NCBI GenBank assembly: GCA_017999985.1
Contig: JAGNKU010000002.1
Span: 310,001-374,000 of the forward strand
DNA from: Phycisphaerae bacterium
GTDB lineage: Bacteria > Planctomycetota > Phycisphaerae > UBA1845 > Fen-1342
Length of the DNA: 64,000 nt
Direction: 5' to 3'
Shown here: piece by piece, positions 1 to 64,000 of the stretch
How positions within the stretch are numbered: position 1 is the first letter of the stretch
Layout of the letters: the number at the start of each line of letters is the position of its first letter
Notes under the pieces: generated by a model
What the model was told of the DNA's origin: nothing
Seen by the model: only the letters and a program-made list of their open reading frames with translations
The model's database searches: none
Program-made: the position numbers and the translations under genes

Positions 1-2
1 CC

Positions 3-332
3 TGGCACGGCTTGCTCATGGCGCGCGAGATGCTCGAGCCGACGGCGGCGTTCGACACGTTCATCACCGACTCGATCCGGCCGCGCTACCGGCTGCTGGC
101 CGAAATCGTGCGCGACCTGTGCCCGGCCGCCGACAGCGATGAGAAGCGGAACCTGCTGGCCAATAGCATCGTCGGCCAGTGCCTGCACTACCATCACGCC
201 CGGCATCTGCTCGCGCGGCTGTTGCCGGGGCAGCGCTGGCCGACCGACGTGGACCGCCTCACCGATCACATCGTGCGCTTCTCGCTGGCCGCGCTAAAAT
301 CGAAGACACTATTCCCGAGGACCACCCCGTGA
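3..332 (+). CDS. TetR/CecR-like transcriptional regulator, C-terminal part
   Basis: Partial gene: the reading frame is open from the window edge and ends in TGA at 330-332, so only about 109 C-terminal residues are visible and the DNA-binding helix-turn-helix lies outside. The visible part begins WHGLLMAREMLEPT, which resembles the ligand-binding C-terminal domain of CecR/YbiH-type TetR regulators (DUF1956), where a conserved MREMxxPT stretch occurs. It overlaps the start codon of the following RND adaptor gene by two bases, so the three genes probably form one transcript. Repression of the efflux operon and of itself is the usual role of such a neighbour; that is inference here. The family call rests on one motif and on context. 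Confidence 0.6.
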   Translation, partial: WHGLLMAREMLEPTAAFDTFITDSIRPRYRLLAEIVRDLCPAADSDEKRNLLANSIVGQCLHYHHARHLLARLLPGQRWPTDVDRLTDHIVRFSLAALKSKTLFPRTTP

Positions 333-1471
333 GGTGCGCGACACCGCGACCATTGCCGTGGCTTGCGATTCTGGTAGCCGGGTTCGCAGGCTGCTCCCGG
401 CACGACGCGGCGGCCAACCGGTCGCACGCCGTCCAGGCCGATCCCCTGCCGGTCAAAGTCGCCACCGCTGTCCGACAGGACGTGCCCGTCGAGCTGCACT
501 CGATCGCGCGCGCGGCAGCCTACGCCACCGTGACCGTCAAGCCGCAAGTCACCGGGCAGATCGTCGCCGCGCACTTCGCCGAGGGCCAGGACGTCCAGGC
601 CGGAGACCTGCTCTTCGATTTGGACGCGCGCCCCTTCGAGGCCGCGTTACGGGAGGCCGAGGCGACGCTCGCCAAGAACACCGCCCTGGCGGACGACGCC
701 GAGGCCGAAGCGCAGCGCTCCACCGGCCTGTTCCGGCAGGGGGTGGCCACGCAGCGCGAGTACGAGACCAGCGTGGCGACGGCGGCATCCTTACGCGCGA
801 CGGTGCAGGCCGCCCGGGCTGCGGTCGACGAAGCCAAGCTCAACCTGGAGTACTGCGCCGTCCGCTCGCCACTCGCCGGCCGCACCGGTACACGCCTGGC
901 CGACCCGGGTAACGTCGTCAAGGCCAACGAATCCGAACTGGTGGTCATCAATCAGATCAACCCGATCTACGTCACGTTCGCGGTGCCCGAGCAGCACTTC
1001 GCCGCCGTCGTCGCGCGCCAGGCTCACGGCCGGTTGCCCGTGGTCGCGACCATTCCCGGCGACAGCGGCCTGCCCGAGCGCGGCGAATTAACCTTCATCG
1101 ACAATCAGGTCGACTCGATGACGGGCATGCTCAAGCTGAAGGCAACTTTCGCCAACGAGCAACGCCGCCTGTGGCCCGGCCAATACGTCAACGCCGTGCT
1201 GACGCTGACCATGCAGCCCAACGCGGTCGTTGTGCCGAACGCCGCAGTGCAAACGGGCCAGGCGGGGGACTTCGTGTACGTCGTGCAGAGTGACAACACG
1301 GTCGAACTGCGGCCCATCGTCGCCGGTCTGCGTTTCAACCACCACACTGTGATCGAGCAGGGCGTTGAAGCCGGCGAGCGCGTCGTGACCGAGGGTCAGC
1401 TCCGGCTGGTGGCGGAAGCCAAAGTGAGCATCAAGGACGGGGCCGCCACGACGCAGGAAGCCCGCCCATGA
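329..1471 (+). CDS. RND efflux periplasmic adaptor (membrane fusion protein), lipoprotein
   Basis: A 380-residue HlyD/AcrA-type adaptor that would link the inner-membrane RND pump to an outer-membrane channel. I chose the GTG at 329 because it overlaps the regulator's stop codon, has GAGG about 8 bases upstream, and gives a lipoprotein signal ending in AGFAGC (Cys22). The usual order is visible: a biotinyl-lipoyl half (VTVKPQVTGQIVAAHFAEGQ, about residues 66-85), an alpha-helical hairpin with EAEATLAKN and YETSVATAASLR, a second lipoyl half (YCAVRSPLAGRTG), then a beta-barrel domain (VPEQHFAAVVARQ) and a membrane-proximal end with WPGQYVNAVL. An earlier in-frame ATG at 179 lies inside the regulator and is unlikely. 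The stop overlaps the pump start by four bases. Confidence 0.9.
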   Translation: MRCATPRPLPWLAILVAGFAGCSRHDAAANRSHAVQADPLPVKVATAVRQDVPVELHSIARAAAYATVTVKPQVTGQIVAAHFAEGQDVQAGDLLFDLDARPFEAALREAEATLAKNTALADDAEAEAQRSTGLFRQGVATQREYETSVATAASLRATVQAARAAVDEAKLNLEYCAVRSPLAGRTGTRLADPGNVVKANESELVVINQINPIYVTFAVPEQHFAAVVARQAHGRLPVVATIPGDSGLPERGELTFIDNQVDSMTGMLKLKATFANEQRRLWPGQYVNAVLTLTMQPNAVVVPNAAVQTGQAGDFVYVVQSDNTVELRPIVAGLRFNHHTVIEQGVEAGERVVTEGQLRLVAEAKVSIKDGAATTQEARP

Positions 1472-4400
1472 ACCTCCCGGAGCTGTGCATCCGTCGTCCC
1501 GTAATGACGACGCTCCTGATGCTGGGCCTGGTCGTGTTCGGCGTCATGGGTTACAGCCTGCTCCCGGTCTCCGACCTGCCGAACGTCGATTACCCCACGA
1601 TCCAGGTCTCCGCCAGCCTGCCGGGGGCCAGTCCGGACACGATGGCCTCCTCCGTGGCCACGCCGCTGGAGCGCGAGTTTTCGACCATCGCCGGCATCGA
1701 TTCAATGTCCTCGACCAGCGTGCTGGGCACAGCGCAGATCACGTTGCAGTTCAATCTCACCCGCGACATCGACGCCGCCGCCCAGGACGTGCAGGCGGCG
1801 ATCGCCCGCGCCCAGCGGCGCCTGCCGCCCGAAATGCCGAACCCGCCCTCGTTCCGCAAGGTGAACCCCGCGGACCATCCCGTGCTGCTCCTCGCGCTCA
1901 CGTCGCCGTCGCTGCCGCTGTACACGCTGAACGAATACGCGGACACGCTGATGGCACAGCGCATCTCGATGGTCAACGGCGTCGCCCAGGTCATGGTCTT
2001 TGGGGCCCAGAAATATGCCGTCCGCGCCCAGGTCGACCCGCGCAAGCTCGCGGCCCACGAGATCGGCATCGACGAGGTAGCGACCGCGATCCGCAACGCG
2101 AACGTCAACCTGCCCACCGGCGCACTCTACGGTCCGCAAACCGCGCTGACCATCGAAGCCACGGGGCAACTGCTCAGCGCCAGCGCCTACCGCCCGCTGA
2201 TCGTCGCGTATCGCAACGGGAACCCCGTGCGGCTCGAACAACTCGGCCGCGTGATTGACAACGTCGAGAACGACAAGACCGCCGCCTGGTTCGTCGACCA
2301 GCGCGCGATGGTCCTGGCCATTCAGCGCCAGCCCGGCACGAACACGGTCGCGGTCGTCGATGCCGTCAAGGACCTGCTCCCATCCTTCCAGTCCCAGCTT
2401 CCGGCGTCAGTGTCCATCCGCGAGCTTTACGACCGCTCCGCGTCCATTCGCGAGTCGGTGCGCGACGTGAGATTCACGCTCTGGCTGACGCTCGCCCTGG
2501 TCGTTATGGTCATTTTCCTGTTCCTGCGCAGCCTGACCGCCACGGCCATCCCCAGTGTCGCCATGCCCATGTCGCTCGTGGGCACGTTCGCCGTCATGTA
2601 CCTGCTCGGCTACAGCCTCGACAACCTCTCCCTGATGGCCCTCACGCTGTCCGTCGGGTTCGTCGTCGACGACGCGATCGTCATGCTCGAGAACATCGTC
2701 CGGCACATGGAGCTGGGCGAGGGCACTCTGACCGCCGCGCTCAACGGATCGCGCGAGATCGGTTTCACCATCATCTCGATGACGCTCTCGCTCGTGGCCG
2801 TGTTCATCCCGGTGCTGTTCATGGGCGGGCTCGTCGGCCGCCTGCTCAGCGAGTTCGCCGTGACGATCGGCGTCGCCATTCTGGTGTCCGGCGTCATCTC
2901 CCTGACGCTGACGCCGATGCTGTGCAGCCGCTTCATTCGACCGCCGAGCACGATTCGCCACGGCCACCTGTATGCTGTCTCCGAGCGCTTCTTCCGGGGC
3001 ATGCTGAACGTCTACGCCTGGGGCCTGCGCGGGGTGCTGCGTCACCGGCGCTTGACGATGCTCTTCTCGCTCGCCGTGTTGGTGGCGACCGTCTACCTGT
3101 TCAGGAAGGTGCCGCAGGGGTTCTTCCCGAGTGAGGACGCCGGACGCATCTCCGCCCAGACCGAGGGCGCCGAGGGCACGTCGTTCGAGGCCATGGTGCG
3201 CTATCAACAGGCGGCCGCCGAAGTCGTGCGCGCGGACCCGCGCGTCGAGGCATTCATGTCGTCCGTCGGCGGCGGCGGGCGTGCCATGGGCAGTAACGCC
3301 GGGTCCATGTTCATCAAGCTGAAGCCGCGCGCGCAGCGCGACGCTTCCGTCGATCAGGTCATCCAGGACTTGCGACCCAAGCTCGCCGCGGTGCCGGGTA
3401 TCCGCGTCTTCCTGCAGAACCCGCCGACGATTCCGATCGGCGGCCGCATGGCCAAGAGTCAATACCAGTACACGCTGCAAAGCCCCGATACGAACGATCT
3501 CTACCGCTATGCGCCCGTGCTTGCGGAGAAGATGAGCGACCTGCCCGGCTTCCAGGACGTCACGACCGACCTGCAGCTTGCGAACCCGCAGATCACCGTG
3601 CAGATCGACCGCGACAAGGCCACCACGCTCGGCGTCACGGCTGCGCAGATCGAGTCCGCCCTCTCGTATGCCTACGCGGCCCAGCAGATTTCGACCATCT
3701 ATGCCCCGAACAACCAGTACCAGGTCATTCTCGAACTCGCGGACGAATACCAGGCGAACGCCGCCGCCCTGTCGCTGCTCTACGTGCGCTCCGACCGCGG
3801 TACACTGGTCCCGCTCGATGCGGTCGCGGACCTGGTCCCCACCGTCGGGCCGCTGTCGGTGAACCACTCCGGCCAGTTGCCGGCCGTGACGATCTCGTTC
3901 AACCTCCAGCCGGGCCACGCGCTCGGCGACGCCGTCGCCGCGGTGAACGACCTGGCCCGCGAAACCCTGCCGGCGGACATGAGCACCAGCTTCCAGGGCA
4001 CCGCCCAGGCGTTCCAGGCGTCGCTGGGCAACCTGATCACGCTGCTCATTGTCGCGATCCTGGTCATCTACATGGTGCTGGGCATCCTGTACGAGAGCTT
4101 CTTCCACCCCATCACGATCCTGTCGGCGTTGCCGTTTGCGGGTTTCGGCGCGCTGGCCACGCTGCTGATCTTCAAGGTCGAGCTGAGCCTGTACGCCTTC
4201 GTCGGCATCATCATGCTCATCGGTTTGGTCAAGAAGAACGGCATCATGATGATCGACTTCGCCCTCGAGGCGCAGCGCAACGAGGGCAAGCCGCCGCTGG
4301 ACGCCATCTACGAAGCCTGCCTGATCCGCTTCCGCCCGATCATGATGACCACGATGGCGGCGTTGATGGGCACGCTGCCGATCGCGCTCGGCTACGGCGC

Positions 4401-4626
4401 CGGGGCCGAGTCGCGCCAGCCGCTCGGTCTGGCGGTTGTCGGCGGTCTGCTGTTCTCACAGCTTCTCACCCTCTACGTGACGCCGGTGTTCTTCGTGTAC
4501 ATGGAGAAGCTCCGGATGCTCTTCCACCGCCGGCCCCGCCACGCGGCTGGTGCAGCGACGCCGGTCCTGGCGCCGGTGCCGATCAGCGGCGAAAGCCCCA
4601 GCTTCACGCCGGGCTCGCAGAGCTGA
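1468..4626 (+). CDS. RND efflux pump, HAE1 family inner-membrane permease
   Basis: At 1052 residues this has the normal length of an AcrB/MdtB/MdtC-type proton-driven exporter. It starts at an ATGA overlap with the adaptor. TM1 follows CIRRPVMTTLLMLGLVVFGV, the porter loop follows, and the TM4 proton-relay pair is present in GFVVDDAIVMLENI (about residue 405). The second half repeats the fold, with TM8 around FQASLGNLITLLIVAILVIY and a typical FVGIIMLIGLVKKNGIMMID stretch. PVSDLPNVDYPTIQVSA near the N-terminus is characteristic of the HAE1 branch and closest in feel to MdtB/C. No outer-membrane TolC-like gene follows, so the channel partner must be encoded elsewhere. The substrate cannot be inferred. 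Confidence 0.95.
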   Translation: MNLPELCIRRPVMTTLLMLGLVVFGVMGYSLLPVSDLPNVDYPTIQVSASLPGASPDTMASSVATPLEREFSTIAGIDSMSSTSVLGTAQITLQFNLTRDIDAAAQDVQAAIARAQRRLPPEMPNPPSFRKVNPADHPVLLLALTSPSLPLYTLNEYADTLMAQRISMVNGVAQVMVFGAQKYAVRAQVDPRKLAAHEIGIDEVATAIRNANVNLPTGALYGPQTALTIEATGQLLSASAYRPLIVAYRNGNPVRLEQLGRVIDNVENDKTAAWFVDQRAMVLAIQRQPGTNTVAVVDAVKDLLPSFQSQLPASVSIRELYDRSASIRESVRDVRFTLWLTLALVVMVIFLFLRSLTATAIPSVAMPMSLVGTFAVMYLLGYSLDNLSLMALTLSVGFVVDDAIVMLENIVRHMELGEGTLTAALNGSREIGFTIISMTLSLVAVFIPVLFMGGLVGRLLSEFAVTIGVAILVSGVISLTLTPMLCSRFIRPPSTIRHGHLYAVSERFFRGMLNVYAWGLRGVLRHRRLTMLFSLAVLVATVYLFRKVPQGFFPSEDAGRISAQTEGAEGTSFEAMVRYQQAAAEVVRADPRVEAFMSSVGGGGRAMGSNAGSMFIKLKPRAQRDASVDQVIQDLRPKLAAVPGIRVFLQNPPTIPIGGRMAKSQYQYTLQSPDTNDLYRYAPVLAEKMSDLPGFQDVTTDLQLANPQITVQIDRDKATTLGVTAAQIESALSYAYAAQQISTIYAPNNQYQVILELADEYQANAAALSLLYVRSDRGTLVPLDAVADLVPTVGPLSVNHSGQLPAVTISFNLQPGHALGDAVAAVNDLARETLPADMSTSFQGTAQAFQASLGNLITLLIVAILVIYMVLGILYESFFHPITILSALPFAGFGALATLLIFKVELSLYAFVGIIMLIGLVKKNGIMMIDFALEAQRNEGKPPLDAIYEACLIRFRPIMMTTMAALMGTLPIALGYGAGAESRQPLGLAVVGGLLFSQLLTLYVTPVFFVYMEKLRMLFHRRPRHAAGAATPVLAPVPISGESPSFTPGSQS

Positions 4627-4723
4627 CCGGCTTGCCCCGCCGCGCGTTCCCCTCCCGCCACCCCGATGCGTCGCACATCTGCATCCCGACGCTCCCCAGA
4701 CTGTCGCTGGCTCATCCTCTCAC

Positions 4724-5014
4724 GGAGATTTGAACAGCGACGCCGTCATCGATTTCCTCGACATCAACGCCTTCGTGCTCTACCTGTCGAACTTCCCCGT
4801 GTGGCAAACGACCTACGCTGGTTGCGACGCCGCATGTGGCGACATCGATGGCAACGGCGCGTATCCCTCGTTTGGCGACATCAACCCCTTCGTGACGCTG
4901 TTTCTGACGCACGCGCTGCCGCTGCCGTACGATGGGCGGCAGCGGCTTGAATGGCAGGTCGTCAGGATCGGCGGGGAGCGCAAACCGCCTGAGCGGGGAG
5001 AGTCAATGTTGTGA
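4724..5014 (+). pseudogene. Orphan dockerin-like domain remnant
   Basis: From 4724 an open frame encodes GDLNSDAVIDFLDINAF, then a spacer with NFPVWQTTYAGC, then GDIDGNGAYPSFGDINPFV. These are the two EF-hand-like halves of a planctomycete C-terminal dockerin-type tail. It closely matches the tail of the beta-helix protein ending at 18000 in both DNA and protein, including the unusual NFPVWQTTYAGC spacer. There is no body of a protein in front of it: upstream in frame lies only the end of the RND pump gene. About 30 unrelated residues follow the domain before the stop. I read it as the surviving 3' end of a deleted secreted-protein gene. Confidence 0.7.
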
Positions 5015-5110
5015 GCGGGGAGAGCGAACCTCTGGTTTGCTTGGGGCAAAGCAGAGCTTTGCACTCCCCTGATCGTGCGGAAGCAAAGCAGAGCTTCGCT
5101 GTCCCCCGCG
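4991..5110. repeat. Short intergenic repeats with small palindromes
   Basis: GAGCGGGGAGAG occurs twice (4991-5002 and 5013-5024). GCAAAGCAGAGCTTTGC (5046-5062) is a 7-bp perfect stem with an AGA loop and is followed by a near copy, AGCAAAGCAGAGCTTCGCT (5082-5100). The block lies between two convergent transcription units. It could act as a terminator hairpin, although no T-run follows. Similar AAGCTCCTGCTTTGC-type pieces occur at 35617-35712, so this is probably a dispersed repeat family. Confidence 0.55.
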
Positions 5111-5136
5111 GCCGCTTGCCCATATCTCAATCCGCC

Positions 5137-6840
5137 TCACGGCTGATACGTGAAGTTCACGTGCTGGATCCCGTGGCATGTCAGCGTGCATGAGCCGGTG
5201 TAGCGGCCCGTGTCCACGTAGAACCGCTGCCCGCCGACAATGGCAATGTCAAAGTTGATCAGGTGCCCGTGCTGTGCCGGGCTGCCGCTCACGCCGTGGG
5301 CAGCATGACACGCGCTGCACGGCGTCCGCCCGCGCACGACGTGCCGCTGGTGCAACGCGAAGCTCTCATCGCTGAGAATCGAATTGCGATCGTGACACTG
5401 GTAGCACAGGTCATACGCCTGCGGCGATTCCATCGTGAAGTCGCGCGTCTCGTACCGCGCAACCAGCAGATGCTCATAGCGCGACCCGTGCGGCCCGTCG
5501 ATCTCTGTCCCGCCCGCGCTCACCCCGTCCGGGTTGTTGTGGCAATCCTGGCAATTGATGAACCGCCGCGTTCGCAGCTCCGGCCGCAGGCTCGGCACTT
5601 CGCCGGACTGCCGGCTGGGAAACGCCACCGGATGCGCCGACGCCGCCGTCGGCATGAACTCCCGCCGAACGTTGCCGCCCTCGTCCTGCTGCCGCACGAT
5701 CCGCTGCGTCAGCAGCACGGGACGGTCGCCGTGGCAGCGAAAGCATACTTCGTAGTAAAACCCAGCCTGCTCGACCGTTGCACCCAGCAGGCTCACCCCC
5801 GGCACCGCCCACATCGCCGGCGGCACGATCGGGCCAGCGTTGAGTGTGCCCATTGGCCCCTTCAACAGGTCCTTCGCCGCCGCATGTGGATTGTGGCAAT
5901 CCGTGCATTCGACATAGCGCGCCACGCGCAGCCGATTCTCCGGGGTGGAGCGCAGTTCGCGCAGCTTGTTTACGCGATGCCCGGAACGCTGGTCCAGCAC
6001 CGACAGTACGCTCGGCCCGCTGATGCCGTCGTGGCACGTGATGCACAACTGCGATGGCCGATCGTACAGGAGTTGCTCGCGCCGCGGCGCACTGTGCGAG
6101 AGATGGCATGAACGACACGCGTTGTCCGCCAGCGACCGATACGGCAATTGCTCGCCGTTCGTAACTGTCACGGGCACGGATCGTGGGCTGAGCGCGTGCG
6201 AACCGTGCCACCAGCCGTCCATGTCATGGCACGTCAGGCACAGCGCGCCGTTCCGATCGGTAATCCGCAGAAAATCACCCAGCTCATTGTTGTGCGGATC
6301 GTGGCACGCCGTGCATTCCAGCTCGCCGCGCTCGCCGAGCTTGATCCGGTGGTCCACCAGCTCCGGCGGCCGAATCTGGCGATCGCGGTTGGCCAGCACG
6401 CGGTCGTAGCGGAAGCCGACCGGATGGTCGTCGGACAGGTCGTTGGTCAGGTTCGACGGCCCGGTCGGCATGAACGTATGTGTCATCGGGATCGGCTCGG
6501 TCATGGCCCGGTCGAGGGTCAGGCCGATCGCCAGGCTGCCGTCGTGGCAGCTCAGGCACAGCTTGCTCGCCGGCCCCGGCTGGTCGACGCGCGCGTCGGT
6601 CGTGCTGCTGCGATAGATGCGGTAGTACGTCGTCGGGTTGTGCCGGTTCCACAGCGGCGCCACGGGGCTCGCGTTGTGCGGCACATGGCAGAAGATGCAG
6701 ATTTCGCTTTCATCGAGCGCTCGGACCGGCCCCGGCCCCATCGCCGACAGGTCGTGCTTGGAGTTCATGATACGGTCGTCGGCCCATGCCACCGACACGA
6801 GGCACAACGCGCACGCGAGCGTCCGAACTGCCCGCTTCAT
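5137..6840 (-). CDS. Dodecahaem c-type cytochrome (periplasmic or secreted)
   Basis: A 567-residue cytochrome with a Sec signal (MKRAVRTLACALCLVSVAWA). Eleven CXXCH motifs (CIFCH, CLSCH, CTACH, CLTCH, CRSCH, CITCH, CTDCH, CFRCH, CQDCH, CYQCH, CSACH) and a final CX3CH (CTLTCH) lie between residue 48 and the C-terminus, giving 12 predicted c haems. Several motifs continue as CxxCHDG or CHxPH, the signature of paired-CXXCH domains. The start at 6840 overlaps the stop of the NHL lipoprotein gene as ATGA; a much longer upstream reading frame exists but is only a shadow of that gene. Last gene of a barrel, NHL lipoprotein and cytochrome operon, so it is a good candidate for the electron carrier that enters or meets the outer-membrane barrel, as MtrA does in Shewanella. 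That role is inference. Confidence 0.9.
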   Translation of the reverse strand: MKRAVRTLACALCLVSVAWADDRIMNSKHDLSAMGPGPVRALDESEICIFCHVPHNASPVAPLWNRHNPTTYYRIYRSSTTDARVDQPGPASKLCLSCHDGSLAIGLTLDRAMTEPIPMTHTFMPTGPSNLTNDLSDDHPVGFRYDRVLANRDRQIRPPELVDHRIKLGERGELECTACHDPHNNELGDFLRITDRNGALCLTCHDMDGWWHGSHALSPRSVPVTVTNGEQLPYRSLADNACRSCHLSHSAPRREQLLYDRPSQLCITCHDGISGPSVLSVLDQRSGHRVNKLRELRSTPENRLRVARYVECTDCHNPHAAAKDLLKGPMGTLNAGPIVPPAMWAVPGVSLLGATVEQAGFYYEVCFRCHGDRPVLLTQRIVRQQDEGGNVRREFMPTAASAHPVAFPSRQSGEVPSLRPELRTRRFINCQDCHNNPDGVSAGGTEIDGPHGSRYEHLLVARYETRDFTMESPQAYDLCYQCHDRNSILSDESFALHQRHVVRGRTPCSACHAAHGVSGSPAQHGHLINFDIAIVGGQRFYVDTGRYTGSCTLTCHGIQHVNFTYQP

Positions 6841-7892
6841 GACGCCTTCTCCGACAGATACTGGAAGACCTGCACCCGGCGATTGTAGCCGTCCGCCACC
6901 CAGATGCGATCCTGGGCGTCGATCGTCAGTCCCCCCGGCAGCGCGAACTCGCCCGGCCGCGCCCCCTCCTGCCCAAACGCGAGCAGCAATCGCCCGTCGC
7001 GATCGAAGATCTGGATATTCTCGAACTGGTTGTCCACGACATAGATGTGCTGATCGGAATCCACCGCCACCGCGCGCGGCCGCGCGAAATCGCCAGCGGC
7101 GTCGCCCTTCTGCCCGAAAACACGCACCGGCGTAGCGTCCGCGCCGAAGACCTGCACGCGGAAATTCATGGCATCGGCCACGATGAGACCGATATCGGGT
7201 TGCGCGGCCAGCGCCGTCGGGAAGTTGAACTGTCCGGGCGCGCTGCCGCGTTGTCCGACGCGCTGTTCCAGCGTCCGCCAATCCGTCGTCGCAAAGCATG
7301 CATGCGCCGCCGCGTCCGCCAGCCAGAACCGCCGCCCGCGGGCATCCCAGGCAATCGCCACCGGCGCCGTCAGCTCCGGCCAACGGTGCGTCGCGCGCCA
7401 CCGGCCGTCCAGATCGAACACGTCCACGGCTGCGCGCCCGCGATCTACCACGTACAACTGCGTGCCATCGCCGACGCTCACATCGATCGGAACACGCAAC
7501 GGATCGCTTGGCGACCCGCGAATCGTCGTGTACCGGCGGGCGGCAAGATCGAGGAGGTGCACGCTGCCGAGCCCGGTATCCGCCACGAAAACGCGTTCAC
7601 CGGCCACAGCGACCGCTGCCGGACGCGAGAATTCGGCCTGTGCCCGCGGGCCGGCAAGCGCCGCCTGAAACGCTTCCCAGCCACTCGGCCGCGCGCCAAG
7701 GCTGGCCTCGCCGCGCAGCTCGCCGATGTAGCGGATGCGCGGCCGGTCGGGCGGCGCGGGCCAGACGATCGGCGGTGAGACCGTGGGGAAGATCGGGCCG
7801 GACGGTGCCTGGCAGCCGGCGAGCAGCACGGCGCAGCCCATCGCCGCCAGCAGACCGGCACGCACGACCGCGTTGTGTCGCAGGGCGCTCAT
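6837..7892 (-). CDS. NHL-repeat beta-propeller lipoprotein
   Basis: 351 residues. A lipoprotein signal ends at VLLAGC (Cys27), followed by a six-blade-like NHL propeller. Repeated blades are visible as FSRPAAVAV...VFVADTG, FNFPTALAA...LIVADAMNFRVQVF, FARPRAVAVD...IYVVDNQFENIQIF and FALPGGLTID...IWVADGYNRRVQVF. There is no haem motif. Both ends are translationally coupled: the start overlaps the stop of the barrel gene as ATGA, and its own stop overlaps the start of the 12-haem gene the same way. NHL propellers are protein-protein or ligand platforms rather than redox centres, so a structural or docking role at the outer membrane is likely. Two other NHL proteins in this island are fused directly to haem domains. 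Confidence 0.88.
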   Translation of the reverse strand: MSALRHNAVVRAGLLAAMGCAVLLAGCQAPSGPIFPTVSPPIVWPAPPDRPRIRYIGELRGEASLGARPSGWEAFQAALAGPRAQAEFSRPAAVAVAGERVFVADTGLGSVHLLDLAARRYTTIRGSPSDPLRVPIDVSVGDGTQLYVVDRGRAAVDVFDLDGRWRATHRWPELTAPVAIAWDARGRRFWLADAAAHACFATTDWRTLEQRVGQRGSAPGQFNFPTALAAQPDIGLIVADAMNFRVQVFGADATPVRVFGQKGDAAGDFARPRAVAVDSDQHIYVVDNQFENIQIFDRDGRLLLAFGQEGARPGEFALPGGLTIDAQDRIWVADGYNRRVQVFQYLSEKAS

Positions 7893-10009
7893 TCGGCCCC
7901 CTTGCTGATGATCGGGATCTCGCGCTTCAGCTTGAGCCAGAACGACATGTCGCCGTCGCGCGAGCCCGGCAGATCGAGCATGTCATACTCGGCCTCGAAG
8001 CGCAGGGAAAAATAGCCCAGCCGCCAATCCACCGCCGCGCTGAGGTCCACGCCGTTGGTGATGCCGTTCAGCGAATCGTCCTCGTAGCGATAGAAGGCGC
8101 TGGCATTCGCCTCCAGGTTCGGCGCCAGCAGGTAACGGTACGAGCAGCCCAGGTCCAGCAGTGTCGTGTTGTGCGCCTCCAGCTCATCCGCCCCGCGGAA
8201 TCGAAAATGCGACAGCGTACCCCTGCCGTCCAACTGGTTCCGGGCGCTTTGCCACAGCACCACGTCGCCGTTGCTGTGCATGGCCTGGTACGGATCGAGC
8301 GCATCGTCGTTGTATTCATACTCCAGCCCCACCGACCAGCCCCGCCGCCGATAAGTGGCCCCGACCCGCTGCCGGTTCACGTCGCGCTCGCGAAACGCCA
8401 GGTAACGCACCGCGTTGTGGTCCTCGTTCTGGAATGAACCCGCGTAGTAGGGCGTCAGCCCGAACTGGAATTCCTGCTGCAGGCGGAAATCAAAGCGGTC
8501 GCGCCGCAGGCTGTAGTCCTGGTAGACGCGGTATGTGTAGCTGACCAGCACCGTCTGGCGATCGGTGATCTGCCCCGTGACCACCCGCCGTAGCGCCGTG
8601 TAGCGTCCCATGCGCAGGATCACGTAATCGCGCGCCGGCAGATACGTGCGCGTCCGCCCGGCGTCGGTGACGACAATGCTCCAGACATTCACGTCCGTCT
8701 GTGCCAGGTACGCCGGCAGCGGGTCGCGCAGCGTCACCGACTCGCCGATGACAATCCCCCCGCGGTCGCCGTGCCGCGTCTCGGTCGCGGTGTGGTTGTA
8801 CGTCGCATTCGCCGAGAAGCGGCCCCACGCGTTGTCCTGCGCGAAGGCGCTGTTCAGGACGCCGCCCCACTCGCAGAAATCCGCGTTGTAGTCCTGCTGC
8901 TGCTGCAGGCCGTAGAGCTGCGCCGAGGTGGTCAGCCACTGTCCGAGCTGGTGCGCCAGGCCAGCCTCGCCGCGCCAAGTCTCGGTCGTGAGCTCCTGGA
9001 ACGAGTCGCGCAGGTATTGGACGCCGTAGTTGCTCGCCAGTGAATCCGTGTGCTGCAGGCGCAGCCGCGTGGAGAGCTCCGCATTGTCGCGGGCCAGGTC
9101 GCCGGCCTCGTCCTGCAGCCGCGCCAGCGTCTCCCACGCGCTCTTGCCGTCGGGGCCGAAGCGCAGCACGTGGTTCAGGTTCAGGTAATGCCGCGTCGTG
9201 TCATAGCGCGTCCGGCTGCCCGAGTACAGCTCATGCCGATCGTTGTACTCGTAATCGACCCGCAGGGCGTGGTTCGGGCTGATCTGCCAGGTGCCCTCGT
9301 AGCGGAACATGTCGGTGCCGCGCTGCTCGTCATCCGACAGCTCCCGCGTGCGGCTGGTCAAGTCGTCCCAGGTGTGCTCAAAGGTGAAACGCATGGGGAA
9401 CTTCGCATTGTTGACAGACAGCCCGCCGCCGTACCGTTCGTACGTGCGATCCAGGCTGGGCTGGAACATCCGCGGCACACGGCTGTCGAGCCGTTGGGCA
9501 TAGGCGTTGCCTGAGATCACCCCGCGCGGCAGAAAGGTCAGGTTCACGTCGTATTCGAGCAGCGTGCCGTCGGAACCCTGGTCGTCGTCCGGCCCGGGCC
9601 GCGACTCGCTGAACCACTCCTGCGTCAGCCCGTAGCGCGCCGCGATGTCGTACAGCAGGAATTGCTCGCCGAACAGGCTCCCCGCAGTGTTCAATCCCAG
9701 CGTCTCTTCCAGCCGCCGGGCACGGTTGATCTGCTTCGCCGAGTGCGGCACAGGATTGCGATAGTCATAGTCCACGTCACGCCGGTCGAACTCGAGATCG
9801 AACCCCAACTCGAGCGCCAGGCGCCGCATCTCCAGAATGGACCGCGGCGGGCGGACCTCGCCGGCGGGCTGCGAAGTCGGCGCCGCCCGGCTGTCTGCCT
9901 CGGCGGGCTGCGTGTCTTGTCCGGCGGCAGGCGTTCCCGCGCCGGCGAGCCCTACCAGCCAGCCGGCCGCGCAGAGCATTCCGCCGGTAGAAATGACCCT
10001 TCGCGACAT
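7889..10009 (-). CDS. Putative outer-membrane beta-barrel (porin of a cytochrome conduit)
   Basis: 706 residues with a signal peptide (MCAAGWLVGLAGAG region, mature end near AAGQDTQP). After a short low-complexity linker the protein is rich in alternating aromatic and polar strands, such as NHALRVDYEYNDRHELYSG, WSVGLEYEYNDDALD, and NLEANASAFYRYEDDS near the end, the pattern of a large transmembrane barrel. It has no CXXC pair like MtrB and no haem motif. It is the first gene of an ATGA-coupled operon with the NHL lipoprotein and the 12-haem cytochrome, which is the logic of porin-cytochrome conduits (MtrCAB, OmbB-OmaB-OmcB). I do not recognise the exact family. The last residue is Glu, not the Phe expected by the classical BAM signal. 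Confidence is good for barrel, moderate for conduit. Confidence 0.7.
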   Translation of the reverse strand: MSRRVISTGGMLCAAGWLVGLAGAGTPAAGQDTQPAEADSRAAPTSQPAGEVRPPRSILEMRRLALELGFDLEFDRRDVDYDYRNPVPHSAKQINRARRLEETLGLNTAGSLFGEQFLLYDIAARYGLTQEWFSESRPGPDDDQGSDGTLLEYDVNLTFLPRGVISGNAYAQRLDSRVPRMFQPSLDRTYERYGGGLSVNNAKFPMRFTFEHTWDDLTSRTRELSDDEQRGTDMFRYEGTWQISPNHALRVDYEYNDRHELYSGSRTRYDTTRHYLNLNHVLRFGPDGKSAWETLARLQDEAGDLARDNAELSTRLRLQHTDSLASNYGVQYLRDSFQELTTETWRGEAGLAHQLGQWLTTSAQLYGLQQQQDYNADFCEWGGVLNSAFAQDNAWGRFSANATYNHTATETRHGDRGGIVIGESVTLRDPLPAYLAQTDVNVWSIVVTDAGRTRTYLPARDYVILRMGRYTALRRVVTGQITDRQTVLVSYTYRVYQDYSLRRDRFDFRLQQEFQFGLTPYYAGSFQNEDHNAVRYLAFRERDVNRQRVGATYRRRGWSVGLEYEYNDDALDPYQAMHSNGDVVLWQSARNQLDGRGTLSHFRFRGADELEAHNTTLLDLGCSYRYLLAPNLEANASAFYRYEDDSLNGITNGVDLSAAVDWRLGYFSLRFEAEYDMLDLPGSRDGDMSFWLKLKREIPIISKGAE

Positions 10010-10118
10010 AGATGCAGCCGAAATGCGGACGCGGACCGCACACGCCGTGTTGGGCGCGCAGGCTACCGGCCCGCCGCGCGCCTGTCCAGCATGAACCCGG
10101 CGCGGGGCGGTCTACGTA

Positions 10119-10147
10119 TTGTCGGCGGCGCGGCCGATCGCTATATT
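10119..10147 (+). promoter_or_regulatory. Sigma-70-like promoter of the tetrahaem/NHL-octahaem operon
   Basis: TTGTCG (10119-10124), a 17-base spacer and TATATT (10142-10147) make a good housekeeping-type promoter about 45 bases before the ATG at 10191. It sits in the 181-base divergent gap between the barrel operon and this operon. Its position also argues against starting the tetrahaem gene at 10119. Confidence 0.6.
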
Positions 10148-10190
10148 CGTGCCACGAGCCGCCAAGTCCGCCGTCTTCAGGAGCACCGGG

Positions 10191-10868
10191 ATGCGCAGTC
10201 GACCGCCGGGTTCTGTGTCTTGGCTCATCGCCGGCGTGTTGGGTGGCGTCCTCGGCATCGGGGGGTTGCGTGGCGCGCAGGTAGCCGAGCCCGACGCTGG
10301 ACCTGCCGCCACATCCCAGCCGACCACGCAGCCCGGCGAGACCGGGCCGCGCGCCGCACTCATCAGCGGGCTGATCGGTAGCAAGCACGATTTCACCCAG
10401 GGGGGCAAGAGCGGACGCGACCTGTGCCTCCCCTGCCATACCCCCCACCAGGTCGCGCCGCCGGTGCCGCAGCTCGATCGCCGACCGGAGACCACCCTGC
10501 CCCTGCGGCCGTACCAGGGCCTCGGCATCGAACTCACCGGCTGGTCACTCCTCTGCCTCGGCTGCCACGATGGCGTCACCGCACCCGACGTCTACACGTC
10601 CGCCCACGCGATCACCGTCGCCGCCGAACTCGGCCACACCCGCCTCGGCACCCGCGGCCTGCGCAGCCACCCGGTCGGCATCCGCTACCCGTCCGCCGCC
10701 ACAGACTACCAGCCGGCGGCCGCCGTCGAAGCCGCCGGTCTCTGGTTGCCTGACGGCCGCATCCAATGCACAACCTGTCACGACGCTCACAACACGCATC
10801 GATATGGCCGCATGTTGCGCATCAGTAACGAACGCAGTCGCATGTGCATGGCATGCCACCGGCTCTAG
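10191..10868 (+). CDS. Tetrahaem c-type cytochrome
   Basis: 225 residues; the start was placed at ATG 10191 because AGGAG stands 7 bases before it and a signal or anchor segment follows (WLIAGVLGGVLGIGGLRGA). Four CXXCH motifs are present: CLPCH, CLGCH, CTTCH and CMACH. The N-terminal mature part reads SKHDF...CLPCHTPH, very like SKHDL...CIFCHVPH in the divergent 12-haem protein, so the two are probably paralogous paired-CXXCH cytochromes. CLGCHDG and CHDAHNTH continue the same theme. It is probably a small periplasmic shuttle. The last 16 bases overlap the start of the NHL-octahaem gene, so translation is probably coupled. Confidence 0.88.
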   Translation: MRSRPPGSVSWLIAGVLGGVLGIGGLRGAQVAEPDAGPAATSQPTTQPGETGPRAALISGLIGSKHDFTQGGKSGRDLCLPCHTPHQVAPPVPQLDRRPETTLPLRPYQGLGIELTGWSLLCLGCHDGVTAPDVYTSAHAITVAAELGHTRLGTRGLRSHPVGIRYPSAATDYQPAAAVEAAGLWLPDGRIQCTTCHDAHNTHRYGRMLRISNERSRMCMACHRL

Positions 10869-12865
10869 CGTACATCCCGAATCGCCGCTGGCTCGCCGGC
10901 ACCGCGCTGGTCGCCGGCGCCTTGGCTGCATCGTTGCTTCCGAGCTGCGTGACGACCCGGCCCGAACTCACCGCGCAGGCCCCTTCGCCGCTGTACCCGC
11001 CGCCACCGCAGGTTCCACGCGTCGTTGCCCTCGGCACCCTCCGCGGCGCGCCCCCGCCGTCCCGGGCCGAAGTCAATCTGACCCTGTTCCTCTTCGGGGC
11101 CGCCCCGCCGCCGCCTCTCACCATCGCGAACCCCACGGGCCTGGCCGCCCGCGAGCGCGCGGTGCTCATCTGCGATCACGCGCTGAGCACCGTCTTCCGT
11201 TGGGACGCCGACACGAATCACATCTGCGAGGAGTCACTCCGGCCCCCCGCCGAGCATCCGTTCGCCATCGACCTCCTCCCGGACGGCCAGCGCCTGCTCT
11301 GCGATCGTCGCGGCGTGTTGCGAGTCGCCGCGGACGGCGCCGTCCAACAGCGTTACACGATCGAGGGCGGACCATATCGCCCGAGCGGCGTCCTCGCCGT
11401 CGACGAGCATGTCTGGGTCGCCAACGCCGCCGCGGATCGTATCGAGGTCTTCGCGCTCGACAGCGGCGCACACCTGCGCTCCATCGGTCGCTACGGACAA
11501 GGCCCGGCCGAGTTCTCGCTACCGCGCAGTCTGGCCCGCACGCCCGACGGCAACATCTGCATCGTGGATGTCCTGAACAACCGCGTGCAGGTGCTGGGTC
11601 CCGACGGCACGTGGGTTCGTGACGTCGGCGGCCCCGGCGACACCACCGGCCGCTTCGGCCGACCGCGCGACGTAGCCGTGGGCCCCGACGGTGCGATCTT
11701 CGTAAGCGACACTTTCTCGCAACGCGTCCATGCCTTCACCCGCGACGGCCAGCCGTTGCTCGCGTTCGGCGAACCCGGATCGGGACCAGGTGCGCTGGCT
11801 CTGCCCGCCGGCGTCGCTATCAGCGCCCACGCGCCACAAACGGAGACTGCCCCCGCGGTCGAGACCGTGCCGGCCTACTACGTGCTGGTCGCGGAACAGC
11901 TGGATCGTCCCGGTGTGCGGGTCTATGCCTGGCTCGCGGGGAATGACAAAGCCGCCGCCGAAGCCCTGCCCGCCGGCACCGCGACGAACTGGAAGCCCAC
12001 CTACCCGGAATCTGCGGCGATCAACCCGCACTGGGATGCCACGCGGTGCGCGACTTGTCACACGTCCTCCGGCGGCAAGCTCTTCCCCATCGCCCCTGAA
12101 GCGGTGAACGCCCTCTGCATATCCTGCCACGATGGGGTGAAAGCCCCCGCCGATCCACACCCCATCGGTCGCGCCGCGCAGACGGACCTCGTCCAAACGC
12201 CGGACGACTGGCCAACCGTGGACGGTGCGATCGGCTGCCTGACCTGTCATGACATCAAACGCCACTGCGAGCCCACCGCCCAGCGCCCCGCCGTCAACGC
12301 CGTGCTGCTGCGCCACTACGACGCGCAGCAACCCCTCGAATACTGCGGCAACTGCCACACCGCGGACATCGGCGGCCGCTTCAGCCCGCATCAGCAGCGT
12401 GACGCCAGCGGCAAAGTCCGCGAGGACGCCTGCCTGTTCTGCCACACGCGGCGGCCCGAGGTACCAGCGGATGGTCGCCGCCGCTTCGAGCCGCACGTGC
12501 GCGTGGAGTCGTCCGACCTGTGCCTCAACTGCCACGTGCGGCACTGGGACCTCTCGCCGCTCGGCCACGTGGACCGGCCGGTCACGCCGGCGATTCGGCA
12601 GTGGATGCTGATGAATGAAATGAGCGGCCAGGCCAACGTCGGCCGCGCGCAATTAAGGCACATGGCCGACGAGTCCGGACGCGAACCAGCCCGGCTGCCG
12701 CTCGGCAAAAACCGGGTCACGTGCTACACGTGCCATAACCCGCATTACGCCGGCATGTTTCCGCCGGACAGCGAACTGGGTGCGCTCGCCGCCAACCCCG
12801 TGGATCGGAAGGCGGCGCTGCGGACGGATTGGATCGACCTGTGCTCCGAGTGCCATCATCACTAG
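10853..12865 (+). CDS. NHL propeller fused to octahaem cytochrome, lipoprotein
   Basis: 670 residues from ATG 10853 (a GTG at 10844 is an alternative). The signal ends SLLPSC, a slightly unusual lipobox with Cys32. Residues about 90-390 form NHL blades (FSLPRSLARTPDGNICIVD, FGRPRDVAVGPDGAIFVSD). Eight CXXCH motifs fill residues 399 to the end: CATCH, CISCH, CLTCH, CGNCH, CLFCH, CLNCH, CYTCH and CSECH, the last two residues after it being His. The join of a propeller and a haem wire in one chain matches the larger 20-haem protein at 28493-31636, and the propeller alone resembles the lipoprotein of the divergent operon. A surface or outer-membrane-tethered electron carrier is the natural reading. 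Confidence 0.9.
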   Translation: MPPALAYIPNRRWLAGTALVAGALAASLLPSCVTTRPELTAQAPSPLYPPPPQVPRVVALGTLRGAPPPSRAEVNLTLFLFGAAPPPPLTIANPTGLAARERAVLICDHALSTVFRWDADTNHICEESLRPPAEHPFAIDLLPDGQRLLCDRRGVLRVAADGAVQQRYTIEGGPYRPSGVLAVDEHVWVANAAADRIEVFALDSGAHLRSIGRYGQGPAEFSLPRSLARTPDGNICIVDVLNNRVQVLGPDGTWVRDVGGPGDTTGRFGRPRDVAVGPDGAIFVSDTFSQRVHAFTRDGQPLLAFGEPGSGPGALALPAGVAISAHAPQTETAPAVETVPAYYVLVAEQLDRPGVRVYAWLAGNDKAAAEALPAGTATNWKPTYPESAAINPHWDATRCATCHTSSGGKLFPIAPEAVNALCISCHDGVKAPADPHPIGRAAQTDLVQTPDDWPTVDGAIGCLTCHDIKRHCEPTAQRPAVNAVLLRHYDAQQPLEYCGNCHTADIGGRFSPHQQRDASGKVREDACLFCHTRRPEVPADGRRRFEPHVRVESSDLCLNCHVRHWDLSPLGHVDRPVTPAIRQWMLMNEMSGQANVGRAQLRHMADESGREPARLPLGKNRVTCYTCHNPHYAGMFPPDSELGALAANPVDRKAALRTDWIDLCSECHHH

Positions 12866-12887
12866 GCGCCCGCCGCAGGAGGACCGC

Positions 12888-14231
12888 ATGCTCTGGCGCT
12901 CGCTCAGCCTGGATATTCACACCTCTCCCCCGGCCGCCTCGCGAAGAAGCCCCAGCGTCGTCCGAGCGCTCAGCGGCGTGATAGCGGCGGGCACACTCAC
13001 GCTCCTCGCCGGTTGCCCCGGCACCCCACCCGACGACGGCCCGGTCTTCAACAACCCCGAGGACCCCACCAACGGCGGTGCCAGCTACATCGGTGCCGCC
13101 GCGTGCAGCGCCTGCCACCCCGACATCGACGCCGCCACACGCTTGCACGGCCACGCCTCCGCGCTCAAGCGCAGCGAAGGCGCCGCACCCAGCTATCCCA
13201 CCGACGCCACGCGCGCCGGCGTGCCCAGCCCCCCGGACGGATACGCCTGGACTGACGTGAGCTACGTCATCGGCGGCCATGCCAAGGGCGCGATCTTCGT
13301 CGACCGCGACGGCTACGTGCTGACCGACGGCGTCGCCGGCGTGAACACGCAGTGGAACCTCGACTTGCCGCCCAACGGCACAAGCGCTGGCTTCGCGGAG
13401 TACCTGCCCGCGCAAGCCACGCTGCTGCCATTCGCGTACGACTGCTTCCGCTGCCACACGGTCAATCCGCAGCCGCAAACCGCCGACGACCCACGCACCC
13501 AGGACGGGCGCCCCGGCATCGGCGGCACGTGGTCCGAGCCCGGCGTCATGTGCGAAGCCTGCCACGGACCCGGTTCGAAGCACGCGCCTGACCCCGAGGC
13601 CCGCACCATGTTCGTCGATTCGTCGGCCGCGCTATGTGCACGCTGTCACACCGCCGGCGATGACCCCGATGTGATCCTTGCCGCGGACGGCTACGTTAAT
13701 CCGAATACGCAATACGCCGAGTTGCGGGCCAGCGGCGGGCACGCGGACTTCGCGTGCGGCTATTGCCACGACCCGCACGCCTCGACTGCGTACGCTCGTG
13801 CGACCGGCGTTCGCAACGGCTGTGTAGGCTGCCACGCGGATCAGAACCTCGCGTTCCACGATGGTTTCACATTCGTGCGCGGCGACTACGTGGAGGCGTT
13901 GACTTGCGAAAGCTGCCACATGCCGTTCACCGGCCGGAGCAATTCCGTCGCGGGCGCGGACGTGGTCGGCACGCGCGACCCGGGGCGGATGGGCGATGTC
14001 CGCGGGCACATCTTCCGCATCGACACGCAGGCCCCGCGCTATACGCAGATGTTCACACCGGACGGCACACAGGTCATCAAGGACGAGAAAGGCCACGCCG
14101 GCGTCTCGCTCGACTTCGTCTGCCTGCGCTGCCACAACGGCATCGGCAACGCGTTTGTCATCTCCTCCGACGGTGCCGCGGTCATCGCGACGCAAATGCA
14201 CCAAAACGCCGCCGCGTCCGCCAGCGAGTAG
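12888..14231 (+). CDS. Octahaem c-type cytochrome lipoprotein
   Basis: 447 residues. The ATG at 12888 follows AGGAGG and gives a lipoprotein signal ending LTLLAGC (Cys43). Eight CXXCH motifs: CSACH, CFRCH, CEACH, CARCH, CGYCH, CVGCH, CESCH and CLRCH. YIGAAACSACHPDIDAAT followed by an H-rich stretch is typical of the cytochrome c554 family, and SCHMPF after the seventh haem recalls the cytochrome c nitrite reductase and hydroxylamine-oxidoreductase-related octahaem proteins. There is no evident catalytic Tyr cross-link or Lys-ligated haem motif that I can point to, so enzyme or wire remains open. Third gene of the operon, 22 bases after the NHL-octahaem gene. Confidence 0.88.
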   Translation: MLWRSLSLDIHTSPPAASRRSPSVVRALSGVIAAGTLTLLAGCPGTPPDDGPVFNNPEDPTNGGASYIGAAACSACHPDIDAATRLHGHASALKRSEGAAPSYPTDATRAGVPSPPDGYAWTDVSYVIGGHAKGAIFVDRDGYVLTDGVAGVNTQWNLDLPPNGTSAGFAEYLPAQATLLPFAYDCFRCHTVNPQPQTADDPRTQDGRPGIGGTWSEPGVMCEACHGPGSKHAPDPEARTMFVDSSAALCARCHTAGDDPDVILAADGYVNPNTQYAELRASGGHADFACGYCHDPHASTAYARATGVRNGCVGCHADQNLAFHDGFTFVRGDYVEALTCESCHMPFTGRSNSVAGADVVGTRDPGRMGDVRGHIFRIDTQAPRYTQMFTPDGTQVIKDEKGHAGVSLDFVCLRCHNGIGNAFVISSDGAAVIATQMHQNAAASASE

Positions 14232-14403
14232 AAGTCGCCCCACACCCCCGTTCGCGTCAGGGAGGGGCGAGGGGAGGATCGAGATTCAGGGCGTCTTCGC
14301 GCTCTCCTGGGCTGTCCGCGGCGCAGAGCGGAATCACGGGACAGCTTCTGCCGTGGCCTAAGCCCGCCGCGCGTGAGCGCGTATCCGGACGTGCCACCGA
14401 TCA

Positions 14404-14433
14404 TTGACCCGGGGATGCACCGGACGATATAAA
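14404..14433 (+). promoter_or_regulatory. Sigma-70-like promoter of the beta-helix gene
   Basis: TTGACC (14404-14409), an 18-base spacer and TATAAA (14428-14433) lie 43 bases before the ATG at 14476. The match is among the best in the window and suggests that the beta-helix gene is transcribed independently of the cytochrome operon upstream. Confidence 0.65.
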
Positions 14434-14475
14434 GGTTGTAGGAGGCTCCTGCCGTTTTCTCCGGGGAGAGTGTGC

Positions 14476-17400
14476 ATGCGTCCGATTCGTGTATTCGCGG
14501 GCCTCGTCGGGTTCGTCGTCATCGCCTCTACCTGCTCGGTCGCCGGGGCGACCATCATCTACGTGGACGACGACGCCTCGCCCGGCGGCAACGGACTGAG
14601 TTGGCCGACGGCGTTCCGATTTCTGCAGGATGCGCTTGCGGCGGCGCAGCCCAGCGACGAAATCCGCGTGGCGCAGGGCACGTACTACCCCGATCGCGAC
14701 GCGGCCCACCCGACAGGGACGGCCGACCGCGCGCTGAGCTTCACGCTCAAGGACGGCGTGGGGCTCTACGGCAGCTACGCGGGCTTGGGCGCGACGGATC
14801 CGAACGCGCGCGACATCGCGGCATACGTCACGGTTCTCAGTGGCGACATCGGCGCGCCGGGCGATGATAGCGACAACAGCTACCATGTCGTCCACGGTGG
14901 CAGCACCAGCGCCAGCGCGCTACTCGATGGCTTCACGATTACGGACGGTAACGCGAACGGCGCCGCTCCTCACGACCGTGGTGGCGGCGTCCGCTGCGAC
15001 GACTCCTCCAGCCCCACGCTGGCCAACTGCACGATCGCGGGCAACACCGCCAGCCTCAACGGCGGTGGCGTGTACTGTGGCTACTTCTCACGTCCCACTC
15101 TGACCAACTGTGACATCGTCAACAACGTCGCCGATCATGGCGGTGGCCTGCACTTCTACGACTCTTCCAGTCCCACCCTGGCGGACTGCACAATCGCCGG
15201 CAACCTGGCCGCCGACGGCGGCGGCGTGTATTGTGACCACAGCGACTACCACGCCATACCCACCCTGACCAACTGCACGATCGCACAGAACACGGCTGCC
15301 GGCAGTGGCGGCGGAGTGTACGGCGACGGATACGCCATTCTGGTGCTCACCGCCTGCACAATCATCGGCAACACGGCTGGCGGCGATGGCGCTGGCGTGC
15401 ACGGCGGCTGGTACTCCAGCCTTACGCTGACGAGCTGCAGCATCACAGACAACGCTGCCGGGACGGACGGCGGCGGAGTGTACTGCGGGTCGTACGCCGA
15501 CGCGACGCTGACCGCTTGCACAATCACCGACAACGTGGCCAGCGAGCGCGGCGCAGGTGTATGCTGCCACTGCTTCAGCGCCAAGCTGACGAGTTGCACG
15601 CTTAAGAGCAACGTCGCCGGCGGCAATGGCGGTGGCGTGTACTGCGATGCCTCAAGCTTGACGCTCGTAAATTCCACGCTCGCCGATAACGTCGGTGGCA
15701 ACGGTGGTGGTGTGTACTGCGAGGCAAACCCTACCGCGCGGCTGACCAACTGCACATTCACGGGCAATGCCGCCGCCAGCAAGGGCGGTGGCCTGTACCG
15801 CAGCGCTATCTCCAACCCCATCTTCACCAATTGCATCCTCTGGGCTAACACGCCACAGGCCATCTACCCCCAGGGCGGCAGCATGGTGGTGACGTACTGC
15901 GACGTGCAGGGTGGCTGGAGCGGTACAGGCAATATCGACGCCGATCCAGAATTCGCTTTTCCGGATGATCCGCACCTGCTGAACAGCTCGCCGTGCATCG
16001 ACGCGGGCACGAACAGCCCATCCGGGGGGCTCCCATCCAGTGACGCCGACGGGCTGGCGCGTGTGCTCGACGGAGATGGCGACGGCTCCACGGTCGCGGA
16101 CATGGGCGCCTGCGAGTTCGACCCGGCCACGCCGACGCTGGCCTTGAGTGCTACCAGGCTGACGATCACTGCCCTAACCGGGCAAACCGGGTCGCGGGCG
16201 CTGGAGATCCGCAACAGCACTTGCGGCGCGCTGGCCTGGGAACTGCACTGTGCGGCAGACTGGCTCACGGCCGACCCGGTGGCCGGGGAATCTGCGGGTG
16301 AAGTGGATACGGTCACATTGACAGCCAGCACGACGGATCTGACCCACGGGACTTACGTTACGACCGCGTGGGTGAACGCGGCGCAGGCCCTCAATGCCCC
16401 ACGGGCAGTGACCGTGGTCCTGCGCGTGGCTGGGACACTGCACGTTCCGAGTGAGTATCCGACGATCCAGGCGGCCATCGACGCTGCGACCTTTCCGGGT
16501 GACGAAGTCGTAATCGCCGACGGGGTGTATGCTGGTCCCGGCAACATAAACCTGGACTTTCGCGGCCGCGCGATCCCGCTGCGCTCCGTAAGCGGTGACC
16601 CGGCCCTGTGCACCATTGACTGCGAAGGTAACGGGTGCGGCTTCTACTTCCACAGCGGCGAAGGCCCCGCGTCCAATGTGCAGGGCCTGACCATCCGGAA
16701 CGCGAGCAACAGCGGCGTCTACTGTTCTGGATCAAGCCCAAGGTTGGTCAATTGCCGGATCACCGGCAACACGACCGGCGATAACGGGGGCGGCGTGTAC
16801 TGCACCGACCAGGCCAGCCCGTCGTTGGTCAATTGCACGCTTGCGGGCAACACTTCCATGAACGACGGCGGTGCCCTGTACTGCGGGTACTACTCCAGCC
16901 CCACGCTCATCAATTGCACGCTCGCAAGCAACACAGCCGCCCATCGTGGCGGCGGCCTCTCCTGCCACAACTACTCTAACCCAACACTGACCAACTGCAT
17001 CCTCTGGCCAAACACGCCCGAAGCGATCTACGTTCGCTCAGGCAACCCGGACGTGACCTACTGCAACGTGCAGGGCGGCTTCGTCGGCACAGGCAACATC
17101 AACGCGTCCGCTCTCTTCGTGCGGGACCCGGACCCTGGTCCGGATGGCCAATGGGGCACACTGGACGACGATTACGGCGATCTCCGCTTGACTCATGGAT
17201 CAACCTGTATCGACGCCGGCAACAACTTGGCCGTGCCCAGCACCATCGCCACCGACCTGAGCGGAAACCCGCGGTTCGTCGATGTGACTTGTCGCCCCGA
17301 CTCGGGCAACGGGCCGCCGCCGATCGTGGATCTCGGCGCTTACGAAGCGCCCGACGATCTGCTCATCGACTGCAATGGCAACGGCGTCGATGACTTATGT

Positions 17401-18000
17401 GAGACGCTGGGCGGCACGAGTACCGACTGCAATGTGAACGGCGTGCCCGATGCCTGCGAGATCGCGGGTGGTTCAAGCCCAGACTGCAATGGTAACGCCG
17501 TGCCCGACGAGTGCGATCTCGACGGGGGCACGAGCCTGGACTGCAACTTGAACGGCTATCCGGACGAGTGCGAGCCCGACTGCAACGGCAACGGTCAGGC
17601 CGACGAATGCGACATCTTTCAGGGGGCCAGCTTCGACTGTGACGCTAACGGCGTGCCGGACGAATGCGAGCTGCACCCGGACTGTAACCAGAACTATGTC
17701 CCCGACGAGTGCGACTTGCTGAGCGGCACAAGCATCGACGCGAACGCCAACGGCATCCCCGACGAGTGCGAAATCTGCGCCGGCGACCTGGATTGCAGCG
17801 GGGCCGTCGACTTCGTCGATATCAACGCGTTCGTGCTCTACCTGTCGAACTTCCCCGTGTGGCAGACGACTTACGCCGGCTGTGACGCGGCAAACGGCGA
17901 CCTGGACGGCAACGGCGTCTACCCCGCCCTCGCCGACATCAACGCCTTCGTGACCCTGTTATCCACGCATTCACTGCCGCTGGCGTGCGGCGACCGCTGA
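14476..18000 (+). CDS. Secreted right-handed beta-helix protein with calcium repeats and dockerin tail
   Basis: 1174 residues from ATG 14476, preceded by GGGGAGAG. The signal peptide ends near TCSVAGA. The body has two parallel beta-helix blocks (about 25-560 and 660-950) built of repeats of the type LTNCTIxxNTAxxxGGGVYC, separated by a short beta-sandwich-like linker. About eight DCNxNGxPDECE units follow (about 970-1100), resembling thrombospondin-3 calcium loops. The end is a dockerin-like pair GDLDCSGAVDFVDINAF and GDLDGNGVYPALADINAF. No polysaccharide-lyase catalytic residues can be assigned, so adhesion or surface structure is as likely as enzyme activity. It lies inside the cytochrome island but has its own promoter; a link to electron transfer is unproven. 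Confidence 0.85.
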   Translation: MRPIRVFAGLVGFVVIASTCSVAGATIIYVDDDASPGGNGLSWPTAFRFLQDALAAAQPSDEIRVAQGTYYPDRDAAHPTGTADRALSFTLKDGVGLYGSYAGLGATDPNARDIAAYVTVLSGDIGAPGDDSDNSYHVVHGGSTSASALLDGFTITDGNANGAAPHDRGGGVRCDDSSSPTLANCTIAGNTASLNGGGVYCGYFSRPTLTNCDIVNNVADHGGGLHFYDSSSPTLADCTIAGNLAADGGGVYCDHSDYHAIPTLTNCTIAQNTAAGSGGGVYGDGYAILVLTACTIIGNTAGGDGAGVHGGWYSSLTLTSCSITDNAAGTDGGGVYCGSYADATLTACTITDNVASERGAGVCCHCFSAKLTSCTLKSNVAGGNGGGVYCDASSLTLVNSTLADNVGGNGGGVYCEANPTARLTNCTFTGNAAASKGGGLYRSAISNPIFTNCILWANTPQAIYPQGGSMVVTYCDVQGGWSGTGNIDADPEFAFPDDPHLLNSSPCIDAGTNSPSGGLPSSDADGLARVLDGDGDGSTVADMGACEFDPATPTLALSATRLTITALTGQTGSRALEIRNSTCGALAWELHCAADWLTADPVAGESAGEVDTVTLTASTTDLTHGTYVTTAWVNAAQALNAPRAVTVVLRVAGTLHVPSEYPTIQAAIDAATFPGDEVVIADGVYAGPGNINLDFRGRAIPLRSVSGDPALCTIDCEGNGCGFYFHSGEGPASNVQGLTIRNASNSGVYCSGSSPRLVNCRITGNTTGDNGGGVYCTDQASPSLVNCTLAGNTSMNDGGALYCGYYSSPTLINCTLASNTAAHRGGGLSCHNYSNPTLTNCILWPNTPEAIYVRSGNPDVTYCNVQGGFVGTGNINASALFVRDPDPGPDGQWGTLDDDYGDLRLTHGSTCIDAGNNLAVPSTIATDLSGNPRFVDVTCRPDSGNGPPPIVDLGAYEAPDDLLIDCNGNGVDDLCETLGGTSTDCNVNGVPDACEIAGGSSPDCNGNAVPDECDLDGGTSLDCNLNGYPDECEPDCNGNGQADECDIFQGASFDCDANGVPDECELHPDCNQNYVPDECDLLSGTSIDANANGIPDECEICAGDLDCSGAVDFVDINAFVLYLSNFPVWQTTYAGCDAANGDLDGNGVYPALADINAFVTLLSTHSLPLACGDR

Positions 18001-18021
18001 CGCACGCGACGATGCGGACGA

Positions 18022-19542
18022 TTACTCCGGCTTCGGCGGCCCCGGCAGCGGATCCTTCAACCCTACGGCCGCCCAGAACGCCGGCACGCCGTGGCAGGCC
18101 TCGCAGCCCAGCGCCATCTCCTTCGGCGCGACCTCGTGGCTGACTTTGAGGTACATGACGGTCTCAGGGAATCCGTAGGTTCCGGTGAACGGAATCCCCG
18201 TGTACGCCGCCCCGTCCGCGAGCGCCAACCCCCAGTCAAACTCGACCCAATACGGATTCGCGCCGCCGGCCGTGCCAAACAGGTGCGGCACGCTCAGCCG
18301 CTTGGCCAACGTGTCCGCCGGCTGCCGGCCCACCATTTTCTTGAACGGGTAGATTTTCGCGTCCGCGTCATCCTTCGTCGCCGCCGGCTCGGCGATGACC
18401 ACCGGGTCTTCCGCGGTACCCGCCACCGTGTACGTATCGCTCACGCCGATGATCATCCGCCGCCACAGGTCGTTGTGCCAGCGATACTCCGGCTGCACGC
18501 CCTTCGCCCACACGAACGTGCCCTTCTGCTTGTCGTACGTCGGCTGGCCGAGTTCATCCGTCGGAATCGGGCTGATGTCCTGGCCGGCCGTATCCCAATA
18601 CCACGCCACCTTCGTCGGCTTGCTGCGCGCGAAGGCCGGAATATGGCACGTTTCGCAGGCTACGCGCGCCAGGTGCGCGTTCAGCAACGGATCGACCGGC
18701 GGGTTCGCCGTGTGCACGTCGGTATCCCCGTGGCAGCGTGTGCACGCCGGCGCCGCCCCGCCCTCGTTCACCGAATGCAGCGCAAAGCCGGCGATGCCGT
18801 GATTCTGTTCCGTATGGCACTCCTGGCACGCGAAATCCAGTCCGCCCATATGCACATCCATCTCGCGCGTCGGGCTGGCCAGATCGGACGACATGTCGCC
18901 ATGCTTCACGTTGTCGCCCCCGCCGGCGTAGAAATGACAGAAGCCGCAGTTGCGCCGCGTCGGCGGCCCCACCTTGTACGCGACCTGCTGCAGTTCGTCG
19001 GGGCCGACCACCGTTACTTGACCTTCGTTGACGAGCGCCGCCGCCCCACCCCCACCGCCATCCGTCGGGTGCTTGGCATACGTACCCGTTGTGTCGTGAC
19101 AGATGAAGCAATCGACCTGCGCCGTGCTCGTGAAGTCGAACGTGTCATCCTTCCAGCCATAGCTCGGATGGCACTGCGCGCAGCGCCCCTCGTTGGACGG
19201 TACCGCGATGCAGAAGTTGTTCAGCAGATCACGCTTGCCGTGCGTTTCCGTTTCGTGCCCGACGATGTTCACGGACGCCCCCGCCCACTGCCAGTGCCCG
19301 CTCTCCAGCAGGTCCGCCGCCACATCCGCATGGCAGATCTGGCATGTCGCCGGCCCCTCGTACCCCCCGGGGACAACCTCCGTCAGGAAGCGTTCGTGAT
19401 CGGTCTTTTCCACCGGCGTATTGCCATCCGGCGGTGAATTCCCGTCCGGCACGCCGTCGTCGGGCGGACACCCCCCCAGTGCCCCCAGCCCCGCGATGCC
19501 GAGCCCCGTCAAGGTGACGATCAGGCAGTATCGCAGAGACAC
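18022..19542 (-). CDS. Octahaem cytochrome, tetrathionate reductase (OTR) family, lipoprotein
   Basis: 506 residues. I use the GTG at 19542, which has GAGGAG 6 bases upstream and a lipoprotein signal ending LGALGGC (Cys25). Eight CXXCH motifs: CQICH, CAQCH, CFICH, CGFCH, CQECH, CTRCH, CETCH and CEACH. The stretch NEGRCAQCHPSYGWKDDTFDF followed by VDCFICHDTTGTYAKHP is the hallmark of octahaem tetrathionate reductase proteins. Characterised members reduce tetrathionate, and in vitro also nitrite and hydroxylamine. The haem spacing and the length fit the family; here the protein is lipid-anchored. It is convergent with the beta-helix gene, separated by only 21 bases, and 191 bases downstream of the OmcA/MtrC-like gene on the same strand. 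Confidence 0.9.
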   Translation of the reverse strand: MSLRYCLIVTLTGLGIAGLGALGGCPPDDGVPDGNSPPDGNTPVEKTDHERFLTEVVPGGYEGPATCQICHADVAADLLESGHWQWAGASVNIVGHETETHGKRDLLNNFCIAVPSNEGRCAQCHPSYGWKDDTFDFTSTAQVDCFICHDTTGTYAKHPTDGGGGGAAALVNEGQVTVVGPDELQQVAYKVGPPTRRNCGFCHFYAGGGDNVKHGDMSSDLASPTREMDVHMGGLDFACQECHTEQNHGIAGFALHSVNEGGAAPACTRCHGDTDVHTANPPVDPLLNAHLARVACETCHIPAFARSKPTKVAWYWDTAGQDISPIPTDELGQPTYDKQKGTFVWAKGVQPEYRWHNDLWRRMIIGVSDTYTVAGTAEDPVVIAEPAATKDDADAKIYPFKKMVGRQPADTLAKRLSVPHLFGTAGGANPYWVEFDWGLALADGAAYTGIPFTGTYGFPETVMYLKVSHEVAPKEMALGCEACHGVPAFWAAVGLKDPLPGPPKPE

Positions 19543-19733
19543 GCACGTCTCCTCATTGAGCTGAGTCAGCGCGAGCCTTCCCGCGGCTGCGCGCGGACAT
19601 GCCACTGGCTGTGGTAGTCCAATCGCCCCCGCAAGTCAACGCCCCCCGTGCCAGCAAGACGCAGGGCAGGGAAGACTCCCTGCCCTGCGGTGATTCCAGG
19701 TGTGCCGTCGCTTCCGTTACGCCCGCCGGTCGA

Positions 19734-22070
19734 CTACGGAACCGCGTGGCTCCGCTCCACCGAGAATGTCTTGCCGTCGCCGTGGCAGACCGCGCAGCCT
19801 TCCTGGCCCACGCCGAGCGTGTTCAGCTCGACGTGCACGGCCGTCGCGGTGGAGTCGTGGCACGACGTGCAGGCGACCTTCCAGATGCTGACGTCGTTGC
19901 GTTCCACCGGTGTCTTCCACGCATCCGTCGCGTGGCACGCCACGCAATTCGCCGGCCCGTTGGGCATCACCGGGGTGAATGCTGTCGAAAAGTCGGCGAC
20001 GTTGTTGCCGAATCCGACGAGGTCGTACACGCCTCCGTCCTGCACGACGCTCAGCGCGCGCGCCGCGTGAATCTTGTGGATCATGATCTTGAAGTCGATC
20101 GAATCCGCCTCGGGCGCCTGCGTCTGACCCTCGGCGACGTTCGGACGATCCTCCGCGCCCGCCGTGTGGCACATTACACAATTCTCAACACTCTTGCGGC
20201 CATTGCCGTGGAAGCGGAGATCGCCGTGGCAGGCGTTGCACTTCGCGTCCGTGACAAAGCCCGGATAGTCCCCCGCCGCGCCGGAGCCGGCGGTGTTGAT
20301 GCGGACGCCAAACAACCCTGGCTCCGACGTCTCGCGATAGGTGGTGTCGCCAAGCGTGAATTGCCGGTACGCATACACCATGATCGTGTAGGACCCCGCC
20401 TTCAGATTCTGGCCGCTCAACTCGCCCCAGCCGTCGGCATAGGTGAACGCCGCCGAGTCGTTCAGTGGCGCCGGATACGTCGCCGGAATCGCCGCCGGGC
20501 TGGTGTACACGAACGGTCCGGTCCCCGTCGCGGGCACGCCACCCGTCATCGTCACCACGCCCTCGTTGGAGGTGGCCTTGATCGCGGCCGTCGAGCCCGC
20601 CACCGGCAGGATCTTCTGGTAGTTCACCGTCGGACCGGCCATGACGAAGTTCACCGACCACAGATCTTCCATGTCAACGGGGTCATCGTTCGCATCGAGT
20701 ACGCGGAACGTGACGATCGGCGCATCTCCGACCGCGAAGAACCCATCGCCGCTGTTGCCCTCCACGGAGTCGATCACAACCTTCAGGCCCAGGATGTTGT
20801 CGGGGTTCGACAGCGGCGGCACGTGCACTACCTCCGCGTCGTACGTCATCCCGGCACCGTGGCACAACGCGCAGGATCCGTCCGCGAACTTGTGCACAAC
20901 GCCAGCCGAGTCCGACGACTTCCCCGGCGGCACGCGGTACGCCACGTTGTTCAGCTGCGTCTGCTTCAACGTGCCAAACAGCTCGTTGTCCTGATCGAGC
21001 ACCGTCCCGCTGTCGAAGTTCAGGTCATCGTGGCAGGTCGTGCAGCGCGCCTGGGTCAGGTTCGCGTCCGCGTAGATCTCGGCGCCCTGCGCCGCGCCGC
21101 CGTGACACACTTGGCAGTTCCGCATCTGCTCGTTGAAGCCGGTGCCGCCCGGCATGAACGGGAACTGCACGTGCGAGAAATCCACCACGTTCCCCTGGAA
21201 TCCGGCCACCTCGTAGAGGTAAGGGTCCGAGCCATCAGCCGTCGCGGCGACCCGGGGCAGATTCGCGCCGGTGTGCAGCTTGTGAATCATCTCGCCGAAT
21301 TCAATCGACTCGGCACCCGCGGAATCGAGCGCACCGGCGGTATGGCAGAGCACGCAGCCGGTCAGGCTGAAGCGGTTGGACCCGTGCACGGTCATCTGCA
21401 CGTGGCAGATGTTGCAGTTGGCCTGCGTCACGAACTCGCGCGCCGTCGGCGTCGCGCCGCCAACCGCGAAGTCGAACGTCGCATCGCCGGCCTTGCGGAC
21501 GCTCTCACCGTCCACGGTGAAGGTCCGCCGTGCCTCGATTCCTACGGTGTAAGTACCGGCGGCGACGGTGCCGCCGCCGCCCGACGGCGCGTTCACGGGC
21601 TTGGCGTACGTGGTGGGCAGATTGCCCAGCGCGTAGGTGTAGCTTCCGTCGGCGTTGGTCGTGACCTTCGTCAGGTCGCCCTCCGGCACGATCACCCGCT
21701 GGTAGCCCTCGGTCGGCCCCGACACGTAGATCGAGAACCGGTCGAGCTCCTCGATCGCAATCGTATTGCTGCTGCCATCCTGGATCGTGAACGTCACGTT
21801 CACCGGACCGCCGAGTTCGACCGGGCTGCTGCCACTCACATCCGTAATGGTGACGACCGTGTCCGGAAGCGTATCTCCGGCTGCGAGGCCCGGATCGCCC
21901 TGCGGACCCGTTGCACCCGTCGGCCCCGCCGGCCCCGTCGGACCCTCCGGACCCGTCGGACCCGTCGGACCCTCCAACAGGCCGCCTGGACAGCCGCCGA
22001 GCATCAGGCTCAGCGCCGCGATGATGCTCAATCCGACGCCTGTACGCAACATTGCCGAGCTGCGCCTCAT
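19734..22070 (-). CDS. OmcA/MtrC-family decahaem c-type cytochrome, lipoprotein
   Basis: 778 residues from ATG 22070, preceded by AGGAG. The lipoprotein signal ends SLMLGGC (Cys27). A short collagen-like run of GPT/GPA triplets follows (about 34-60). Beta-rich domain I leads to a first pentahaem group (CNICH, CVLCH, CQVCH, CTTCH, CALCH, from residue 219). A second beta domain (LGLKVVIDSVEG onward) leads to the second pentahaem group (CNACH, CVMCH, CVACH, CTSCH, CAVCH). This alternation of split beta-barrels and pentahaem domains is the architecture of OmcA and MtrC, surface terminal reductases of Shewanella. It implies a surface-exposed cytochrome and makes an extracellular electron route very likely. 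No MtrA or MtrB is directly beside it; the barrel operon at 5137-10009 may serve. Confidence 0.93.
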   Translation of the reverse strand: MRRSSAMLRTGVGLSIIAALSLMLGGCPGGLLEGPTGPTGPEGPTGPAGPTGATGPQGDPGLAAGDTLPDTVVTITDVSGSSPVELGGPVNVTFTIQDGSSNTIAIEELDRFSIYVSGPTEGYQRVIVPEGDLTKVTTNADGSYTYALGNLPTTYAKPVNAPSGGGGTVAAGTYTVGIEARRTFTVDGESVRKAGDATFDFAVGGATPTAREFVTQANCNICHVQMTVHGSNRFSLTGCVLCHTAGALDSAGAESIEFGEMIHKLHTGANLPRVAATADGSDPYLYEVAGFQGNVVDFSHVQFPFMPGGTGFNEQMRNCQVCHGGAAQGAEIYADANLTQARCTTCHDDLNFDSGTVLDQDNELFGTLKQTQLNNVAYRVPPGKSSDSAGVVHKFADGSCALCHGAGMTYDAEVVHVPPLSNPDNILGLKVVIDSVEGNSGDGFFAVGDAPIVTFRVLDANDDPVDMEDLWSVNFVMAGPTVNYQKILPVAGSTAAIKATSNEGVVTMTGGVPATGTGPFVYTSPAAIPATYPAPLNDSAAFTYADGWGELSGQNLKAGSYTIMVYAYRQFTLGDTTYRETSEPGLFGVRINTAGSGAAGDYPGFVTDAKCNACHGDLRFHGNGRKSVENCVMCHTAGAEDRPNVAEGQTQAPEADSIDFKIMIHKIHAARALSVVQDGGVYDLVGFGNNVADFSTAFTPVMPNGPANCVACHATDAWKTPVERNDVSIWKVACTSCHDSTATAVHVELNTLGVGQEGCAVCHGDGKTFSVERSHAVP

Positions 22071-22272
22071 GGCCGTTCTCCTTCGCGATTTGCGCTCGCA
22101 ACTTCCTGACATGTGCCCGTTGAGTCGTATGTTATCGCGCGAAGGGTGCAATGCAATGCAAACTTGCGCGCTCCGCGCCGGCCACGTCAGTATGCTCCGG
22201 AACGCGCCAGCACCGCAATCCTCCCCAGCGGGGGATCTCCTCCCCCTTAGGGGGGAGCCGACTGCGTACTGT

Positions 22273-22938
22273 TCAGAGGTTGTTACGGACCGCGTAGCTC
22301 ACCGCCGCCGCGCGCGAGCACAGCGCCAGCTTGCGGTAAACGCTCTTCAGATGTGAACGCACCGTCGAGGACGATACGCCGATTTCCGAGGCGATGACAT
22401 CGTTGCGCAACCCGCGCCCCACCAACCGCAGCACCCGCAATTCCTGCCCGGTCAGGCCCGCCGGCGGCCCGTCGTCCGCCGCGCCGCCCGCCATGCCGAT
22501 CAGACGGTGCGCGACCGCCTGCGAAAGCCGTACCTGCACGGCTCGGTCGTCCGTGACATCACAGAACAGCAGCGCGCGCCCGATCAGCGCACCGTCCGGG
22601 CTGTAACACCGCGACGCATTGGCCTTGAGATCGGCGCGCTGCGGCCAGCGCAGCGCGATGTCCGCCATGTGGTGCCCCTCCATTTCACCGGCGTCACGCC
22701 AGAACGCGGCCAACTGCGGGTCTTTCAGGACCTGGCCGACCGCGTGTCCGACGCATTGCGCGCGCGGCGCCCCCAGGACGTGCTCGGCTGCGCGATTCAA
22801 CCACACCACCCGTCCCTGCGTGTCCACCAGCACCAGGCCGATCGACAGGCCCGCCACCGCCTGCGCCAACAAACAGGCATCCTCGCAATCCTGCCCTCGC
22901 GGCGATTTCCCGGCCGGCATGCGGCTGCGCGCAATCAT
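22273..22938 (-). CDS. PAS-domain LuxR-type transcriptional regulator
   Basis: 221 residues, starting at ATG 22938 after GAGAGGG. The N-terminal half is PAS-like: SIGLVLVDTQGRVVWLNRAAE, then LLFCDVTDD at the end of the fold. The C-terminal half is a LuxR/FixJ helix-turn-helix (LTGQELRVLRLVGRGLRNDV, then IASEIGVSSSTVRSHLKSVY). It has no receiver domain and no visible haem- or flavin-binding signature. It is transcribed divergently from the CbcL-like operon across a 97-base gap, and lies upstream of the decahaem gene on the same strand, so control of electron-transfer genes is a reasonable guess. Longer in-frame extensions toward 23157 would run into the opposite gene. Confidence 0.85.
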   Translation of the reverse strand: MIARSRMPAGKSPRGQDCEDACLLAQAVAGLSIGLVLVDTQGRVVWLNRAAEHVLGAPRAQCVGHAVGQVLKDPQLAAFWRDAGEMEGHHMADIALRWPQRADLKANASRCYSPDGALIGRALLFCDVTDDRAVQVRLSQAVAHRLIGMAGGAADDGPPAGLTGQELRVLRLVGRGLRNDVIASEIGVSSSTVRSHLKSVYRKLALCSRAAAVSYAVRNNL

Positions 22939-23035
22939 GTTCTGGCCCTCTCGCGTACACCACCAACCGTCGATTATAGTTACCGCCACGTCACGCGGCC
23001 TCCACGGCCGGAGTTTTTCTCCGAGACGAGGCGCC
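22939..23035. promoter_or_regulatory. Divergent control region with small hairpin
   Basis: 97 bases between the PAS-LuxR gene and the CbcL-like gene. TTATAGT near 22976 could be a -10 element for the rightward operon. CGGAG-TTTTT-CTCCG (23009-23023) is a 5-bp inverted repeat close to the start codon, preceded by two direct CGGCC copies. Either could be a regulator site; neither is a known operator that I can name. Confidence 0.35.
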
Positions 23036-24931
23036 ATGTCTGAGCACCGGTCCAGCTTTCTGCCCCGCACGCAGCGCCGCCGCTCATGGCCCTGGCTCGC
23101 GGTGCTGTTCCTGCTGGCTCCGCTGCCGCCAGCCGCGCGGGCGGGCGACCCGGACAACTGCCTGCTTTGCCACCAGTTTCGCGGACTCAGCCGCTACGAC
23201 CCCGCGGCCGACCGCGCGCACCTGTTCTTCGTCGATCCGGACTACACTCATGAGCTCCGCGGCCCGCACGCCCGGCTCGCCTGCACGGCGTGCCACGCGC
23301 GCAGCGAAGTCGGTGTCGTGCCGCATGGCGCCGTCTCCCGCGTGAACTGCACGCAGACCTGCCACCTCAGCGCCGCGGGCCAGCTCGACCGCCGCTTCAG
23401 TCACGAAAACGTCGCCTGGCTCCTCGATCGCGGCGCACACACACATGCTGTGCTCAGCAGCCTGACCTTCACCGGCGGACCCTTGCTGGCGCCCGGCCAG
23501 TCCCCCTGCCTGTACTGCCACGACGAGCCGGTCTTCCGCGACCCCGCCAACGTGGTGACCACGCTGTCGCCACGTGATGACCGGACTTTCGACCGCTGCG
23601 ACGTCTGCCATGCCGAGCAAGTCCCCATCGATGTCGCCTACTACCTGCGGCATATCGCGGCCCGGCTCCAGTCCGCCCGGCCCCCGCTCGAGATCGCCCA
23701 GGTCTGCGCCGTCTGCCACACGGACCCCGACGTCCTCAAGACGTTTGAGATGCCCAACGCCGTCGCCAGCTTCGTCCGCAGCTTCCACGGCAAGGCCGCG
23801 CTGCTCGGCGACAACACGACCGCCGACTGTCTCGCCTGCCACGTCGCCGCCGGCGAGAACGCGCACCTCATGCTCGCCAAGGCCGACCCGCGTTCGTCTG
23901 TCCATCCCGCCAACGTCGCCAACGCCTGCCGCAGCACCGCCTGCCATCCGGGCGCCGACCCGCGCTTCGCCGCCGCCGCCGTGCACCTTGACCTGCCCAC
24001 CGCCCGCGGCACGCTCGAATTCGCCGTCGCGGCGGCGTTCATTCTGCTGACCATCGGTACGTTCGGCCCGTCGCTGCTGCTCTGCCTGCTCGAGCTGGCC
24101 CAGATCGTCTTCGGCCGCCGGCATGAGGGCGAGCACGCCGCCCTGCAGCTCGTGCAGGCAGTGCTGGCCCACCCCTACGGTCGCACGCGTTTGGCGCGCT
24201 TCACGGTCAGCCAGCGCTACCAGCACTGGGTCCTGGTCGTGCTCTTCACCACGCTCGCCGTCACCGGCTTCCCCATGAAATTCGCCGATCACGACTGGGC
24301 CCGCGGCGTGATTGAGACGCTCGGCGGCCTGCGCGTCACCCGCACGATTCACCACTGGGCCGGCATCGCCCTTGTGCTCGGCTTCGCCGCGCACTTCGTC
24401 TATTGCCTGCACACGTACTGGCGGCGCGCCCGCGAACGCGGCCCCGCCGGCGGACGCGTCGGCCTCTGGGCGGCGATCTGGAAGCTCCCGATGGTCGTCC
24501 ACCCGCGCGACCTGCTGAAAGGGCATCATCTGCTGCTCTATCTCTGCGGCCTGCGCCGTGAGCCGCCTTCGTTCGGCCGCTTCAGCATCAAGGAAAAATT
24601 CGAGTACATCGGCGTGTTCTGGGGCACGACGCTGCTGGGGCTCACCGGCGCCCTGCTGTGGGGCGAGCAAATCTTCTCCCACTACCTCAGCGGCCGCATC
24701 CTGAACATCGCGCTCATCGCCCACACGTACGAGGCCTTCCTGGCCATCATCCACGTCGGCATCCTGCACATCGTCAACGTCATCTTCTCGCCGCACGTCT
24801 TCCCCCTCTCGCTCGCCACGATCACCGGCGACACCCCGCTCGGTGAACTGGCTGCCACCCACTCCGAGTTCGTGGCGGAGGCCGCCCGCGACCTGAACGT
24901 CCAACTCCCAGCGGAGGCACCCCATGAGTAA
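23036..24931 (+). CDS. CbcL-like fusion: octahaem cytochrome c plus b-type cytochrome
   Basis: 631 residues from ATG 23036, just after GAGG. A signal peptide (WPWLAVLFLLAPLPPAARA) leads to a periplasmic domain with eight haem motifs between residues 42 and 305: CLLCH, CTACH, CTQTCH (CX3CH), CLYCH, CDVCH, CAVCH, CLACH and CRSTACH (CX4CH). From about residue 320 an integral domain of the cytochrome b561/FdnI-HydC type follows (RYQHWVLVVLFTTLAVTGFP, RTIHHWAGIALVLGFAAHFV, HTYEAFLAIIHVGILHIVNV), with several in-membrane His suited to two b haems. Geobacter CbcL has the same fusion and oxidises menaquinol for low-potential extracellular acceptors. The function here is by analogy. The stop overlaps the next start by 8 bases. 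Confidence 0.87.
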   Translation: MSEHRSSFLPRTQRRRSWPWLAVLFLLAPLPPAARAGDPDNCLLCHQFRGLSRYDPAADRAHLFFVDPDYTHELRGPHARLACTACHARSEVGVVPHGAVSRVNCTQTCHLSAAGQLDRRFSHENVAWLLDRGAHTHAVLSSLTFTGGPLLAPGQSPCLYCHDEPVFRDPANVVTTLSPRDDRTFDRCDVCHAEQVPIDVAYYLRHIAARLQSARPPLEIAQVCAVCHTDPDVLKTFEMPNAVASFVRSFHGKAALLGDNTTADCLACHVAAGENAHLMLAKADPRSSVHPANVANACRSTACHPGADPRFAAAAVHLDLPTARGTLEFAVAAAFILLTIGTFGPSLLLCLLELAQIVFGRRHEGEHAALQLVQAVLAHPYGRTRLARFTVSQRYQHWVLVVLFTTLAVTGFPMKFADHDWARGVIETLGGLRVTRTIHHWAGIALVLGFAAHFVYCLHTYWRRARERGPAGGRVGLWAAIWKLPMVVHPRDLLKGHHLLLYLCGLRREPPSFGRFSIKEKFEYIGVFWGTTLLGLTGALLWGEQIFSHYLSGRILNIALIAHTYEAFLAIIHVGILHIVNVIFSPHVFPLSLATITGDTPLGELAATHSEFVAEAARDLNVQLPAEAPHE

Positions 24932-26039
24932 GCCCGCTGCTTACCGTCGCTCCGCCCGCGACTGGCTCTGCCTCCTCGGCCGCTTCGGTCTCGAGTCCGT
25001 CCGCCGCAGCTATGCCGTCGCGGTCATTGCCGTCGTGGCGTGGCTCAGCTTTCTCGCCCTGCGCTACCTCGTCGTCACATTGATGTTCCCGGCGCCCGCC
25101 CCGGCCCAGATCACCGGCATCCCCACCCGCCTGACCGAGTCGGTGCTCCGCACGGACAGAAGCGCATGGCGCGGCGTCACCACGGACGCCAACCCGCGCA
25201 CGCCCCCCGCGCACTACCACCGCATCGCGGGCTGGATTCAACCCGATCGCTTCAACGGCTGCACCACGAGCGGCTGCCACGATCCGCTGCCACACGCCCG
25301 CCGCAAGGAGGTCCGTGCTTTCCTTAACATGCACGCCACGAGCCTGCACTGCGGCGTGTGCCACCTGCCGCGCGACGAGCAGCCGCTCACCCTCACCTGG
25401 TATGACCTGGGCCGCGGCGCGCCGCGCGGCGCCCCCGAGGTCGTGCAGCTCTACGCCTGGCTGACCTCGGAACAGGGCCGCGCCGCGCTGGCCGACCCGA
25501 CGCCGGCAATCCAGGCCGAGCTGGTCGCCAGGGTCCGCGAGGCCGCCCGTCAGGCCGACCACGCCCGGGCGCTGGTTGACCTGGCGGACCAGCTAGCGGC
25601 CGAACGCCACAGCAGTCCGGCCTTTGCCGCCCTGGTCGAGACCGCCCGCACGATCCTGCCACGCCATTTCCGCGGCGAGTACGGCGCCAAGCTGGCCCTG
25701 CTGGACCGCACCACAAAAACGCCGACTCTCGGATACGTAGGCACACAGGCCGCCAACGAGGCATATCTGCGCGAGGCCCCGCAAGCTGATGCCGCCCGGC
25801 GGGCACAATTGCTGGCCGCCGTGCATCCGGCGTTGCGCACCCCGACGCTGCACTGCACGGACTGCCACCGCACCCCGGGCATGCTCTTCGACTTCGCTGC
25901 CGCTGGTTATCCCGCGGCACGGATCGAGATGCTCTCGCAGCCCGTGATCTTCCAGATGATCGAGCACATCGCCGCCGGCCAGCCCTTCTACCTCCCCAGC
26001 TTCGTCATCCCAACCACTCAGCCAAGAGATCCGCAGTGA
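24924..26039 (+). CDS. Membrane-anchored trihaem cytochrome
   Basis: 371 residues with one N-terminal transmembrane anchor (AVAVIAVVAWLSFLALRYLV, about residues 32-51). Three haem motifs are spread widely: CTTSGCH (CX4CH, about residue 111), CGVCH (about 140) and CTDCH (about 312). The middle 150 residues are helical and haem-free (rich in Ala, Arg and Glu). No family is recognised. Translational overlap with the CbcL-like gene suggests that it is a partner, perhaps taking electrons from the octahaem domain. RIAGWIQPDRFNGCTTSGCH shows the first motif in context; the wide-spaced motif makes automated haem counts likely to miss it. Confidence 0.8.
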   Translation: MSKPAAYRRSARDWLCLLGRFGLESVRRSYAVAVIAVVAWLSFLALRYLVVTLMFPAPAPAQITGIPTRLTESVLRTDRSAWRGVTTDANPRTPPAHYHRIAGWIQPDRFNGCTTSGCHDPLPHARRKEVRAFLNMHATSLHCGVCHLPRDEQPLTLTWYDLGRGAPRGAPEVVQLYAWLTSEQGRAALADPTPAIQAELVARVREAARQADHARALVDLADQLAAERHSSPAFAALVETARTILPRHFRGEYGAKLALLDRTTKTPTLGYVGTQAANEAYLREAPQADAARRAQLLAAVHPALRTPTLHCTDCHRTPGMLFDFAAAGYPAARIEMLSQPVIFQMIEHIAAGQPFYLPSFVIPTTQPRDPQ

Positions 26040-26437
26040 GGCATCCGCTAGAGAAGCTGCCGGAGATTGTCGCCGCCTACAGCCGCGACGGACTGTACTT
26101 TGCCTCGATCCGGCTGAGTCGCGCCGGAGTGGGCCGCGTCTTTGAGCTGGGTATCTCCCGCGCGTCGTATCTGGCGCTGCGCCGTGTGTTCCAAACGCGG
26201 CCGTTTGATGCGCTACCCGGGCTTCGACAACGGTACTATTTCGAGTGGCCACACCGTCGAAATGACGCTGACCCCAACCGATGCTCTGGTACGATCCGGA
26301 TTGAGCAAGACCGTCGAGGCCGGAATATGGAGTTCGAGCTGCCGCAGCAGCTCATCGCCAACCTGCTCTGGTTCTATGAGATGGAGACGCTCGAGCCAGC
26401 GCGCCACCTGCGCTGCTGGCTCCCACAAGATGAATGA
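26036..26437 (+). CDS. Small protein of unknown function, third gene of the CbcL-like operon
   Basis: 133 residues starting at GTG 26036, which overlaps the trihaem stop as GTGA. I do not recognise a family. It has no signal peptide, no transmembrane segment and no haem motif, so it should be cytoplasmic. It reads as a mixed alpha/beta protein with several Arg and aromatic residues (ISRASYLALRRVF, QRYYFEWPHRR, LIANLLWFYEME). A cytoplasmic product in a membrane cytochrome operon might help assembly or might be unrelated. Coding is supported by the tight coupling rather than by homology. Confidence 0.6.
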   Translation: MRHPLEKLPEIVAAYSRDGLYFASIRLSRAGVGRVFELGISRASYLALRRVFQTRPFDALPGLRQRYYFEWPHRRNDADPNRCSGTIRIEQDRRGRNMEFELPQQLIANLLWFYEMETLEPARHLRCWLPQDE

Positions 26438-26504
26438 GTGCATGCCGCCTCTTCCCGCCTGAGTAAGCCGCGATCGCGCGATACGCATATGCCGGTGACC
26501 GACC

Positions 26505-28337
26505 TCACTCCCGCGTCAACTGCCCCATCACGTCATCCAGGTCGCGCACGCTCAGATCGAGCAGATACAGCGCGTAGTTCTTGTTGTGGATCCCGTTGCC
26601 CGCCTTGATGAACTGCACATTTTGTCGGGCGGGCGTAATCCGCGTCTCGATGTCCGCCGGCAGCTCGATGCCGCGCGCCTGCAGATCCGCGATCCGCTGA
26701 TCGACACGTACCAGCGCCGCCTCCGCTTCCTGCACGTACGTCGCGATCTCGCTGCGCCACTGCTCGAACAACCGCTCGTAGTCACTGCCGTGACACGCGA
26801 TGCACGTCGCCTCCGACGCCTTCACGAGCGCGTCGCCCTTCAGATCGACCGCCGGCTTGATGTGGCAGCCCGTGCAATTCAGCCGCGAGCCGAACATCGC
26901 ATTCGGCATCGGCCGCAGCGCGCCGGTGCCGCCGATCCCCATGAGCAGCTCGACCTGCTCGTGGTGATGGTTCGGGTGGCAATGCTGGCAATCATCGAGA
27001 ATGGGCTGCAGGAACCCCGCGCTCGTCCCGACGTGCGTCGCATCGATCAGCTTATGCTCGATCGCCCGGTGACAGTCCACGCACCGGGCCCACTGACCCG
27101 CGACGTGCGTCTGGTGATACCGCGCCACCGTCTCGGTGTCGCGCGTCGCGAAATCCACCAGATACTTCTCTTGATCGTGGCAGTTCGTGCACGTGCGTTC
27201 CGACACGACCGCCGCGCCCTGGATCACGTCCAGGTGACAGCTCGCGCAGTCGATCTTGCGGTCCACGATTTCGCGGTGGTCCATCAGCGCCGGCCCCGGG
27301 GCCGACGTGGTCGGAAACTGCTGCTGCCAGCTCGCCAGCACCGCCTGATCGTGGACGAGAATCTTGCGCGTCGGCGGCGCGTGGCACTTCAGGCATTCAC
27401 CCGTGTCGCGATTGAACGCCTGGTTGCCGAAGTGGCACGTGAAGCACGTCTCCAGGTCCACCGCCATCACGTGCGCCAGCCCCGACGGATCGTAGCTGTG
27501 GCACGCAGCGCAGTTGAGCCCCCCCAATTGCCGCAGACGCGTCCGCTCGTGCTCCAGCCGCGCGTACTCCAGTACGTCCGCCAGCAGGTCGTCTCGCGCC
27601 AGACCCCCCACCAGCTCGCGCAACTTTGCCTCACGCCGTTCCGCCGGCCCCACCTGCACCGCCGCGACGCGCAGCGGCTCGAAAGCCGCCGGTGACACCG
27701 CCTGCTCGAGCCGTTGCCGCAGGCCCGCGAGTGACGCCTCGGTCTCCGTCAGCTTCAGCTCCGTCCGCAGGTGCTTTTCATGCACGAATGTGACCGTCGG
27801 CAGACGAGTGACCTCCGTCTCCTGATCGCCGACCAGGCGTTTCTCCACGCGCGGCTCGCCGATCAAGAGCGGCTTGCGCATGTACTCGTTGTCGCCATGA
27901 CAAGCCGACCTCAGGCAACTTGCGTCATTGACGCGCGCCCGTGGCCGGCTCGTGCCGTAGCGCCCGCTGAAGTAACTGGCGACCTGCGACAGCCCCCTGA
28001 ACTTCGCCTTGAGCGTGTGCTGCTCGCCCGGCGCGTAATGACACTCCACGCACCACGTCCCCACCTTCTTGCCATGCACATCCTGGCTCCACGACTGGTA
28101 GTAGGAGTCCATGATGTGGCATGTCCCGCAGAAACTCGGCCGTGCCGTGTAGTACTCCGCCCCCCCGATGCCCAACACCCCCAGCACGACGATCACGCCG
28201 CCGATGAGCAACCCCTTGCGCAGCACGCGGCGCCATCGTGGCCGCGCCGGCCTCCCCCTCGGCGTCGCCGCGTCACGCGCCGGAACGTCCCCCGCCGCTG
28301 CAGAATCGCCCGCATGCTGCGCATCATCCGTGGACAT
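26505..28337 (-). CDS. NapC/NirT-type quinol dehydrogenase extended to 12 haems
   Basis: 610 residues from ATG 28337 (a longer upstream in-frame start is possible; no clear ribosome site). One transmembrane anchor (LLIGGVIVVLGVLGIGG, about 42-60) precedes a NapC/CymA-like start, PSFCGTCHIMDSYYQSW and WCVECHYAPG. The haem motifs are CGTCH, CVECH, CLRSACH (CX4CH), CAACH, CFTCH, CLKCH, CASCH, CTNCH, CVDCH, CQHCH, CTGCH and CIACH, between residues 70 and 516. A helical, probably coiled insert lies at about 165-255, and a haem-free helical tail of about 95 residues ends the protein. NapC and CymA have four or so haems and oxidise menaquinol; here the same module seems to continue into its own periplasmic wire. 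Confidence 0.85.
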   Translation of the reverse strand: MSTDDAQHAGDSAAAGDVPARDAATPRGRPARPRWRRVLRKGLLIGGVIVVLGVLGIGGAEYYTARPSFCGTCHIMDSYYQSWSQDVHGKKVGTWCVECHYAPGEQHTLKAKFRGLSQVASYFSGRYGTSRPRARVNDASCLRSACHGDNEYMRKPLLIGEPRVEKRLVGDQETEVTRLPTVTFVHEKHLRTELKLTETEASLAGLRQRLEQAVSPAAFEPLRVAAVQVGPAERREAKLRELVGGLARDDLLADVLEYARLEHERTRLRQLGGLNCAACHSYDPSGLAHVMAVDLETCFTCHFGNQAFNRDTGECLKCHAPPTRKILVHDQAVLASWQQQFPTTSAPGPALMDHREIVDRKIDCASCHLDVIQGAAVVSERTCTNCHDQEKYLVDFATRDTETVARYHQTHVAGQWARCVDCHRAIEHKLIDATHVGTSAGFLQPILDDCQHCHPNHHHEQVELLMGIGGTGALRPMPNAMFGSRLNCTGCHIKPAVDLKGDALVKASEATCIACHGSDYERLFEQWRSEIATYVQEAEAALVRVDQRIADLQARGIELPADIETRITPARQNVQFIKAGNGIHNKNYALYLLDLSVRDLDDVMGQLTRE

Positions 28338-28425
28338 AGCGATATCCAAACACTCGGAGTTCACGCGGGCAGCAAATGTGTATTCTGCCCGTCTCGGTCG
28401 GTCGCCGCGGCCACGCCACATACTC

Positions 28426-28431
28426 TATAAT
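28426..28431 (+). promoter_or_regulatory. -10 element before the 20-haem gene
   Basis: A perfect TATAAT 62 bases before the ATG at 28493, in the 155-base divergent gap between the NapC-type and 20-haem genes. I see no good -35 at 16-18 bases upstream, so the promoter may rely on an activator or on another sigma factor. Confidence 0.45.
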
Positions 28432-28492
28432 GCCCGCACCCCGCCGGAGGCAAGCGCTTCGGCGGGCAGATCGTTCCGACCGAGGATCGGGC

Positions 28493-31400
28493 ATGCTGCG
28501 TCCTGGCAACCTGGCACACGTCGCCCGCGCTGCCGCGTTTCTCGCTATCACGTCCGCCAGCAACGCCGCTCCGCCTGAGCCACCCGCGCGGTTTGTCGCC
28601 ACTCCGGTGCTCACGTTCCAGTACGACGGCCCGCCCGCACTCCACATGCCCACCGCCGTCGCCATCGGGCCCGGCGGCGACGTGTACGTCACCGACGGGG
28701 CCCTGGACCGCATCGTGGTCTTCGCGCCCGACGGTTCGCTCCGTGAAGAATTCCAGACCGTCGGCGAAGAAACCCTCGCGCAGCCCATCAGCCTCAAGTT
28801 CGACCGCCAAGGCATCCTCTGGATCGCCGACACCGGCCACGGTCGCGTCCTCGCCCGTAACCCGGACGGCAGCCTCGCCCGCGTGATCCGCTGCCCGCCC
28901 GCGCCCGACGCCAGACACTCCCCGGACATCACCGATGTGGCCGTCAACGCCGACGGCACCCGTATCTGGCTGGCCGACAACGACAATCACCGCTTGCTCC
29001 GCTATGACGTCGCCGGCGCGACCTTCAGTTCGACCGGCGAGCGCGGCCAATCGCTCGGCCAGCTCTACTACCCATTCATGCTCGCGCTGGGTCCCACCGG
29101 CGATGTCTTCGTCAGCGAGCCCGTCACCGGCCGCGTTCAGATCTTCGACGCCGCCGGCCGCGTCGTGCGCAGCCTTGGCACGTACGGCGCGGACCTCGGC
29201 CAGTTCTACCGCCCCAAGGGCATCGCGATCGATGCCGACGGCAACGCCTGGGTCGTCGACGGCACGCTCGGCGTCGTGCAGGTTTTCCGGCCCACCGGCA
29301 GCCTGCTCGGCGTTCTGTGTGAGCCAGGCGGCCAGCCCTTGAAGCTCGTCTCCCCGGCCGGCATTGCGTTTGACGCCGACGGCAACCTGTACGTTGCCGA
29401 AGTCTCGGCGCACCGCGTCCACAAATTCGCCCTCAAAGTGGATCCCGACGTCGCGCCACCCATGCTGCCGCGCCGTACGACCGTTACCCCGCTGCAGCCG
29501 CAGGCGTGCGCTGTCTGTCATCTTGAGTGGCTCGAACCTCTGGCGCGCGGTGTGACAACCGCGATCATGGCCCCGCCGACAACCACGCCCGAACATCCGG
29601 TCGCCAGCCGGCCGGAAATGTGCCTCTCCTGCCACGATGGCGCGGTCGTGGATTCGCGCCGCCGGATCTGGCTTGAGCACGGTCACAGCACGGACATCCT
29701 GCCGCCACCGACGATGCAGGTACCAGACTTCCTCCCGCTCGTGAACGGCCGGATCGAGTGCCGCACGTGCCATTCCGCCCACGCCGCCGGCCAACCCATG
29801 GGCGATATCGCGACGGCGGTGTTCCTGCGCGTCGCCAACCGCGCCAGCGAGCTGTGCATGAGCTGTCACGCCGACAAGACGGGCGGCCGCGCGGCCGGCA
29901 CGCATCCCACCGGCGGTATGCCCTGGGCCATCCCCGAGGCGCTGGTGCAAGCCGGCGCCCAGGTCGGCCCCGACGCGCGCGAGCTGACGTGCCAGGTCTG
30001 CCACACGCCGCACGGCGCCCGCCATGACCACTTGCTCGTCATGGGCACCGAATCCAGCCAGCTCTGTGTCACCTGTCACGATCAGATGCGGCCTGGCATG
30101 TTCCGCGACGGCGGACCGGCGGAGCACCCGCTCAGCCCAGTCGTGAACGCCGAGCAGGCCGCGGCCATCCGCGAACTCGGCACGCAGCTCGGCCCCGGCG
30201 AGCACCTCATCTGCCTGTCATGCCACAAGCTGCACCACGGCAAAGGCGAGCGCTTCCTCCTCGCCGACGACCTGACGGACGGTCAGATGTGCCTGCGCTG
30301 CCACTCCGACAAGCAGAGCGTCGTCGCGACGCACCATGACCTGCGCACCAACTTCCCCGAGGAGCGCAACCGTCTGGGCATGACCGCGCACACCGGCGGC
30401 CCGTGCAGCTCCTGCCATCTCTTCCACCGCTACGCACGCGCGCCGGAGGCCAGCGAACTCGACCCCGGTGGCGGCAAGTGCATCACCTGCCACCAGCCCG
30501 AGCGCCCCGCACAGACCAAGATCCTCGGCTCCGCCAATCACAGCCCGATCGGCTGCACCAAGTGCCACGATCCGCATACCGGCCAGTTCGGCCAATTCAT
30601 GCACGACGCACCTTACGTCGTCTGCACGCAGTGCCACACAGATCAGGCCGGGCTCGGCGGCGGCCCGCACGATGTCACGCGCGCATCGCCATCCTGGCCC
30701 GTTGCCTCCACGGCCATCGGCGATCGGTGCCTGGCTTGCCACCGCCCCCACGGCGACGACCAGACCGGTCGCTTCCGCGCCGGCCTCGCCGCCGACGCAC
30801 CCGTCGGCGAAGCCTCCTGCCTCGCGTGTCACCGAGCGGTTGGCCCGGACGCGCAGGCCCCGCTCGCCCTGCTGCATCCGCGCGACGTGACCGCGCAGTC
30901 AACGGCCACCGAAGTGCCGCTGTCGACCGGCGGCGAACGCAACGAACGCGGGGAACTCGCCTGCCGCAGTTGTCACGACCCGCATCGCGGTCGCGGCGCT
31001 TCCGAAAAGCTCGTTCGCGTTGCGGCCGGCGACAGCCCGCAAAAAGCCTGCACCAACTGTCATGCCGAAATGACCAACCTGCACGCGATCGGCCATGCCG
31101 CCGGGGTGCTGCGGGCGGCCGGTTTTGAGCCGGGCACCTGCGGCCCATGCCACGTTCCGCACGGCCGCCGCGATGACATCGAGCCGCGCTTTCTGTGGCC
31201 GAAGAAGCTCGAGTTCGTCATGGACGCTGCTGATCCACTGCGGGTGGCGAACCAGCATTGCGTAGCCTGCCATCACACGGGTGGCCCGGTCGCGCCCCCG
31301 GCCATCGCCACGCACCCACCCGCCGAGATGTTCAACGCCACCGCCCCCGACGCCTCCGGCTACCTGCCGCTGTTCAACGAGCGCGGCGAAGTCGACCCGC

Positions 31401-31636
31401 AAGGCAAGATCGCCTGCCGCACCTGTCACCTCACGCATGGCCGGCAGACGGCTGCCCCCTTGCCACCGGCGCTCGGCGAAATCGCCAGCCGGGAGCTGCG
31501 CGCCCGCCAGTGGCATATCCGCTCATTCACCGCCAACGCCGTCTGCACGACCTGCCACGGCACCGATGCGCTGCGCCGTTTCATGTACTTTCACGACGCG
31601 GCCCGGCGCGGCGGACCCATCGCCGGTGGCCGCTGA
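28493..31636 (+). CDS. NHL propeller fused to a 20-haem cytochrome
   Basis: 1047 residues from ATG 28493, after GAGG. A signal peptide (AAAFLAITSASNA) leads to an NHL propeller at about residues 35-325 (LHMPTAVAIGPGGDVYVTDG, LYYPFMLALGPTGDVFVSEP, FYRPKGIAIDADGNAWVVDG). Twenty CXXCH motifs follow between residues 339 and 1022, about one per 34 residues, all canonical. Many are in paired-CXXCH form (CLSCHDG, CTKCHDPH, CRSCHDPH, CQVCHTPH). There is no transmembrane segment after the signal, so it should be periplasmic or exported. The domain order equals that of the NHL-octahaem lipoprotein, which suggests duplication with haem-repeat growth. It is divergent from the NapC-type gene. Function is inferred as a long electron wire. 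Confidence 0.9.
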   Translation: MLRPGNLAHVARAAAFLAITSASNAAPPEPPARFVATPVLTFQYDGPPALHMPTAVAIGPGGDVYVTDGALDRIVVFAPDGSLREEFQTVGEETLAQPISLKFDRQGILWIADTGHGRVLARNPDGSLARVIRCPPAPDARHSPDITDVAVNADGTRIWLADNDNHRLLRYDVAGATFSSTGERGQSLGQLYYPFMLALGPTGDVFVSEPVTGRVQIFDAAGRVVRSLGTYGADLGQFYRPKGIAIDADGNAWVVDGTLGVVQVFRPTGSLLGVLCEPGGQPLKLVSPAGIAFDADGNLYVAEVSAHRVHKFALKVDPDVAPPMLPRRTTVTPLQPQACAVCHLEWLEPLARGVTTAIMAPPTTTPEHPVASRPEMCLSCHDGAVVDSRRRIWLEHGHSTDILPPPTMQVPDFLPLVNGRIECRTCHSAHAAGQPMGDIATAVFLRVANRASELCMSCHADKTGGRAAGTHPTGGMPWAIPEALVQAGAQVGPDARELTCQVCHTPHGARHDHLLVMGTESSQLCVTCHDQMRPGMFRDGGPAEHPLSPVVNAEQAAAIRELGTQLGPGEHLICLSCHKLHHGKGERFLLADDLTDGQMCLRCHSDKQSVVATHHDLRTNFPEERNRLGMTAHTGGPCSSCHLFHRYARAPEASELDPGGGKCITCHQPERPAQTKILGSANHSPIGCTKCHDPHTGQFGQFMHDAPYVVCTQCHTDQAGLGGGPHDVTRASPSWPVASTAIGDRCLACHRPHGDDQTGRFRAGLAADAPVGEASCLACHRAVGPDAQAPLALLHPRDVTAQSTATEVPLSTGGERNERGELACRSCHDPHRGRGASEKLVRVAAGDSPQKACTNCHAEMTNLHAIGHAAGVLRAAGFEPGTCGPCHVPHGRRDDIEPRFLWPKKLEFVMDAADPLRVANQHCVACHHTGGPVAPPAIATHPPAEMFNATAPDASGYLPLFNERGEVDPQGKIACRTCHLTHGRQTAAPLPPALGEIASRELRARQWHIRSFTANAVCTTCHGTDALRRFMYFHDAARRGGPIAGGR

Positions 31637-31660
31637 GTGCGCATCCGGCGGCGCGCGGGA

Positions 31661-31666
31661 TACAAT
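31661..31666 (+). promoter_or_regulatory. Possible -10 element of the lipoprotein gene
   Basis: TACAAT 51 bases before the ATG at 31717, within GGGATACAATCCGG. The -35 region is weak. Confidence 0.35.
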
Positions 31667-31716
31667 CCGGCATTCGTGCGTGGCTGTCCGCCCGCCGCCG
31701 AAGGAGACGAGCACCA

Positions 31717-32448
31717 ATGGTCAAGTGCATATGGCCCCCGGCTGCCACCTGCTGCTGTCTACTGCTGATCGCGCTTGGCGGGTGCGAGCGCGGCACGCCG
31801 AGCACGCCCGCGACGCCCGCGACCGCGGCGAGCACGCAGCCGACCGCCGACGAGCTCGCCCGCGTCCGCCAGTTCGTCCAGGAAACCGCGCCCCGGCGAA
31901 CCGATGCGTTGCCAGCGGGCCATCCGCCGATCAACAACGCGCCGCAGCCCGCACAGGCGCCGCCGTCGCGCAACGCCGGCCCCACGCTGAAGTACACGGC
32001 GCCGGCAAGCTGGGAGCAACAGCCCGTGACGGGCTCCCTGCGCGTGGACGACTATCGGCTCCCGCGGGTCGAGGACGATTCCGAGGATGGCGACCTCGCG
32101 GTATTCGGCACCAATATCGGCGGCGGCGTGGAGGCGAACGTGGAACGCTGGCGGTTGCAGTTTGCCGCTGCCGACGGCCAGCCGATTCCCAACGAGGCCT
32201 TTCATCGTGAACTGCTGGAGGTGAATGGGCTCAAGATCACGTTCGTGGAAGTGGCCGGCCATTTCAGCGGCACGATGATGATGCCTGGCACCCCCAACCC
32301 CCCCGCGAAGAAGGACTACCGGCTGCTGGGCGCAATCGTCGAAACGCCCGCCGGCCCGTGGTATTTCAAAGCCACCGGCCCGGCCGCAACCATGGCACAC
32401 CACCGCGAAGCCTTCCTCGATTTCCTGCGCTCCATGAAGCTCGAGTAG
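31717..32448 (+). CDS. Lipoprotein of unknown function
   Basis: 243 residues from ATG 31717, preceded by AGGAG. The signal ends LIALGGC (Cys23), followed by a Pro/Thr/Ala-rich linker and a compact domain from about residue 85. The domain contains TAPASWEQQPVTGSLRV, then VEANVERWRLQFAAADG, then a C-terminal AAIVETP-like strand (GAIVETPAGPWYFKATGP). From memory, similar PxGW...EANLxRWxxQF...PYFFKLxGP lipoproteins occur in planctomycetes and deltaproteobacteria, without known function. The larger frame beginning at 31258 is a shadow inside the 20-haem gene. It follows the 20-haem gene by 80 bases with a possible promoter of its own. Confidence 0.8.
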   Translation: MVKCIWPPAATCCCLLLIALGGCERGTPSTPATPATAASTQPTADELARVRQFVQETAPRRTDALPAGHPPINNAPQPAQAPPSRNAGPTLKYTAPASWEQQPVTGSLRVDDYRLPRVEDDSEDGDLAVFGTNIGGGVEANVERWRLQFAAADGQPIPNEAFHRELLEVNGLKITFVEVAGHFSGTMMMPGTPNPPAKKDYRLLGAIVETPAGPWYFKATGPAATMAHHREAFLDFLRSMKLE

Positions 32449-32454
32449 CCCGCC

Positions 32455-33630
32455 CTACTCCTTGACCCGCAACTCACCGTCCTTCGTCAGCCCCAGGAAC
32501 TCCGCGATAAACACCTGCGGCGAATCCAGCCCATTGCGCGTGGACGTCCACATCAGGTACTTGCCGTCCGGCGAGAACACCGGCAAGCCATCGAACCCCG
32601 CATCCGACGTCACGCGGCGCATGTCGGTCCCATCGTCGCGGATGATATAAACATCGAAATTCGGCCCGCGCCGAAAATCCGCGTGCGTGAACACGATCCA
32701 CTTGCCCGACGGGTGCCAGTACGGGCACCAGTGGAATGAATCCGCCGGCGTGATCGCCTTCTCCGCCGTCCCGGCGATGTTGTTCACGAAGATCTGCAGG
32801 TTCCCTTTTCCCTCGCGGTCCGAGCGATACACGACGCGCTGTCCATCCGGACTGAAGAACGGTCCGCCGTCGCGCCCATCGTGATGCGTGATCCGTCGCG
32901 GGTTGCCCCCGTCCGCGTCGCAGATGTAGATCGCCGGCGCGCCCTCACGGAGTGAGCAGAACACGATCTGCTTGCCGTCCGGCGAATACGCGCATTCGGC
33001 GTCGTAGCCGTCGCTGTTCGTGAGGCGCTTCAGTGCCCCGGTCGCGAACGTGTACTCGTAGATCTCCATGCCGGGGTAGTACTTCCAGGCATAGTCGCCG
33101 CCGCGCCCGCCGCCGTGCTTCGGCCCGCCCTCGCCGCCCGGATGGCCCTGCGTACGCGCTTCGCCGTGCCCCGGATGGCCGTCCTCGGCCGGTGGCTTTG
33201 CGCCGGCACTTTCACCACGCGGCCGCTTGGCTTCCAGCTCTCCCGGTTTCTCCGGCGGGCGCGGGTCGTCGTGATTCGCCCCGAAGATCACTTTGTCCCC
33301 GCTGGGATGGAAGAACGAGCACGTGGTAGCGCCGGTGCCGGTGCTGATCATCTTCAGCCCCGTTCCATCCGCGTTCATCACGTAGATTTGGTAGTCCTCT
33401 TTGCCGACTGGAAACGCCTGAAAACAGACACGCGCGGCGTCAGGCGAGAAATACGCCTCGCCCGACCGCGCCAGGCCCATCTCCACCGACGTCAATTGGC
33501 GCACGTTGCGCAGCCAGCGCGACTCGTCATGCGCCGGCTGAGACGCCGGCACCTGCGCCCGCGCCGCGCCGACCACCGCAGGCGCCAGAACCATCACCAC
33601 CACACCCGTGACCACGGACAGTGCCTTCAT
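32455..33630 (-). CDS. TolB-like (PD40) beta-propeller protein, secreted
   Basis: 391 residues from ATG 33630, preceded by GGAGAG. A signal peptide (VVTGVVVMVLAPAVVGAARA) leads to repeated PD40 blades: AYFSPDAARVCFQAF, AYSPDGKQIVFCSLREG, FFSPDGQRVVYRSDREG, YWHPSGKWIVFTHADF and VFSPDGKYLMWTSTRNG. A Gly/His/Pro-rich insert (about residues 130-170) interrupts the propeller. Such proteins are common in planctomycetes as periplasmic WD40-like propellers; TolB itself works in envelope integrity, but most relatives are unassigned. No protease domain follows, unlike the prolyl oligopeptidase relatives. It is convergent with the lipoprotein gene, separated by 6 bases. Confidence 0.82.
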   Translation of the reverse strand: MKALSVVTGVVVMVLAPAVVGAARAQVPASQPAHDESRWLRNVRQLTSVEMGLARSGEAYFSPDAARVCFQAFPVGKEDYQIYVMNADGTGLKMISTGTGATTCSFFHPSGDKVIFGANHDDPRPPEKPGELEAKRPRGESAGAKPPAEDGHPGHGEARTQGHPGGEGGPKHGGGRGGDYAWKYYPGMEIYEYTFATGALKRLTNSDGYDAECAYSPDGKQIVFCSLREGAPAIYICDADGGNPRRITHHDGRDGGPFFSPDGQRVVYRSDREGKGNLQIFVNNIAGTAEKAITPADSFHWCPYWHPSGKWIVFTHADFRRGPNFDVYIIRDDGTDMRRVTSDAGFDGLPVFSPDGKYLMWTSTRNGLDSPQVFIAEFLGLTKDGELRVKE

Positions 33631-33784
33631 GTTCGGTAGCTCTCCATTTCGAACCCGCTTTCGACGGATTGTAGGCCGCCCGAAGCGCCAGGCCCGGCGC
33701 CGCACGCGATTTCCCACGTGCGCGGCCGCGACCGACCCATGATGACCGCCGCCGAGCACCTTGCCAACCCCGGCCGGGCCGTGG

Positions 33785-33814
33785 TTCGCAACCGCGCTGC
33801 CCAGCCGCTATGAT
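33785..33814 (+). promoter_or_regulatory. Promoter of the small membrane protein
   Basis: TTCGCA (33785-33790) and TATGAT (33809-33814) with 18 bases between them, 33 bases before the ATG at 33847. GGAG precedes the start codon. Confidence 0.45.
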
Positions 33815-33846
33815 GCCTACTAGACCGTCCGCCTGGAGTCCCGCGC

Positions 33847-34104
33847 ATGCGTTTCATGTTTTCCCACGAAGGCCCCGGCCACATCTGGCTGGCACCGATG
33901 ACGCTCGGCGTGCTCCTGATCGCGCTGGGCGTGCTGCTCTGGGCCATGCCCCGGTTGCTGGAGTTCGTTGTCGCCGGGATCTTCGTCCTCGCGGGTTGCG
34001 GCCTTATCGGCGCAGGCTGGCGGATGCGGCGGCAGGTCAGCTACCGGCGCATGGACAGCCCCTGGCAGATTCACGAGCCCCCCGACGACCAGTTCCACGC
34101 CTGA
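33847..34104 (+). CDS. Small two-helix membrane protein
   Basis: 85 residues. Two hydrophobic segments (MTLGVLLIALGVLLWAMP, then FVVAGIFVLAGCGLIGAGW) with a short loop, and a charged C-terminal tail. GGAG lies 11 bases before the ATG and a promoter-like pair is upstream. No family is recognised; from its size and topology it resembles the small DUF-type membrane proteins often found singly in planctomycetes. It stands alone between two oppositely oriented genes. Confidence 0.65.
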   Translation: MRFMFSHEGPGHIWLAPMTLGVLLIALGVLLWAMPRLLEFVVAGIFVLAGCGLIGAGWRMRRQVSYRRMDSPWQIHEPPDDQFHA

Positions 34105-34158
34105 CGGTACGCCGCCACCCCGCCCGTCAAGACCGGGGGCGGGACCATGAAGGCGCCG

Positions 34159-34356
34159 CTACAGCGACGTGTTCGCCTCTTGCGCAACGTTGATCAACGC
34201 GCGCAGCACGGATGCGAACAGGCTCTGTGACGTCGTGATGATGCCGTTCTCAATGGTGGCCTGAAGCGTCGGATCGCAGCCGGCAAGAAACAGCAACAAG
34301 CCAGCCACGGCGGTTACCAGCCACCCATTGCGGTTCGTCCGGGGTTTGCCCAACAT
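34159..34356 (-). CDS. Very small lipoprotein (65 residues)
   Basis: The start at ATG 34356 follows GAGGAG. The signal ends LLLFLAGC (Cys27), leaving a mature peptide of only about 39 residues (starting DPTLQATIENGIITTS), predicted to form one amphipathic helix (SLFASVLRALINVAQEA). No family is recognised. The strong ribosome site and the textbook lipobox make it a probable real gene despite its size. It lies just downstream of the Xer recombinase on the same strand, 136 bases away. Confidence 0.65.
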   Translation of the reverse strand: MLGKPRTNRNGWLVTAVAGLLLFLAGCDPTLQATIENGIITTSQSLFASVLRALINVAQEANTSL

Positions 34357-34491
34357 GCTTGCTCCTCGTGGCGTCCGTACTGCCGCCCAGTGCATCGTAC
34401 AAGGTTCCCAGCCGTCCGACCACCTCGGCCGCACGCCCGGCCAGCGCTTACAGACTGTTACCCGCGTGGCAGTCAGCGGTTGCAGCCGCCG

Positions 34492-35565
34492 TCAGGAGCC
34501 GAACTCGCCCCCGGGCGGGCTCGTTCCCGCCTTGCGCCCCAGCTCGTCCGCACCCCGCGGATGGCAGCGGGCATGGATTTCCTGCAATCTCCGGGTTTGC
34601 ACGTGCGTGTAGATTTCGGTCGTGCTGATGCTGGCGTGGCCGAGCAATTCCTGCACGACGCGCAAATCCGCCCCGCCCTCCAGCAAATGCGTCGCGAAGC
34701 TGTGCCGCAGCGTGTGCGGGCTGACCTTGCCGACGATCCCCTGCCGCTTGGCCTCCCGGCGGACGAGGAGCCACACTGCCGTCCGCTCCATGGCGCCGCC
34801 GGTGCGCGAGAGAAACAGCGGCAACGCGGCCGTCGCCGACTTTGACAGCGGTGTCTTCCAGCGCCCGCGTTCCTGGCCAGCAGCGATCAACTTCGGGCGC
34901 AGGTCGGCGAGGTAACGCTCCAGCGCCTCGCGCGCCTTGCTGCCGATCGGCGCGACGCGCTCCTTGCGTCCCTTGCCCATGCACCGCAGGTACGCCCCGT
35001 CGAGATTGACGTCGCCCTCGCGCAGTCCGCAGAGCTCGCTCACGCGCAGGCCTGATGCGTAGAACAACTCCAGGATCGCCCGGTCGCGCAAGCCCAGCGG
35101 GCTTTCCGGGTCCGGCGACGTCACCAAGTCCACCGTGCGATCCAGGCTCAACGTCTCCGGCAGACGCTGCCAGCGCTTCGGCAGCTCGATCAGCGACGTG
35201 CGGTCCTCCGCGACCTGGTGCGTCAGGTGCAGCCACCGCAGCCACATGCGCAACGCGACCACCCGCCGGGCGAGCGTCGTCTCCTTGTGCCCCAGCTCGC
35301 TCTGCTCGACGAGGTATTCCTGAACTAGCTCCGGGGTCAGTCTCGCCCAGTCGTCGATTTGCCGGCGGTGCAGGAATTCGCCGAAGCGCAGCAGGTCGCG
35401 GCGGTAGGCTTCGACGGTGTTCGCGGACAGGCCGAGTTCGACGTTCTGGTAGACGCGGAAGCCGTCGAGCGCGTGGGCGAAGGCCGCCGAGCAGATCGGC
35501 GTCTCTCCCCGGCGGCGGTGATTGGCTGGATGGGAACCGGCGTCCACGACTGGCCTCGCTTCCAT
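34492..35565 (-). CDS. Tyrosine recombinase, XerC/XerD type
   Basis: 357 residues from ATG 35565; no ribosome site is obvious and the frame stays open to 35820, but the upstream part translates intergenic repeats. The N-terminal SAM-like core-binding domain (FAHALDGFRVYQNVELGLSA, NTVEAYRRDLLRFGEFL) and the catalytic domain are complete. The catalytic set is visible: Arg in ASGLRVSELCGL, Lys in GKGRKERVAPIG, HTLRHSFATHLL (HxxR), LLGHASISTTEIYTHV (His and the Tyr nucleophile). The length is slightly above XerD because of an N-terminal extension and a C-terminal Gly/Pro tail. Chromosome dimer resolution at dif is the family role. I see no integron, phage or transposon context, so I do not call it a mobile-element integrase. 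Confidence 0.88.
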   Translation of the reverse strand: MEARPVVDAGSHPANHRRRGETPICSAAFAHALDGFRVYQNVELGLSANTVEAYRRDLLRFGEFLHRRQIDDWARLTPELVQEYLVEQSELGHKETTLARRVVALRMWLRWLHLTHQVAEDRTSLIELPKRWQRLPETLSLDRTVDLVTSPDPESPLGLRDRAILELFYASGLRVSELCGLREGDVNLDGAYLRCMGKGRKERVAPIGSKAREALERYLADLRPKLIAAGQERGRWKTPLSKSATAALPLFLSRTGGAMERTAVWLLVRREAKRQGIVGKVSPHTLRHSFATHLLEGGADLRVVQELLGHASISTTEIYTHVQTRRLQEIHARCHPRGADELGRKAGTSPPGGEFGS

Positions 35566-35616
35566 GCGAGCGGGTATTCGCGTTCCACGCGCCGCGCAGT
35601 GTATCCGGCCCGGCGG

Positions 35617-35712
35617 GGGCGAGCAAAGCTCCAACCCGGGAGGGCGAAGCCCAGATTGGGGAGGGCGAAGCTCCTGCTGAGCCGGGGGAGAGCCAAGCTC
35701 CTGCTTTGCTGC
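35617..35712. repeat. Degenerate tandem repeat, about 4 units of 22-27 bp
   Basis: Four imperfect units with the core GGGAGGGCGAAGC(TC)CTGCTGAGCC run from 35617 to 35712, including CAAAGCTCCAACCC, GCGAAGCCCAGATTGGGG, GCGAAGCTCCTGCTGAGCC and GCCAAGCTCCTGCTTTGC. Read on the minus strand in frame with the recombinase they give QELGSPP/QELRPP-like peptides. The same base vocabulary occurs at 5046-5100. Such arrays are, as I recall, frequent in planctomycete intergenic DNA. Confidence 0.6.
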
Positions 35713-35820
35713 CCGTGACACCGGCGTCTCGCCGACGCATTCTCCGCATAAGACCGGGCTTCTGGTGCTGCCCGCCCAAGGGTGCCAAGCGGTTTTTTTC
35801 GCGCGTCCTATTTCGCACAC

Positions 35821-36200
35821 TTCGTTATTGGGACGTTGAAGCGGTCAGCGTTCAGCACTCGGCGATCAGCCAGACGCGCGTCCGCAGCTCCGAGTTTAGA
35901 ATAACCGCCGAGGACGCAGAGGTCGTGAAGGAGTACTAGGATTGCTAGATTCTGGCGGCCTGGGCGTGGGAAAGTGGACACGTGGGGAAAAGGGAAAGCG
36001 GGCGGCGGAGCACGGTCCGAGCCGCGAACGGCAGTGAGCGAACGTTCGGCACGCCGTCGCGTACGCGAATGCCGTCGCAACATGGTTCTGGCCCACGGCT
36101 TGCGGCTTGTGCCTCACGGCTCAGTGGCCACGGATTGACACAGACAGCCACGGATCAGAAGCGGATGTTGAGGAGAACGCGGGCGGGTAAAGTAGAGCGT
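35821..36200. other. Intergenic stretch made of short repeat-like pieces
   Basis: 380 bases without a convincing gene. They contain TCAGCGTTCAGCACTCGGCG-type heptamer-like text (35846 onward), a CCGCCGAGGACGCAGAGGTC piece (35909 onward) and a CCACGGATTGACACAGACAG piece followed by another CCACGGAT (36129-36155). All three resemble phrases I remember as recurrent in planctomycete intergenic DNA. Short open frames here lack ribosome sites and conserved motifs. Confidence 0.45.
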
Positions 36201-36635
36201 ATGGCGGAGAGCGAGTACAAGCACTGCCTGCGCTGCGGGTACATCCTGGATCACCTGCCCGCGCCGCGCTGCCCGGAATGCGGCCTGGAATTCGATCCGA
36301 ATCAACCGGAAACGTACAGGTGTCCACAGCCCCGCCAGTCCGCGCGGCCATATTTCATCGTGGCGTGCACCGGCGGTTTGATGCTGTTGGCTGCGTATTT
36401 CGTCACGCGCATATCGGAATACAGCTGGGCGTGGGTTCCAGACTGGGTCGCCTGGACCCTCTACTTGGTGCCGGTTGTCGGTTGGGTCCTGTTGTGGTGG
36501 ATATTCCTCCGCGGCGTATATCTCCTCTTTCAACGTCAGCGATTCCGCAGGTTCGGCCTGTTCATAGTAGCGCTGGTGATCAGCGCCATCGGCGGTCCTG
36601 GAACGTGCTTGCTCACCGCGTTGGGCGGGCCGTGA
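36201..36635 (+). CDS. Zinc-ribbon membrane protein
   Basis: 144 residues from ATG 36201. The N-terminal zinc ribbon is HCLRCGYILDHLP...RCPECGLEF, with four Cys in CxxC-x(n)-CxxC spacing. Three hydrophobic segments follow (YFIVACTGGLMLLAAYFV, WTLYLVPVVGWVLLWWIFL, FGLFIVALVISAIGGPGTC). Proteins with a CxxCGYxL...CPECG head and a membrane tail are abundant in Planctomycetota and have no settled function. An in-frame extension to 35982 crosses repeat-like DNA and is unlikely to be coding. Confidence 0.75.
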   Translation: MAESEYKHCLRCGYILDHLPAPRCPECGLEFDPNQPETYRCPQPRQSARPYFIVACTGGLMLLAAYFVTRISEYSWAWVPDWVAWTLYLVPVVGWVLLWWIFLRGVYLLFQRQRFRRFGLFIVALVISAIGGPGTCLLTALGGP

Positions 36636-36977
36636 GGCCCGTGGCAAAGCCGCGAAGGGGGCGAGAAATGGCGGGACGATAGGAGACAGAAGAGCGACGC
36701 AGCGACGGAGGGCACACAAGTCGAGCCCGAAGCGCGCGAGGGCCCCACGCCGGCGTCCCATCAGAGCCCCGAGCGCGAGCGAGCGGGCGCCGCGCAGCGC
36801 GATTCGAGCAGCGAGCGAACCGTGGGCGCTACGCCGGCGCAGTTCGGCCCGGCGCCCCGTTGGGGCTTATGGGAATCATGCGGGCGAACGGGCTGCGGTC
36901 CCCAGGGTTGCACCCTGGGCTACAGCCGCGCGCCCCTGCGGGGCGATACACGCGGGTCCGGTGGAGCGTGACTGGGG
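36636..36977. other. Intergenic stretch with palindromes and a dispersed repeat
   Basis: 342 bases with no credible gene. CCCAGGG-TTGCA-CCCTGGG (36902-36920) is a perfect 7-bp inverted repeat, followed by GCGCCCCTGCGGGGCG. CCCCGTTGGGGC (36851 onward) is a further small hairpin. The piece 36757-36800 is repeated near 57280. Nothing indicates an RNA gene. The block could end transcription of the two convergent genes around it. Confidence 0.5.
36757..36800. repeat. Dispersed repeat copy 1 (CCCATCAGAGCCCCGAGC type)
   Basis: About 44 bases beginning CCCATCAGAGCCCCGAGC and ending GCCGCGCAGCGC. A second copy at 57280-57322 has the same start and end with a few substitutions and one indel. Confidence 0.6.
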
Positions 36978-38258
36978 CTAACCGCGCGGGTCTACCACGC
37001 GCCCCAGGAACAGAATTGTCCCGGTCTGCGTGTCGCGGATGACGAACAGAAACGGGCGATCGATCTTCAGTTCCAGGACGCCACGGGGCTCCTCCGATTT
37101 CGCCTCGGGCAACGCTGTCGCCGCCGCTGCCTCCGTGCCCTCCTCATCCACCCGCACGAACGCCTCATGCAACGCCGCGCCGATCCAGAGGTTCTGCGGG
37201 CTCATGCCGGTGAAGTCCGCGCAGGCGGGATCGAACGCCGCCGGCATGCCCAGCGTGCTGAGCGCGTCATTCAGACGGAATTTTGCGCGGACGGTCCACT
37301 TGGGCACGCTCAGCCGGAGCGCTTTCTGCTTCAACTGGTCAACCAGACTCTGGATCGCGTTGGGCGTGAGGCGCTGCTCAAAGGAGGTGAACTGGCCCGC
37401 GTCGGGCACGAGCAGCAACATGGCCAGCGACGACCGGGCGTAAAGCAGCTCGACGGCCTGCACAGCGTCCCCGGCCGCGTGGCGGAATGTCGCGGTTTGC
37501 GACATGGTGGGCACGGAGACTTCACTGCCGTCCAGCGGCTTGAAGGGCTGGGCGCGCGTCGCGCCTTTCGCAAACGGCAAGTTCCATTTCGCCTTGAAGT
37601 AGATGGCGTTAGCCAGCGTCAGCGACGCCGCGCGCACATCGGCGGGCGACACGAGGTTCTGAATGCGCTTTTCCGTCCGCTGGCTGATCCAGTCGTTGAT
37701 GGCCTGGGCCGCGGCGTCTGCCTGGCGGAAGTCCAGCAGCCGCACGCCGGCCCCATAGTCGCGGGCCAACGATTCGAGAAACGGAGCCTCGAACGAGTCA
37801 CCTTCCTGGGCAAAGAGCTGGTTGACGATGTCCAGTCGCGGAGGCTTCGGTCTCGGGTCGCCGGGCTCCACGCCAGGGGGAGTCGCCAGCAAGCGCTGCA
37901 CGAGCGTGTTCATCGCCGCGTGCGGGTCTTCGGCCGGCAAATGCAGCGTGCGCTGCATCTGAGTCGCCGTTTCGCCGCGCGCCCCGGCGTACGTCATCGC
38001 CAGCGCGACCGAGATGCTCAGCGGCGAGACGGCCAGGTTGCCCGGCTGGCCGCGTACCTGGGCGTAAAGCTCCAGCCCGAATGCGGTGTTGCCCTGCGCA
38101 AGCTCCTGGAGAGCGGGCCTGCCGACCTCCGGCGCCGCCCGCGGTACATCGGCCTTGACCAGCTTGCCCGGAGGCTCGGCCGTCACAGCCGCGGAGCAGC
38201 CGCAAAAGGCAACCGTCAGCCCGAAGAACGTCACAACGGGACTTCTACGCGTGCTCAT
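36978..38258 (-). CDS. Serpin (serine protease inhibitor family), secreted
   Basis: 426 residues, the normal serpin length plus a signal (VVTFFGLTVAFCGC, possibly lipid-anchored at Cys21). Diagnostic stretches: NTAFGLELYAQVRG (helix A), NLAVSPLSISVALAMTYAGA, TLANAIYFKAKWNLPFAKG, VPKWTVRAKFRLNDAL, LHEAFVRVDEEGTEAAAATA and the C-terminal FLFVIRDTQTGTILFLGRVV. The hinge EEGTEAAAAT fits the consensus of inhibitory serpins, so it is probably a working protease trap. Counting from the hinge puts the scissile bond in the PEAKSEE region, so Lys or Ser are P1 candidates. Cellular target unknown. Serpins are sporadic in bacteria. Confidence 0.9.
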   Translation of the reverse strand: MSTRRSPVVTFFGLTVAFCGCSAAVTAEPPGKLVKADVPRAAPEVGRPALQELAQGNTAFGLELYAQVRGQPGNLAVSPLSISVALAMTYAGARGETATQMQRTLHLPAEDPHAAMNTLVQRLLATPPGVEPGDPRPKPPRLDIVNQLFAQEGDSFEAPFLESLARDYGAGVRLLDFRQADAAAQAINDWISQRTEKRIQNLVSPADVRAASLTLANAIYFKAKWNLPFAKGATRAQPFKPLDGSEVSVPTMSQTATFRHAAGDAVQAVELLYARSSLAMLLLVPDAGQFTSFEQRLTPNAIQSLVDQLKQKALRLSVPKWTVRAKFRLNDALSTLGMPAAFDPACADFTGMSPQNLWIGAALHEAFVRVDEEGTEAAAATALPEAKSEEPRGVLELKIDRPFLFVIRDTQTGTILFLGRVVDPRG

Positions 38259-38539
38259 GGCTCATCTCCCGACCCAAGCCCCTGTCTCCCGTGAGAATCA
38301 CCGCGTCGGAGCGATCGACGTCTCTCGTTTGGTCTTGCGCGGCTTTATGGCGGATCTTTGTGAAGCCATTCTACTGCACCCCGGGAGTAGGTACACGTCG
38401 CAGGATTCCTTCTGTCTGCGCGCATCCGTGCCCTGCCGTGCGCGGCGTCGCCGCGCTGCGCGGAGTTGTTCGCTGCCGCTGTGCACTCACAGGTGCTTTG
38501 GGTCGCCGGGGGACGATTCCGCGCCTATGCTATGCTGCT

Positions 38540-39799
38540 ATGTCAGTTTTGGCGGCGATATCCATCTTCCGACTCATCGTGTTCGGCCTGCCCGTGCTCG
38601 CCGTCATCTGGTGGTTCTGGGCGGATCGGCGGCTGCGGCGGCTGCCCCGCGGTGGACGCTGGCGCATCGCTCTGGCGGCCTTTGTCGGCGGCAACCTCGT
38701 GGTGTATGCCTGGGTGATCCTCTCGCGGTTCACCGGGCACGGGGCCGCCATACCCGGCTTGCTGCTCGAAATCTGCTACCTCTGGCACCTGCTGATCCTG
38801 CCGCTCACGATCATCGTGCTGACCGGCGGCACCGCGCTCGGCGCCGCCGTGCGCGGCGGCGCGTGGCTGCGGCGGTCGCTGCGCGCGCGGCGTATGCCGA
38901 ACGTCGGGGCCGAAATCGCTGACGATCCCGCCGATCGGCCGGCCGCCGAGGACAGGCCACCCCGCCCCACGCGGCGACAGATTCTGGTTGCCGGCCTGAC
39001 CGCCCTGCCAGTGCTGGCAACCGGAGCCGCGCAGGCGAAGGCCATGTCGCAGCTCAGCACGTTCCGAATCCGCCGACTGGATGTTGGGTTGCCGACGCTG
39101 CCGGCGGCGCTGGACGGGCTGACGATCGCACATTTGAGCGACCTGCACGTGGGCCGGTTCACGAACGGGCCGATTCTCGATGACGTCGTAACGCGCACGA
39201 ATGCCCTGGGCGCCGACCTGGTGCTGTTCACCGGCGATCTGATCGATCATGCCCTCGCCGACCTGCCCGCCGGTCTGGACGTGCTGCGCCGCATTGCGCC
39301 CGCCGAGCGGCTGTTCATGTGCGAGGGCAACCACGATTTGTTCGAGGGGCGCACCGAGTTTGAGGGACGCGTTCGCCGGGCGGGCGTGCCGCTGCTGGTG
39401 AACGAGGCCGCCATGCTGGAGATTCGCGGGGAGCGCGTACAGGTGCTCGGGCTGCGCTGGAGCGGATACGGAGGCTCCATCGACGACGACGTGGATCATC
39501 TGTTCGCGCTGCGGCAGCCGGATGCCTTCACCATTCTGCTCGCCCATCACCCGCACGCGTTCGACCGGGCGGCGGCGGCCGGCATCCCGCTGACACTCGC
39601 CGGCCACACGCACGGCGGACAGCTCATGCTGACCAGCGACATCGGCGCGGGGCCGGTCCTATTCAAGTACTGGTCCGGGCTGTATCGCCAGGGGGCGGCG
39701 GCACTCGTCGTGTCGAACGGCGTGGGGAACTGGTTCCCGCTGCGCGTCAATGCGCCGGCGGAAATACTGCACCTGAGGCTGCGCAGCCGTAAGCCGTGA
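38540..39799 (+). CDS. Membrane-anchored metallophosphoesterase (YkuE/YaeI-like)
   Basis: 419 residues from ATG 38540. The N-terminal part has three or four membrane segments (FRLIVFGLPVLAVIWWFW, IALAAFVGGNLVVYAWVIL, ICYLWHLLILPLTIIVLTGG), then an Arg-rich Tat-like segment PTRRQILVAGLTALPVLATG. The calcineurin-type active site is complete: HLSDLHVGRF (D-x-H), LFTGDLIDHAL (GD), CEGNHDLFEG (GNHD), LLAHHPHAF (H), LAGHTHGGQL (GHTH). It binds two metals. YaeI and YkuE act on phosphodiesters such as UDP-diacylglucosamine-type lipids or wall components, but the substrate here is open. The longer frame from 38291 lacks a membrane or ribosome signal. Confidence 0.85.
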   Translation: MSVLAAISIFRLIVFGLPVLAVIWWFWADRRLRRLPRGGRWRIALAAFVGGNLVVYAWVILSRFTGHGAAIPGLLLEICYLWHLLILPLTIIVLTGGTALGAAVRGGAWLRRSLRARRMPNVGAEIADDPADRPAAEDRPPRPTRRQILVAGLTALPVLATGAAQAKAMSQLSTFRIRRLDVGLPTLPAALDGLTIAHLSDLHVGRFTNGPILDDVVTRTNALGADLVLFTGDLIDHALADLPAGLDVLRRIAPAERLFMCEGNHDLFEGRTEFEGRVRRAGVPLLVNEAAMLEIRGERVQVLGLRWSGYGGSIDDDVDHLFALRQPDAFTILLAHHPHAFDRAAAAGIPLTLAGHTHGGQLMLTSDIGAGPVLFKYWSGLYRQGAAALVVSNGVGNWFPLRVNAPAEILHLRLRSRKP

Positions 39800-39963
39800 G
39801 CCAGGCAGCACGAGCCATCAGCCGTCAGCCTTCAGCTACCGGAAATCCTGACATTGGCGAAACGGCGGTGGCACGAAGTCCGGCTTCGTAGCTGCGTGGC
39901 TTCGTCGCTCTCCACCTTCGTGTCTTTGCGCCTTGGTGGTGCTCTTGACCGCGGGGTCCGTGG
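39800..39963. repeat. Intergenic repeat-like text
   Basis: Seven-base-period text GCCATCAGCCGTCAGCCTTC (39819 onward) and a segment reading CTTCGTGTCTTTGCGCCTTG (39921 onward). Both are kinds of phrase that I recall in many planctomycete intergenic regions, and GGCTGACGGCT also occurs near 57744. Confidence 0.45.
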
Positions 39964-40725
39964 TCAGAATTTCGAGCCGGTAAAGTTGGGGGCGAGGTCT
40001 TCGTTGGTCGTCTGCGCGTTGCGGAATTCGACCTGCAGATCGCGATTCAGCACGTTGATGCCGCCGCGGTGCGGGCCGATGACCTGGCTGCCTTCCCACA
40101 CGATCAGGTCGCGTACGTACGTGCCGCGCAGGATGACGATCCGCTGGGCGTCCTCCGCCGGGTTGCCGGTCAGTTCCAGCTTCAGCTTGCACAGCATGCG
40201 GCCGTCGAGAAACCCGAAGTGCTCGCGGAAATACCAGTACGCCTTCGCATCCAGCACGATTCCGTTCGGCTGGTTCGCCGCCGCCGGGCGATACGTGTAG
40301 CGGTATGCACCGCCGTGACGCGGCCAGCCGGTCAACGCGGACGGGCACACGAAGACGCCCGGCTCCGCGCCGAGATACTTTGGCATCAGCACGTTTGGCA
40401 GCGACATGGGCCAATTCGTGCGGTCGAACGGATCGAGATCGGCGTCGCTCCATTGGCCGCTGCCGAAGCCGGGGACGTTATACGGGCTGCGCGGCGGGCG
40501 ACCGGTGCCGTTCGTCATGGGCGATTCGACGTACGGCACGCGGCCGTTCCACTCGGACCAGTATTCATAGATCGCCGTGCCGAGCTGGTAGAGGTGTGAG
40601 GCGCAGACGGTCGTCTTCGCCGCCGCCCGCGCCCGCCCGAGCGCGGGCAGGAGGATCGATATCAGGATCGCCAGGATGGCGACCACCACGAGCAGTTCGA
40701 TCAGCGTAAACGCACGCTTGCACAT
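39964..40725 (-). CDS. Type II secretion/pilin-like protein (planctomycete pseudopilin)
   Basis: 253 residues. The N-terminus CKRAFTLIELLVVVAILAIL is a class III (type IV pilin) signal with Phe after the cleavage point and Glu5. SILLPALGRARAAAKTTVC and a C-terminal globular domain follow, ending in a region with HRGGINVLNRD, close in style to the H-x-GG-NxxxxDG end of planctomycete DUF1559-type proteins. These are abundant in the phylum and thought to be secretion or surface components. It is preceded by a Pro-rich upstream region and by the dockerin protein gene on the same strand 84 bases away. Confidence 0.85.
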   Translation of the reverse strand: MCKRAFTLIELLVVVAILAILISILLPALGRARAAAKTTVCASHLYQLGTAIYEYWSEWNGRVPYVESPMTNGTGRPPRSPYNVPGFGSGQWSDADLDPFDRTNWPMSLPNVLMPKYLGAEPGVFVCPSALTGWPRHGGAYRYTYRPAAANQPNGIVLDAKAYWYFREHFGFLDGRMLCKLKLELTGNPAEDAQRIVILRGTYVRDLIVWEGSQVIGPHRGGINVLNRDLQVEFRNAQTTNEDLAPNFTGSKF

Positions 40726-40759
40726 CGTTCGGCCTCCGGCCGGAGTGGCCGGCGTTCTG

Positions 40760-40793
<34 letters not shown>

Positions 40794-40809
40794 ATCATCG
40801 GCGCGCCGA

Positions 40810-42219
40810 TTACGGTTGGCTTGTCAGCAGCAGCACGAAGGGGTTGATGTCACCGAAGTCCACCGCGTCGTCGCCATTCACGTCGTTTACACACGCGAAC
40901 GTGCAATCTTCGGACTGGATGCCGCTGGCTGCCCAGGCTGCTTCTCCTCCAGAGAGCGCCGCCACGAACGGATTGATATCGCCGAAGCCGAGCACGCCAT
41001 CGCAGTTGACGTCACCGTGCCGAAAACCACCGCACACCGACGCTGCTCCGATCAGCACGAGGTCATAGCCCACTGTGTCGGTGTACACGGGATCCATGCT
41101 GTTGTTGATGCCAAAGCCGGCCGACTCCAAGTAGACATAGCGATCTGCCATCGCCGGCACGCGCGGCAGGACCACGGCGTCGAGATACGCGCCGAGGTCG
41201 CCGCTGTAGTCGGTCAGCGGCAGGCCGCCGTTGCCATCCAGGTTGCCGTTGCCGGGGTTCATGTAGGTGTAGACGTCCGCGCCGACGCCGGCCGCGATCG
41301 TGGCCGTGCCGCTGCCAAGGCCGTTTGCCGTGTTGAACGTCTGGCCAATGTGCGCCGTATCCACCGCGGGCCACGCGGTCGGGCCGAGGCCCTGCCCGGC
41401 CAGCAGTGGGAATTCATCGCTCAGTGCGTCGCGCAGCACCAGCCATCCGCGCAGCGAACCCAGAAACTGCATCGTCCCGAGCACGTCCGGCGACGACGTG
41501 TACGGGTCAATCGAATCCTCCCACAGCTCGAACCCGAGGTCTTCCACGCGATACACGCCGGTGAGTGTGCCGCCGGTGCCCGCGAACGGCGTAAGCGTCC
41601 CGCTGCGCGTGTCGATGCCCGCGTTGATGGGCCCGGTCTTGGTGCCGTCCGCCTGCGTGCCGGCGATGGTCACGAGGATCGTGCAGATGTCCGGACCGAT
41701 GTTGGGACCGCCCTCGTTGCAGCCGGTCGCGTCGACGTCGGCCAGGGCGATCGTCTGCGCCGCCCGATCCGGCAGCAGTTCGATGAAACTGTCGGTCCCC
41801 GTAATCTCGGCCGGCGTCGCTGGCGGCATCGGAACCAGGCTGCGGGTTGCGTCGTTCGGATCGCCGTCGAGGTCCAGCAGCGGGCCGCCGAGGAACTCGA
41901 TGCCGAGAATCGGCACGCCGCCGGCATAGGGAATCGTTCCCCGGCGATAGAGCATACTGAGTGAGCCGAGGTGGTTCGGATCGTACATGGGGTAGGTGCC
42001 GGTCGCGCCGACGTACGGCACGAGCGGCCCGACATCGGCCGTCCCAGCGAGGCGGTCGCCGTCATAGACCGGCCCGGGAATGCCGCCCGGAATGCTGAGG
42101 TTGCGCTGGGGGCCGGGATAGTGCCGGGCGTCGGCGCCGACCAGCAGGTAGTATTTTTCCGCGTGCGCCGACCCACCGCAGGCCAGCGCGACGAGTACGG
42201 GTATCGTCAGACGAGTCAT
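40810..42219 (-). CDS. Secreted protein with dockerin-like C-terminus
   Basis: 469 residues. The signal peptide is MTRLTIPVLVALACGGSAHA. The main domain, about residues 20-395, is beta-rich and unassigned (KYYLLVGADARHYPGPQRN near the start, QFLGSLRGWLVLRDALSDE in the middle). The C-terminus carries two EF-hand-like halves, GDVNCDGVLGFGDINPFVAA and DVNGDDAVDFGDINPFVLLL, a dockerin-type tail as in the beta-helix protein at 14476. In these bacteria such tails probably mark surface or exported proteins rather than cellulosome subunits; I saw no cohesin in the window. Functional class unknown. Confidence 0.75.
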   Translation of the reverse strand: MTRLTIPVLVALACGGSAHAEKYYLLVGADARHYPGPQRNLSIPGGIPGPVYDGDRLAGTADVGPLVPYVGATGTYPMYDPNHLGSLSMLYRRGTIPYAGGVPILGIEFLGGPLLDLDGDPNDATRSLVPMPPATPAEITGTDSFIELLPDRAAQTIALADVDATGCNEGGPNIGPDICTILVTIAGTQADGTKTGPINAGIDTRSGTLTPFAGTGGTLTGVYRVEDLGFELWEDSIDPYTSSPDVLGTMQFLGSLRGWLVLRDALSDEFPLLAGQGLGPTAWPAVDTAHIGQTFNTANGLGSGTATIAAGVGADVYTYMNPGNGNLDGNGGLPLTDYSGDLGAYLDAVVLPRVPAMADRYVYLESAGFGINNSMDPVYTDTVGYDLVLIGAASVCGGFRHGDVNCDGVLGFGDINPFVAALSGGEAAWAASGIQSEDCTFACVNDVNGDDAVDFGDINPFVLLLTSQP

Positions 42220-42353
42220 CTTCAGTCAACCTCCGTTGTGGGAGACGTTGCCAGGCCGGGCGCACGCGCGCGTGCGACGCGAGCCGGCACGGACCATCGC
42301 CGCGGCGACGGCCAGTCAGGTGCCTGCGTGAACGAATGCTCCCCGTTGTGCGG

Positions 42354-42941
42354 TCAGGCCGGCGGCGCGCGGTTGATGTGTCCGGCGCAGACGGCCAGCA
42401 GATAGCGCGGGCGAGGCACGCGCTGCTCCACGTGCGCCAGGAGGCGATTGCGACAGTCGCCCATGCGATGACGCAAGGCACGCGGCCGGCCGGCGCGCGA
42501 TTCCGGTAAGCGCGTGTCGAGCGGAGCACGCAGCACGGTCGCGACGCTGCCCACGACCAGCGCTGGCATGAAGGATGCGTCGAGGGTCTCGCCGCCGATG
42601 AACAGACGGCGCGCGGCGCCGGCATGCAGCAGCGCGATCACGCACGCCGCCGCCAGCCACGCCCGCCGACCCCGCGGCAGACGCAGCCAGTGCACGTCCA
42701 GCAGCTTGAACAGGAAGAAGAGCTGGGTGGCGGTCAGGAGGACCGCCCGGCCGAGATCGAGCCGCGCGCCTCCGGCGCCGTCGACGCCGAGCGTGGCGCA
42801 CCAGCCCGGCAGGTGCGCCAGGATCATGAGCGCCCAAAACGCGCGCTGCAGCCCGACACGTGCGCGGTGCGCGTCACGGCGACAAGAGTGCGCTGCCCCT
42901 CCCGGCCCGATGGCAGTGAAACCGCTGGCGGCCCGCATCAT
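42354..42941 (-). CDS. Probable integral membrane protein, unknown function
   Basis: 195 residues with four likely membrane segments: AFWALMILAHLPGWCATLGV, AVLLTATQLFFLFKLLDVHW, RAWLAAACVIALLHAGAARR and FMPALVVGSVATVLRAP. No family is recognised. The start codon (42941 or 42938) has no clear ribosome site, and the Arg-rich C-terminal 50 residues look less natural than the rest, so the true end or start could differ. Other frames here give only Arg/Pro-rich products. It lies between clpC and the dockerin protein, all on the minus strand. Confidence 0.5.
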   Translation of the reverse strand: MMRAASGFTAIGPGGAAHSCRRDAHRARVGLQRAFWALMILAHLPGWCATLGVDGAGGARLDLGRAVLLTATQLFFLFKLLDVHWLRLPRGRRAWLAAACVIALLHAGAARRLFIGGETLDASFMPALVVGSVATVLRAPLDTRLPESRAGRPRALRHRMGDCRNRLLAHVEQRVPRPRYLLAVCAGHINRAPPA

Positions 42942-43039
42942 GGCAGTATGTTAACGAATGGCAGGCAGGACGGCAACGCCGTCGCGGCGTGGGCCGCACG
43001 ACTGAATTCAACGTGGCGGGTGACGCTGCATGCGGACGC

Positions 43040-45568
43040 TTACGTCGTCTCGGCACTCGCGACCGGCACGTCGGGCTTGGCCCCGCCCTTCGGCGGCGCG
43101 TCGACGCCCTCGAAAACGAAGTGCCGGCCCTCGGACCCGGTCTCACCGGTGACCGAGACGCGGATGATGCCCTTGCCGGCGTACTTGTTGCGCAGGATGT
43201 CCTCGCTGAGCGGGTCTTCGATCATCGTGGAGATGGTCCGCCGCAGCGGCCGCGCGCCGAATTTCTCGTCGGTGCCCTTCTCGACGAGGTATTCCTTCGC
43301 TTCCGGCGTGAGCTCGAGCGTGAGGCTGCGTTCCTTGAGTCGCTTGGCGACCTTGCCCAGTTCGAGGTCGACGATGTTGAGCATGTCGGCGTGCGTGAGC
43401 TTGTGGAAGACGACGACCTCGTCGATGCGGTTGATAAACTCGGGGCGGAAGTTCCGCTCGAGTTCGTTGACGAGCATGTCCTTCATCTTCTGGTAGTTGA
43501 TGTCCTCGTCGCGCTTCATGAACCCGAACGGATCGGAGCTCATGATGCGGTCGGCGCCGATGTTGCTGGTCATGATCAGAATCACGTTGCGGAAGTCCAC
43601 GTGGCGGCCGAACGAGTCCGTCAGACGGCCTTCCTCCATGATCTGCAGCAGCATGTTGAACACGTCGGGGTGGGCCTTCTCGATCTCGTCGAGCAGCACG
43701 ACCGCGTACGGCCGGCGCCGGATGCGCTCGGTGAGCTGACCGCCCTCCTCGTAGCCGACATAGCCCGGCGGGGCGCCGATCAGCCGGCTGACGTTGTGCT
43801 TCTCCATGTACTCCGACATGTCGATCGTGATCATCGCGTCTTCGTCGCCGAACATGAACTCGGCGAGCGTCTTGGCGAGCAGCGTCTTGCCCACGCCCGA
43901 GGGGCCCAGGAAGATGAACGAGCCCATCGGCCGGTTCGGGTCCTTCAGGCCGCTCCGGCTGCGCCGCACGCTGCGGGCGATCGCGCTGATCGCCTCGTGC
44001 TGGCTGATCACCTTCTTGTGCAGCTCGTTTTCCAGCTCGAGCAGCCGCGCGGCCTCTTCCTTCTCCAGGCGCGTCAGCGGGATGCCGGTCATGCGGCTGA
44101 CCACCTCGCCGATGACGATCTCGTCGACGATGCCCTCGGCCTCCTGCGCGTTGTCCTTCCATTCGCGCTGGATGTTCTCCCGCTTCATGCGCAGCGTTTC
44201 GCACTTGTCGCGCAACTCCGCCGCGCGCTCGTAGTCCGCGTTCTTGACCGCCTCGTCCTTCTCGCCGCTGAGCCGCTCGATCTCACGCTCCAGGTCGGCC
44301 AGGTCCGGCGGCATGGTCATGCTGCGAATGCGCACGCGCGCGCCCGCCTCGTCGATCACGTCGATCGCCTTATCGGGCAGCACGCGCCCCGTGATGTAGC
44401 GGTGCGAAAGCTCGGTCGCCGCCCGGATCGCGTCGTCGGAGATCTGCACGCGGTGGTGCGCCTCGTAGCGGTCGCGCAGGCCGCGGAGGATCTCCAGCGT
44501 GTGCTCCATCGAGGGCTCGTCCACGTGGATCGGCTGGAACCGCCGCGCCAGGGCCGCATCCTTTTCGATGTACTTGCGGAACTCGTCGAACGTCGTCGCG
44601 CCGATGCACTGGATCTCGCCGCGCGAGAGCGCCGGCTTCAGCACGTTCGACGCGTCGATCGCGCCTTCCGCGCCGCCCGCGCCGACCAGCGTGTGCAGCT
44701 CGTCGATGAACAGGATCACGTTGCGCGCCCGGCGGACCTCGTTCATCACCGCCTTGATGCGCTCTTCGAACTGGCCACGGTACTTCGTCCCGGCCACCAT
44801 CATGGCCAGGTCGAGGATCACGATCCGCCGGTCGTGCAGCAGCTCCGGCACCTGCCGGTTGATGATCTTCTGCGCCAAACCCTCGACGATGGCCGTCTTG
44901 CCGACGCCGGCCTCGCCCAGCAGCACGGGGTTGTTCTTCATCCGGCGGCAGAGCACGGTGATGACGCGCTCGATCTCGGCGGCGCGGCCGATGCACGGAT
45001 CCAGCTTGCCTTCGCGGGCCAGCTCGGTCAGGTCGCGGCCGAACGAATCCAGTGCCGGCGTCTTGCTCTTGCCTTTCTTGCCCGGGGCCTCGCCCGGCGG
45101 CGCGATCGCGCTGGCTTCCTCGCCTTCAACGCCCGCGCCGAGCAGATTCAGGACTTCCTCGCGCACGTCGTCCAGCTTCAGCCCGAGGTTCATCAGGACC
45201 TGCGCCGCCACCCCGTCCTGCTCGCGGAGCAGCCCGAGCAGCAGGTGCTCGGTGCCGACGTAGTTGTGGTTCAGGTTGCGGGCTTCCTCGATCGCGTACT
45301 CGATGACGCGCTTGGCCCGCGGCGTGTGCGGCAGCTTGCCCATCGTGACCATCTCGGGCCCGCTCTTGACGAGCTTCTCAACTTCCAGGCGGACCTTGCG
45401 CAAGTCAACCGCGAGGTTCTTCAGCACATTCGCGCCGACGCCCGAGCCCTCCTTCACCAGGCCGAGCAGGACGTGTTCCGTGCCAATGTACTCGTGGTTA
45501 AACCGCTGCGCTTCCTGATTGGCCAGCGCCATCACCTTCCGCGCACGGTCCGTGAAGCGTTCAAACAT
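43040..45568 (-). CDS. clpC: ATP-dependent Clp protease ATP-binding subunit ClpC
   Basis: 842 residues, the normal ClpC length. Two Clp N-terminal repeats (FTDRARKVMALANQEAQRFN and a second copy around 80-140) precede AAA+ domain 1 with Walker A GEAGVGKT (about residue 218). A short UVR-type helical motif (DYERAAELRDKCETL, about 440) replaces the long ClpB middle domain. AAA+ domain 2 has Walker A GPSGVGKT (about residue 555) and Walker B VVLLDEIEKA. The C-terminal D2-small domain shows KFGARPLRRTIS. It would unfold proteins for ClpP, which is not in this window. The gene is isolated, with the next upstream gene 205 bases away. Confidence 0.96.
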   Translation of the reverse strand: MFERFTDRARKVMALANQEAQRFNHEYIGTEHVLLGLVKEGSGVGANVLKNLAVDLRKVRLEVEKLVKSGPEMVTMGKLPHTPRAKRVIEYAIEEARNLNHNYVGTEHLLLGLLREQDGVAAQVLMNLGLKLDDVREEVLNLLGAGVEGEEASAIAPPGEAPGKKGKSKTPALDSFGRDLTELAREGKLDPCIGRAAEIERVITVLCRRMKNNPVLLGEAGVGKTAIVEGLAQKIINRQVPELLHDRRIVILDLAMMVAGTKYRGQFEERIKAVMNEVRRARNVILFIDELHTLVGAGGAEGAIDASNVLKPALSRGEIQCIGATTFDEFRKYIEKDAALARRFQPIHVDEPSMEHTLEILRGLRDRYEAHHRVQISDDAIRAATELSHRYITGRVLPDKAIDVIDEAGARVRIRSMTMPPDLADLEREIERLSGEKDEAVKNADYERAAELRDKCETLRMKRENIQREWKDNAQEAEGIVDEIVIGEVVSRMTGIPLTRLEKEEAARLLELENELHKKVISQHEAISAIARSVRRSRSGLKDPNRPMGSFIFLGPSGVGKTLLAKTLAEFMFGDEDAMITIDMSEYMEKHNVSRLIGAPPGYVGYEEGGQLTERIRRRPYAVVLLDEIEKAHPDVFNMLLQIMEEGRLTDSFGRHVDFRNVILIMTSNIGADRIMSSDPFGFMKRDEDINYQKMKDMLVNELERNFRPEFINRIDEVVVFHKLTHADMLNIVDLELGKVAKRLKERSLTLELTPEAKEYLVEKGTDEKFGARPLRRTISTMIEDPLSEDILRNKYAGKGIIRVSVTGETGSEGRHFVFEGVDAPPKGGAKPDVPVASAETT

Positions 45569-45773
45569 GCGTCCAAGTCCTCAGGCGGCAGTCTGATCAC
45601 GTGCCGGATCGCACGCCCTCCGACCCGGCCGGGCTGTCCAGTATGTATGCCGCTCGATTTTAGGCGGCGCCGGTAGCGGCAGCAAGCACGATCGCACCGC
45701 CTGTGCTGTTATCGACCGCCCGCTGCGCGCGGCTCAATTGTATTGGATAGGGCGGGCGCACACGGTCTCGCCC

Positions 45774-46322
45774 TCATTGCGCCCGCAGCTTTTGCTCGTG
45801 GTCAGCGATCTGCCGGCGGTAAATCCCGTACCGATCCAGCCGCCGCACCTCCCGCCAGGCCAGCCGTGCGCGGCCGTCGTTGCCCGCCGCCGTCCAGGCC
45901 TGCGCCAGCCGATAAGCGATAAGCAGATCGTCGCCAAAACCGGACGCCAGTTCCTGCAGGACTTCCACCGCGCGCTCCGGCGCCCCGCCCGCCAGCAGTT
46001 CCTCCGCCGCCCGCAGTCCGCGCCGCCGGCGCTCCGCCTCCGCCTCGGCCCGTCGCCGCCGCAGTGTGCCGGCCAGGCGCACCTGCGCGCCCACGTACGC
46101 CCCGCCGGCCACGCCGATCGCCAGCGCCCGCAGGGTCTCCGAGTAGTCGTCCGGAAACAGCAGCACCGCCGCCAGGGCAAAGTTTGCGCATGCGGCGAAC
46201 GCCACCCCGACGAGCAGCCCGGACACGGTCGATCCGAGCAGGATCAGCCCGGCGCCCGGCAAGAGCAGGTTTGCCAGCGGCGCCCAGCGCACCGTTCCCT
46301 CGGTGAGGGCGGGACGACTCAT
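45774..46322 (-). CDS. Membrane protein with TPR-like C-terminal helices
   Basis: 182 residues from ATG 46322, which overlaps the glycosyltransferase stop as ATGA. Two or three hydrophobic segments (PLANLLLPGAGLILLGSTVS, GLLVGVAFAACANFALAAVL, LRALAIGVAGGAYVGAQ) are followed by a charged helical region whose AEELLAGGAPERAVEVLQEL and LLIAYRLAQAWTAAGNDGRA resemble tetratricopeptide units. The upstream part of the frame (to 46718) is a shadow of the glycosyltransferase gene. Function unknown; coupled to a sugar-transferase, so an envelope role is plausible. Confidence 0.7.
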   Translation of the reverse strand: MSRPALTEGTVRWAPLANLLLPGAGLILLGSTVSGLLVGVAFAACANFALAAVLLFPDDYSETLRALAIGVAGGAYVGAQVRLAGTLRRRRAEAEAERRRRGLRAAEELLAGGAPERAVEVLQELASGFGDDLLIAYRLAQAWTAAGNDGRARLAWREVRRLDRYGIYRRQIADHEQKLRAQ

Positions 46323-47449
46323 GACGCCCCTCCGGTTGCCGCCGAGACCGCCGCGGATCGCCCACACGCGGTCGCATAGAGTTCCCCCAGCCGCTCGATC
46401 ATGGCGGCGATCGAGTGCTCGGCACGCACGTACTGGGCCGCCGCGGTGCGCAGCTCCAGGGCCTTCTGCGGCTGCTCGATGGCGCGGGTCAACAGGTACG
46501 CCAACTCGGCCGCGGACCCCGGCGTAAACTGCCACGCGGTGCGTTCCTCGATGAACCAGTCGGCCGGCTGATTCCGCGTCGCGATGACGAGCTTGCCCAG
46601 GCCCATCGCCAGCAACGGCACGATGGTCAGCTCCGGCTCGGCCGCCGGCAGCAGGCACGCATCCACCTCCGGCAACACCTTTTCCCAGAGCCGCGGCTCG
46701 TCCACCAGCGCGACGCACTCCCGCACGCGCCGCTCACGGATGCGACGCCAGATTGCACCCAGGCCCGGCCCGTCACTGACGAGGCCCACCTGCAAGTCGA
46801 CGCGGTTGCGGCGTAGCTGTGCGACGGCGTCGATGACGAGCTCCAGGCCGTGCTCCTCCGCGAAACGACCCACGCACAGCGCGGTGAAGAGGCGCTCCCC
46901 GGAATCGGCGGGCGAGGTGTGCGGCGGAATCGCCACGGCCGGGGGAACCACCCGGCAGCGGGCGGCCGCGTGTGGAAAGCGTGGCAGCAACGGAGCCGCC
47001 AACGCTGACGACGCGAACACAACGTGCTCGCTTGCGCGTCGACAGGTCCGCAGGGCCTGCTCGCCGTGCGCGGTCCCAAACACGTGCGCCACGCAGGGCA
47101 CGTCGGCCTGCCGGGCCCAACGCAGCAGCCACCCCAGCCCGGCCTGGCCCCACACGTGCACCACATTCGGCGGCGCGAGCCGCGCTGTGAGCAAGCCGTC
47201 CAGGCGCCAGGCACGCCAGCCGCCGACGTGCGGGACCAGATGACACTCCACCGGCGTGTCGGCAAGTCGAACCCCCAGCTCGGCATCGTCCGTGACCAGG
47301 GTCGTTTTCAGGCCGCGGGCAGACAGCGCCTGCATCACCTGCGCCAGCATGGGGCCGAGACGCAGGGCCGCGTCGCGCCCCACGACGTGAAGCACGTGGA
47401 TCGCGAGATCCGCTGGTGGACCGGCGCGGGCCGCGTCATTGTCAGTCAT
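46319..47449 (-). CDS. GT-B fold glycosyltransferase (family 4-like)
   Basis: 376 residues from ATG 47449. Two Rossmann-like halves: an N-terminal half starting IHVLHVVGRDAALRLGP and containing NVVHVWGQAGLGWLLRW, and a C-terminal half with LFTALCVGRFAEEHGLELVI, a DGPGLGAIWRRI stretch and EPELTIVPLLAMGLGKLVIA, the E-x7-E-like donor-binding region of GT4 enzymes (here PELTIVPLLAMG). The donor and acceptor are not known. It overlaps the next gene by 4 bases. An in-frame extension to 47728 crosses the NSS small-subunit gene and is not used. Confidence 0.8.
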   Translation of the reverse strand: MTDNDAARAGPPADLAIHVLHVVGRDAALRLGPMLAQVMQALSARGLKTTLVTDDAELGVRLADTPVECHLVPHVGGWRAWRLDGLLTARLAPPNVVHVWGQAGLGWLLRWARQADVPCVAHVFGTAHGEQALRTCRRASEHVVFASSALAAPLLPRFPHAAARCRVVPPAVAIPPHTSPADSGERLFTALCVGRFAEEHGLELVIDAVAQLRRNRVDLQVGLVSDGPGLGAIWRRIRERRVRECVALVDEPRLWEKVLPEVDACLLPAAEPELTIVPLLAMGLGKLVIATRNQPADWFIEERTAWQFTPGSAAELAYLLTRAIEQPQKALELRTAAAQYVRAEHSIAAMIERLGELYATACGRSAAVSAATGGAS

Positions 47450-47508
47450 GACGGTGCAGCATAGCACGACCGGGCAGCCGCGAACACGCGCATTCGGCGC
47501 GCCGAACG

Positions 47509-47661
47509 TCAACGGTCGGGAGCGTCCGCACCGACATCGGGCGGCGTGTCTTCGCGGTCCGCGGCCGCCGGTGTGGAGAGCACGCGGTGGAAGCAGAACA
47601 CGACCAGCAAAAGGACAAAGCCCAGCGAGCACACCATGAACAGCCAACCAGCCGCGGTCAT
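47509..47661 (-). CDS. Small NSS transporter subunit (MetS-like), 50 residues
   Basis: The ATG at 47661 overlaps the stop of the NSS transporter gene as ATGA. The product is one membrane helix (GWLFMVCSLGFVLLLVVFCF) followed by a short polar tail. MetP/MetS of Corynebacterium and many bacterial NSS genes have exactly such a tiny single-helix subunit encoded immediately downstream. It is too short for usual gene-calling thresholds. The frame upstream of 47661 is a shadow of the transporter. Confidence 0.75.
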   Translation of the reverse strand: MTAAGWLFMVCSLGFVLLLVVFCFHRVLSTPAAADREDTPPDVGADAPDR

Positions 47662-49268
47662 CGCGGGGCCTCCTCGTCCGTCGCCGCAGGGAACTCGCCG
47701 CTGCCCACCGGCCAGCGCCGACTGGCAATGTGCACGAGAATCAGGAGGAACACCAGGATCGTCAGCATGAAGCAGACTGCCAGCAGGGGCACGCCGCCGC
47801 CGCGCAGCGTCTGGACATAATCCGGAGCATTCTGCCAGCACCAGGTCACCAACACGATGATCAGAATCGCCGGCGTGACAAAGCGCATGAAGACGGTGAA
47901 AAACCAGCGCGGCGGGCGCAGACGCGCGCCCTCCAGGGCCACTGCGTAGCCGCGCCGCGCCCCCAGCACCCAGCCGAACACGACGATCTCGATCATGCCC
48001 AGGATCAGAATGCCCACCTGGGCCATCCAGAAATCCATCGTGTCGAGCGCCACCAGGCCCTTGCTGAAGTAGATGACGAAGAAGCTGCCCGTTGCCGTGA
48101 TGAGGCCCAGTAGAGTCACCGAGGCCCGCCGCTCGATGTGCAGCGCCTCTTCGAGGAACGCGATCATCGGCTGCAACAGCGACACCGAGCTGGTGACCGC
48201 GGCCAGGAACAGCATGAAGAACCAGAGGAAGCCAAAGAACTGCCCGGCGGGCATGTACTCGAACACGACCGGCAGCGTGTTGAAGCCGATGCCGAACGTC
48301 CCGCCGACGGCCCCCGCCGCCCCAAGGAACACGAACGCCGCCGGGATCGTGATCAAGCCGCCCAGGCACACTTCAAAGAACTCGTTGGTCGCGGAAGCCG
48401 TCAGGCCGGCCAGCAGAACATCATCCTTGGGCTTCAGGTAGCTGGCGTAGTTCATGATGACGCCGAAGCCGACGGACAGGGTGAAGAAGATCTGCCCGGC
48501 CGCGGCCAGCCAGACTTTCGGGTCGGCCAGCGCGAAGGTCGCCACGTCGCCGGTGCCCGTCGGTTTGGGGTTCCACATGAAGCCCAGGCCGTTCAGCACG
48601 TTCAGGTCCGGGTGTGCCGGGTTCGGCGTACCCAGGGTCAGCACGCGCACCAGCACGACGAGCGCGCACAGGATCATGATCGGCATGGCGATGTTGCAGA
48701 AGCGTTCGATGCCCCTGGTGATGCCGTGGTAGATCAGGAAGAAATTGGCCGCGAACGTGGCGATGCAGAACCACACGCTGGGGTGCAGCCCACCTGCGAG
48801 CATGAGGCCGTCCTGGTCCGCGCCGACGAGCCGGGTGAAGAACTCCTGGCTCCGCAGGGAGAACTCGGTGTCCACGTCGCCCAAATCAACCCAGCCGAAC
48901 AGGTAGTACCACGCGTAAGCCAGGCACCAGGATTCCAGCACGACGTAGTACATGTACACGATGGTCGGCATCATCAACCCGAGCACACCGACGTAGTGCC
49001 ACTCCCGCCGGCCACCGAGCAGGCCCAGAATCGCCGGGCAGGAGTGATAGCCGAGGCGCCCCCCGAGCTTGCCCATGGTCCACTCGGCCCAGCAGATCGG
49101 GATGCCCAGGAAGATGAGTGCGCAGAAATACGGGATCATGAACGTGCCGCCGCCGTTCGCGACCGCCTGCCCGGGAAAACGCAGGAAGTTGCCGATGCCG
49201 ACGGCGCAGCCCGCGACGGCCAGGATCACGCCCAGCCGTGTGCCCCATTGTTCGTTTGCCTGGGCCAT
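47658..49268 (-). CDS. Sodium-dependent amino-acid transporter, NSS (SNF) family
   Basis: 536 residues from ATG 49268 (AGGAG upstream; 49301 is an alternative). Eleven or twelve membrane segments. TM1 has the family's sodium/substrate motif AVAGCAVGIGNFLRFP, followed by GGGTFMIPYFCALIFLGIP. TM6 contains QIFFTLSVGFGVIMNYASYL, the unwound substrate site. It belongs to the LeuT/MetP/SNF family of sodium symporters of neutral amino acids; substrate unknown. The MetS-like gene follows by 4-base overlap and supports the MetPS type. Confidence 0.9.
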   Translation of the reverse strand: MAQANEQWGTRLGVILAVAGCAVGIGNFLRFPGQAVANGGGTFMIPYFCALIFLGIPICWAEWTMGKLGGRLGYHSCPAILGLLGGRREWHYVGVLGLMMPTIVYMYYVVLESWCLAYAWYYLFGWVDLGDVDTEFSLRSQEFFTRLVGADQDGLMLAGGLHPSVWFCIATFAANFFLIYHGITRGIERFCNIAMPIMILCALVVLVRVLTLGTPNPAHPDLNVLNGLGFMWNPKPTGTGDVATFALADPKVWLAAAGQIFFTLSVGFGVIMNYASYLKPKDDVLLAGLTASATNEFFEVCLGGLITIPAAFVFLGAAGAVGGTFGIGFNTLPVVFEYMPAGQFFGFLWFFMLFLAAVTSSVSLLQPMIAFLEEALHIERRASVTLLGLITATGSFFVIYFSKGLVALDTMDFWMAQVGILILGMIEIVVFGWVLGARRGYAVALEGARLRPPRWFFTVFMRFVTPAILIIVLVTWCWQNAPDYVQTLRGGGVPLLAVCFMLTILVFLLILVHIASRRWPVGSGEFPAATDEEAPR

Positions 49269-49377
49269 ACGCCGCTCGCTCCTCTCCAGGTATGCTGACA
49301 TGTTGCGGAGAGAACGTGGACCGCACCAGAGCGCCGCGCGGGATTCTACTGGCCCCGCCGCGGGTCCTCAATCCAGC

Positions 49378-50091
<714 letters not shown>

Positions 50092-50104
50092 GCGCGACCT
50101 CGCG

Positions 50105-50252
50105 ACAACGTGACAAGGTGACAAGGTAATAAAGTAACGATGTGGGCCGCCGCGACCAACACCCACGCTGTTGGAGACGGTGTGCCTGGCCAACCGCTTC
50201 GGAATCGCTCGTCGGCACGCATTATCCCCTTATCCCCTTGTTGCCCGTGCAA
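50105..50252. repeat. 8-nt-period inverted repeat element, copy between livF and livG
   Basis: Left arm 50105-50143 reads as octamers AAGGTGAC, AAGGTAAT, AAAGTAAC, then GATGTGGGC. Right arm about 50219-50250 reads as roughly complementary octamers ATTATCCC, CTTATCCC, CTTGTTGC. The arms are separated by about 75 bases. The left arm and its GTGGGC border match the copy at 51088-51269. Confidence 0.55.
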
Positions 50253-51053
50253 TCACGTGCTCTCCAGTTCACCCGGTCGCCTGCTCTCCTGTTCGCTTCC
50301 AAGGTACGCCTCGATGACCTTGGGGTCCCGCTGGATTTCCGCGGGCGTGCCGGTGGCGATCGTGACGCCATAGTCCAGAACGGTGATCCGCTCGCAGATG
50401 TCCATCACCACGCCCATGTCGTGCTCGATCAGCAGGATCGTGACGCCGAACTGCTGCCGCACCAGGCGAATCAGCTCGCGCAGCGCCTGCTTTTCCTGCG
50501 GGTTCATCCCCGCCGCCGGTTCGTCCAGCAGCAGCACTTGCGGCTCGGTCGCCAAGGCCCGGGCCATCTCCAGCCGGCGCTGGTCGCCGTAGGGCAGGTT
50601 GCGGGCCAACTCATCCTGCCGGTTGGCGAGGCCGAACGCCGCCAGCAGCGTGTCGCACCGTTGCAGGATGCCGCGCTCCGCACCGACGTGCCCGGCCGTC
50701 CGCAGCACGGTCGTCAGCAGTCCGTGCCGGGCGCGCAACTGGCAGCCGATCCGCACGTTGTCACGCACCGTCAGGTCGCGAAACAGGCGGCTGGCCTGAA
50801 ACGTCCGGGCCAGTCCCGCGGCCGCAATCTGGAAGGGCCGCAATCCGATGAGCGATCGTCCCCGCAGGCGCACCGTCCCGCTGCCCGGCCGGTAGACGCC
50901 GGTGAGCAGATTGAAGACGGTGGTCTTGCCCGCGCCATTCGGCCCGATGAGACCCTGGAGATCGCCGCGCTGCAGGGACAGGCTGAAATGCTGTACGGCC
51001 TTCAGGCCGCCGAAGGCGATCGAGAGGTCGGCGATTTCCAGGAGCCCAGGCAT
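50253..51053 (-). CDS. livG: Branched-chain amino-acid type ABC transporter ATP-binding protein LivG
   Basis: 266 residues, normal length. Walker A is GPNGAGKTT, the signature region is NLPYGDQRRLEMARAL, Walker B is QVLLLDEPAAGMNP and the H-loop is TILLIEHDMGVVMD, all typical of LivG. GLARTFQASRLFRDLTV is a further family hallmark. It pairs with LivF. The flanks on both sides contain the same 8-nt-period repeat element rather than a tight operon junction. Confidence 0.93.
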   Translation of the reverse strand: MPGLLEIADLSIAFGGLKAVQHFSLSLQRGDLQGLIGPNGAGKTTVFNLLTGVYRPGSGTVRLRGRSLIGLRPFQIAAAGLARTFQASRLFRDLTVRDNVRIGCQLRARHGLLTTVLRTAGHVGAERGILQRCDTLLAAFGLANRQDELARNLPYGDQRRLEMARALATEPQVLLLDEPAAGMNPQEKQALRELIRLVRQQFGVTILLIEHDMGVVMDICERITVLDYGVTIATGTPAEIQRDPKVIEAYLGSEQESRRPGELEST

Positions 51054-51087
51054 GGTCAGCAGTCACACTCCGCCGCGCGGCCGGTCG

Positions 51088-51269
51088 GCCGGGTAACAAG
51101 GTGACCACGTGACAAGGTAACCATGTGGGCTCTCGCGGCGGAATTGAACCACAGCGCAGGGCCGAACGTGCGCAAAGAACTTGGCAGGCAGCGGCGGCAC
51201 CCTTTGTTACCTTGTCACCTTTTCACCTTGGTACGTCGCGATGCTGTCACCTTATCACTTCATCACCGG
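51088..51269. repeat. 8-nt-period inverted repeat element, copy between livG and livM
   Basis: Left arm 51090-51130: GGTAACAA, GGTGACCA, CGTGACAA, GGTAACCA, TGTGGGC. Right arm 51203-51269: TTGTTACC, TTGTCACC, TTTTCACC, TTGGTACG, then more TATCAC/ATCACC units. The reverse complement of the left arm matches the right arm over about 25-30 bases with few mismatches, so the transcript could fold into a long stem with a 70-base loop. Confidence 0.6.
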
Positions 51270-52454
51270 CGGGCGGCGGCGGCGGAGATCCCAGATCTCG
51301 TGTAGCCCCAGCAGGCCTTGCGGGCGGAGGATCATCATCAGGATCAGCGCCAACGAGTAGATGATCATGCGCAGATCGGGCAGCGCGTATCGTGCCGGCA
51401 GGAACTGGTTTACGTGGTCCGTCACCGTCCGCAGCAACTCGGGCAGCAGCGTGAGCAGCACCGCCGCGAGCGTCGAACCGGAGATCGAGCCCATGCCGCC
51501 GAGCACGACCATGATGATCAGGTCGAACGACTTCTGGAAGCCAAGCTCGCCCGCGTTGATGGAGCCGATCGAGTGGCCGTAGAGCGCCCCCGCCAGGCCC
51601 GCGAAGAACGCCGCCAGCACGAAGGCCCGCACCTTGTAGCGCGTCGTGTGAATGCCCATGGCCTCGGCGGCGATCTCGTCCTCGCGGATCGACAGGAACG
51701 CGCGGCCATAACTCGAATACTTGATGCGACAGGTGACGATCAGCGTCAGCGCCACGAACGCGTACACCCAGAACAGTGTCGTGTAGAACGGCAGGCTGAT
51801 GAAGCCGAGCGCGCCGCCCAGGCTCACGCTCAGCCGCCACGCCGCCGTCGCCTGAATCTCGTCCGCCCCGAAGAGCTGCGGCTGCGAGGCCTGCAACAGC
51901 ACCCGCACGATCTCGCCAAAACCGAGCGTTACGATCGCCAGGTAGTCGCCGCGCAGACGCAATGATGGCAGCCCCACTACGTAGCCCGCCACCGCCGCCA
52001 CCAGCCCCCCCACCAGGCACGCCACCAGGAACAGCACATCGCCGCCGCCCAGCAGGCCCCCACCCCATTCCCCCTGGCTGACGGTCCAGCTCAGCACGCC
52101 GCCGCGAAACGCCGCACTGCCGAAGAGCCGGAACGAACCGTAATAGGTCACCGCCGCGGCGGCGTATCCGCCCAGGGCCATGAAGCCGGCGTGGCCGATG
52201 GAGAACTGGCCGGTGAACCCGTTCACCAGCGTGAGCGACACGGCGAGGATGACGTTGATGCCGATGTCCAGGAGCACCTTGGTCGCAAAGGGACCGCTCG
52301 CCGGCTGCACCCAGAAATGCAGCGCCAGCGCGAGCGCGACGCCAACGAGCAGCGGCCCGGCGCTGCGCGGCACGGCCAGCGCCGCCGCGCCGCGTGACAC
52401 GATTTTGGGCTGCGTCTGAATCACAGGCTCATGGGGCCTCCGCCAGTCGTCCAC
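51255..52454 (-). CDS. livM: Branched-chain amino-acid type ABC transporter permease LivM
   Basis: 399 residues with a GTG start at 52454 (a GTG at 52424 is possible). Membrane segments cover most of the length. The family block is NVILAVSLTLVNGFTGQFSI followed by GHAGFMALGGYAAA; the cytoplasmic coupling loop FLSIREDEIAAEAMGIHTT and the GGMGSISGSTLAA end are diagnostic. Partner of LivH. The N-terminus is long and hydrophilic for the family. It starts 21 bases after the livH stop. Confidence 0.9.
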   Translation of the reverse strand: MDDWRRPHEPVIQTQPKIVSRGAAALAVPRSAGPLLVGVALALALHFWVQPASGPFATKVLLDIGINVILAVSLTLVNGFTGQFSIGHAGFMALGGYAAAAVTYYGSFRLFGSAAFRGGVLSWTVSQGEWGGGLLGGGDVLFLVACLVGGLVAAVAGYVVGLPSLRLRGDYLAIVTLGFGEIVRVLLQASQPQLFGADEIQATAAWRLSVSLGGALGFISLPFYTTLFWVYAFVALTLIVTCRIKYSSYGRAFLSIREDEIAAEAMGIHTTRYKVRAFVLAAFFAGLAGALYGHSIGSINAGELGFQKSFDLIIMVVLGGMGSISGSTLAAVLLTLLPELLRTVTDHVNQFLPARYALPDLRMIIYSLALILMMILRPQGLLGLHEIWDLRRRRPPVMK

Positions 52455-52475
52455 GTCCGTTCGGTTTCCGGCGAC

Positions 52476-53417
52476 TCATACCTTCTCCACCGTCGAGCGA
52501 CCCAGCAGCCCGCTCGGCCGGAACAACAACACGAGGATCAACAGCGAGAATACGTATACGTCCCGGTACAACGGGTCCAGGTATGCGGCGCCGAAGAATT
52601 CGAGCAACCCGATGAGGAAGCCACCGAACATGGCCCCGCGCACGTTGCCGATGCCCCCCACCACCGCGGCCACGAACGCCTTCAAGCCCAGCATGACCCA
52701 CGCCACGTCGGCCGGCTGCTTCAGGGCCGCGGGGTATTTCATCCCGTACAGGAACCCGGCGGCGGCGGCCAGCGCGGAGCCCAGCACGAACGTGAACGAG
52801 ATGATCGCACTCACGTTCACGCCCATCAGCGACGCGTTCTGCGTGTTGTAGGAGACCGCCCGCATCCCGCGCCCGATCTTGGTCCGGAAGATCAGCCACT
52901 CCAGCGCCAGCATTAGCGCCAGCGCCAGGCCCATCACCACCACGTCGACCAGCGGCAGTTTCACGCCGGCGAACTCGACGATCGTCACGTCCGGCAGCAG
53001 CCGCGGCATACTCTTCGGATACGGGCCGAAGAACACCCGGAGCTGCCCGGTGTTCTGGAGCAGCAGCGACACGCCGATCGCCGTGATCAGGACATTCAAG
53101 CGCGGCGCATGGCGCAGCGGCTTGTAGGCCAGGCGCTCGATGATGAACCCCACCGCGCCGCACGCCGCCATGGCCGCCACCAGCACGACGATTCCGGCCC
53201 ACCACGGCGCCGCCGCCGGCCCCACGGCATCAAGGCCCAGCCCGAGCACGTGCGCCGCGACGACGAACGAGAGCCAGGCCCCCAGGACGAAGATGTCGCT
53301 ATGCGCGAAATTGATGAACTTCAGGATGCCATACACCATCGTGTAGCCCAGGGCGATCAACGCATACAGGCCACCGACGGCGAACCCGTCGATCAGGGTT
53401 TGAATCAGCTTGGTCAC
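52476..53417 (-). CDS. livH: Branched-chain amino-acid type ABC transporter permease LivH
   Basis: 313 residues. GGLYALIALGYTMVYGILKF then NFAHSDIFVLGAW, the coupling loop FRTKIGRGMRAVSYNTQNAS and the GGIGNVRGAMFGGFLIGLLE block are all LivH hallmarks. About eight membrane segments. It lies 24 bases downstream of the substrate-binding protein gene, so livK-livH-livM are a tight unit. Confidence 0.92.
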   Translation of the reverse strand: MTKLIQTLIDGFAVGGLYALIALGYTMVYGILKFINFAHSDIFVLGAWLSFVVAAHVLGLGLDAVGPAAAPWWAGIVVLVAAMAACGAVGFIIERLAYKPLRHAPRLNVLITAIGVSLLLQNTGQLRVFFGPYPKSMPRLLPDVTIVEFAGVKLPLVDVVVMGLALALMLALEWLIFRTKIGRGMRAVSYNTQNASLMGVNVSAIISFTFVLGSALAAAAGFLYGMKYPAALKQPADVAWVMLGLKAFVAAVVGGIGNVRGAMFGGFLIGLLEFFGAAYLDPLYRDVYVFSLLILVLLFRPSGLLGRSTVEKV

Positions 53418-53441
53418 GGCAACTCGGCCACCCCCTCCGGG

Positions 53442-54653
53442 CTACGGCGGCTCAATCGACGTCACATAGGAAGGCTTCCCGCCCTCCAGGCGCAGGATCA
53501 CGGCCGGTTTGCGCGCGTTGCGCAACTCGTCCATCGAGATGATGCCGGTGACTCCGGGAAAGTCCTTCGTGGCCGCGATCGCCCGCGCCAGGTCCTTGCC
53601 GCTCAGCGAGGTGGCCCGCTCCATCGCATCCATGAGGATGCGGGCCGCGTCGTAGCCCGTCGCTGCCATGCCGTCCGGGATCTTGCCGAACTCCGTCCGG
53701 TAACGCGTCACGAACTCCTGCACGGCCGGCCGCTGTTCCTCGGGCGAGTAGTGATTGGAGAAGTAGCAGCCGTCCAGCGCGTGGCCGGCGTTCTTGAGGT
53801 CCTCCGCGTCCCAGCCGTCTCCGCCGAGCAGCGGCACCGTCAGCCCCAGCCGGCGGGCCTGCACCGCGATGTTCACCACCTCCGTGTAATAGCCCGGGAT
53901 GAAGACGACGTCCGGCTCGGCTCCACGGATGTTGGTGAGCTGGGCGCTGTAGTCGGTGTCGCCGTCGCCGTAGGCCTGCTCGGAGACGATCGTCCCACCC
54001 AGTTCCGTGAAACTCCTCTTGAAGTAGTCGTTCAGCCCGGCCGAGTACGCCTGCGAGCGGTTGTACAGCGTGGCCGCCTTGGTCGCCTTCAGCACGTCGC
54101 CCCGCGCGAACTTCGCGCACGCGTACCCCTGGAACGGGTCGATGAAGCAGACGCGGAAGACCATGTCGCCGATTTCGGTCACCCGCGGGTTGGTCGACGA
54201 ATGGCTGATCATCGGCACGCCGAAACGCTGCGCCACCTGCCCGCCCGCGATCGAGCGCGACGACGCCACCTCGCCCAGCACGGCGACGACCTTGTCCTGC
54301 GTAATCAGACGCGTAACCGCGGTGGCGGATTCCTGCTGCCGCCCCTGGTTGTCATAGGTGATGATCTTCACGGGCCGCCCGCGCACGCCACCGGCCGCGT
54401 TGCGTTCCTGCACCGCCAGCTTCATGCCGTTGTCCGACGACACCCCCCAGGTCGCTTCCGCGCCGGTCATCGACGCAAAGTGCCCCACCAGGATCGACTC
54501 GCCCGCGGCTCCGGCCGGCGTGGCCGACGCCGTCGTCGGCGCGCCCCCGGTGGGTGGAGCCGGCGTGGACGACCTCTCGCAACCTGCCAGGGACCAGAGC
54601 ACCAAAACGGGGGCCAGCGCAGCCGCGCCGCAGCGCCGCCGAGAACGGATCAT
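53442..54653 (-). CDS. livK: Branched-chain amino-acid type ABC transporter substrate-binding lipoprotein LivK
   Basis: 403 residues from ATG 54653, preceded by AGGAGG. The signal ends VLWSLAGC (Cys25), then a Thr/Ala/Pro-rich linker. The periplasmic-binding fold starts ILVGHFASMTGAEATWG, with NAAGGVRGRPVKIITYDNQG and the second lobe VPLLGGDGWDAEDLKNAG, typical of type I solute-binding proteins. Anchoring by lipid suits a diderm bacterium. A good promoter precedes it. Confidence 0.9.
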   Translation of the reverse strand: MIRSRRRCGAAALAPVLVLWSLAGCERSSTPAPPTGGAPTTASATPAGAAGESILVGHFASMTGAEATWGVSSDNGMKLAVQERNAAGGVRGRPVKIITYDNQGRQQESATAVTRLITQDKVVAVLGEVASSRSIAGGQVAQRFGVPMISHSSTNPRVTEIGDMVFRVCFIDPFQGYACAKFARGDVLKATKAATLYNRSQAYSAGLNDYFKRSFTELGGTIVSEQAYGDGDTDYSAQLTNIRGAEPDVVFIPGYYTEVVNIAVQARRLGLTVPLLGGDGWDAEDLKNAGHALDGCYFSNHYSPEEQRPAVQEFVTRYRTEFGKIPDGMAATGYDAARILMDAMERATSLSGKDLARAIAATKDFPGVTGIISMDELRNARKPAVILRLEGGKPSYVTSIEPP

Positions 54654-54677
54654 GGCAATTCCTCCTGGGCTAGCGAT

Positions 54678-54706
54678 GCGATACGCGACGCGCCGGCACG
54701 TGTCAA
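54678..54706 (-). promoter_or_regulatory. Sigma-70-like promoter of the liv operon
   Basis: On the minus strand TTGACA (54706-54701), 17 bases, then TATCGC (54683-54678), 25 bases before the livK ATG at 54653. A perfect -35 with correct spacing. Confidence 0.65.
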
Positions 54707-54838
54707 GGGCCGCCTGCACGGATTCGCGGGCGCCGGCGCCGGCCGCCGCTACCGCAGCCCGCGCACGTGTGTAAGATAGCGTGGCGGCGGGGTCGCCGGC
54801 GCTGACTGTCGGCGTCGCCCGCCGTGAGGTGCTGTCGC

Positions 54839-55627
54839 ATGACCCAGGGTTCACCGCCGATCGCCAAGCCGCGCAGCCGCGTGGCCGCGACGTTGAAGGC
54901 CCTGGTCCGCGCCCGCGTCACGGCCGGCCTGCTGGTGGTGCTGCCGATTTGGGTCACGGTGCTGCTGGTCCGCTTCGTCTTCGGCGCCATGCGCGACGCA
55001 TCCCTGTGGGCCGTCCTGGGCGCCCTCGAAAACACGTGGTTTCAGGAACACGTCTTCAAGATCGCGACGCCGAATGAGACGCTGGAGGTCGAGCAGCTTC
55101 TCCGCGACCACCCCTACCTGGACTGGGGCCTGGCGGTCTTCTCCGTCCTGCTGACCATCCTGCTCCTCTACGCGATCGGCCTGTTCGCGGCCAACTTCTT
55201 CGGCCGCCGCATCATCGGCTGGCTCGAGACCCTGGTGGACAAGGTGCCCCTCGTTAAAACCGTCTACCGCTCGTGTAAGCAGATTCTCAACACGCTGGCC
55301 GGCGGGCAGGCGCAGTCGTTTCAGCGCGTCGCGCTCGTCCCCTTTCCCAACGAGCTCACCCGCTCCGTCGGCTTCATCACCAACAACCTGACCGACGCTG
55401 TCACTGGCGACGAGCTGTGCTCGATCTTCATCCCCACCACGCCCAACCCGACCACCGGGTTCGTGTTCGTGCTCAAGCGCGCGGACATCATCGAGGTCAA
55501 CTGGAGCGTCGAGGAGGCGATCAAGGTGATCATGTCCGGCGGTTTGCTCTCGCCCGATTACGTGACGATGGTCGTACAAGCTGCGCGGCGCCCCGGCAGC
55601 GCCGCCGGAGAGGTCCACCGCGCATGA
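54839..55627 (+). CDS. DUF502 membrane protein, first of two
   Basis: 262 residues. Two membrane segments (TAGLLVVLPIWVTVLLVRFVF and WGLAVFSVLLTILLLYAIG) are followed by a conserved cytoplasmic or periplasmic domain (GWLETLVDKVPLVKTVYRSC, VALVPFPNELTRSVGFITN, FIPTTPNPTTGFVFVLKR, INWSVEEAI-like VNWSVEEAIKVIMSGG). All are hallmarks of DUF502 proteins, which are widespread and uncharacterised. The stop overlaps the next gene by four bases. GAGG precedes the ATG chosen. Confidence 0.85.
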   Translation: MTQGSPPIAKPRSRVAATLKALVRARVTAGLLVVLPIWVTVLLVRFVFGAMRDASLWAVLGALENTWFQEHVFKIATPNETLEVEQLLRDHPYLDWGLAVFSVLLTILLLYAIGLFAANFFGRRIIGWLETLVDKVPLVKTVYRSCKQILNTLAGGQAQSFQRVALVPFPNELTRSVGFITNNLTDAVTGDELCSIFIPTTPNPTTGFVFVLKRADIIEVNWSVEEAIKVIMSGGLLSPDYVTMVVQAARRPGSAAGEVHRA

Positions 55628-56469
55628 ACCCACCAGCCCCCGGTTCTGGCCACGCTCCCCGTCGCGGCAGCCGCGTCGGCGCCACGCTCCGTGCCCTGGT
55701 CCGCACGCGCGTCACGGCCGGCATCATCACGCTGCTGCCGATCGTGATCACGTTGTGGGTGATCCGGCTGATCTTCGGCTGGATGCGCGACGCGTCGCAA
55801 TGGGCCGTGCAGGCGTTCCTGCTCAGCCCCGCCGGTCAGCCGTACCTGGAGAAGCTCCGTTTCAATTTCGTCAAGTGGAGCCGCCTCTCGGAGCTGGGCC
55901 TGCCCCACCAGGAACAATTCTTCGAGCTGATGCCGTGGCACGTGCAGTGGGGCATCGCCATCTTCTCCGTCCTGCTCACCATCTTTATCCTGTACATCGT
56001 CGGCCTGTTCGCCGCCAACATCTTCGGCCGGCGCGCGATCGACATGCTGGAGCAACTGGTTGATCGTGTCCCGCTGATCAAGACCGTCTATCGCGGCCTG
56101 AAGCAGATTCTGAGCAGCTTCTCCGGCGACCAAACCAAGACTTACCAGCGAGTCGCCCTCGTGCCGTTCCCGCAGGACCGGATGCGCTGTGTCGCGTTCA
56201 TCACCAGTACCTTTCAGGATTCCGTGACCGGGGAGGACCTCTGCACGGTCTTCATCCCGACCACGCCCAACCCGACGACCGGCTACCTTCAGGTCGTCCG
56301 GCGCAGCGAGATCACCGAGCTGAACTGGAGCGTCGAGGACGCGATCCGCACGATCATGTCCGGCGGGATCCTGCGGCCGGACTTCCTGACCATCCTGCCG
56401 AACAAGGCGCTACCCGACGACCAGCCCGGCACGGGCACCCCCGCTGATCCCGGCCCGGCAAGCGGCTGA
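55624..56469 (+). CDS. DUF502 membrane protein, second of two
   Basis: 281 residues starting at ATG 55624 by ATGA overlap. Same architecture as its upstream neighbour with strong conservation (TAGIITLLPIVITLWVIRLI, WGIAIFSVLLTIFILYIVGL, LVDRVPLIKTVYRGLKQIL, FIPTTPNPTTGYLQVVRR) but a longer loop between the two membrane segments and a Pro-rich tail. A recent-looking tandem duplication that kept both copies. The pair may form a hetero-oligomer. Confidence 0.85.
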   Translation: MNPPAPGSGHAPRRGSRVGATLRALVRTRVTAGIITLLPIVITLWVIRLIFGWMRDASQWAVQAFLLSPAGQPYLEKLRFNFVKWSRLSELGLPHQEQFFELMPWHVQWGIAIFSVLLTIFILYIVGLFAANIFGRRAIDMLEQLVDRVPLIKTVYRGLKQILSSFSGDQTKTYQRVALVPFPQDRMRCVAFITSTFQDSVTGEDLCTVFIPTTPNPTTGYLQVVRRSEITELNWSVEDAIRTIMSGGILRPDFLTILPNKALPDDQPGTGTPADPGPASG

Positions 56470-56493
56470 CACGCGCGCCGGGCGCGGTATCAT
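56466..56493 (+). promoter_or_regulatory. Promoter of the lipoprotein at 56572
   Basis: CTGACA (56466-56471), 16 bases, TATCAT (56488-56493). It lies just after the DUF502 stop codon, leaving an untranslated leader of about 70 bases. Confidence 0.4.
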
Positions 56494-56571
56494 CAACGTC
56501 GCGCGGCCGGCCCGGCATGACGCGAGCCACGTCAGCCGGGGTTGGGCGCGCCCATCTCGGAGGAACGGGAC

Positions 56572-57264
56572 ATGTCAAGCTCAGACGTATGGCAGCGACG
56601 TGGACACGCGGGCAGCGTGGTCCGTATCGCGGGGCTGGCGCTCGGTGCGGCGCTCTTCGCCCTGCTGTGCGGCTGTCCGTACCTCGCCGACGCACTGGCC
56701 TACAATCAGACCTTCGAGAACTGGCTTGCCAGCACAGAAAGCTGGCCGGACGTGGCCGTGCAAATCGTCAATGAGACGTCGGCCACCGCGAACGTGCACC
56801 TCATCTCCGCCGGCCTCGCTCCAGAGGCCCCTTCGTTCTTGAGTTATGGCGGCGAGGGCGATTCCTATTACCCTCTGCACCAACGCAGTGTACTCATCGG
56901 TCCGGACGGCACGGCCACCGGCACGTTGAAGTGCGGCGAGGTGCTTGCCGTCGCAGTCAAAGCACCATTCGATCTGGACGCGGCGATGTTCGTCTACACC
57001 ACCGACACGAGTGACCCGTACAACCTCTATCTCGAACCCGGCAACTGCGCGCTCGACGGTGTCGGCGTTTCTCCGAGCGCTTTCGCTGGCGACATCTACG
57101 CGCTCGTGCGCTACGTGCGCCCGACGGAAGATGGCCTGGATTGCACCACGCAGACGCTGGTCATCACGATCACGGCCGCCGGCAGGCCCAGCGTCGTCAA
57201 TCCGGACACCGGCGAAGTCATAACGAACGCACGCCTCGGCGCCGCCATCGTGAGCATCGAATAG
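56572..57264 (+). CDS. Lipoprotein of unknown function
   Basis: 230 residues from ATG 56572, preceded by GGAGG. The signal ends FALLCGC (Cys33 or Cys35). The mature domain is beta-rich with four or five further Cys (for example LKCGEVLAVAVKAPFDLDAA, GNCALDGVGVSP, LDCTTQTLVITITAAGRP). I recognise no family, but the layout (NETSATANVHL, then FVYTTD) recalls planctomycete secreted beta-sandwich lipoproteins. Monocistronic, with its own promoter. Confidence 0.75.
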   Translation: MSSSDVWQRRGHAGSVVRIAGLALGAALFALLCGCPYLADALAYNQTFENWLASTESWPDVAVQIVNETSATANVHLISAGLAPEAPSFLSYGGEGDSYYPLHQRSVLIGPDGTATGTLKCGEVLAVAVKAPFDLDAAMFVYTTDTSDPYNLYLEPGNCALDGVGVSPSAFAGDIYALVRYVRPTEDGLDCTTQTLVITITAAGRPSVVNPDTGEVITNARLGAAIVSIE

Positions 57265-57279
57265 CTCGCCGCCGCGCGC

Positions 57280-57322
57280 CCCATCAGAACCCCGAGCGGC
57301 AGCGAGCGGGTCCGCGCAGCGC
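57280..57322. repeat. Dispersed repeat copy 2 (CCCATCAGAACCCCGAGC type)
   Basis: Begins CCCATCAGAACCCCGAGC and ends CCGCGCAGCGC, matching 36757-36800. It lies just after the lipoprotein stop codon. Confidence 0.6.
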
Positions 57323-57363
57323 GCCCGCCATCCTCGGCTGGTCGCACACAGACGCGACCTGCC

Positions 57364-57651
57364 CTACCCCCCACTTTTCTCCCGCCGCACACGCCGCCAA
57401 TGATCCACCGACAGCACCACGAGGACCAGAACGCACAACCCCTTCCAGACCAGCAGCCACCAGGGTTTCCACCACGCACCCGTGTGAGCCTCGACGAGGT
57501 CGCTGACGCCGAACGCGCACAGCGTCACCGCGGCCTGCACGCAGCGCACCCGCAGCAGGCCAGCCTGCCGAATCGCCGTCACCGCAAAACCCAGGCCCAT
57601 GACAATCCACACCCCAGCTTCAATGCGGTTGGCCAGTACAAACTCGTCCAT
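57364..57651 (-). CDS. Small membrane protein, unknown function
   Basis: 95 residues with three hydrophobic stretches (EAGVWIVMGLGFAVTAIRQA, VQAAVTLCAFGVSDLVEA, WLLVWKGLCVLVLVVLSVDH). AWWKPWWLLVWKG is a distinctive Trp-rich patch. GGAAGGAGAG lies 10-20 bases before the ATG. I do not know the family, though three-helix proteins with VSDxVExxTGAWW occur widely. It reads away from the heptose genes. Confidence 0.7.
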   Translation of the reverse strand: MDEFVLANRIEAGVWIVMGLGFAVTAIRQAGLLRVRCVQAAVTLCAFGVSDLVEAHTGAWWKPWWLLVWKGLCVLVLVVLSVDHWRRVRREKSGG

Positions 57652-57699
57652 GGCCGCCGCTCTCCTTCCATTCTCTTGCCCCGCGCCCCAGCCTGTCCC

Positions 57700-57740
57700 G
57701 CTTTATCACCTTCTCACGTGATCACTTCATCACCCCGCCG
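57700..57740. repeat. Single arm of the 8-nt-period repeat
   Basis: TTTATCAC, CTTCTCAC, GTGATCAC, TTCATCAC in register, the same octamer family as in the liv spacers, in a right-arm orientation. No matching left arm was found nearby. Confidence 0.5.
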
Positions 57741-57756
57741 GAAGGCTGACGGCTAT

Positions 57757-58323
57757 TCAGCTCGTCAATTCCGCCTCAACCCGCTCACACACGTAGTGAT
57801 ACGCCAGCGCGTGTACTTCCTGGATCCGGTCACTCGACTTGTGCGGCGCCCGGAACACATGCTGACACAGCCCCGCGAGCTTCCCGCCGGTCTGACCCGT
57901 GAAGCCAATCACAGTCGCCCCCCGTTTCGCCGCCAGCTCCACCGCCCTCAGCACGTTCGGCGAATCGCCGCTCGTGCTCAGCGCCCATACCACGTCGCCG
58001 GCCTGCACCAGCCCTTCGACCTGCCGCGCGAACACGCGTTCGAACCCGAGATCGTTGCCGACCGCCGTCAGCGTCGATGTGTCCGTGCTCAGCGCTATCA
58101 CCGGCAGCGCCTGTCGCTCGCGCTTGAAGCGCCCGAGCAGTTCCCCCGCGATGTGCTGCGCATCCGCCGCACTGCCGCCGTTGCCTAGCGTGTACACCCG
58201 CCGTCCGCCGCGCAGGCACGCCACGATCGCCGCCGCGATACCGTCTAGCACGGCCCCCTGCTCCGCCAGCGCGGCCACGACTTGCTGGTGTTCGCGCAAT
58301 ATGGTCGGCCAATCGCGGCTCAT
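57757..58323 (-). CDS. gmhA: Phosphoheptose isomerase (sedoheptulose 7-phosphate isomerase)
   Basis: 188 residues from ATG 58323, which overlaps the hldE stop as ATGA. One SIS domain with YTLGNGGSAADAQHIAGELL, LSTDTSTLTAVGNDLGFER and WALSTSGDSPNVLRAVELA, all diagnostic of GmhA. It converts sedoheptulose 7-phosphate to D-glycero-D-manno-heptose 7-phosphate, the first step of ADP-heptose synthesis for lipopolysaccharide core. Operon partner hldE performs the next phosphorylation and nucleotidylation. Confidence 0.93.
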   Translation of the reverse strand: MSRDWPTILREHQQVVAALAEQGAVLDGIAAAIVACLRGGRRVYTLGNGGSAADAQHIAGELLGRFKRERQALPVIALSTDTSTLTAVGNDLGFERVFARQVEGLVQAGDVVWALSTSGDSPNVLRAVELAAKRGATVIGFTGQTGGKLAGLCQHVFRAPHKSSDRIQEVHALAYHYVCERVEAELTS

Positions 58324-59819
58324 CGCGTCTCCTGCGTCTTGCCATTCAAGCAGCCCGCGATCCGCTGCATCTCGCGCGTCGTGTTGTACCCCTCGACGAG
58401 CTGCACGAGCACCACGCGTCCGCCGCGCGACTCGACGAATTCCTGCCCGACGACGTTGCCGGTCCAGTCCGCGCCTTTCACGAGCACGTCGGGGCACACG
58501 TCCGCGACGATGCGCGCCGGGTCGGGCTCCCCGAAGATGACGACATAATCAACCGATTCCAGACCGGCGAGCATGCGCGCCCGGTCGGCCTGCGTGCGAA
58601 ACGGTCGGCCGTCACCCTTGCCCTGCGCGCGGACGGAGGCGTCGCTGTTGAGCCCGACGACCAGCACGCTGCCGAGCGCCTTCGCCTTCTCCAACAGCTC
58701 GACGTGCCCGGGATGCAGGATGTCGAAGCAGCCGTTCGTGAACACAATCGTCTCGCCGCGTTGCCGCCGGGCGTCCAGTTCCCCCTTCAATTCCACCACG
58801 CTCCGCAGCTTGCCGCGCCCGCGTCCGGCCCCGTGCGTCAGCTCGTCGCGCACTTCCGCCTGCGTGATCGGCACGCACCCGAACTTGCTGACCTCCAGCC
58901 CGCCGGCCACGTTCGCCAGCATCGTCGCCTGCTCGAACGTCGCCCCCGCCGCGACCGCCACCGCGAACATCGCGAGCACCGCATCACCAGCGCCCGTATT
59001 GTCGTAAACCGCGCGCGGCGTCGTGGGGAAGCGCTGCGCCGGATGGTCTTGCCGCAGCAGTAGCGCCCCATCGCGCCCCAGCGTGACCAGCAGCCCGTCG
59101 AGTCTGTACCGCCGCATGAGTTCCAGCCCGGCGGTTTCCAGCTCCGCGTCTGTCACACGCCCGCCCCACGCGATCTCCAGCTCCGCCCGGTTCGGCGTCA
59201 GCAGCGTCGCGCCGGCGTAACGCTCCCACACGGGCGCGCGGGCCGGATCGACGCACACCGGCTTGCGTTGCTGCCGCGCTGCGGTGATGATCGCCTGGCA
59301 CGTCCCCGGCGAAAGCACGCCCTTGCTGTAATCCTCGAGGCAGACGACATCAACGGCCGCCAGATGCCGCCGGACGTGCTCCAGCAGTCGCTGCTCATCC
59401 TCCGCCGCCGGCGGCCGCACGACTTCGTCGTCCACCCGCAGGATCTGCTGGCGGTGGCGGTGTTCCGCGAGGCCGATCATGCGTGTCTTCGTGATGGTCG
59501 GCCGGTCGTTCACCCGCAGCAGTCCCGACGTATCGCAGCCGGCGTCACCGAGCGCCTTATCGACGCGGTCACCGAACGTGTCTTTGCCGAGCAATCCGCA
59601 GCAGACTACGTGCGCGCCGAGCGCAACCACGTTCAGCGCGACCGAGCCGGCCCCGCCGACACGATCCTGCCGCTCGATGACCCGCAGCACGGGCACCGGC
59701 GCCTCGGGGCTGACCCGCTCGGCGTCGCCGAAGACGTAGCGATCGAGCATGAAATCGCCGACCAGCAGAATCCGCCGTCCGGCGAAGCGTTCGACAACGG
59801 CAAGCAACTCAGTCTGCAT
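58320..59819 (-). CDS. hldE: Bifunctional heptose kinase / adenylyltransferase HldE
   Basis: 499 residues. The N-terminal ribokinase-fold kinase has DFMLDRYVFGDAERVSPEAP near residue 25 and the catalytic DNTGAGDAVLAMFAVA (about residue 280, catalytic Asp in GAGD). The C-terminal nucleotidyltransferase has FTNGCFDILHPGHVELLEKA (HxGH) and a DYVVIFGEPDP stretch. It makes D-glycero-beta-D-manno-heptose 1,7-bisphosphate and later ADP-heptose. GmhB phosphatase and HldD epimerase are not in the window. The presence of the pair supports an outer membrane with heptose-bearing glycolipid. Confidence 0.93.
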   Translation of the reverse strand: MQTELLAVVERFAGRRILLVGDFMLDRYVFGDAERVSPEAPVPVLRVIERQDRVGGAGSVALNVVALGAHVVCCGLLGKDTFGDRVDKALGDAGCDTSGLLRVNDRPTITKTRMIGLAEHRHRQQILRVDDEVVRPPAAEDEQRLLEHVRRHLAAVDVVCLEDYSKGVLSPGTCQAIITAARQQRKPVCVDPARAPVWERYAGATLLTPNRAELEIAWGGRVTDAELETAGLELMRRYRLDGLLVTLGRDGALLLRQDHPAQRFPTTPRAVYDNTGAGDAVLAMFAVAVAAGATFEQATMLANVAGGLEVSKFGCVPITQAEVRDELTHGAGRGRGKLRSVVELKGELDARRQRGETIVFTNGCFDILHPGHVELLEKAKALGSVLVVGLNSDASVRAQGKGDGRPFRTQADRARMLAGLESVDYVVIFGEPDPARIVADVCPDVLVKGADWTGNVVGQEFVESRGGRVVLVQLVEGYNTTREMQRIAGCLNGKTQETR

Positions 59820-59858
59820 GCGTGTTCCTGGTTCCGCGCCGCCAGTATACCCGGCGCG

Positions 59859-60419
59859 TCATATCTGCGGGATCGTCCGGCGAATCTCGTCCAGCAGCGC
59901 CCGCGTCCCGTGCGCATCGCACCAGCGGTGAATGTAGTCCCAGTCAAGCCGGTCCTGTTGCACGGCAATCACGTTTCGGGCGTCGTCGTAGTCCTTGCCG
60001 CGTCGCGCTAACTGCGCCCAGTAGAGCTTTGTGACGATCACGTCCTCCGCTGTCGGCAGATACACTTCGCGTCCCAGAAACGGCTCGCGGCGACGGCGTG
60101 CAAAACGCGCCTGATCGTGCGGATCCTCACCCAGCAGAAACAACTCGATCTTGAAGCGCGAGCCACGCACCTTCACGATGTAGCGTGACGTCGCGGTGAC
60201 CGTCTCGAATGACATCTGCGGATCGAGCTGGAAATCCGTGCCCAGCTCGCCGCGCAACTTAGCGATGCCGCCCGGCGGCAGTTGCACCACGATATCCGCG
60301 TCGTGCGTCGACCGCGCCACTCCGTATGCGTTGGACGAAAACGACCCAACCAACATGTACGGGATGCGGGCCCGCTCTAGTGTCTCGATCATCTGCACGA
60401 CCGCAGCGTTGCTCGTCAT
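59859..60419 (-). CDS. Nucleotidyltransferase-fold protein
   Basis: 186 residues. The N-terminal MLVGSFSSNAYGVARSTHDA then DIVVQ is the GSx(8-12)D-x-D active-site pattern of the nucleotidyltransferase superfamily. It continues to a region with YLPTAEDVIVTKLYWAQLAR and a C-terminal helical tail, as in DUF6036/AbiEii-like single-domain proteins. The ATG at 60419 shares one base with the stop of the 75-residue gene. It may be a toxin-antitoxin-like or an RNA-modifying pair; no activity is demonstrable from sequence. Confidence 0.75.
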   Translation of the reverse strand: MTSNAAVVQMIETLERARIPYMLVGSFSSNAYGVARSTHDADIVVQLPPGGIAKLRGELGTDFQLDPQMSFETVTATSRYIVKVRGSRFKIELFLLGEDPHDQARFARRRREPFLGREVYLPTAEDVIVTKLYWAQLARRGKDYDDARNVIAVQQDRLDWDYIHRWCDAHGTRALLDEIRRTIPQI

Positions 60420-60646
60420 CAGGCCGCCCCCAGACGCCGGGCAAGCCGCAACCGTTCTTCGAGCAGTTCCTCGACGCGCGCCTCGTCCGCATCCGGGTGT
60501 TGAAAGCGGATTCCGTCGCGCATGCGCTCGCAGACGTCGTCGAATAGCTCGCCGCCGAGGCGCATCTTCTCTTCCGGCGACATCTCGCGCGCCCGCGAGA
60601 CCTCGCCACGGAACAGGTCGTCCGTGAGTGCCCGCATCGGTTCCAT
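60419..60646 (-). CDS. Small protein paired with the nucleotidyltransferase
   Basis: 75 residues, highly charged and helical (LTDDLFRGEVSRAREMSPEE, KMRLGGELFDDVCERMRDGI, ARVEELLEERLRLARRL). From memory, similar LxRAxxMsPEEKLxxGxxLF proteins with HPxAxEAxVxExLxxRLxLARRL ends occur next to nucleotidyltransferase genes in planctomycetes and cyanobacteria. One-base overlap with the neighbour means coupled expression. It could be a partner or an antitoxin. Confidence 0.7.
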   Translation of the reverse strand: MEPMRALTDDLFRGEVSRAREMSPEEKMRLGGELFDDVCERMRDGIRFQHPDADEARVEELLEERLRLARRLGAA

Positions 60647-60717
60647 GGCTCAGCTCCGCCTCGATTCTACCCGGTTCGGGCGGGTTACGCAGCGCAAGCG
60701 CGGGTGCGCAAGCCGTC

Positions 60718-61650
60718 TCAACCGACAAGTTCCTCCGGGTCCAAAGGCGGCGTGGGTGCGGTCGAGAGCAGCGCCTGCCAGAGCCGCGTCAGGTCCGCCT
60801 GGCTGACCCCGCTCAAGAGCAAGTCATCCGTAGCGCGCGCGTTCGACAGGATTATTCTCACACTGCGCCAGCCGTGCACAACCACGCATAGCAGTCCGGG
60901 AGCGATCGGGTAGTCGTGAATCAGTGGTGTGCGCCGCAGGAACCCGTATCTGAGCAGTTGTAGCCGCCCGGGGGCCGCCCGGAGATAGCGTGGGCGAATG
61001 GCGAAACCCCAAAACAAGACCGCCAGCACAACGAGCACAGCGACCAGTTCTGCCCAATACCGTCCGATGACAGGTGGTATGCCACTCCGGGCAGATGCCG
61101 TCAGGCCCACCGCCAGGAGGAGGAGAAACAAGAGTGCGCCCATATTGATCTGCGTGAGCGTGCTGATTCGTGACTGACCCACGACCAGGGGTTCGAACCG
61201 AAGGTCACTCCGAGCAGGTAGATCAAACGCTCCCATGCATACGAGCGTCGCCGGGTCCGTCACGGAACTCCGCAGTGTCTTGCGAATCTCGTCGAGGCTG
61301 GGCGGCAGGTCCACGAACCACCACCGGCTGGCAATCCAGCCGCCCGCGTGATCTCTGTCACTCTCCTCGTACTCCTCCAGCCAGCGTCGCCGACGCATGT
61401 TGAATTTGCGCCGCGCTACCGTCTCAGCGATTGCAGCAACCACGAATAAGCTCGGGAAGCCGATCTGATAGAGCGTGTTCGCCCATGCAAACCGAAATGG
61501 CGCCGGCGCGATGAGGAGCCAGACAAACACCCAGACCGTGCACAACATGCGCACCGGCAATGGCGACACCTTCGGCGGCGGCACTCTCACGACGCGCGGC
61601 GGTGACCGCGCGCTCGTGTCCGTGCCCGCCGAAACTTCAACCCCGCTCAT
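60718..61650 (-). CDS. Integral membrane protein, unknown function
   Basis: 310 residues with four probable membrane segments in two hairpins: about residues 35-50 ([16 protein letters not shown]), 60-78 ([17 protein letters not shown]), 170-185 ([13 protein letters not shown]) and 200-216 ([17 protein letters not shown]). The loop between the hairpins is hydrophilic and Trp-rich ([16 protein letters not shown]). No family is recognised. The start codon at 61650 follows sucC by only ten bases and lacks a strong ribosome site, so it may be translated after sucC by reinitiation. Confidence 0.7.
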
Positions 61651-61660
61651 GCAGCGTGTC

Positions 61661-62821
61661 CTACACGGCCGCGCATACCTGCTTCGCCGCGCTCGTCAGG
61701 TCTGTCGCCGGCAGAAGCTGCGGCAGGTTCGCCTCTTTCAGCACCTTGCGGGCCTGCTCGACGTTCGTCCCTTCCAGCCGCACGACCACCGGCACGTTGA
61801 AGCCCACCTCGCGGCCGGCCTTCACCAGCGCCTGCGCGATCACGTCGCACTTCGCGATCCCGCCGAAGATGTTGACCAGCACCGCCTTCACCTTCGGGTC
61901 CGCGAGAATGATGCGAAACGCCTCCACCGCCGCGTCGCACGTCACGCTGCCGCCCACATCCAGAAAGTTCGCCGGCTCGCCGCCGTGCAGCTTGATGATG
62001 TCCATCGTCGACATCGCCAGCCCGGCCCCGTTCACCAGGCAGCCGATGTTTCCGTCGAGCGCGATGTAGCTCAGGTTGTGCTCCTTGGCCCGCAGCTCCG
62101 ACGGGTTCTCCTCGCTCTCGTCCGCCAACTCGGCAATGTCCGGGTGCCGGAACAGCGCCGCGTCGTCAAAGTTGAACTTCGCGTCGATCGCCATGATCTC
62201 GCCCGTCGGCGTCTGCACCAGCGGGTTGATCTCGGCCAGCGTGCAATCCTTTTCCACGAACAGCCGCGACAACTTCAGCATGATGTCCACGGCGGTCTTC
62301 GCCTGCAGCCGCTGCAGCCCAATCGACTCCGCCAGCGCCCGCGCCTGGAACGTCTGCAGGCCCAGATGCGGGTGGAACCACGCCTTCTTGATCGCATCCG
62401 GGCTGCGGGCCGCAACCTCCTCGATCTCCACGCCTCCCTCCGCGCTCGCCATGATCACCGGGCACCGCCGCGCCCGGTCAACCACCACGCCGAGGTAGTA
62501 CTCCTTGGCGATATCGACCGCCGCCGCCATCAGGATCTTGCGGACCCTCACGCCCGTCGGCCCAGTCTGCACCGAGACCATCGGATTGGCGAACATCCGC
62601 GTCGCGTGCTCGGTTGCCTCGCGCGCCGAGCCGACCAGCTTCACATAGCCCGCCTTGCCACGTCCGCCCGCGTAAACCTGGGCCTTGACGACCACCGTCT
62701 CGGCCGCCAAGAGCCGGAACGCCTTCGCGGCCTGCTCGGGGGCGTCGATGACCTGACTCGCCGGCACCGGAATCCCCGCCGCCTGCAGCAGGGCCCGCGC
62801 CTGGTACTCGTGAATCTTCAT
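61661..62821 (-). CDS. sucC: Succinyl-CoA ligase (ADP-forming) beta subunit
   Basis: 386 residues, the usual length. ATP-grasp N-terminus [37 protein letters not shown], and the C-terminal CoA-ligase part with [36 protein letters not shown] and [19 protein letters not shown] are diagnostic. It would form succinyl-CoA synthetase with SucD. No sucD is adjacent on either side, unlike the common sucCD pair; the downstream gene is a membrane protein and the upstream gap is followed by an opposite-strand gene. Confidence 0.94.
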
Positions 62822-63113
62822 AACTCAGGGGCTCCGTGAAACCCGGCAGCCGTCCCAGCGGGCCGCCGGCGAGCAGTGTATCCGGCCCGACCGGGCAGCG
62901 CCAAACGACGGACAGCCGCCACCTTACTCGGACGTAGCCGAATTGCGGAGATTTCGGTGTCAGAGTCGCCGGGCATTCGTGATAGGATGCACGGAATTAC
63001 TGCGCGTTCGGGAAGTTCTAGTACCTACGCTCGACACCTCCCTGGTGGGATGGGACCGCCAGGCCGGGCGTAGGCGCAGTGACGCACAGTGCTTCCCAGT
63101 CTGGAGGACTCAC

Positions 63114-64000
63114 GTGTCGAACAAGCATTTCGGGTGCGCGGGCATACTACTCGGTGTAGCGCTGATGATTTCGACCGGCGCGACCGCCGACGTGCTGGAC
63201 GTGCCAGCCGACCAGACGGTCAGGTTAACCGGCGGCAGCTACGAGTACGAGACGGTGAATATCCTCGGCACGTTGCTCTTGCAGGGCGACGTGACGATGA
63301 CCGTCACCGGACCAGCACTCCCGTCCGGTAGCGTGTTCTACAACTTCGGCGAGATCCGCTGCGACCTCGTGGACGGCGCCGACGGCGTGAACGGCGTGAA
63401 GGGTGACGATGGCGCCGACGGAGCCGATGGCCAGTACCACGTAGGCGGCAGCGGCAGCCCCGGCGAAAATGGTGGGGATGGCGCGGTCAGCACCGCCGGA
63501 CAAAGCGGCCAGCGCGGGCAGGATGGCTACAACCTGACGATCATCGTGCACGGCAAGGCCACGATCGACTTTGGGGCGATCAACCTCAACGGCACCGATG
63601 GCGGCAGCGGCGGCTGGGGTCCGCCGGGCGCCAACGGCGGCCGCGGCGGCGACGGCGCGACGGGCGCCGACGAAGACGCCCAGGGGAATTACGTTTCCGG
63701 TAACGGCGGCAACGGCGGCGACGGCGGCAAAGGCGCCAACGGCGCGGACGCAGGGAGCGGCGGCCACGGCGGCAACGGCGGGAACCTCATCCTCACGGTC
63801 TACGGCGACCTCGAGCTGTACCAGGGTGACAATGCCGGCATCTGGGTCAACGGCGGCATGGGCGGGAGCGCCGGCAGCCTCGGTGACGGCGGCGACGGCG
63901 GCTCGGCTGGCAAGGGCGGAAACGCCTGTCTTGGCCAGACCGGCGACGGTGGCAACGGCAACGCCGCCGGTATCCCGGGTCGCCCGGGAGACGGCGGCGA
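63114..64000 (+). CDS. Glycine-rich secreted protein with collagen-like repeats, 5' part
   Basis: The gene runs off the window end; about 295 residues are visible. The GTG at 63114 has GGAGG 8 bases upstream and leads to a signal peptide (CAGILLGVALMISTGATA). A short beta-rich start (VLDVPADQTVRLTGGSYEYE) is followed by repeated Gly-Asn/Asp-Gly-Gly and G-x-x triplets (GGNGGDGGKGANGADAG) interrupted by beta-strand segments (NLTIIVHGKATIDFGAINL, NLILTVYGDLELYQGDNAG). The pattern suggests a surface structural protein of beta-helix or collagen-like kind. A short repeat-rich gene of this type may be assembled wrongly; the end and any anchor cannot be seen. Confidence 0.75.
   Translation, partial: MSNKHFGCAGILLGVALMISTGATADVLDVPADQTVRLTGGSYEYETVNILGTLLLQGDVTMTVTGPALPSGSVFYNFGEIRCDLVDGADGVNGVKGDDGADGADGQYHVGGSGSPGENGGDGAVSTAGQSGQRGQDGYNLTIIVHGKATIDFGAINLNGTDGGSGGWGPPGANGGRGGDGATGADEDAQGNYVSGNGGNGGDGGKGANGADAGSGGHGGNGGNLILTVYGDLELYQGDNAGIWVNGGMGGSAGSLGDGGDGGSAGKGGNACLGQTGDGGNGNAAGIPGRPGDGG

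Follow-up and report, generated by a model that had tools for sequence, protein, structure and literature searches.

A multihaem gene island, a probable extracellular electron transfer locus with a Uet-type conduit, in Phycisphaerae

The 64,000-nucleotide stretch of DNA analysed here (the window) contains a multihaem cytochrome island that is probably a Phycisphaerae extracellular electron transfer locus, arranged around a Uet-type outer-membrane conduit and exporting electrons. This reading draws on the gene content of the island and its conservation, on the barrel fold of one product, on the OmcE homology of the A and D proteins, and on the phylogenetic linkage of the modules. The host had been expected to be planctomycete-like, and its placement in the Phycisphaerae was confirmed.

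The island covers 26.5 kb, and ten of its genes (Table 1) carry 93 haem motifs, namely 88 CXXCH, two CX3CH and three CX4CH. This independent recount returned exactly the figures of the original prediction, with 11+1 motifs in A, 4 in D, 8 each in E, F and G, 10 in H, 6+1+1 in I, 2+1 in J, 11+1 in M and 20 in N. When each haem protein was shuffled, the mean was 0.01 to 0.09 CXXCH per protein and the maximum was 2. Across the genome, the CXXCH DNA pattern was counted 453 times and the reversed control 267 times, and the island, 0.5% of the genome, accounts for about half of the excess. Each gene is a single unbroken frame, and orthologues have a similar length and an equal number of motifs; no frameshift was thus found in any gene. 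All five non-canonical motifs are kept in orthologues (C551-H556 in A, C105-H110 and C298-H304 in I, C113-H119 in J, and C169-H175 in M). Corrections to the gene map were needed. The first gene starts at an ATG at 6840 and not at 7401, and a non-haem NHL lipoprotein gene at 6837-7892 sits between it and the barrel gene. Gene X was ruled out as a component of the system because its position is not conserved. No RNA families were found in the window with Rfam.

Table 1. Genes of the island, with positions in the window
Gene	Position	Strand	Product	Remarks
A	5137..6840	-	Dodecahaem cytochrome, 11 CXXCH + 1 CX3CH	Signal peptide; UetJ-like
B	6837..7892	-	NHL beta-propeller lipoprotein	Lipobox LAGC; 4-base overlaps with A and C
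C	7889..10009	-	Predicted outer-membrane beta-barrel, ~30 long strands	Top Foldseek match MtrB (6r2q_B)
D	10119..10868	+	Tetrahaem cytochrome, OmcE-like	Four conserved distal histidines; start TTG 10119 or ATG 10191
E	10844..12865	+	NHL propeller fused to octahaem cytochrome	Probable lipoprotein (conserved Cys35)
F	12888..14231	+	Octahaem lipoprotein	Lipobox LAGC; conserved Cys43
X	14404-18000		NosD-type repeat protein (NosD/BACON repeats)	Unrelated
G	18022..19605	-	Octahaem tetrathionate-reductase-family cytochrome (TIGR04315)	Lipoprotein; accessory
H	19734..22151	-	OmcA/MtrC-family decahaem lipoprotein (TIGR03507)	Accessory; start probably near 22070
I	23036..24931	+	Octahaem (6 CXXCH + CX3CH + CX4CH) with b561/formate-dehydrogenase-gamma-like membrane domain	CbcL/MtrH/MtoC-like architecture
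J	24924..26039	+	Trihaem protein (2 CXXCH + CX4CH)	Single N-terminal membrane anchor; partner of I
K	26036..26437	+	133-aa protein, family unassigned	Overlaps end of J; island membership uncertain
M	26505..28421	-	NapC/NirT-type N-terminal anchor, 12 haems (11 CXXCH + CX4CH)	Start perhaps 28337
N	28376..31636	+	NHL propeller fused to 20-haem cytochrome	Signal peptide

The core of the island is the overlapping operon A-B-C (5137-10009), a unit that recurs with little change in many bacterial phyla. At the N-terminus of A, residues 28-206 form an OmcE-like tetrahaem domain, which aligned with the OmcE structure 7TFS over 175 residues (Z 12.4, rmsd 3.1 Å, TM 0.70 on the target), and the relationship was also seen in sequence (phmmer 1.4e-29). 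Among 66 sequences of A from many phyla, the 11 CXXCH motifs are invariant, the CX3CH motif is conserved in at least 90%, and at least 12 distal histidines are near-invariant. This points to a twelfth, conserved haem site in the "undecahaem" family. Assignment of A to the MtrA/DmsE family (TIGR03508) was rejected, as it scored 52.5 bits against a cut-off of 192.2, and a relationship to OmcA was ruled out by profile score. No Pfam match was obtained for the C barrel. Its predicted structure is a barrel with high confidence (pLDDT 88.8), and MtrB was the top Foldseek match (E 7e-9), but with a low TM of 0.31. These results bear out the barrel operon that had been proposed. With VIA-align, LptD and TonB receptors were similar to or above MtrB, and many TonB receptors ranked higher; we therefore describe C as a modelled barrel and make no claim of MtrB orthology.

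The D protein matched 9YUQ (4e-10) and OmcE (1e-6). Across 56 tetrahaem proteins its four haem motifs are invariant and its distal histidines 89-100% conserved. D is a tetrahaem sequence with OmcE-like distal histidines. The OmcE nanowire of Geobacter sulfurreducens (7TFS) resembles both D and the N-terminal part of A in sequence and in the pattern of haem ligands. However, D is only weakly similar to OmcE in sequence and its polymerisation is putative, whereas A joins the OmcE-like domain to eight further haem sites. Literature on OmcS companions and OmcE clusters gave no match to the gene order of the island.

In composition, the A-B-C-D unit appears to be a version of the porin-cytochrome pathway published as Uet (undecahaem). 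Uet is described from the cathode-oxidising Tenderiales (Candidatus Tenderia electrophaga) and from iron-oxidising Gallionella (PMC10734462). Compared by that description, the likeness lies in one cluster that holds a candidate undecahaem-type cytochrome, a tetrahaem cytochrome, NHL proteins and a porin of the beta-barrel type. The gammaproteobacterial loci L166 and L167 contain NHL, tetrahaem, two trihaem, barrel, NHL and 11+1-haem genes, with homologues of A, B, C and D. At such gammaproteobacterial Uet-like loci, A, a candidate UetJ counterpart, has homologues in the 11+1-haem proteins, and D in the tetrahaem proteins. The Uet barrel (UetC) and NHL proteins (UetHI) have counterparts in the C model, in B and in the NHL domains of E and N, and the extracellular tetrahaem cytochrome UetA has one in D, with four haems and a putatively extracellular location. 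By haem count and Pfam, the island contains none of the soluble trihaem proteins UetDEG and no prolyl isomerase UetB. Parts that the island has beyond the Uet set are the 8- and 20-haem cytochromes with NHL fusions, the b561-octahaem fusion protein of the quinol module, OTR and OmcA/MtrC. Compared with MtrCAB of Shewanella, the C barrel may resemble MtrB in fold and H belongs to the OmcA/MtrC family, but A lies outside the DmsE/MtrA family and the NHL lipoprotein is an additional constant part. The original prediction had recognised neither the Uet-type conduit nor its OmcE-like parts.

Of 120 related genomes, 93 have the C barrel, which is accompanied by a dodecahaem gene in 23 of the 26 regions read. 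It is suggested that one planctomycete order, most of which is uncultured, has extracellular electron transfer as a near-fixed trait. Elsewhere in the phylum, 18 of 391 sampled genomes have the A gene, and it also occurs in loci from about ten other phyla. Carriers in culture include Desulforhopalus sp. IMCC35007 and Carboxylicivirga marina (loci L127 and L153). Across 77 A loci, an NHL gene is immediately upstream in 55, a barrel or barrel-sized gene is present in 54 and a tetrahaem gene in 51.

As had been predicted, the island holds two types of quinol module, the b561-octahaem protein I with the trihaem J, and the NapC-type M with 12 haems. I matched PF01292 with 38.2 bits (cut-off 30.1) and has conserved H397, H439, H453, H563 and H578; its membrane segments were placed from hydropathy. 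Like CbcL/MtrH/MtoC (PMC6295460), it has a multihaem N-terminal region and a C-terminal HydC/FdnI-like di-haem b-type membrane domain, but it differs in its eight haems, including the conserved CX3CH and CX4CH, and in its dedicated trihaem partner. M matched PF03264 with 53.3 bits (cut-off 24.1) and has one membrane segment (70-88). Members of the NapC/NirT family usually have 4 or 5 haems, whereas M has 12. The NHL-fused cytochromes were also verified, with the domains found in E and N. Other families of the order have the two parts of E as individual genes, and the I-type octahaem-b561 protein is two genes in Gammaproteobacteria; NHL-cytochrome, octahaem-b561 and b561-trihaem pairs are seen in both fused and split forms.

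The ten genes had been taken as one set, but synteny gives three modules and a conserved block of ten genes was ruled out. In genome G002 one contig carries the barrel block and another the OTR/OmcA/quinol block. This, together with the pairing of G and H without a conduit in the regions seen of G021 and G002, would fit a functional link limited to the conduit and quinol modules, with G, H and other parts as chance neighbours. We give this an appreciable chance, clearly below even. On the other side, G002 keeps the order G-H-I-J-N of the island, and therefore G and H keep company with the quinol module. The conduit and I-J are moreover adjacent in G001, G009, G058, G012 and G043, and I-J lies beside the conduit in planctomycetes, Gammaproteobacteria and Desulfobacterota (Desulfobacula).

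The OTR and OmcA/MtrC genes are a patchy add-on. H is the OmcA/MtrC-type protein of the original prediction, a lipoprotein with a putative surface location (TIGR03507, 292 bits against 209.3; 10 CXXCH; lipobox LGGC) and a short collagen-like stretch just past the lipobox. The product of 18022-19605 is an enzyme of the octahaem tetrathionate-reductase family and not a generic carrier: G scored 451 bits against TIGR04315 (cut-off 375), matched OTR of Shewanella (1SP3) at 7e-105, and has a lysine aligned with Lys153 of 1SP3, the active-site lysine of OTR. Unlike that OTR, it is a lipoprotein and its gene is directly downstream of H. Such an enzyme and the octahaem proteins could mean that the island serves mainly for periplasmic reduction or detoxification of soluble N or S compounds, with the barrel as an ordinary porin. 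This is very improbable, as G has strong matches in only about 12 of the 120 relatives against 93 for the barrel, and is absent from the conserved neighbourhoods in which the barrel is found with the dodecahaem gene.

Inward flow through the same conduit, in which Fe(II), minerals or partner cells would supply electrons to quinone or an oxidase, is in our view rather unlikely. Electron uptake is proposed for Uet in Tenderia and Gallionella (PMC10734462), and homologues of CbcL/MtrH/MtoC are known from oxidisers as well as reducers (PMC6295460). The host also has two haem-copper oxidases. Against inward flow, no RuBisCO large subunit was found in the host genome, which argues against Calvin-cycle autotrophy, the one fixation route checked, and both the OmcA/MtrC-family protein and the NapC-type quinol module of the island are of kinds more typical of reducers. 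The window contains no cytochrome c maturation genes, as predicted; this does not speak against the system because the contig carries a CcsBA-type gene outside the window. System I (CcmH) and an above-cut-off ResB were sought in the host genome and neither was found, the latter because the CcsBA-type gene is a 1,121-aa frame that ends in CcsA and has only a weak ResB stretch. Judged from these gene assignments, the CcsBA-type gene, the two oxidases and the lack of RuBisCO would together favour electron export.

For the export reading, we infer function, assembly, path, direction and filament formation as follows. At the inner membrane, quinol oxidation would fall to the I-J complex, with its di-haem b domain, octahaem part and trihaem part, or to the NapC-type M. 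The periplasm may be crossed via the long haem chains of M, F, N or E, the periplasmic members among them being putative, and the outer membrane via A held in the C barrel with B associated. Electrons would leave through D, which may polymerise onto the corresponding OmcE-like domain of A, and H and G could form a second outlet in this strain, at the surface or in the periplasm. The complete quinone-to-surface route claimed earlier thus stands in outline, while its completeness, direction and surface location are presumed rather than observed.

The claim that such sets are little described in planctomycetes holds in part. Porin-cytochrome genes are reported for Planctomycetota MAGs including UBA1845 Phycisphaerae (PMC10732223), and the anammox genus Kuenenia is another reported carrier (PMC4245776). 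The former and the verrucomicrobial porin-multihaem clusters (PMC5615132) come from the same class or superphylum and are of the same general conduit type, but the text available treats them in a general way and mentions no Uet or OmcE relationship. Porin-cytochrome genes had thus been reported from Phycisphaerae before.

The joining of cytochrome nanowires to outer-membrane conduits is an open question in the field. Here, the conduit cytochrome itself has a nanowire fold and adjoins the gene of a nanowire-like subunit, and many phyla keep this arrangement, so that the link between conduit and nanowire can be tested directly. We tentatively suggest, as a possibility rather than the expected outcome, that A is an adapter, with its C-terminal eight-haem part in or docked to the barrel and the OmcE-like domain at its N-terminus, a paralogue of free D, as the first link of a D filament. 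If so, one short locus in about ten or more phyla would encode a complete quinone-to-nanowire machine.

The motif count of the original prediction was matched exactly by an independent recount (88 CXXCH, two CX3CH and three CX4CH in ten genes). Shuffled haem proteins carried 0.01 to 0.09 CXXCH each, and every frame of the haem genes was open. The first haem gene, A, begins at 6840, which exposes a separate NHL lipoprotein gene, B, and the overlaps of A with B and of B with the barrel gene C, four bases each, indicate that the three form one minus-strand operon. Divergent from it lie D, overlapping E, and then F. Beyond a NosD-type gene, judged to be unrelated to the island, are the H and G pair, then I, J and K, and the divergent M and N. 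The C-terminal stretch GDLDG...INAFV of the NosD-type product is repeated in other host genes, including 4550-5014. The gap between H and I is perhaps a shared regulatory region. K overlaps the end of J, and no relative of it was found in the compared neighbourhoods.

Features of the island and of other sites in the host
Feature	Position	Strand	Description
A	5137-6840	-	dodecahaem cytochrome
B	6837-7892	-	NHL lipoprotein
C	7889-10009	-	predicted barrel
D	10119-10868	+	tetrahaem
E	10844-12865	+	NHL + 8 haems
F	12888-14231	+	8-haem lipoprotein
NosD-type	14404-18000		NosD/BACON repeats, calcium-binding-like tail
G	18022-19605	-	octahaem tetrathionate reductase (OTR) family
H	19734-22151	-	OmcA/MtrC family
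H-I gap	22152-23035		~0.9 kb without convincing gene
I	23036-24931	+	octahaem-b561
J	24924-26039	+	trihaem
K	26036-26437	+	133 aa, unknown family
M	26505-28421	-	NapC type, 12 haems
N	28376-31636	+	NHL + 20 haems
Recombinase	34492-35820		XerC/D-type
Serpin	36978-38258		intact, 345 bits
L002	4272-8744 of locus; about 11-16 kb before window start		HdrA-like flavoprotein, MvhD-like small protein, 4Fe-4S proteins
L004	5585-11167 of locus; host contig 1, about 695.6-701.2 kb		[NiFe]-hydrogenase large and small subunits, probable maturation protease
L005	5006-7822 of locus; host contig 1, about 863-866 kb		938-aa multihaem protein, six CXXCH, bacterial Ig domain

The host assembly totals 5.23 Mb over 31 contigs, with a completeness of 98.65%, and the window spans 310001-374000 of its contig 2. 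The nearest named relatives are Phycisphaerae MAGs, and OFTM5, OFTM321 and OFTM371, which are among the matches of the scan for A, are assigned to UBA1845 in PMC10732223; UBA1845 is probably also the order of the host. The relatives are mostly MAGs, with short contigs and possibly wrong bin labels. Genes of the comparison genomes were called from reading frame and base composition, and membrane segments, lipoboxes and signal peptides were judged by eye and hydropathy.

The barrel C was present in 93 of the 120 nearest genomes, and a D-like tetrahaem sequence also in 93/120, with a query that picks up the N-terminus of A as well. Of 391 genomes sampled from the phylum outside the host's order, 18 had A. 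A named-species scan gave 315 confirmed A loci, and the 80 listed were labelled in their records as Planctomycetota, Verrucomicrobiota, Nitrospirota, Desulfobacterota, Myxococcota, Bacteroidota, Ignavibacteriota, Chlorobiota, Acidobacteriota, Zixibacteria and Pseudomonadota. Among the 77 of these 80 with a usable A, many at contig ends, an NHL gene lay directly upstream of A in 55, a barrel or barrel-sized gene was near it in 54 and a tetrahaem gene in 51. Two families absent from the window recur at other A loci (L105-L178, e.g. L109, L127, L163): one is a pentahaem gene located between those for NHL and barrel, the other a 13+2-motif cytochrome. The planctomycete sequences came out as almost a single group in the A tree, with two label changes against a mean of 19.8 after shuffling. 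The A of the window clustered with Phycisphaerae MAGs with full support. This pattern suggests that A was inherited mostly by vertical descent within the phylum.

The product of C had no Pfam match, and its predicted structure was a confident barrel (pLDDT 88.8) with about 30 long strands. The top Foldseek match was MtrB of the Mtr complex (E 7e-9, TM 0.31); since TonB receptors ranked slightly above MtrB in VIA-align, the safe statement is that the model describes a large outer-membrane barrel. In the model of A (pLDDT 86.7), residues 28-206 matched the subunit of OmcE, the Geobacter nanowire tetrahaem (7TFS; Z 12.4, rmsd 3.1 Å, 175 residues), in agreement with the sequence match (1.4e-29). 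The tetrahaem proteins that stand free beside other A genes are homologues of this N-terminus (for example 8e-35 at L149), and by sequence D itself matched 9YUQ (4e-10) and OmcE (1e-6). Every haem motif was invariant across the 56 tetrahaem proteins compared, and the four distal histidines were 89-100% conserved. In the 66 A sequences compared, which come from many phyla, 11 CXXCH were invariant, the CX3CH was at least 90% conserved, and 14 non-motif histidines were invariant or nearly so, sufficient for twelve bis-histidine haems. From this conservation, the family called 'undecahaem' seems to have twelve haems; for the undecahaem cytochrome UetJ, both 11 and 12 motifs are given in a Gallionellaceae study (PMC10734462).

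G belongs to TIGR04315, and its alignment with OTR retains the lysine at chain position 153, which in OTR is a ligand of the active-site haem. H belongs to the OmcA/MtrC family; right behind its lipobox is a short collagen-like Gly-X-Y stretch, seen also in G002 and partly in G026, which is possibly a stalk. In the 120 relatives, G was strong in about 12 and H-type proteins were above the cut-off in 19, and the two were paired in G002 and G021. The G002 order, G-H-(I'J')-I-J-N, is that of the window, with the barrel block of G002 on another contig. These separate contigs and the G-H pairing indicate that the window joins three modules; a conserved block of ten genes was rejected.

Strong I matches occurred in roughly half of the relatives, and I-J directly adjoined the conduit block in five (G001, G009, G058, G012, G043). 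In Gammaproteobacteria (L140, L149, L151) and Desulfobacula (L141), I-J again occurred close to A, with I divided between two genes, one for the octahaem part and one for b561. A single protein with fused I-like and J-like parts (8+3 haems) was found in G002, G024 and L115, and E and N occur elsewhere as separate NHL and cytochrome genes. These fusions and fissions argue that the NHL-cytochrome, octahaem-b561 and b561-trihaem partners would act together.

An Mtr assignment of the core was ruled out, with A below the MtrA/DmsE cut-off. In composition, the core is like the Uet porin-cytochrome pathway described for Tenderia and Gallionella, minus the soluble trihaem proteins and prolyl isomerase of Uet. 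The view that such sets were little described in planctomycetes could not be extended to a first description, because iron-reduction potential in four Planctomycetota MAGs (PMC10732223), Verrucomicrobia porin-multihaem clusters (PMC5615132), Kuenenia porin-multihaem clusters (PMC4245776) and two planctomycete CbcL-type proteins (PMC6295460) were reported earlier. Relative to the literature searched, the near-fixation across the order, the OmcE-like domain within a conduit cytochrome and the link of the conduit to a specific quinol module appear to be new.

The original prediction depended on cytochrome c maturation genes in the host, and a CcsBA-type frame is present on the same contig. CcmH, and ResB above the cut-off, were sought in the host genome and not found; a 1,121-aa frame ~266 kb upstream has a C-terminal CcsA domain (88.7 bits) and a ResB stretch that scores weakly, at 14.6 bits under the cut-off value, which is what a CcsBA fusion would be expected to show. 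Two genes for haem-copper oxidases are present in the host, and a RuBisCO large subunit was not found; this would fit a facultative heterotroph and would make electron export more likely than electroautotrophy.

The L002 genes are a predicted cytoplasmic electron-transfer cluster. Beside the L004 hydrogenase is an 865-aa cytochrome with 9 CXXCH, one longer motif and thrombospondin-3 repeats, and this site may feed electrons into the island's network. A further multihaem protein is encoded at L005. The window also holds a serpin gene, here in a planctomycete, with a recombinase gene nearby.

Follow-up and report, generated by a model that had tools for sequence, protein, structure and literature searches.

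The barrel, NHL lipoprotein and 12-haem cytochrome genes

Analyzing a window of 64,000 nt, by which we mean the whole stretch of DNA studied (Phycisphaerae bacterium, GCA_017999985.1, contig JAGNKU010000002.1, positions 310,001-374,000 of the forward strand), we found three genes lying head to tail on the minus strand in the order barrel, NHL lipoprotein and multihaem cytochrome. The plus strand reads TCAT at 6837-6840 and at 7889-7892, so that on the coding strand 4-base ATGA overlaps link the NHL gene to the cytochrome gene and the barrel gene to the NHL gene, respectively, just as the original prediction had described. The middle gene (6837-7892, minus strand) encodes an NHL beta-propeller lipoprotein of 351 aa (Pfam NHL, E 3.4e-22) with the lipobox LLAGC at residue 27 and no haem motif; a gene for a haem-free propeller lipoprotein does lie between those for barrel and cytochrome, as had been claimed. 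The further suggestion of a 1:1:1 complex was not supported, given that the overlaps suggest translational coupling and not stoichiometry, and that in several phyla the barrel has moved away from the NHL-cytochrome pair.

The cytochrome gene (5137-6840, minus strand) encodes 567 aa with a Sec-type N-terminus and matches Paired_CXXCH_1 at E 2.5e-28. The predicted count of twelve haems stood, while its composition was corrected to eleven CXXCH motifs and one CX3CH. The latter, CTLTCH, occupies residues 551-556 (5173-5190, minus strand). All 12 motifs, CX3CH included, show no variation in the 34 sequences aligned, the window's own among them. The twelfth recurs in 59 of the 62 rows drawn from different phyla, and such conservation marks it as a real motif. 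The so-called undecahaem cytochromes of this 12-haem family carry the conserved twelfth CX3CH, which counts of CXXCH miss. Two fragments of locus L058 and one 4-haem gene from L068 were left out of the cytochrome alignment (A2).

Residues 1-206 of the cytochrome (6223-6840, minus strand) matched OmcE (7tfs) at E 1.4e-29 and 9yuq at E 2.4e-26, and the cytochrome profile matched 7tfs at E 1.7e-43 over positions 8-206 only. All eight haem-ligand histidines of this tetrahaem domain are kept and invariant, and by homology we assign it to the OmcE family. Residues 207-567 (5137-6222, minus strand) form a C-terminal 8-haem module with seven CXXCH motifs and the CX3CH, whose haem motifs and histidines are conserved across phyla. 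A single-chain AlphaFold2 model of the cytochrome, built with 34 sequences, was unusable (pLDDT 39.4, pTM 0.22).

The first gene of the trio (7889-10009, minus strand) encodes a predicted outer-membrane beta-barrel of 706 aa without a haem motif. Its structure model was confident (mean pLDDT 87.2, pTM 0.74) and showed about 30 strands, counted as the 30 predicted strands of at least 10 residues in the DSSP list. This is well above the limit of 16 below which the original prediction would have held the barrel too narrow, and the modelled barrel should be wide enough for a multihaem plug. Because its cysteines are only at residues 13, 379 and 622, the barrel lacks CXXC, again as predicted; MtrB/PioB barrels carry an N-terminal CXXC. 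The barrel had no match in Pfam and no sequence match in the PDB. Five Pfam families were matched by any of 39 barrels at E 0.01, and the MtrB/PioB family was not among them; membership of the MtrB family was thus rejected at the sequence level. In structure comparisons, MtrB (6r2q_B) was the second Foldseek match of the barrel model (E 5e-9) and ranked in the top three of VIA-align, where its alignment of 425 residues was the longest of the three. Since LptD and TonB-dependent receptors reach equally good scores (TM ~0.36), and the model also resembles usher pores (Foldseek/VIA-align), we kept the MtrB match as a wide-barrel resemblance only. An NCBIfam 'phage tail tube' match to residues 435-498 (E 6e-5, 22.6 bits with a cut-off of 60) falls within the insert that separates strands 18 and 19 and was dismissed as a chance or generic beta match. 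The barrel alignment (A1) excludes L005 and L051.

Divergent from the trio, on the plus strand, lies a gene for an OmcE-type tetrahaem cytochrome of 225 aa (10191-10868; its start codon is uncertain, the ORF being open from 10119), which matched 9yuq at E 3.5e-10 and 7tfs at E 8.2e-7 and shares 30% identity with the OmcE-type domain at the start of the 12-haem protein. Whole-domain homology, four CXXCH motifs and four distal histidines were found in both. In OmcE filaments a haem ligand is shared between neighbouring subunits, and all four distal histidines are kept in the OmcE-type sequences. Neither the OmcE-type domain nor this divergent gene was mentioned in the original prediction. The plus strand further encodes a fusion protein in which a second NHL propeller and an 8-haem cytochrome are combined (10844-12865; 673 aa, lipoprotein-like N-terminus, 8 CXXCH; Pfam NHL E 5e-10, Cytochrome_C7 E 2e-8), the propeller being 43% identical to the first NHL protein over 143 residues. 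After the fusion gene comes an 8-haem lipoprotein-like cytochrome (12852-14231, plus strand; ORF, motifs and Pfam), and genes matching it were found in many relatives' loci. The window has further multihaem genes, one of which gives the impression of being MtrC-like.

Conservation among relatives and across phyla

The barrel was matched in 43 relatives (44 of 61 counting its own genome), of which 40 were taken at their best place, with G024, G025 and G055 left out of the set. The same three-gene order, whose occurrence elsewhere had been proposed as a check, was kept in 34 of the 40 loci (33 of 36 among those with at least 3 kb downstream), and the NHL and cytochrome genes overlap by 4 bases in 23 of the 40, ORF starts being called mechanically. 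The arrangement is more than chance. For a wider view we used the best 80 of 571 loci confirmed with an OmcE-type query; picked in this way, with some near relatives of the window among them (e.g. L112), they cannot tell how often the system occurs. Within these best 80, 60 loci held 61 12-haem-type cytochromes and span 11 named phyla, KSB1 and four of unstated phylum. An NHL gene lies directly upstream of the cytochrome in 58 of the 61, and the barrel family is present in the locus for 49; 24 of the 61 pairs lack a barrel gene immediately upstream, partly because of contig ends and partly because of other gene orders. When genomes were sampled evenly across the phylum, 11 of 294, the window's own genome counted, had the 12-haem protein at E 1e-60. 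The NHL-cytochrome pair with the barrel family is widespread, being found in many phyla.

These distributions bear on whether the parts form one complex at all. The barrel might instead serve as a porin for solutes, with the NHL protein as a scaffold and the 12-haem cytochrome storing electrons as a soluble periplasmic protein, given that no membrane anchor was seen on the cytochrome and that the barrel is sometimes distant from it. We regard this as very improbable, since the gene order with its 4-base overlaps is conserved in the order and across phyla, and conduits are usually recognized by a large barrel adjacent to a multihaem gene.

The separate OmcE-type tetrahaem gene was present in 29 of 34 relatives' loci and in 46 of the 60 cytochrome-bearing loci within the best 80 of 571. 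Some of the other 14 are short contigs; L103 and L118, each of 20.6 kb, are not short and likewise have no such gene. Three Acidobacteriota loci encode the OmcE-type part and the 8-haem module in separate genes next to each other. A tree of OmcE-type domains (a quick search with 177 of 208 domains, after removal of near-copies and of four odd domains) gave an SH-aLRT of only 64 to the branch parting fused from separate domains. A literature search of text passages, with the primary Uet and OmcE structure papers outside it, returned no report of an OmcE-type domain in an undecahaem cytochrome.

OmcE forms cytochrome nanowires, and how its filaments exit the cell is unsettled according to PMC12307469 (section 5.4). 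NHL genes of the trio's NHL family also adjoin separate OmcE-type genes (56 of 75 at 700 bases or less, on one strand), and, as noted, the barrel model resembles LptD and usher pores. On these grounds barrel and NHL lipoprotein could together export or assemble OmcE-type cytochromes as a platform. In that case the barrel would secrete tetrahaem subunits, and the 12-haem protein would be the first subunit or a cap and not a wire lodged permanently in the barrel. We consider such a platform unlikely, given that the motifs and histidines of the 8-haem module are conserved across phyla, as expected for a wire, and that a folded haem protein would be a difficult export substrate.

Comparison with known conduits

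The original prediction had presented the operon as a possible new porin-cytochrome conduit. A conduit is supported by the wide predicted barrel and by its linkage to the NHL and 12-haem cytochrome genes, whereas its novelty is not: the Uet system of porin, undecahaem, tetrahaem and NHL proteins, known from Tenderiales and some Gallionellaceae, has already been described (PMC10734462), so that a haem-free propeller accompanying a barrel and a multihaem protein was no novelty. The description lists UetJ, an undecahaem doubled-CXXCH cytochrome (11 or 12 haems in the table), the porin UetC, the NHL-repeat proteins UetH and UetI, the extracellular tetrahaem cytochrome UetA, the trihaem periplasmic cytochromes UetDEG and the peptidylprolyl isomerase UetB. 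With its barrel, two NHL proteins, 11/12-haem cytochrome and separate tetrahaem cytochrome the window has the same parts list, a likeness to the published description and not to aligned Ca. Tenderia proteins. Set against the description of UetJ, the 12-haem cytochrome agrees in motif count and in its Paired_CXXCH_1 match, and Pfam places NHL repeats in 6837-7892 and in the NHL part of 10844-12865. The barrel is a candidate counterpart of UetC, and its family occurs with the main Uet parts in the gammaproteobacterial loci L098 and L108; the tetrahaem protein of 10191-10868 is a candidate counterpart of the extracellular UetA. Unlike Uet, the window comes from a member of the Planctomycetota, its genes lie in two divergent arms, its second NHL protein is fused to an 8-haem cytochrome, and no trihaem gene is listed in its first 32 kb, where the ORF listing held no ORF of at least 80 aa with exactly three CXXCH.

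The OmcE-type tetrahaem domain of Geobacter sulfurreducens OmcE (7tfs) occurs twice in the window cluster. Geobacter-type omcE loci likewise hold an NHL gene and multihaem genes, as well as an ORF of 740-806 aa ending in Phe, placed just after omcE or after a second NHL gene; the loci examined had no fused 12-haem cytochrome, unlike the window. Comparing the barrel with the large ORF after omcE, hhalign gave a probability of 51% over the last 78 columns only (E 1.6e-4 for one single comparison; reversed control 0.1%), which does not establish homology. MtrCAB/MtoAB of Shewanella and iron oxidizers share with the window a wide barrel, of 26 strands in MtrB (PMC12133095), and a multihaem cytochrome. 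In contrast to them, the window barrel has neither an MtrB Pfam match nor CXXC, and the cytochrome, at 53.9 bits, falls far short of the DmsE/MtrA-type decahaem cut-off of 192.2. A barrel with an 8-haem cytochrome is also described in passages on Geobacter Pcc (OmbB-OmaB-OmcB; PMC4245776) and on verrucomicrobial porin-MHC clusters (PMC5615132); in both of these the 8-haem unit stands as a separate protein, whereas the window has it fused to an OmcE-type domain, with an NHL protein as partner.

Proposed working of the system

Together, the data suggest that the trio probably forms the portion of a Uet-type extracellular electron transfer system that resides in the outer membrane. The wide barrel would hold the 12-haem cytochrome in the outer membrane, with the C-terminal 8-haem module as a transmembrane wire through it and the OmcE-type N-terminal domain as the end at which the tetrahaem protein or its filament makes contact and docks. 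The NHL lipoprotein, encoded by a gene that runs into the beginning of the cytochrome gene, may be a dedicated partner of the cytochrome that holds it at the membrane or aids its maturation. The tetrahaem protein and the second NHL/8-haem fusion would pass electrons further, possibly as an OmcE-like filament starting on the OmcE-type domain of the 12-haem cytochrome.

This proposal leaves the direction of electron flow undecided and thereby overlaps with the same conduit working inward, for uptake from Fe(II), minerals or partner cells. Inward working seems to us plausible, if short of probable: Uet, the nearest described system, comes, as far as its description goes, from a biocathode organism and iron oxidizers, whereas one of the other multihaem genes of the window is seemingly MtrC-like, as in metal reducers, and direction is not readable from sequence.

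As a bolder and more tentative version of the outer-membrane conduit, the 12-haem protein may be a built-in socket, its 8-haem half spanning the barrel and its OmcE-type half acting as a permanent first subunit for polymerization of the tetrahaem protein, with NHL propellers holding the OmcE-type domains. If so, a nanowire would be joined to an outer-membrane conduit by one polypeptide, haem by haem, and this way of anchoring nanowires would be common across about a dozen phyla.

The system is extended here to planctomycetes related to Phycisphaerales, in which, to our knowledge, extracellular electron transfer has been little studied. How cytochrome nanowires anchor in the cell envelope and join it electrically is an open question. 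A conduit cytochrome with a filament-subunit domain, beside a separate subunit gene and in many phyla, is a concrete, testable candidate, and its OmcE-type start suggests a testable way in which nanowires may be plugged into the cell surface.

The barrel and the 12-haem cytochrome

Exploring the minus strand at 10009-5137, we found three genes encoding a 706-aa protein without haem motifs (7889-10009), a 351-aa NHL lipoprotein (6837-7892) and a 567-aa multihaem cytochrome (5137-6840), each neighbouring pair sharing an ATGA, as the original prediction had observed. A divergent plus-strand arm (10191-14231) encodes a tetrahaem protein, a fusion of an NHL propeller with an 8-haem cytochrome, and another lipoprotein-like cytochrome with eight haems. 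The genome measures 5.23 Mb, and a family-level relative, a Phycisphaerales bacterium (L112), carries the same gene set.

The 706-aa protein had no sequence match in Pfam or PDB. Its structural model, built with 39 sequences (pLDDT 87.2, pTM 0.74; below 50 at residues 1-53 only), is nearly all-beta, with 30 strands of at least 10 residues counted in the DSSP list. The top two Foldseek matches were LptD and MtrB (E 4.5e-9 and 5.3e-9, TM 0.32-0.38), and VIA-align placed MtrB at Z 16.8 over 425 residues (rmsd 6.9), a result equalled by several TonB-dependent receptors. Given this strand content and these matches, the protein is predicted to form a very wide barrel in the outer membrane; fewer than about 16 strands or a non-barrel fold was to count against a conduit, and the model has about 30. 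The barrel fold does not by itself indicate a cytochrome conduit. The 56 residues inserted between predicted strands 18 and 19 (residues 429-484, ~8558-8725, minus strand) are conserved, with D461, R475, G479 and I481 invariant; judging by strand parity, the insert may face the periplasm and could contact the cytochrome.

The cytochrome carries 11 CXXCH motifs and a final CX3CH (CTLTCH, residues 551-556). Residues 9-206 matched OmcE, the tetrahaem filament ("nanowire") subunit of Geobacter sulfurreducens (7tfs, E 1.4e-29), as well as another cytochrome of solved structure (9yuq, E 2.4e-26); the family profile matched 7tfs at E 1.7e-43, limited to positions 8-206. Alignment of seven OmcE-type domains revealed eight invariant histidines: those of the four CXXCH motifs and exactly four more, which lie in KHD, CHxPH, DHP and CHxxH of 7tfs. 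In OmcE one haem ligand is supplied by the adjacent subunit (PMC12307469); if, as expected, it is among those four, this ligand is kept in the 12-haem protein. The C-terminal half (residues 207-567) holds eight haem motifs and gave weak PDB matches only (E 1.7e-6 and 8.9e-6). The adjoining tetrahaem protein is also OmcE-type (9yuq E 3.5e-10, 7tfs E 8.2e-7), and shares 30% identity with the N-terminal OmcE-type part of the 12-haem cytochrome.

Conservation of the gene set

Barrel homologues occurred in 44 of the 61 genomes searched, the organism's own included. The order barrel, NHL, 12-haem was intact in 34 of 40 relatives' loci and in 33 of the 36 with at least 3 kb downstream (exceptions L044, L055 and L064), and 29 of the 34 relatives' loci with a 12-haem gene had a separate OmcE-type tetrahaem gene. 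The divergent arrangement of the tetrahaem gene and the NHL-8-haem fusion seen here is shared by the nearest families; families further away within the order have barrel, NHL, 12-haem, tetrahaem and NHL on a single strand, some of them with the second NHL and the 8-haem part encoded by two adjoining genes.

Searching GTDB genomes with the OmcE-type alignment, we examined the best 80 of 571 confirmed loci, 60 of which held 61 full 12-haem-type cytochromes. Among these best 80, the NHL gene lay immediately upstream of the cytochrome in 58/61 cases, the barrel immediately upstream of that NHL gene in 37/61, and the barrel family somewhere in the locus in 49/61; 46 of the 60 cytochrome loci had a separate OmcE-type tetrahaem gene. 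The order tetrahaem-NHL-barrel-NHL-12-haem accounted for 26 of 60 plus-strand cases and NHL-12-haem-tetrahaem-NHL-barrel for 8. The 60 loci belong to Planctomycetota (21), Pseudomonadota (11), Bacteroidota (7), Verrucomicrobiota (4), Thermodesulfobacteriota (3), Nitrospirota (3), Calditrichota (2), and one each to Gemmatimonadota, Chlorobiota, Ignavibacteriota, Nitrospinota and KSB1, four being without a phylum in the record. With the window's protein added (62 rows), haem-motif residues were each kept in at least 59 rows, and CX3CH in 59. Counting against linkage, three proteobacterial loci (L103, L118 and L126) had neither the CX3CH nor a detectable barrel of this family.

In these three loci, from Sulfurimicrobium and Thiobacillus, an 11-haem homologue adjoins an NHL gene and the gene of a 24-haem protein that includes an OmcE-type stretch. 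In Geobacter-type omcE loci (L071, L074 and L083), an ORF of 740-806 aa that ends in Phe, as outer-membrane barrels do, follows omcE (in L083, a second NHL gene) and is preceded by NHL and 8- and 9/10-haem genes.

In a tree of 177 OmcE-type domains, the fused or separate state needed 3 changes, against a mean of 56.8 with shuffled labels. Three separate rows fell on the fused side (branch support weak, 64): a fragment at the end of a contig and two genes from Acidobacteriota. In the two Acidobacteriota loci and a third (L086, L089 and L139), a 4-haem gene matches profile positions ~8-15 to 207 and the next gene matches the C-terminal half, to position 567. The occurrence of one family both fused and as split neighbours is standard evidence that the two halves, here OmcE-type and C-terminal, work together.

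The surrounding cytochrome island

Together with multihaem genes at 18022-19605 (8 motifs), 22619-24931 (6 motifs and a cytochrome-b-like membrane part), 24924-26039 (2 motifs) and 26505-28421 (11 motifs plus one CX3-4CH), the trio forms a ~26-kb cytochrome island. An 805-aa protein at 19734-22151 (minus strand) has 10 CXXCH, begins like a lipoprotein and contains, close to its N-terminus, a collagen-like G-P-T/A-G stretch; from its translation it looks like an OmcA/MtrC-type surface cytochrome. At 28376-31636 (plus strand), a 1086-aa protein combines NHL-type repeats with 20 CXXCH motifs; a relative (L050) has a comparable protein of 1155 aa with 20 motifs close to the trio, and NHL-multihaem fusions occur repeatedly in this genome. 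Following RND efflux genes, an ORF encodes at 4717-4990 (plus strand) a dockerin-like repeat (DFLDINAFVLYLSNFPVWQTTYAGCDAA...) nearly identical to the end of the 1198-aa protein encoded at 14404-18000; the stretch may be a fragment of a gene or a mobile tail.

Relation to Uet and the proposed wire

The Uet system of Tenderiales is described as comprising the undecahaem UetJ, extracellular tetrahaem UetA, isomerase UetB, barrel UetC, trihaems UetDEG and NHL UetHI (PMC10734462). Compared through this parts list, the main parts agree, so the present system is Uet-type and not the new kind originally predicted. It differs in its divergent layout, in the NHL-8-haem fusion, and in that no trihaem gene is listed in the first 32 kb. 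None of the literature passages searched mentioned an OmcE-type domain or a conserved twelfth motif in the undecahaem protein. NHL genes within multihaem clusters are also reported from Desulfovibrio ferrophilus (PMC9769857), and the periplasmic partner of Geobacter Pcc conduits (PMC4245776) has eight haems, like the C-terminal half here.

The conduit reading gained support from the ~30-strand model and from linkage of the barrel to NHL and 12-haem genes in relatives and across phyla; the proposed 1:1:1 complex did not. On the best reading, the trio would form a trans-outer-membrane wire, the 8-haem half lying inside the barrel and the OmcE-type half serving as contact. Since NHL genes track OmcE-type domains (58/61 fused in the best 80 loci; 56/75 separate, within 700 bases), we read the NHL protein as a putative partner of these domains and not part of the barrel. 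In a bolder extension, we infer that the OmcE-type half may seat a filament made by the separate tetrahaem protein, which would polymerise and make contact there. What cytochrome filaments do physiologically is itself disputed (PMC11077965). The nanowire link makes the question of how cytochrome nanowires are anchored at the cell envelope directly testable.

Follow-up and report, generated by a model that had tools for sequence, protein, structure and literature searches.

A planctomycete lipoprotein joining an NHL propeller to an octahaem cytochrome in a porin-cytochrome gene island

In the gene island analysed here, the second NHL propeller lipoprotein (NHL2) of a porin-cytochrome conduit is encoded in one frame with an octahaem cytochrome domain that relatives produce from a separate gene. 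NHL2 accompanies the conduit and the octahaem an inner-membrane b561/P20 module, and the fusion unites both. With slightly better than even confidence, we lean towards the interpretation that two older EET components, a conduit propeller lipoprotein and an octahaem carrier, have been combined into one protein that is tethered periplasmically at the conduit. The window, i.e., the whole stretch of DNA analysed, comprises 64 kb of a 5.23-Mb genome; its relevant features are compiled in Table 1.

Table 1. Features of the conduit island and of the fusion gene, with positions in the window.
Feature	Position	Strand	Basis or remark
12-haem cytochrome	5137-6840	-	11 CxxCH + CTLTCH (CX3CH) = 12; N-terminal ~200 aa OmcE-related
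NHL1, free NHL lipoprotein	6837-7892	-	NHL domain; LLAGC lipobox
Outer-membrane beta-barrel candidate, 706 aa	7889-10009	-	position in cassette; relatives in 60/80 named loci
Tetrahaem cytochrome, putative OmcE filament family	10191-10868	+	4 CxxCH; profile match to 7tfs, 9yuq
NHL2-octahaem fusion lipoprotein	10853-12865	+	670 aa, intact ORF, internal stop absent
Signal peptide + lipobox of fusion	10853-10948	+	predicted lipidated Cys32, SLLPS-C, full site ASLLPS-C32
Six-bladed NHL propeller, residues 57-360	11021-11932	+	Pfam, AlphaFold2, Foldseek; strand 57-63 closes ring
Flexible linker, residues 361-398	11933-12046	+	pLDDT mostly 30-50
Octahaem cytochrome domain	12047-12862	+	8 CxxCH; NPHW motif immediately N-terminal
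Second 8-haem lipoprotein gene	12888-14231	+	22 bp past fusion stop; neighbour shared by several relatives
Six-haem + cytochrome b561-type inner-membrane protein (PF01292)	23099-24931	+	co-occurs with octahaem domain
NapC/NirT-type 11-haem inner-membrane cytochrome (PF03264)	26505-28421	-	CxxCH count + Pfam
P20, NHL-cytochrome fusion	28493-31636	+	20 CxxCH; lipobox absent

Results

A motif scan of the fusion reading frame found exactly eight CxxCH motifs, starting at residues 399, 422, 462, 498, 527, 557, 624 and 664. For the N-terminal half, Pfam returned NHL (E 5e-10) together with the six-bladed propeller family DUF5128, and an AlphaFold2 model of the fusion, built from a 21-row alignment, adopted a six-bladed propeller with pLDDT >90 for most of residues ~90-360. 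Foldseek searches with this propeller gave the NHL domains of Thin, TRIM2, TRIM3 and TRIM71 as best PDB matches, followed by Pizza6 designs, such that repeat content and predicted fold both identify the N-terminal half as an NHL-repeat six-bladed propeller. The C-terminal half was matched by general multihaem models of Pfam only, and in an NCBIfam search with the fusion no family passed the cut-off. The haem domain was poorly modelled within the full fusion model, as expected for a domain modelled without haem and with few sequences; modelled alone, it reached a pLDDT of 52, and a fold claim for the octahaem domain was dropped. Its NPHW motif is kept in free octahaem proteins of other taxa. 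In 21/21 fused homologues, 47-60 aa separate the first haem motif from the point where the propeller profile ends, the sequence of the mid-part being variable.

The signal region, a helix of residues 11-28 in the AlphaFold2 model, leads into a lipobox that is atypical in having Pro at position -2. A lipobox-like site is present in 51 of 59 NHL2 homologues, where it is mostly canonical (e.g., IAGC, AAGC). Inner-membrane retention in the Lol pathway is usually read from residue +2, which is Val in the fusion; by this rule it carries no inner-membrane retention signal. Reading frame, haem motifs, the lipobox-like site at Cys32, and the NHL Pfam match plus model thus confirm the sequence-only reading of this gene as a lipobox-bearing NHL-multihaem fusion with eight haems, and the domain order it had proposed to be shared with the 20-haem protein P20, NHL first and haems after, was found as well.

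The cassette is divergent, with barrel candidate, NHL1 and 12-haem genes on the minus strand and tetrahaem and fusion genes on the plus strand, the last 16 bp of the tetrahaem gene also forming the first 16 bp of the fusion gene. The tetrahaem protein matches Geobacter OmcE (7tfs) over its whole length (E 9e-37), including all four haem sites, and likewise 9yuq, a solved multihaem protein with 16 chains (E 2e-38). By this kinship, it is placed in the OmcE filament family. Kinship with 7tfs and 9yuq extends to the N-terminal ~200 residues of the 12-haem protein, as if this cytochrome had begun from a filament-type subunit. Further multihaem proteins encoded in the same island are a ten-haem protein (19734-22151, minus strand; MtrC/MtrF-like Pfam model, E 2e-46) and an eight-haem protein (18022-19605, minus strand; Cytochrome_cB PF11783, E 1e-47). 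Two ORFs on the plus strand, 4550-5014 and 14404-18000, share near-identical, dockerin- or sorting-like ends (DINAFVLYLSNFPVWQTTYAGCDAA...), the shorter of the two possibly being a fragment.

An alignment of the 12-haem protein was scanned against 84,980 species genomes, yielding 80 named loci that were then searched with profiles built in this analysis; many of these loci end at contig ends. A core consisting of barrel, OmcE-like tetrahaem protein, two or more NHL proteins and the 12-haem cytochrome was present in 41 of the 80 named loci, distributed over ten phyla that include Planctomycetota, Pseudomonadota, Verrucomicrobiota, Bacteroidota, Nitrospirota and Thermodesulfobacteriota, and many of the named loci without the full core are cut by contig ends. 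In the named loci of Acidobacteriota, the barrel profile detected none. Small multihaem ORFs that separate NHL2 from the barrel in other taxa had been considered as prolyl isomerases, an idea that was abandoned as 4/4 examined gave cytochrome Pfam matches only; a plasmid search returned weak propeller matches and nothing stronger. In the whole genome, five NHL loci exceed the Pfam cut-off, three of them inside this island. Together with the conservation of the core, this supports the earlier proposal that the propeller is a standard part of the machine, and it is conserved position, rather than mutual similarity, that marks the propellers as parts of one machine.

The idea of three matching propellers, in NHL1, the fusion and P20, held up in that all three belong to one machine according to the cassette, but not as a statement about one family. 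The fusion propeller scored a median of 99 bits over 288 aa against NHL1, 79 bits over 129 aa against generic NHL proteins from its own order, and 60-63 bits against the P20 propeller. NHL2 is hence closer to NHL1 than to the generic set, whereas its similarity to P20 does not exceed that to the generic set, and the bit scores do not support one tight family of three. A propeller tree of 101 rows placed NHL1, NHL2 and P20 separately, each with members from several phyla, indicating separate old lineages; the rows of NHL2 fused to octahaem and the fused P20 rows each formed one clade. When three long rows were removed, the conduit propellers grouped apart from the generic set with a support of 100, a split that says little because the generic set is itself one tight clade. 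A scenario in which a single ancestral fusion was duplicated to give both was rejected: forcing a joint clade lowered lnL by 106 (AU p 2e-7). Moreover, separate genes encode the P20 propeller and the P20 cytochrome in eight named loci (L060, L062, L063, L092, L135, L126, L128, L140). From the separate lineages, the rejected joint clade and the split P20 pairs, it follows that the 8-haem and 20-haem fusions arose independently, two different propellers having been joined to two different cytochromes.

This bears on a possible role of the propellers as assembly or secretion factors for filament or conduit, with the fusion coupling octahaem folding or export to assembly. NHL genes adjoin the OmcE-family gene and the barrel in ten phyla, as would be anticipated for such factors. 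The Geobacter osc cluster also contains beta-propeller proteins. According to PMC13194489, where the finding is cited, osc encodes factors for folding and secretion of OmcS. Two independent fusions of different propellers to different cytochromes, however, are more readily explained if the propeller is a permanent structural partner than if it only helps transiently, and we consider an assembly function unlikely.

With the fusion as query, some match was obtained in 60 of 61 genomes, and among the 60 relatives, 27, all from families f1 and f7, were matched over both halves. The fusion is not a chance product of the window, as these homologues of both halves share 41-63% identity with it and retain the haem motifs. 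In genomes of families f3, f4, f5 and f8 that have the octahaem (G028, G030, G037, G045, G048, G050, G057, G060), and likewise at L081, L092 and L135 among the named loci, the two halves are neighbouring genes, which in the split genomes are adjacent or overlapping. Most split NHL2 proteins can be recognised as lipoproteins; a lipobox scan of the split octahaem proteins was negative, and their N termini are plain and signal-like. Free octahaem units also occur in Gammaproteobacteria and other Pseudomonadota (L117, L128, L133). Fused rows formed a single clade both in the octahaem tree (91/79), with the free proteobacterial octahaems outside, and in the propeller tree (support 95; 93 in a second tree), the simplest reading being that one fusion event took place and that the split state is ancestral.

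Adjacent or overlapping genes need few mutations to become fused, and the stop between neighbours could simply have been lost and the product fixed by chance, making the fusion mechanistically meaningless. This we hold to be quite improbable, given that 28 genomes, the window included, keep frame, lipobox and a linker of 47-60 aa, that the octahaem's own signal peptide is gone, and that the same kind of fusion arose separately for P20. That relatives make the two halves as neighbouring genes suggests direct contact between NHL2 and octahaem when the machine is at work.

Some relatives show further rearrangements. A 22-haem protein of a proteobacterium (L107:18470-21091, plus strand) starts with the octahaem unit, which is followed by what looks by eye like a second octahaem copy, with the NPHW start repeated. 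A fused homologue in L042 (10228-12378, plus strand) shares 62% identity with the window protein in the propeller and 42% in the octahaem, compared with 65-71% octahaem identity in its close relatives, which points to a possible domain replacement. Two f7 genomes have two clusters each (L051 and L052; L053 and L075), one holding the conduit with an unfused NHL2 and the other, elsewhere in the genome, the fusion with an additional tetrahaem gene, next to the genes for the 20-haem and 11-haem proteins.

Among the 61 genomes, 43 encode the 12-haem conduit protein, 35 with and 8 without octahaem. P20 was found in 34/35 octahaem-bearing conduit genomes versus 0/8 of those without (Fisher p 6e-8), and the b561 protein in 32/35 versus 0/8 (p 1e-6), these p-values overstating the evidence as the genomes are related and the counts non-independent. 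In two gammaproteobacterial loci (L117, L128), a free octahaem gene has the 12-haem gene on one side and the b561 and P20 genes on the other. Counting against the association, only 6/15 of the named loci with a b561 gene or P20 propeller show the octahaem, many loci being cut by contig ends.

The co-occurrence pattern also weighs on the main rival interpretation, in which the fusion is exposed at the cell surface, its propeller capping the conduit from outside and its octahaem passing electrons to an OmcE-like filament or to minerals. Such a location would be in line with the 16-bp overlap between the fusion gene and a gene of the OmcE family, with the adjacency of NHL2 and tetrahaem genes in many phyla, and with the Uet tetrahaem UetA being called extracellular in PMC10734462. 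On the other hand, the octahaem tracks the b561/P20 module, conduit and tetrahaem gene occur without it in 8 genomes, and the free octahaem proteins lack a lipobox. On this evidence, we regard surface exposure as somewhat unlikely.

Discussion

In the interpretation we favour, the N-terminal half of the fusion is NHL2, one of two propeller lipoproteins in a Uet/OmcE-type porin-cytochrome conduit, and the C-terminal half is an octahaem that is separately secreted elsewhere and belongs with the b561/six-haem module and the P20 pair. Lipid anchor and propeller would fix the protein to the conduit in the outer membrane, while a linker that is both long and flexible may free the octahaem arm to relay electrons between periplasmic and inner-membrane cytochromes and the conduit. 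The octahaem would work as a tethered electron carrier, more likely on the periplasmic side, since its free counterparts bear no lipobox and follow the inner-membrane module. Some outer-membrane lipoproteins do face outward. Invariant non-motif histidines number five among 37 octahaem rows (mostly planctomycete) and four among ten more diverse rows; four to five such residues for eight haems would count against the octahaem as a tethered carrier.

Docking as the task of the propeller is made more likely by the two independent NHL-cytochrome gene fusions. As a tentative generalisation, for which our confidence stays below even, propeller lipoproteins could be general docking subunits of multihaem conduits, and Planctomycetes may have twice hard-wired cytochromes (8- and 20-haem) to them, creating tethered arms that bridge the periplasm to the conduit. 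NHL proteins have repeatedly been listed beside outer-membrane cytochromes, their role being left unexplained in the literature covered. The two natural fusions and their split relatives now name candidate binding pairs, namely NHL2 with the octahaem and the P20 propeller with its cytochrome, and they link an OmcE-like gene, the conduit and an inner-membrane module as one system whose core is found in many phyla.

That NHL proteins are encoded beside outer-membrane cytochromes is already known (PMC9769857, PMC12016550, PMC10734462). The closest parallel is the Uet (undecahaem electron transfer) conduit of Tenderiales and Gallionella, which, as described in PMC10734462, includes the undecahaem UetJ, the tetrahaem UetA, the barrel UetC, the NHL proteins UetH and UetI, the trihaem UetDEG and the prolyl isomerase UetB. 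Both systems combine an 11/12-haem cytochrome, a tetrahaem cytochrome and two NHL proteins in one cluster with a beta-barrel porin, here a candidate, a likeness judged by motif count, domain and context. By motif count and context, the 12-haem cytochrome with its 12 haem motifs is the counterpart of UetJ and the tetrahaem protein with its four CxxCH that of UetA; by domain and context, NHL1 and the NHL2 part of the fusion correspond to UetH/UetI. The position of UetC is filled by the barrel candidate, which is conserved in the cassette but gave no match in a Pfam scan. Unlike in Uet, NHL2 is joined here to an octahaem cytochrome, and counterparts of UetDEG and UetB were not found in the island, where no ORF has three haems and no prolyl isomerase was seen among the genes scanned with Pfam.

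Turning to filament cytochromes, relatives of Geobacter OmcE (7tfs) are encoded by the tetrahaem gene that overlaps the fusion and by the N terminus of the 12-haem gene, whereas the fusion protein itself has no OmcE resemblance. The Geobacter osc cluster is similar in grouping a filament cytochrome gene with proposed export and folding helpers, but is centred on the hexahaem OmcS rather than on OmcE, a comparison by description (PMC13194489). In Desulfovibrio ferrophilus and Geoalkalibacter, NHL-repeat proteins are encoded beside outer-membrane cytochromes and their genes adjoin multihaem cytochrome genes as in our island (PMC9769857, PMC12016550); there, NHL protein and cytochrome are separate genes, and the accessible parts of these papers describe no fusion. 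A search of the literature covered for an NHL-cytochrome fusion likewise turned up no description, which does not prove its absence. Seen against these systems, the NHL2-octahaem fusion is a variation on already known NHL/cytochrome conduits, with one of their propellers joined to a haem-bearing arm.

Follow-up and report, generated by a model that had tools for sequence, protein, structure and literature searches.

The NrfH/NapC/CymA proteins (PF03264) have four haems, whereas the gene at 26505-28337 on the minus strand of the window, the 64,000-nucleotide stretch of DNA analysed here, encodes a NapC-type cytochrome of 610 residues with 12 haem sites. What such a protein does with its additional haems, and whether it takes its electrons from quinol, are the questions raised by this locus. 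The protein is called NapC12, a name coined here. Its gene is a single intact open reading frame starting at 28337; an alternative upstream start at 28421 gives a longer frame, and the orthologues start with an alignable MST... at 28337. NapC12 has 11 CXXCH motifs and one CX4CH motif (CLRSACH, residues 141-147), and every one of its 24 Cys residues lies within these 12 motifs. In 5000 shuffles of the protein, CXXCH occurs 0.05 times on average and twice at most. The 12 motifs are conserved across the 32 rows of NapC12 relatives that make up alignment A2, the sole loss being the haem-10 motif in row L053. Many planctomycete genomes have full-length relatives, which are likewise uninterrupted single frames with no internal stops, so a hidden second start codon that would split the parts is excluded for practical purposes. 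NapC12 is a real, conserved 12-haem NapC-type protein, and the initial annotation was right to place 12 haems on one such chain. No description of this family or its architecture was found in the open-access literature.

The NapC/NrfH-type head

All parts of the gene are given by their positions on the minus strand. The N-terminal part has the features of a NapC-type quinol dehydrogenase. A single transmembrane anchor helix (residues 34-64; 28146-28238), seen in the AlphaFold model and hydrophobic in every aligned row, precedes Cys70 of the haem 1 motif, CGTCHIM (28110-28130). This motif has the CXXCHxM form, and its Met76 is invariant. The haem 2 motif, CVECH (28038-28052), is followed by Lys112 (28002-28004), which aligns with Lys82 of NrfH, a position that we take to be the quinol-site Lys. 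Like Met76, Lys112 is invariant in 32 of 32 rows. The PF03264 NapC/NirT profile matches residues 43-129 with 53.7 bits against a gathering cut-off of 24.1, so that the CymA/NapC-like N-terminus proposed at the outset is confirmed by profile, anchor and haem 1 motif together. The N-terminus also matches the NrfH and TorC models. The score against the NrfH equivalog TIGR03153 is 56.3 bits, under the curated cut-off of 134.2, and the protein falls under the cut-offs of both the NrfH and the NapC equivalogs.

An alignment of the head that took in NrfH (2j7a), E. coli NapC and TorC shows what they have in common: the CXXCHxM of haem 1, haem 2, His61 of NrfH (His88 in NapC12) and Lys82 of NrfH. NapC12 differs from the NrfH/NapC/CymA proteins at two further places. 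At the NapC haem 3 position it has the CX4CH motif CLRSACH (27897-27917), and at the position of NrfH Asp89, which is Glu in NapC and Asp in TorC, it has Gln118 (27984-27986). This residue is Gln in nearly all members; L056 and L058 alone have Glu. The quinol-facing haem of NrfH has the Met of CXXCHxM as a ligand and an aspartate on its distal side (PMC8840924). The quinol-binding features expected of a NapC protein are, judged from the alignment, mostly though not fully present in NapC12: the haem 1 Met and the quinol-site Lys are retained, and the distal acid is replaced by Gln. A profile of the C-terminal half of NapC matches residues 379-432, at haems 8-9, while the CX4CH motif aligns with NapC haem 3. 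A NapC core interrupted by other sequence is therefore possible.

From the middle haems to the C-terminal module

The stretch between the head and the C-terminal module is made of haem groups and an insert. The helical insert (residues 190-272; 27522-27770), noted in the first reading of the sequence, is confidently predicted in the AlphaFold model, with pLDDT mostly above 90 over residues 192-272; the model as a whole, built without haems, has a mean pLDDT of 77.9 (moderate confidence). The insert belongs to one clade only, being found in 20 of the 32 rows, which include every member of that clade, and missing from the remaining 12. Haems 4-6 form a c7-type trihaem stretch (27381-27512) matched by PF14522, and haems 7-9, likewise c7-like, follow at 27054-27248 together with His428, in a CxDCHxxIxH sequence that resembles the haem 4 region of NapC. 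Comparison of profiles among the haem stretches supports trihaem repeats weakly, because CXXCH is common to all of them.

The C-terminal module consists of haems 10-12 (26790-26990) and a three-helix bundle (residues 519-609; 26511-26783) that carries a GIHN motif and the invariant His584. The A1 profile matches OcwA (6i5b) over profile positions 360-598 with an E value of 1.2e-8. Residues 438-610 match the folds of MccA (Z 12.5), OcwA (11.5), octahaem nitrite reductases (10.6) and NrfA (about 10), with the caution that chance alone can give a helical bundle a middling Z; the best 20 fold matches are all members of the NrfA/OcwA superfamily or close multihaem relatives. Foldseek gave no match at E<=0.001 for the whole model; its effective coverage is that of residues 438-610. 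Since the profile match agrees with the fold match, a relationship of the C-terminal part to the NrfA/OcwA/MccA superfamily is likely. OcwA itself ends in an NrfA-like three-helix bundle (PMC6703420). The haem-free tail of the initial annotation is thus present in the model and, by profile and predicted fold, is a helix bundle of the NrfA/OcwA/MccA type rather than a new element. What NapC12 shares with OcwA, MccA, NrfA and octahaem nitrite reductase is this arrangement of three haems and a bundle with a G-x-HN motif. It differs in being fused to a membrane quinol head and in having neither an obvious open catalytic haem nor CXXCK, the motif of the NrfA catalytic haem, which is absent from the protein.

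Candidate axial ligands can be counted among the invariant residues outside the motifs. In A2 these are His 88, 186, 189, 289, 354, 408, 411, 428, 458 and 584, together with Met481. By this count the 11 residues would suffice to make haems 2-12 six-coordinate. NapC12 therefore looks like a wire in which haem 1, with Met76 as a ligand, would be the sole open haem, and the count suggests that the C-terminal part has no five-coordinate active haem of the OcwA kind.

Relatives of other sizes occur in the phylum. Some other Phycisphaerae have shorter 12-haem forms that lack the insert and lie beside two 13-CXXCH cytochromes and a multihaem protein with several transmembrane segments. Forms with 16-17 CXXCH plus CX4CH are found in other planctomycetes (L129:5236-7296, L131:5763-7868, L138:6541-8577). 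In L083:4289-8308, L132:1784-6067 and L133:907-5046 a NapC12-like cytochrome follows about 25 predicted membrane segments within one fused chain; this membrane part has no Pfam match in L083 and no NCBIfam match in L083 or L133. The relatives in L134, L135, L136, L137 and L139, all in one family of the phylum, have about 420-485 residues (671 in L139), a degenerate first motif without the Met ligand and 5-haem cytochromes next to them. A plasmid search outside the phylum gave no 12-haem homologue, only a tetrahaem-sized NapC in Desulfosarcina ovata; on that plasmid (L140:3998-6016) a separate multihaem gene comes after the small NapC gene, and genes for nitric oxide reductase lie close by.

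A proposed 20-haem outlet and second quinol input

Ten multihaem genes with 88 CXXCH together lie between 5137 and 31636 of the window. Divergent from NapC12 is the gene of an NHL-repeat cytochrome with 20 CXXCH (28493-31636, plus strand), and, counting the window, 17 of the 20 informative genomes have this arrangement; of the other three, L068 and L150 have both genes in the same co-directional cluster, and in G011 they are unlinked. On the other side of NapC12, also on the plus strand, is a gene for a membrane-anchored trihaem cytochrome with two CXXCH and a CX4CH (24924-26039). Before it lies the cytochrome b/c gene (23054-24931, start codon not fixed), which encodes a cytochrome b561-type membrane domain and an N-terminal multihaem part (six CXXCH, one CX3CH, one CX4CH) and is a candidate for an alternative quinone-reactive input.

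In the window, L006, L069, L070 and L071, NapC12 sits between the trihaem and the 20-haem genes of an otherwise contiguous set of cytochrome b/c, trihaem and 20-haem genes; in seven loci without NapC12 (L141-L147) this set is an unbroken operon. The cytochrome b/c gene is near NapC12 in the window, L006, L066, L068-L071 and L150. In G008, G015, G030, G034 and G038 it is distant and NapC12 is still beside the 20-haem gene, and in G021, a genome that is 87% complete, NapC12 is present and the cytochrome b/c protein is represented only by a distant relative. Because the operon occurs without NapC12, and NapC12 and the 20-haem gene occur without a linked cytochrome b/c gene, NapC12 is best seen, from these gene orders, as an add-on quinol input to the same 20-haem outlet. 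The suggestion that fusion removes the need for a diffusible partner finds no support: the 20-haem cytochrome nearly always adjoins NapC12, and the cluster has further cytochromes, one of them small, with 4 CXXCH. The quinol of the host is likely to be menaquinone, as the genome has two genes of the MqnA/MqnD family (PF02621).

Other parts of the cluster can be described briefly. An 11-CXXCH cytochrome, an NHL lipoprotein and a 696-residue barrel follow one another at 5137-9979. The last (7889-9979, minus strand) is predicted to be a large outer-membrane beta-barrel, with MtrB ranking second among its PDB matches, which also include LptD and TonB-receptor barrels; nothing in the genome matches the MtrB/PioB family PF11854. 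The three genes look like a porin-cytochrome module whose barrel has no named family. This barrel is present in 29 of 41 relatives, and in L065 and L068 the barrel, NHL lipoprotein and 11-haem genes are in one stretch with the NapC12 chain. Two proteins with lipobox-like starts are an octahaem of the tetrathionate reductase family (18022-19605; 451 bits, cut-off 375) and a decahaem of the OmcA/MtrC family (19734-22151; 292 bits, cut-off 209). A regulator of PAS-LuxR type, encoded at 22273-23157, recurs beside these clusters in L068, L141 and L143.

Proposed electron flow through NapC12

The favoured reading, with a probability of roughly 0.58, makes NapC12 a quinol dehydrogenase that is anchored in the membrane, has a haem wire of its own and serves as an optional second input to the 20-haem outlet. 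Menaquinol would be oxidised at the NrfH-like haem 1, and electrons would pass along haems 2-9 to the terminal trihaem and helix-bundle module, which would serve for docking or dimerisation instead of working as a reductase. The electrons would then move from this end to the divergently encoded 20-haem cytochrome and on to the outer-membrane cytochromes of the cluster, while the cytochrome b/c protein would be the other quinol input feeding the same outlet. Quinol oxidation by NapC12 and an outward direction are both likely; the order of electron flow and the docking partner are those that we infer. A fuller version, in which c7-like trihaem stretches connect a quinol head with an NrfA/OcwA-type end that is no longer catalytic, making a 12-haem wire from membrane to periplasm, sharing the 20-haem outlet with cytochrome b/c as an optional second quinol input, is tentative, with odds somewhat short of even.

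Two points count against a quinol dehydrogenase, the Gln at the position of NrfH Asp89 and the cytochrome b-type quinone-reactive candidate that is often adjacent. They are also the basis of a different reading, in which the cytochrome b/c protein oxidises quinol and NapC12, not reacting with quinol, is a membrane-tethered haem hub; the operons of the short NapC12 forms, where multihaem membrane proteins with several transmembrane segments come before the NapC12 gene, fit this reading too. It is nevertheless unlikely: the haem 1 Met and the quinol-site Lys are retained, NapC12 stays beside the 20-haem gene in genomes where cytochrome b/c is distant or, as in G021, has only a distant relative, and the cytochrome b/c operon occurs without NapC12. 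A chain running inwards, from an extracellular donor through NapC12 to quinone, is distinctly improbable. Homology gives no direction here, since CymA-type and CbcL/MtoC-type proteins are reported from organisms that reduce Fe(III) and from others that oxidise Fe(II) (PMC6295460), but the probable menaquinone favours low-potential outward flow, and the surface-type OmcA/MtrC and octahaem proteins of the cluster resemble terminal reductases. Least credible of all is a fused NrfH-NrfA-type enzyme whose C-terminus is a working terminal reductase for nitrite, hydroxylamine or a similar substrate. In its favour, the C-terminus resembles OcwA, NrfA, octahaem nitrite reductase and MccA in sequence and fold, and OcwA reduces nitrite (PMC6703420); against it are the missing CXXCK motif, the invariant His and Met residues, enough for the axial sites of haems 2-12, and a conserved neighbour that is another cytochrome.

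The favoured quinol dehydrogenase with its own wire has several partial counterparts. In the pentahaem TorC, too, a NapC head is lengthened within one chain, but there one haem motif is added after the NapC part, while NapC12 has eight more haem sites and an NrfA/OcwA-type end. ImcH of Geobacter is likewise an inner-membrane multihaem quinol oxidase serving extracellular electron transfer. It has three transmembrane segments, a CX3CH first motif and 6-10 haems (PMC6295460), and the single transmembrane helix and CXXCHxM first motif of NapC12 exclude identity with it. ImdcA of Thermincola, an inner-membrane decahaem for which oxidation of the quinone pool has been proposed (PMC7911101), is a functional analogue from a Gram-positive system with 10 haems, likened here by description and not by sequence.

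On the favoured reading, the NapC class would comprise not only four-haem donors but also a wire in one piece from quinol to periplasm, and, to judge from the C-terminal module of NapC12, a fold of the reductase type may have been taken over as an end-piece that carries haems. The gene orders suggest two interchangeable quinol inputs with one outlet, an idea comparable to ImcH and CbcL in Geobacter, and they supply defined gene sets with which it can be tested. Together these features point to extracellular electron transfer in uncultured planctomycetes.
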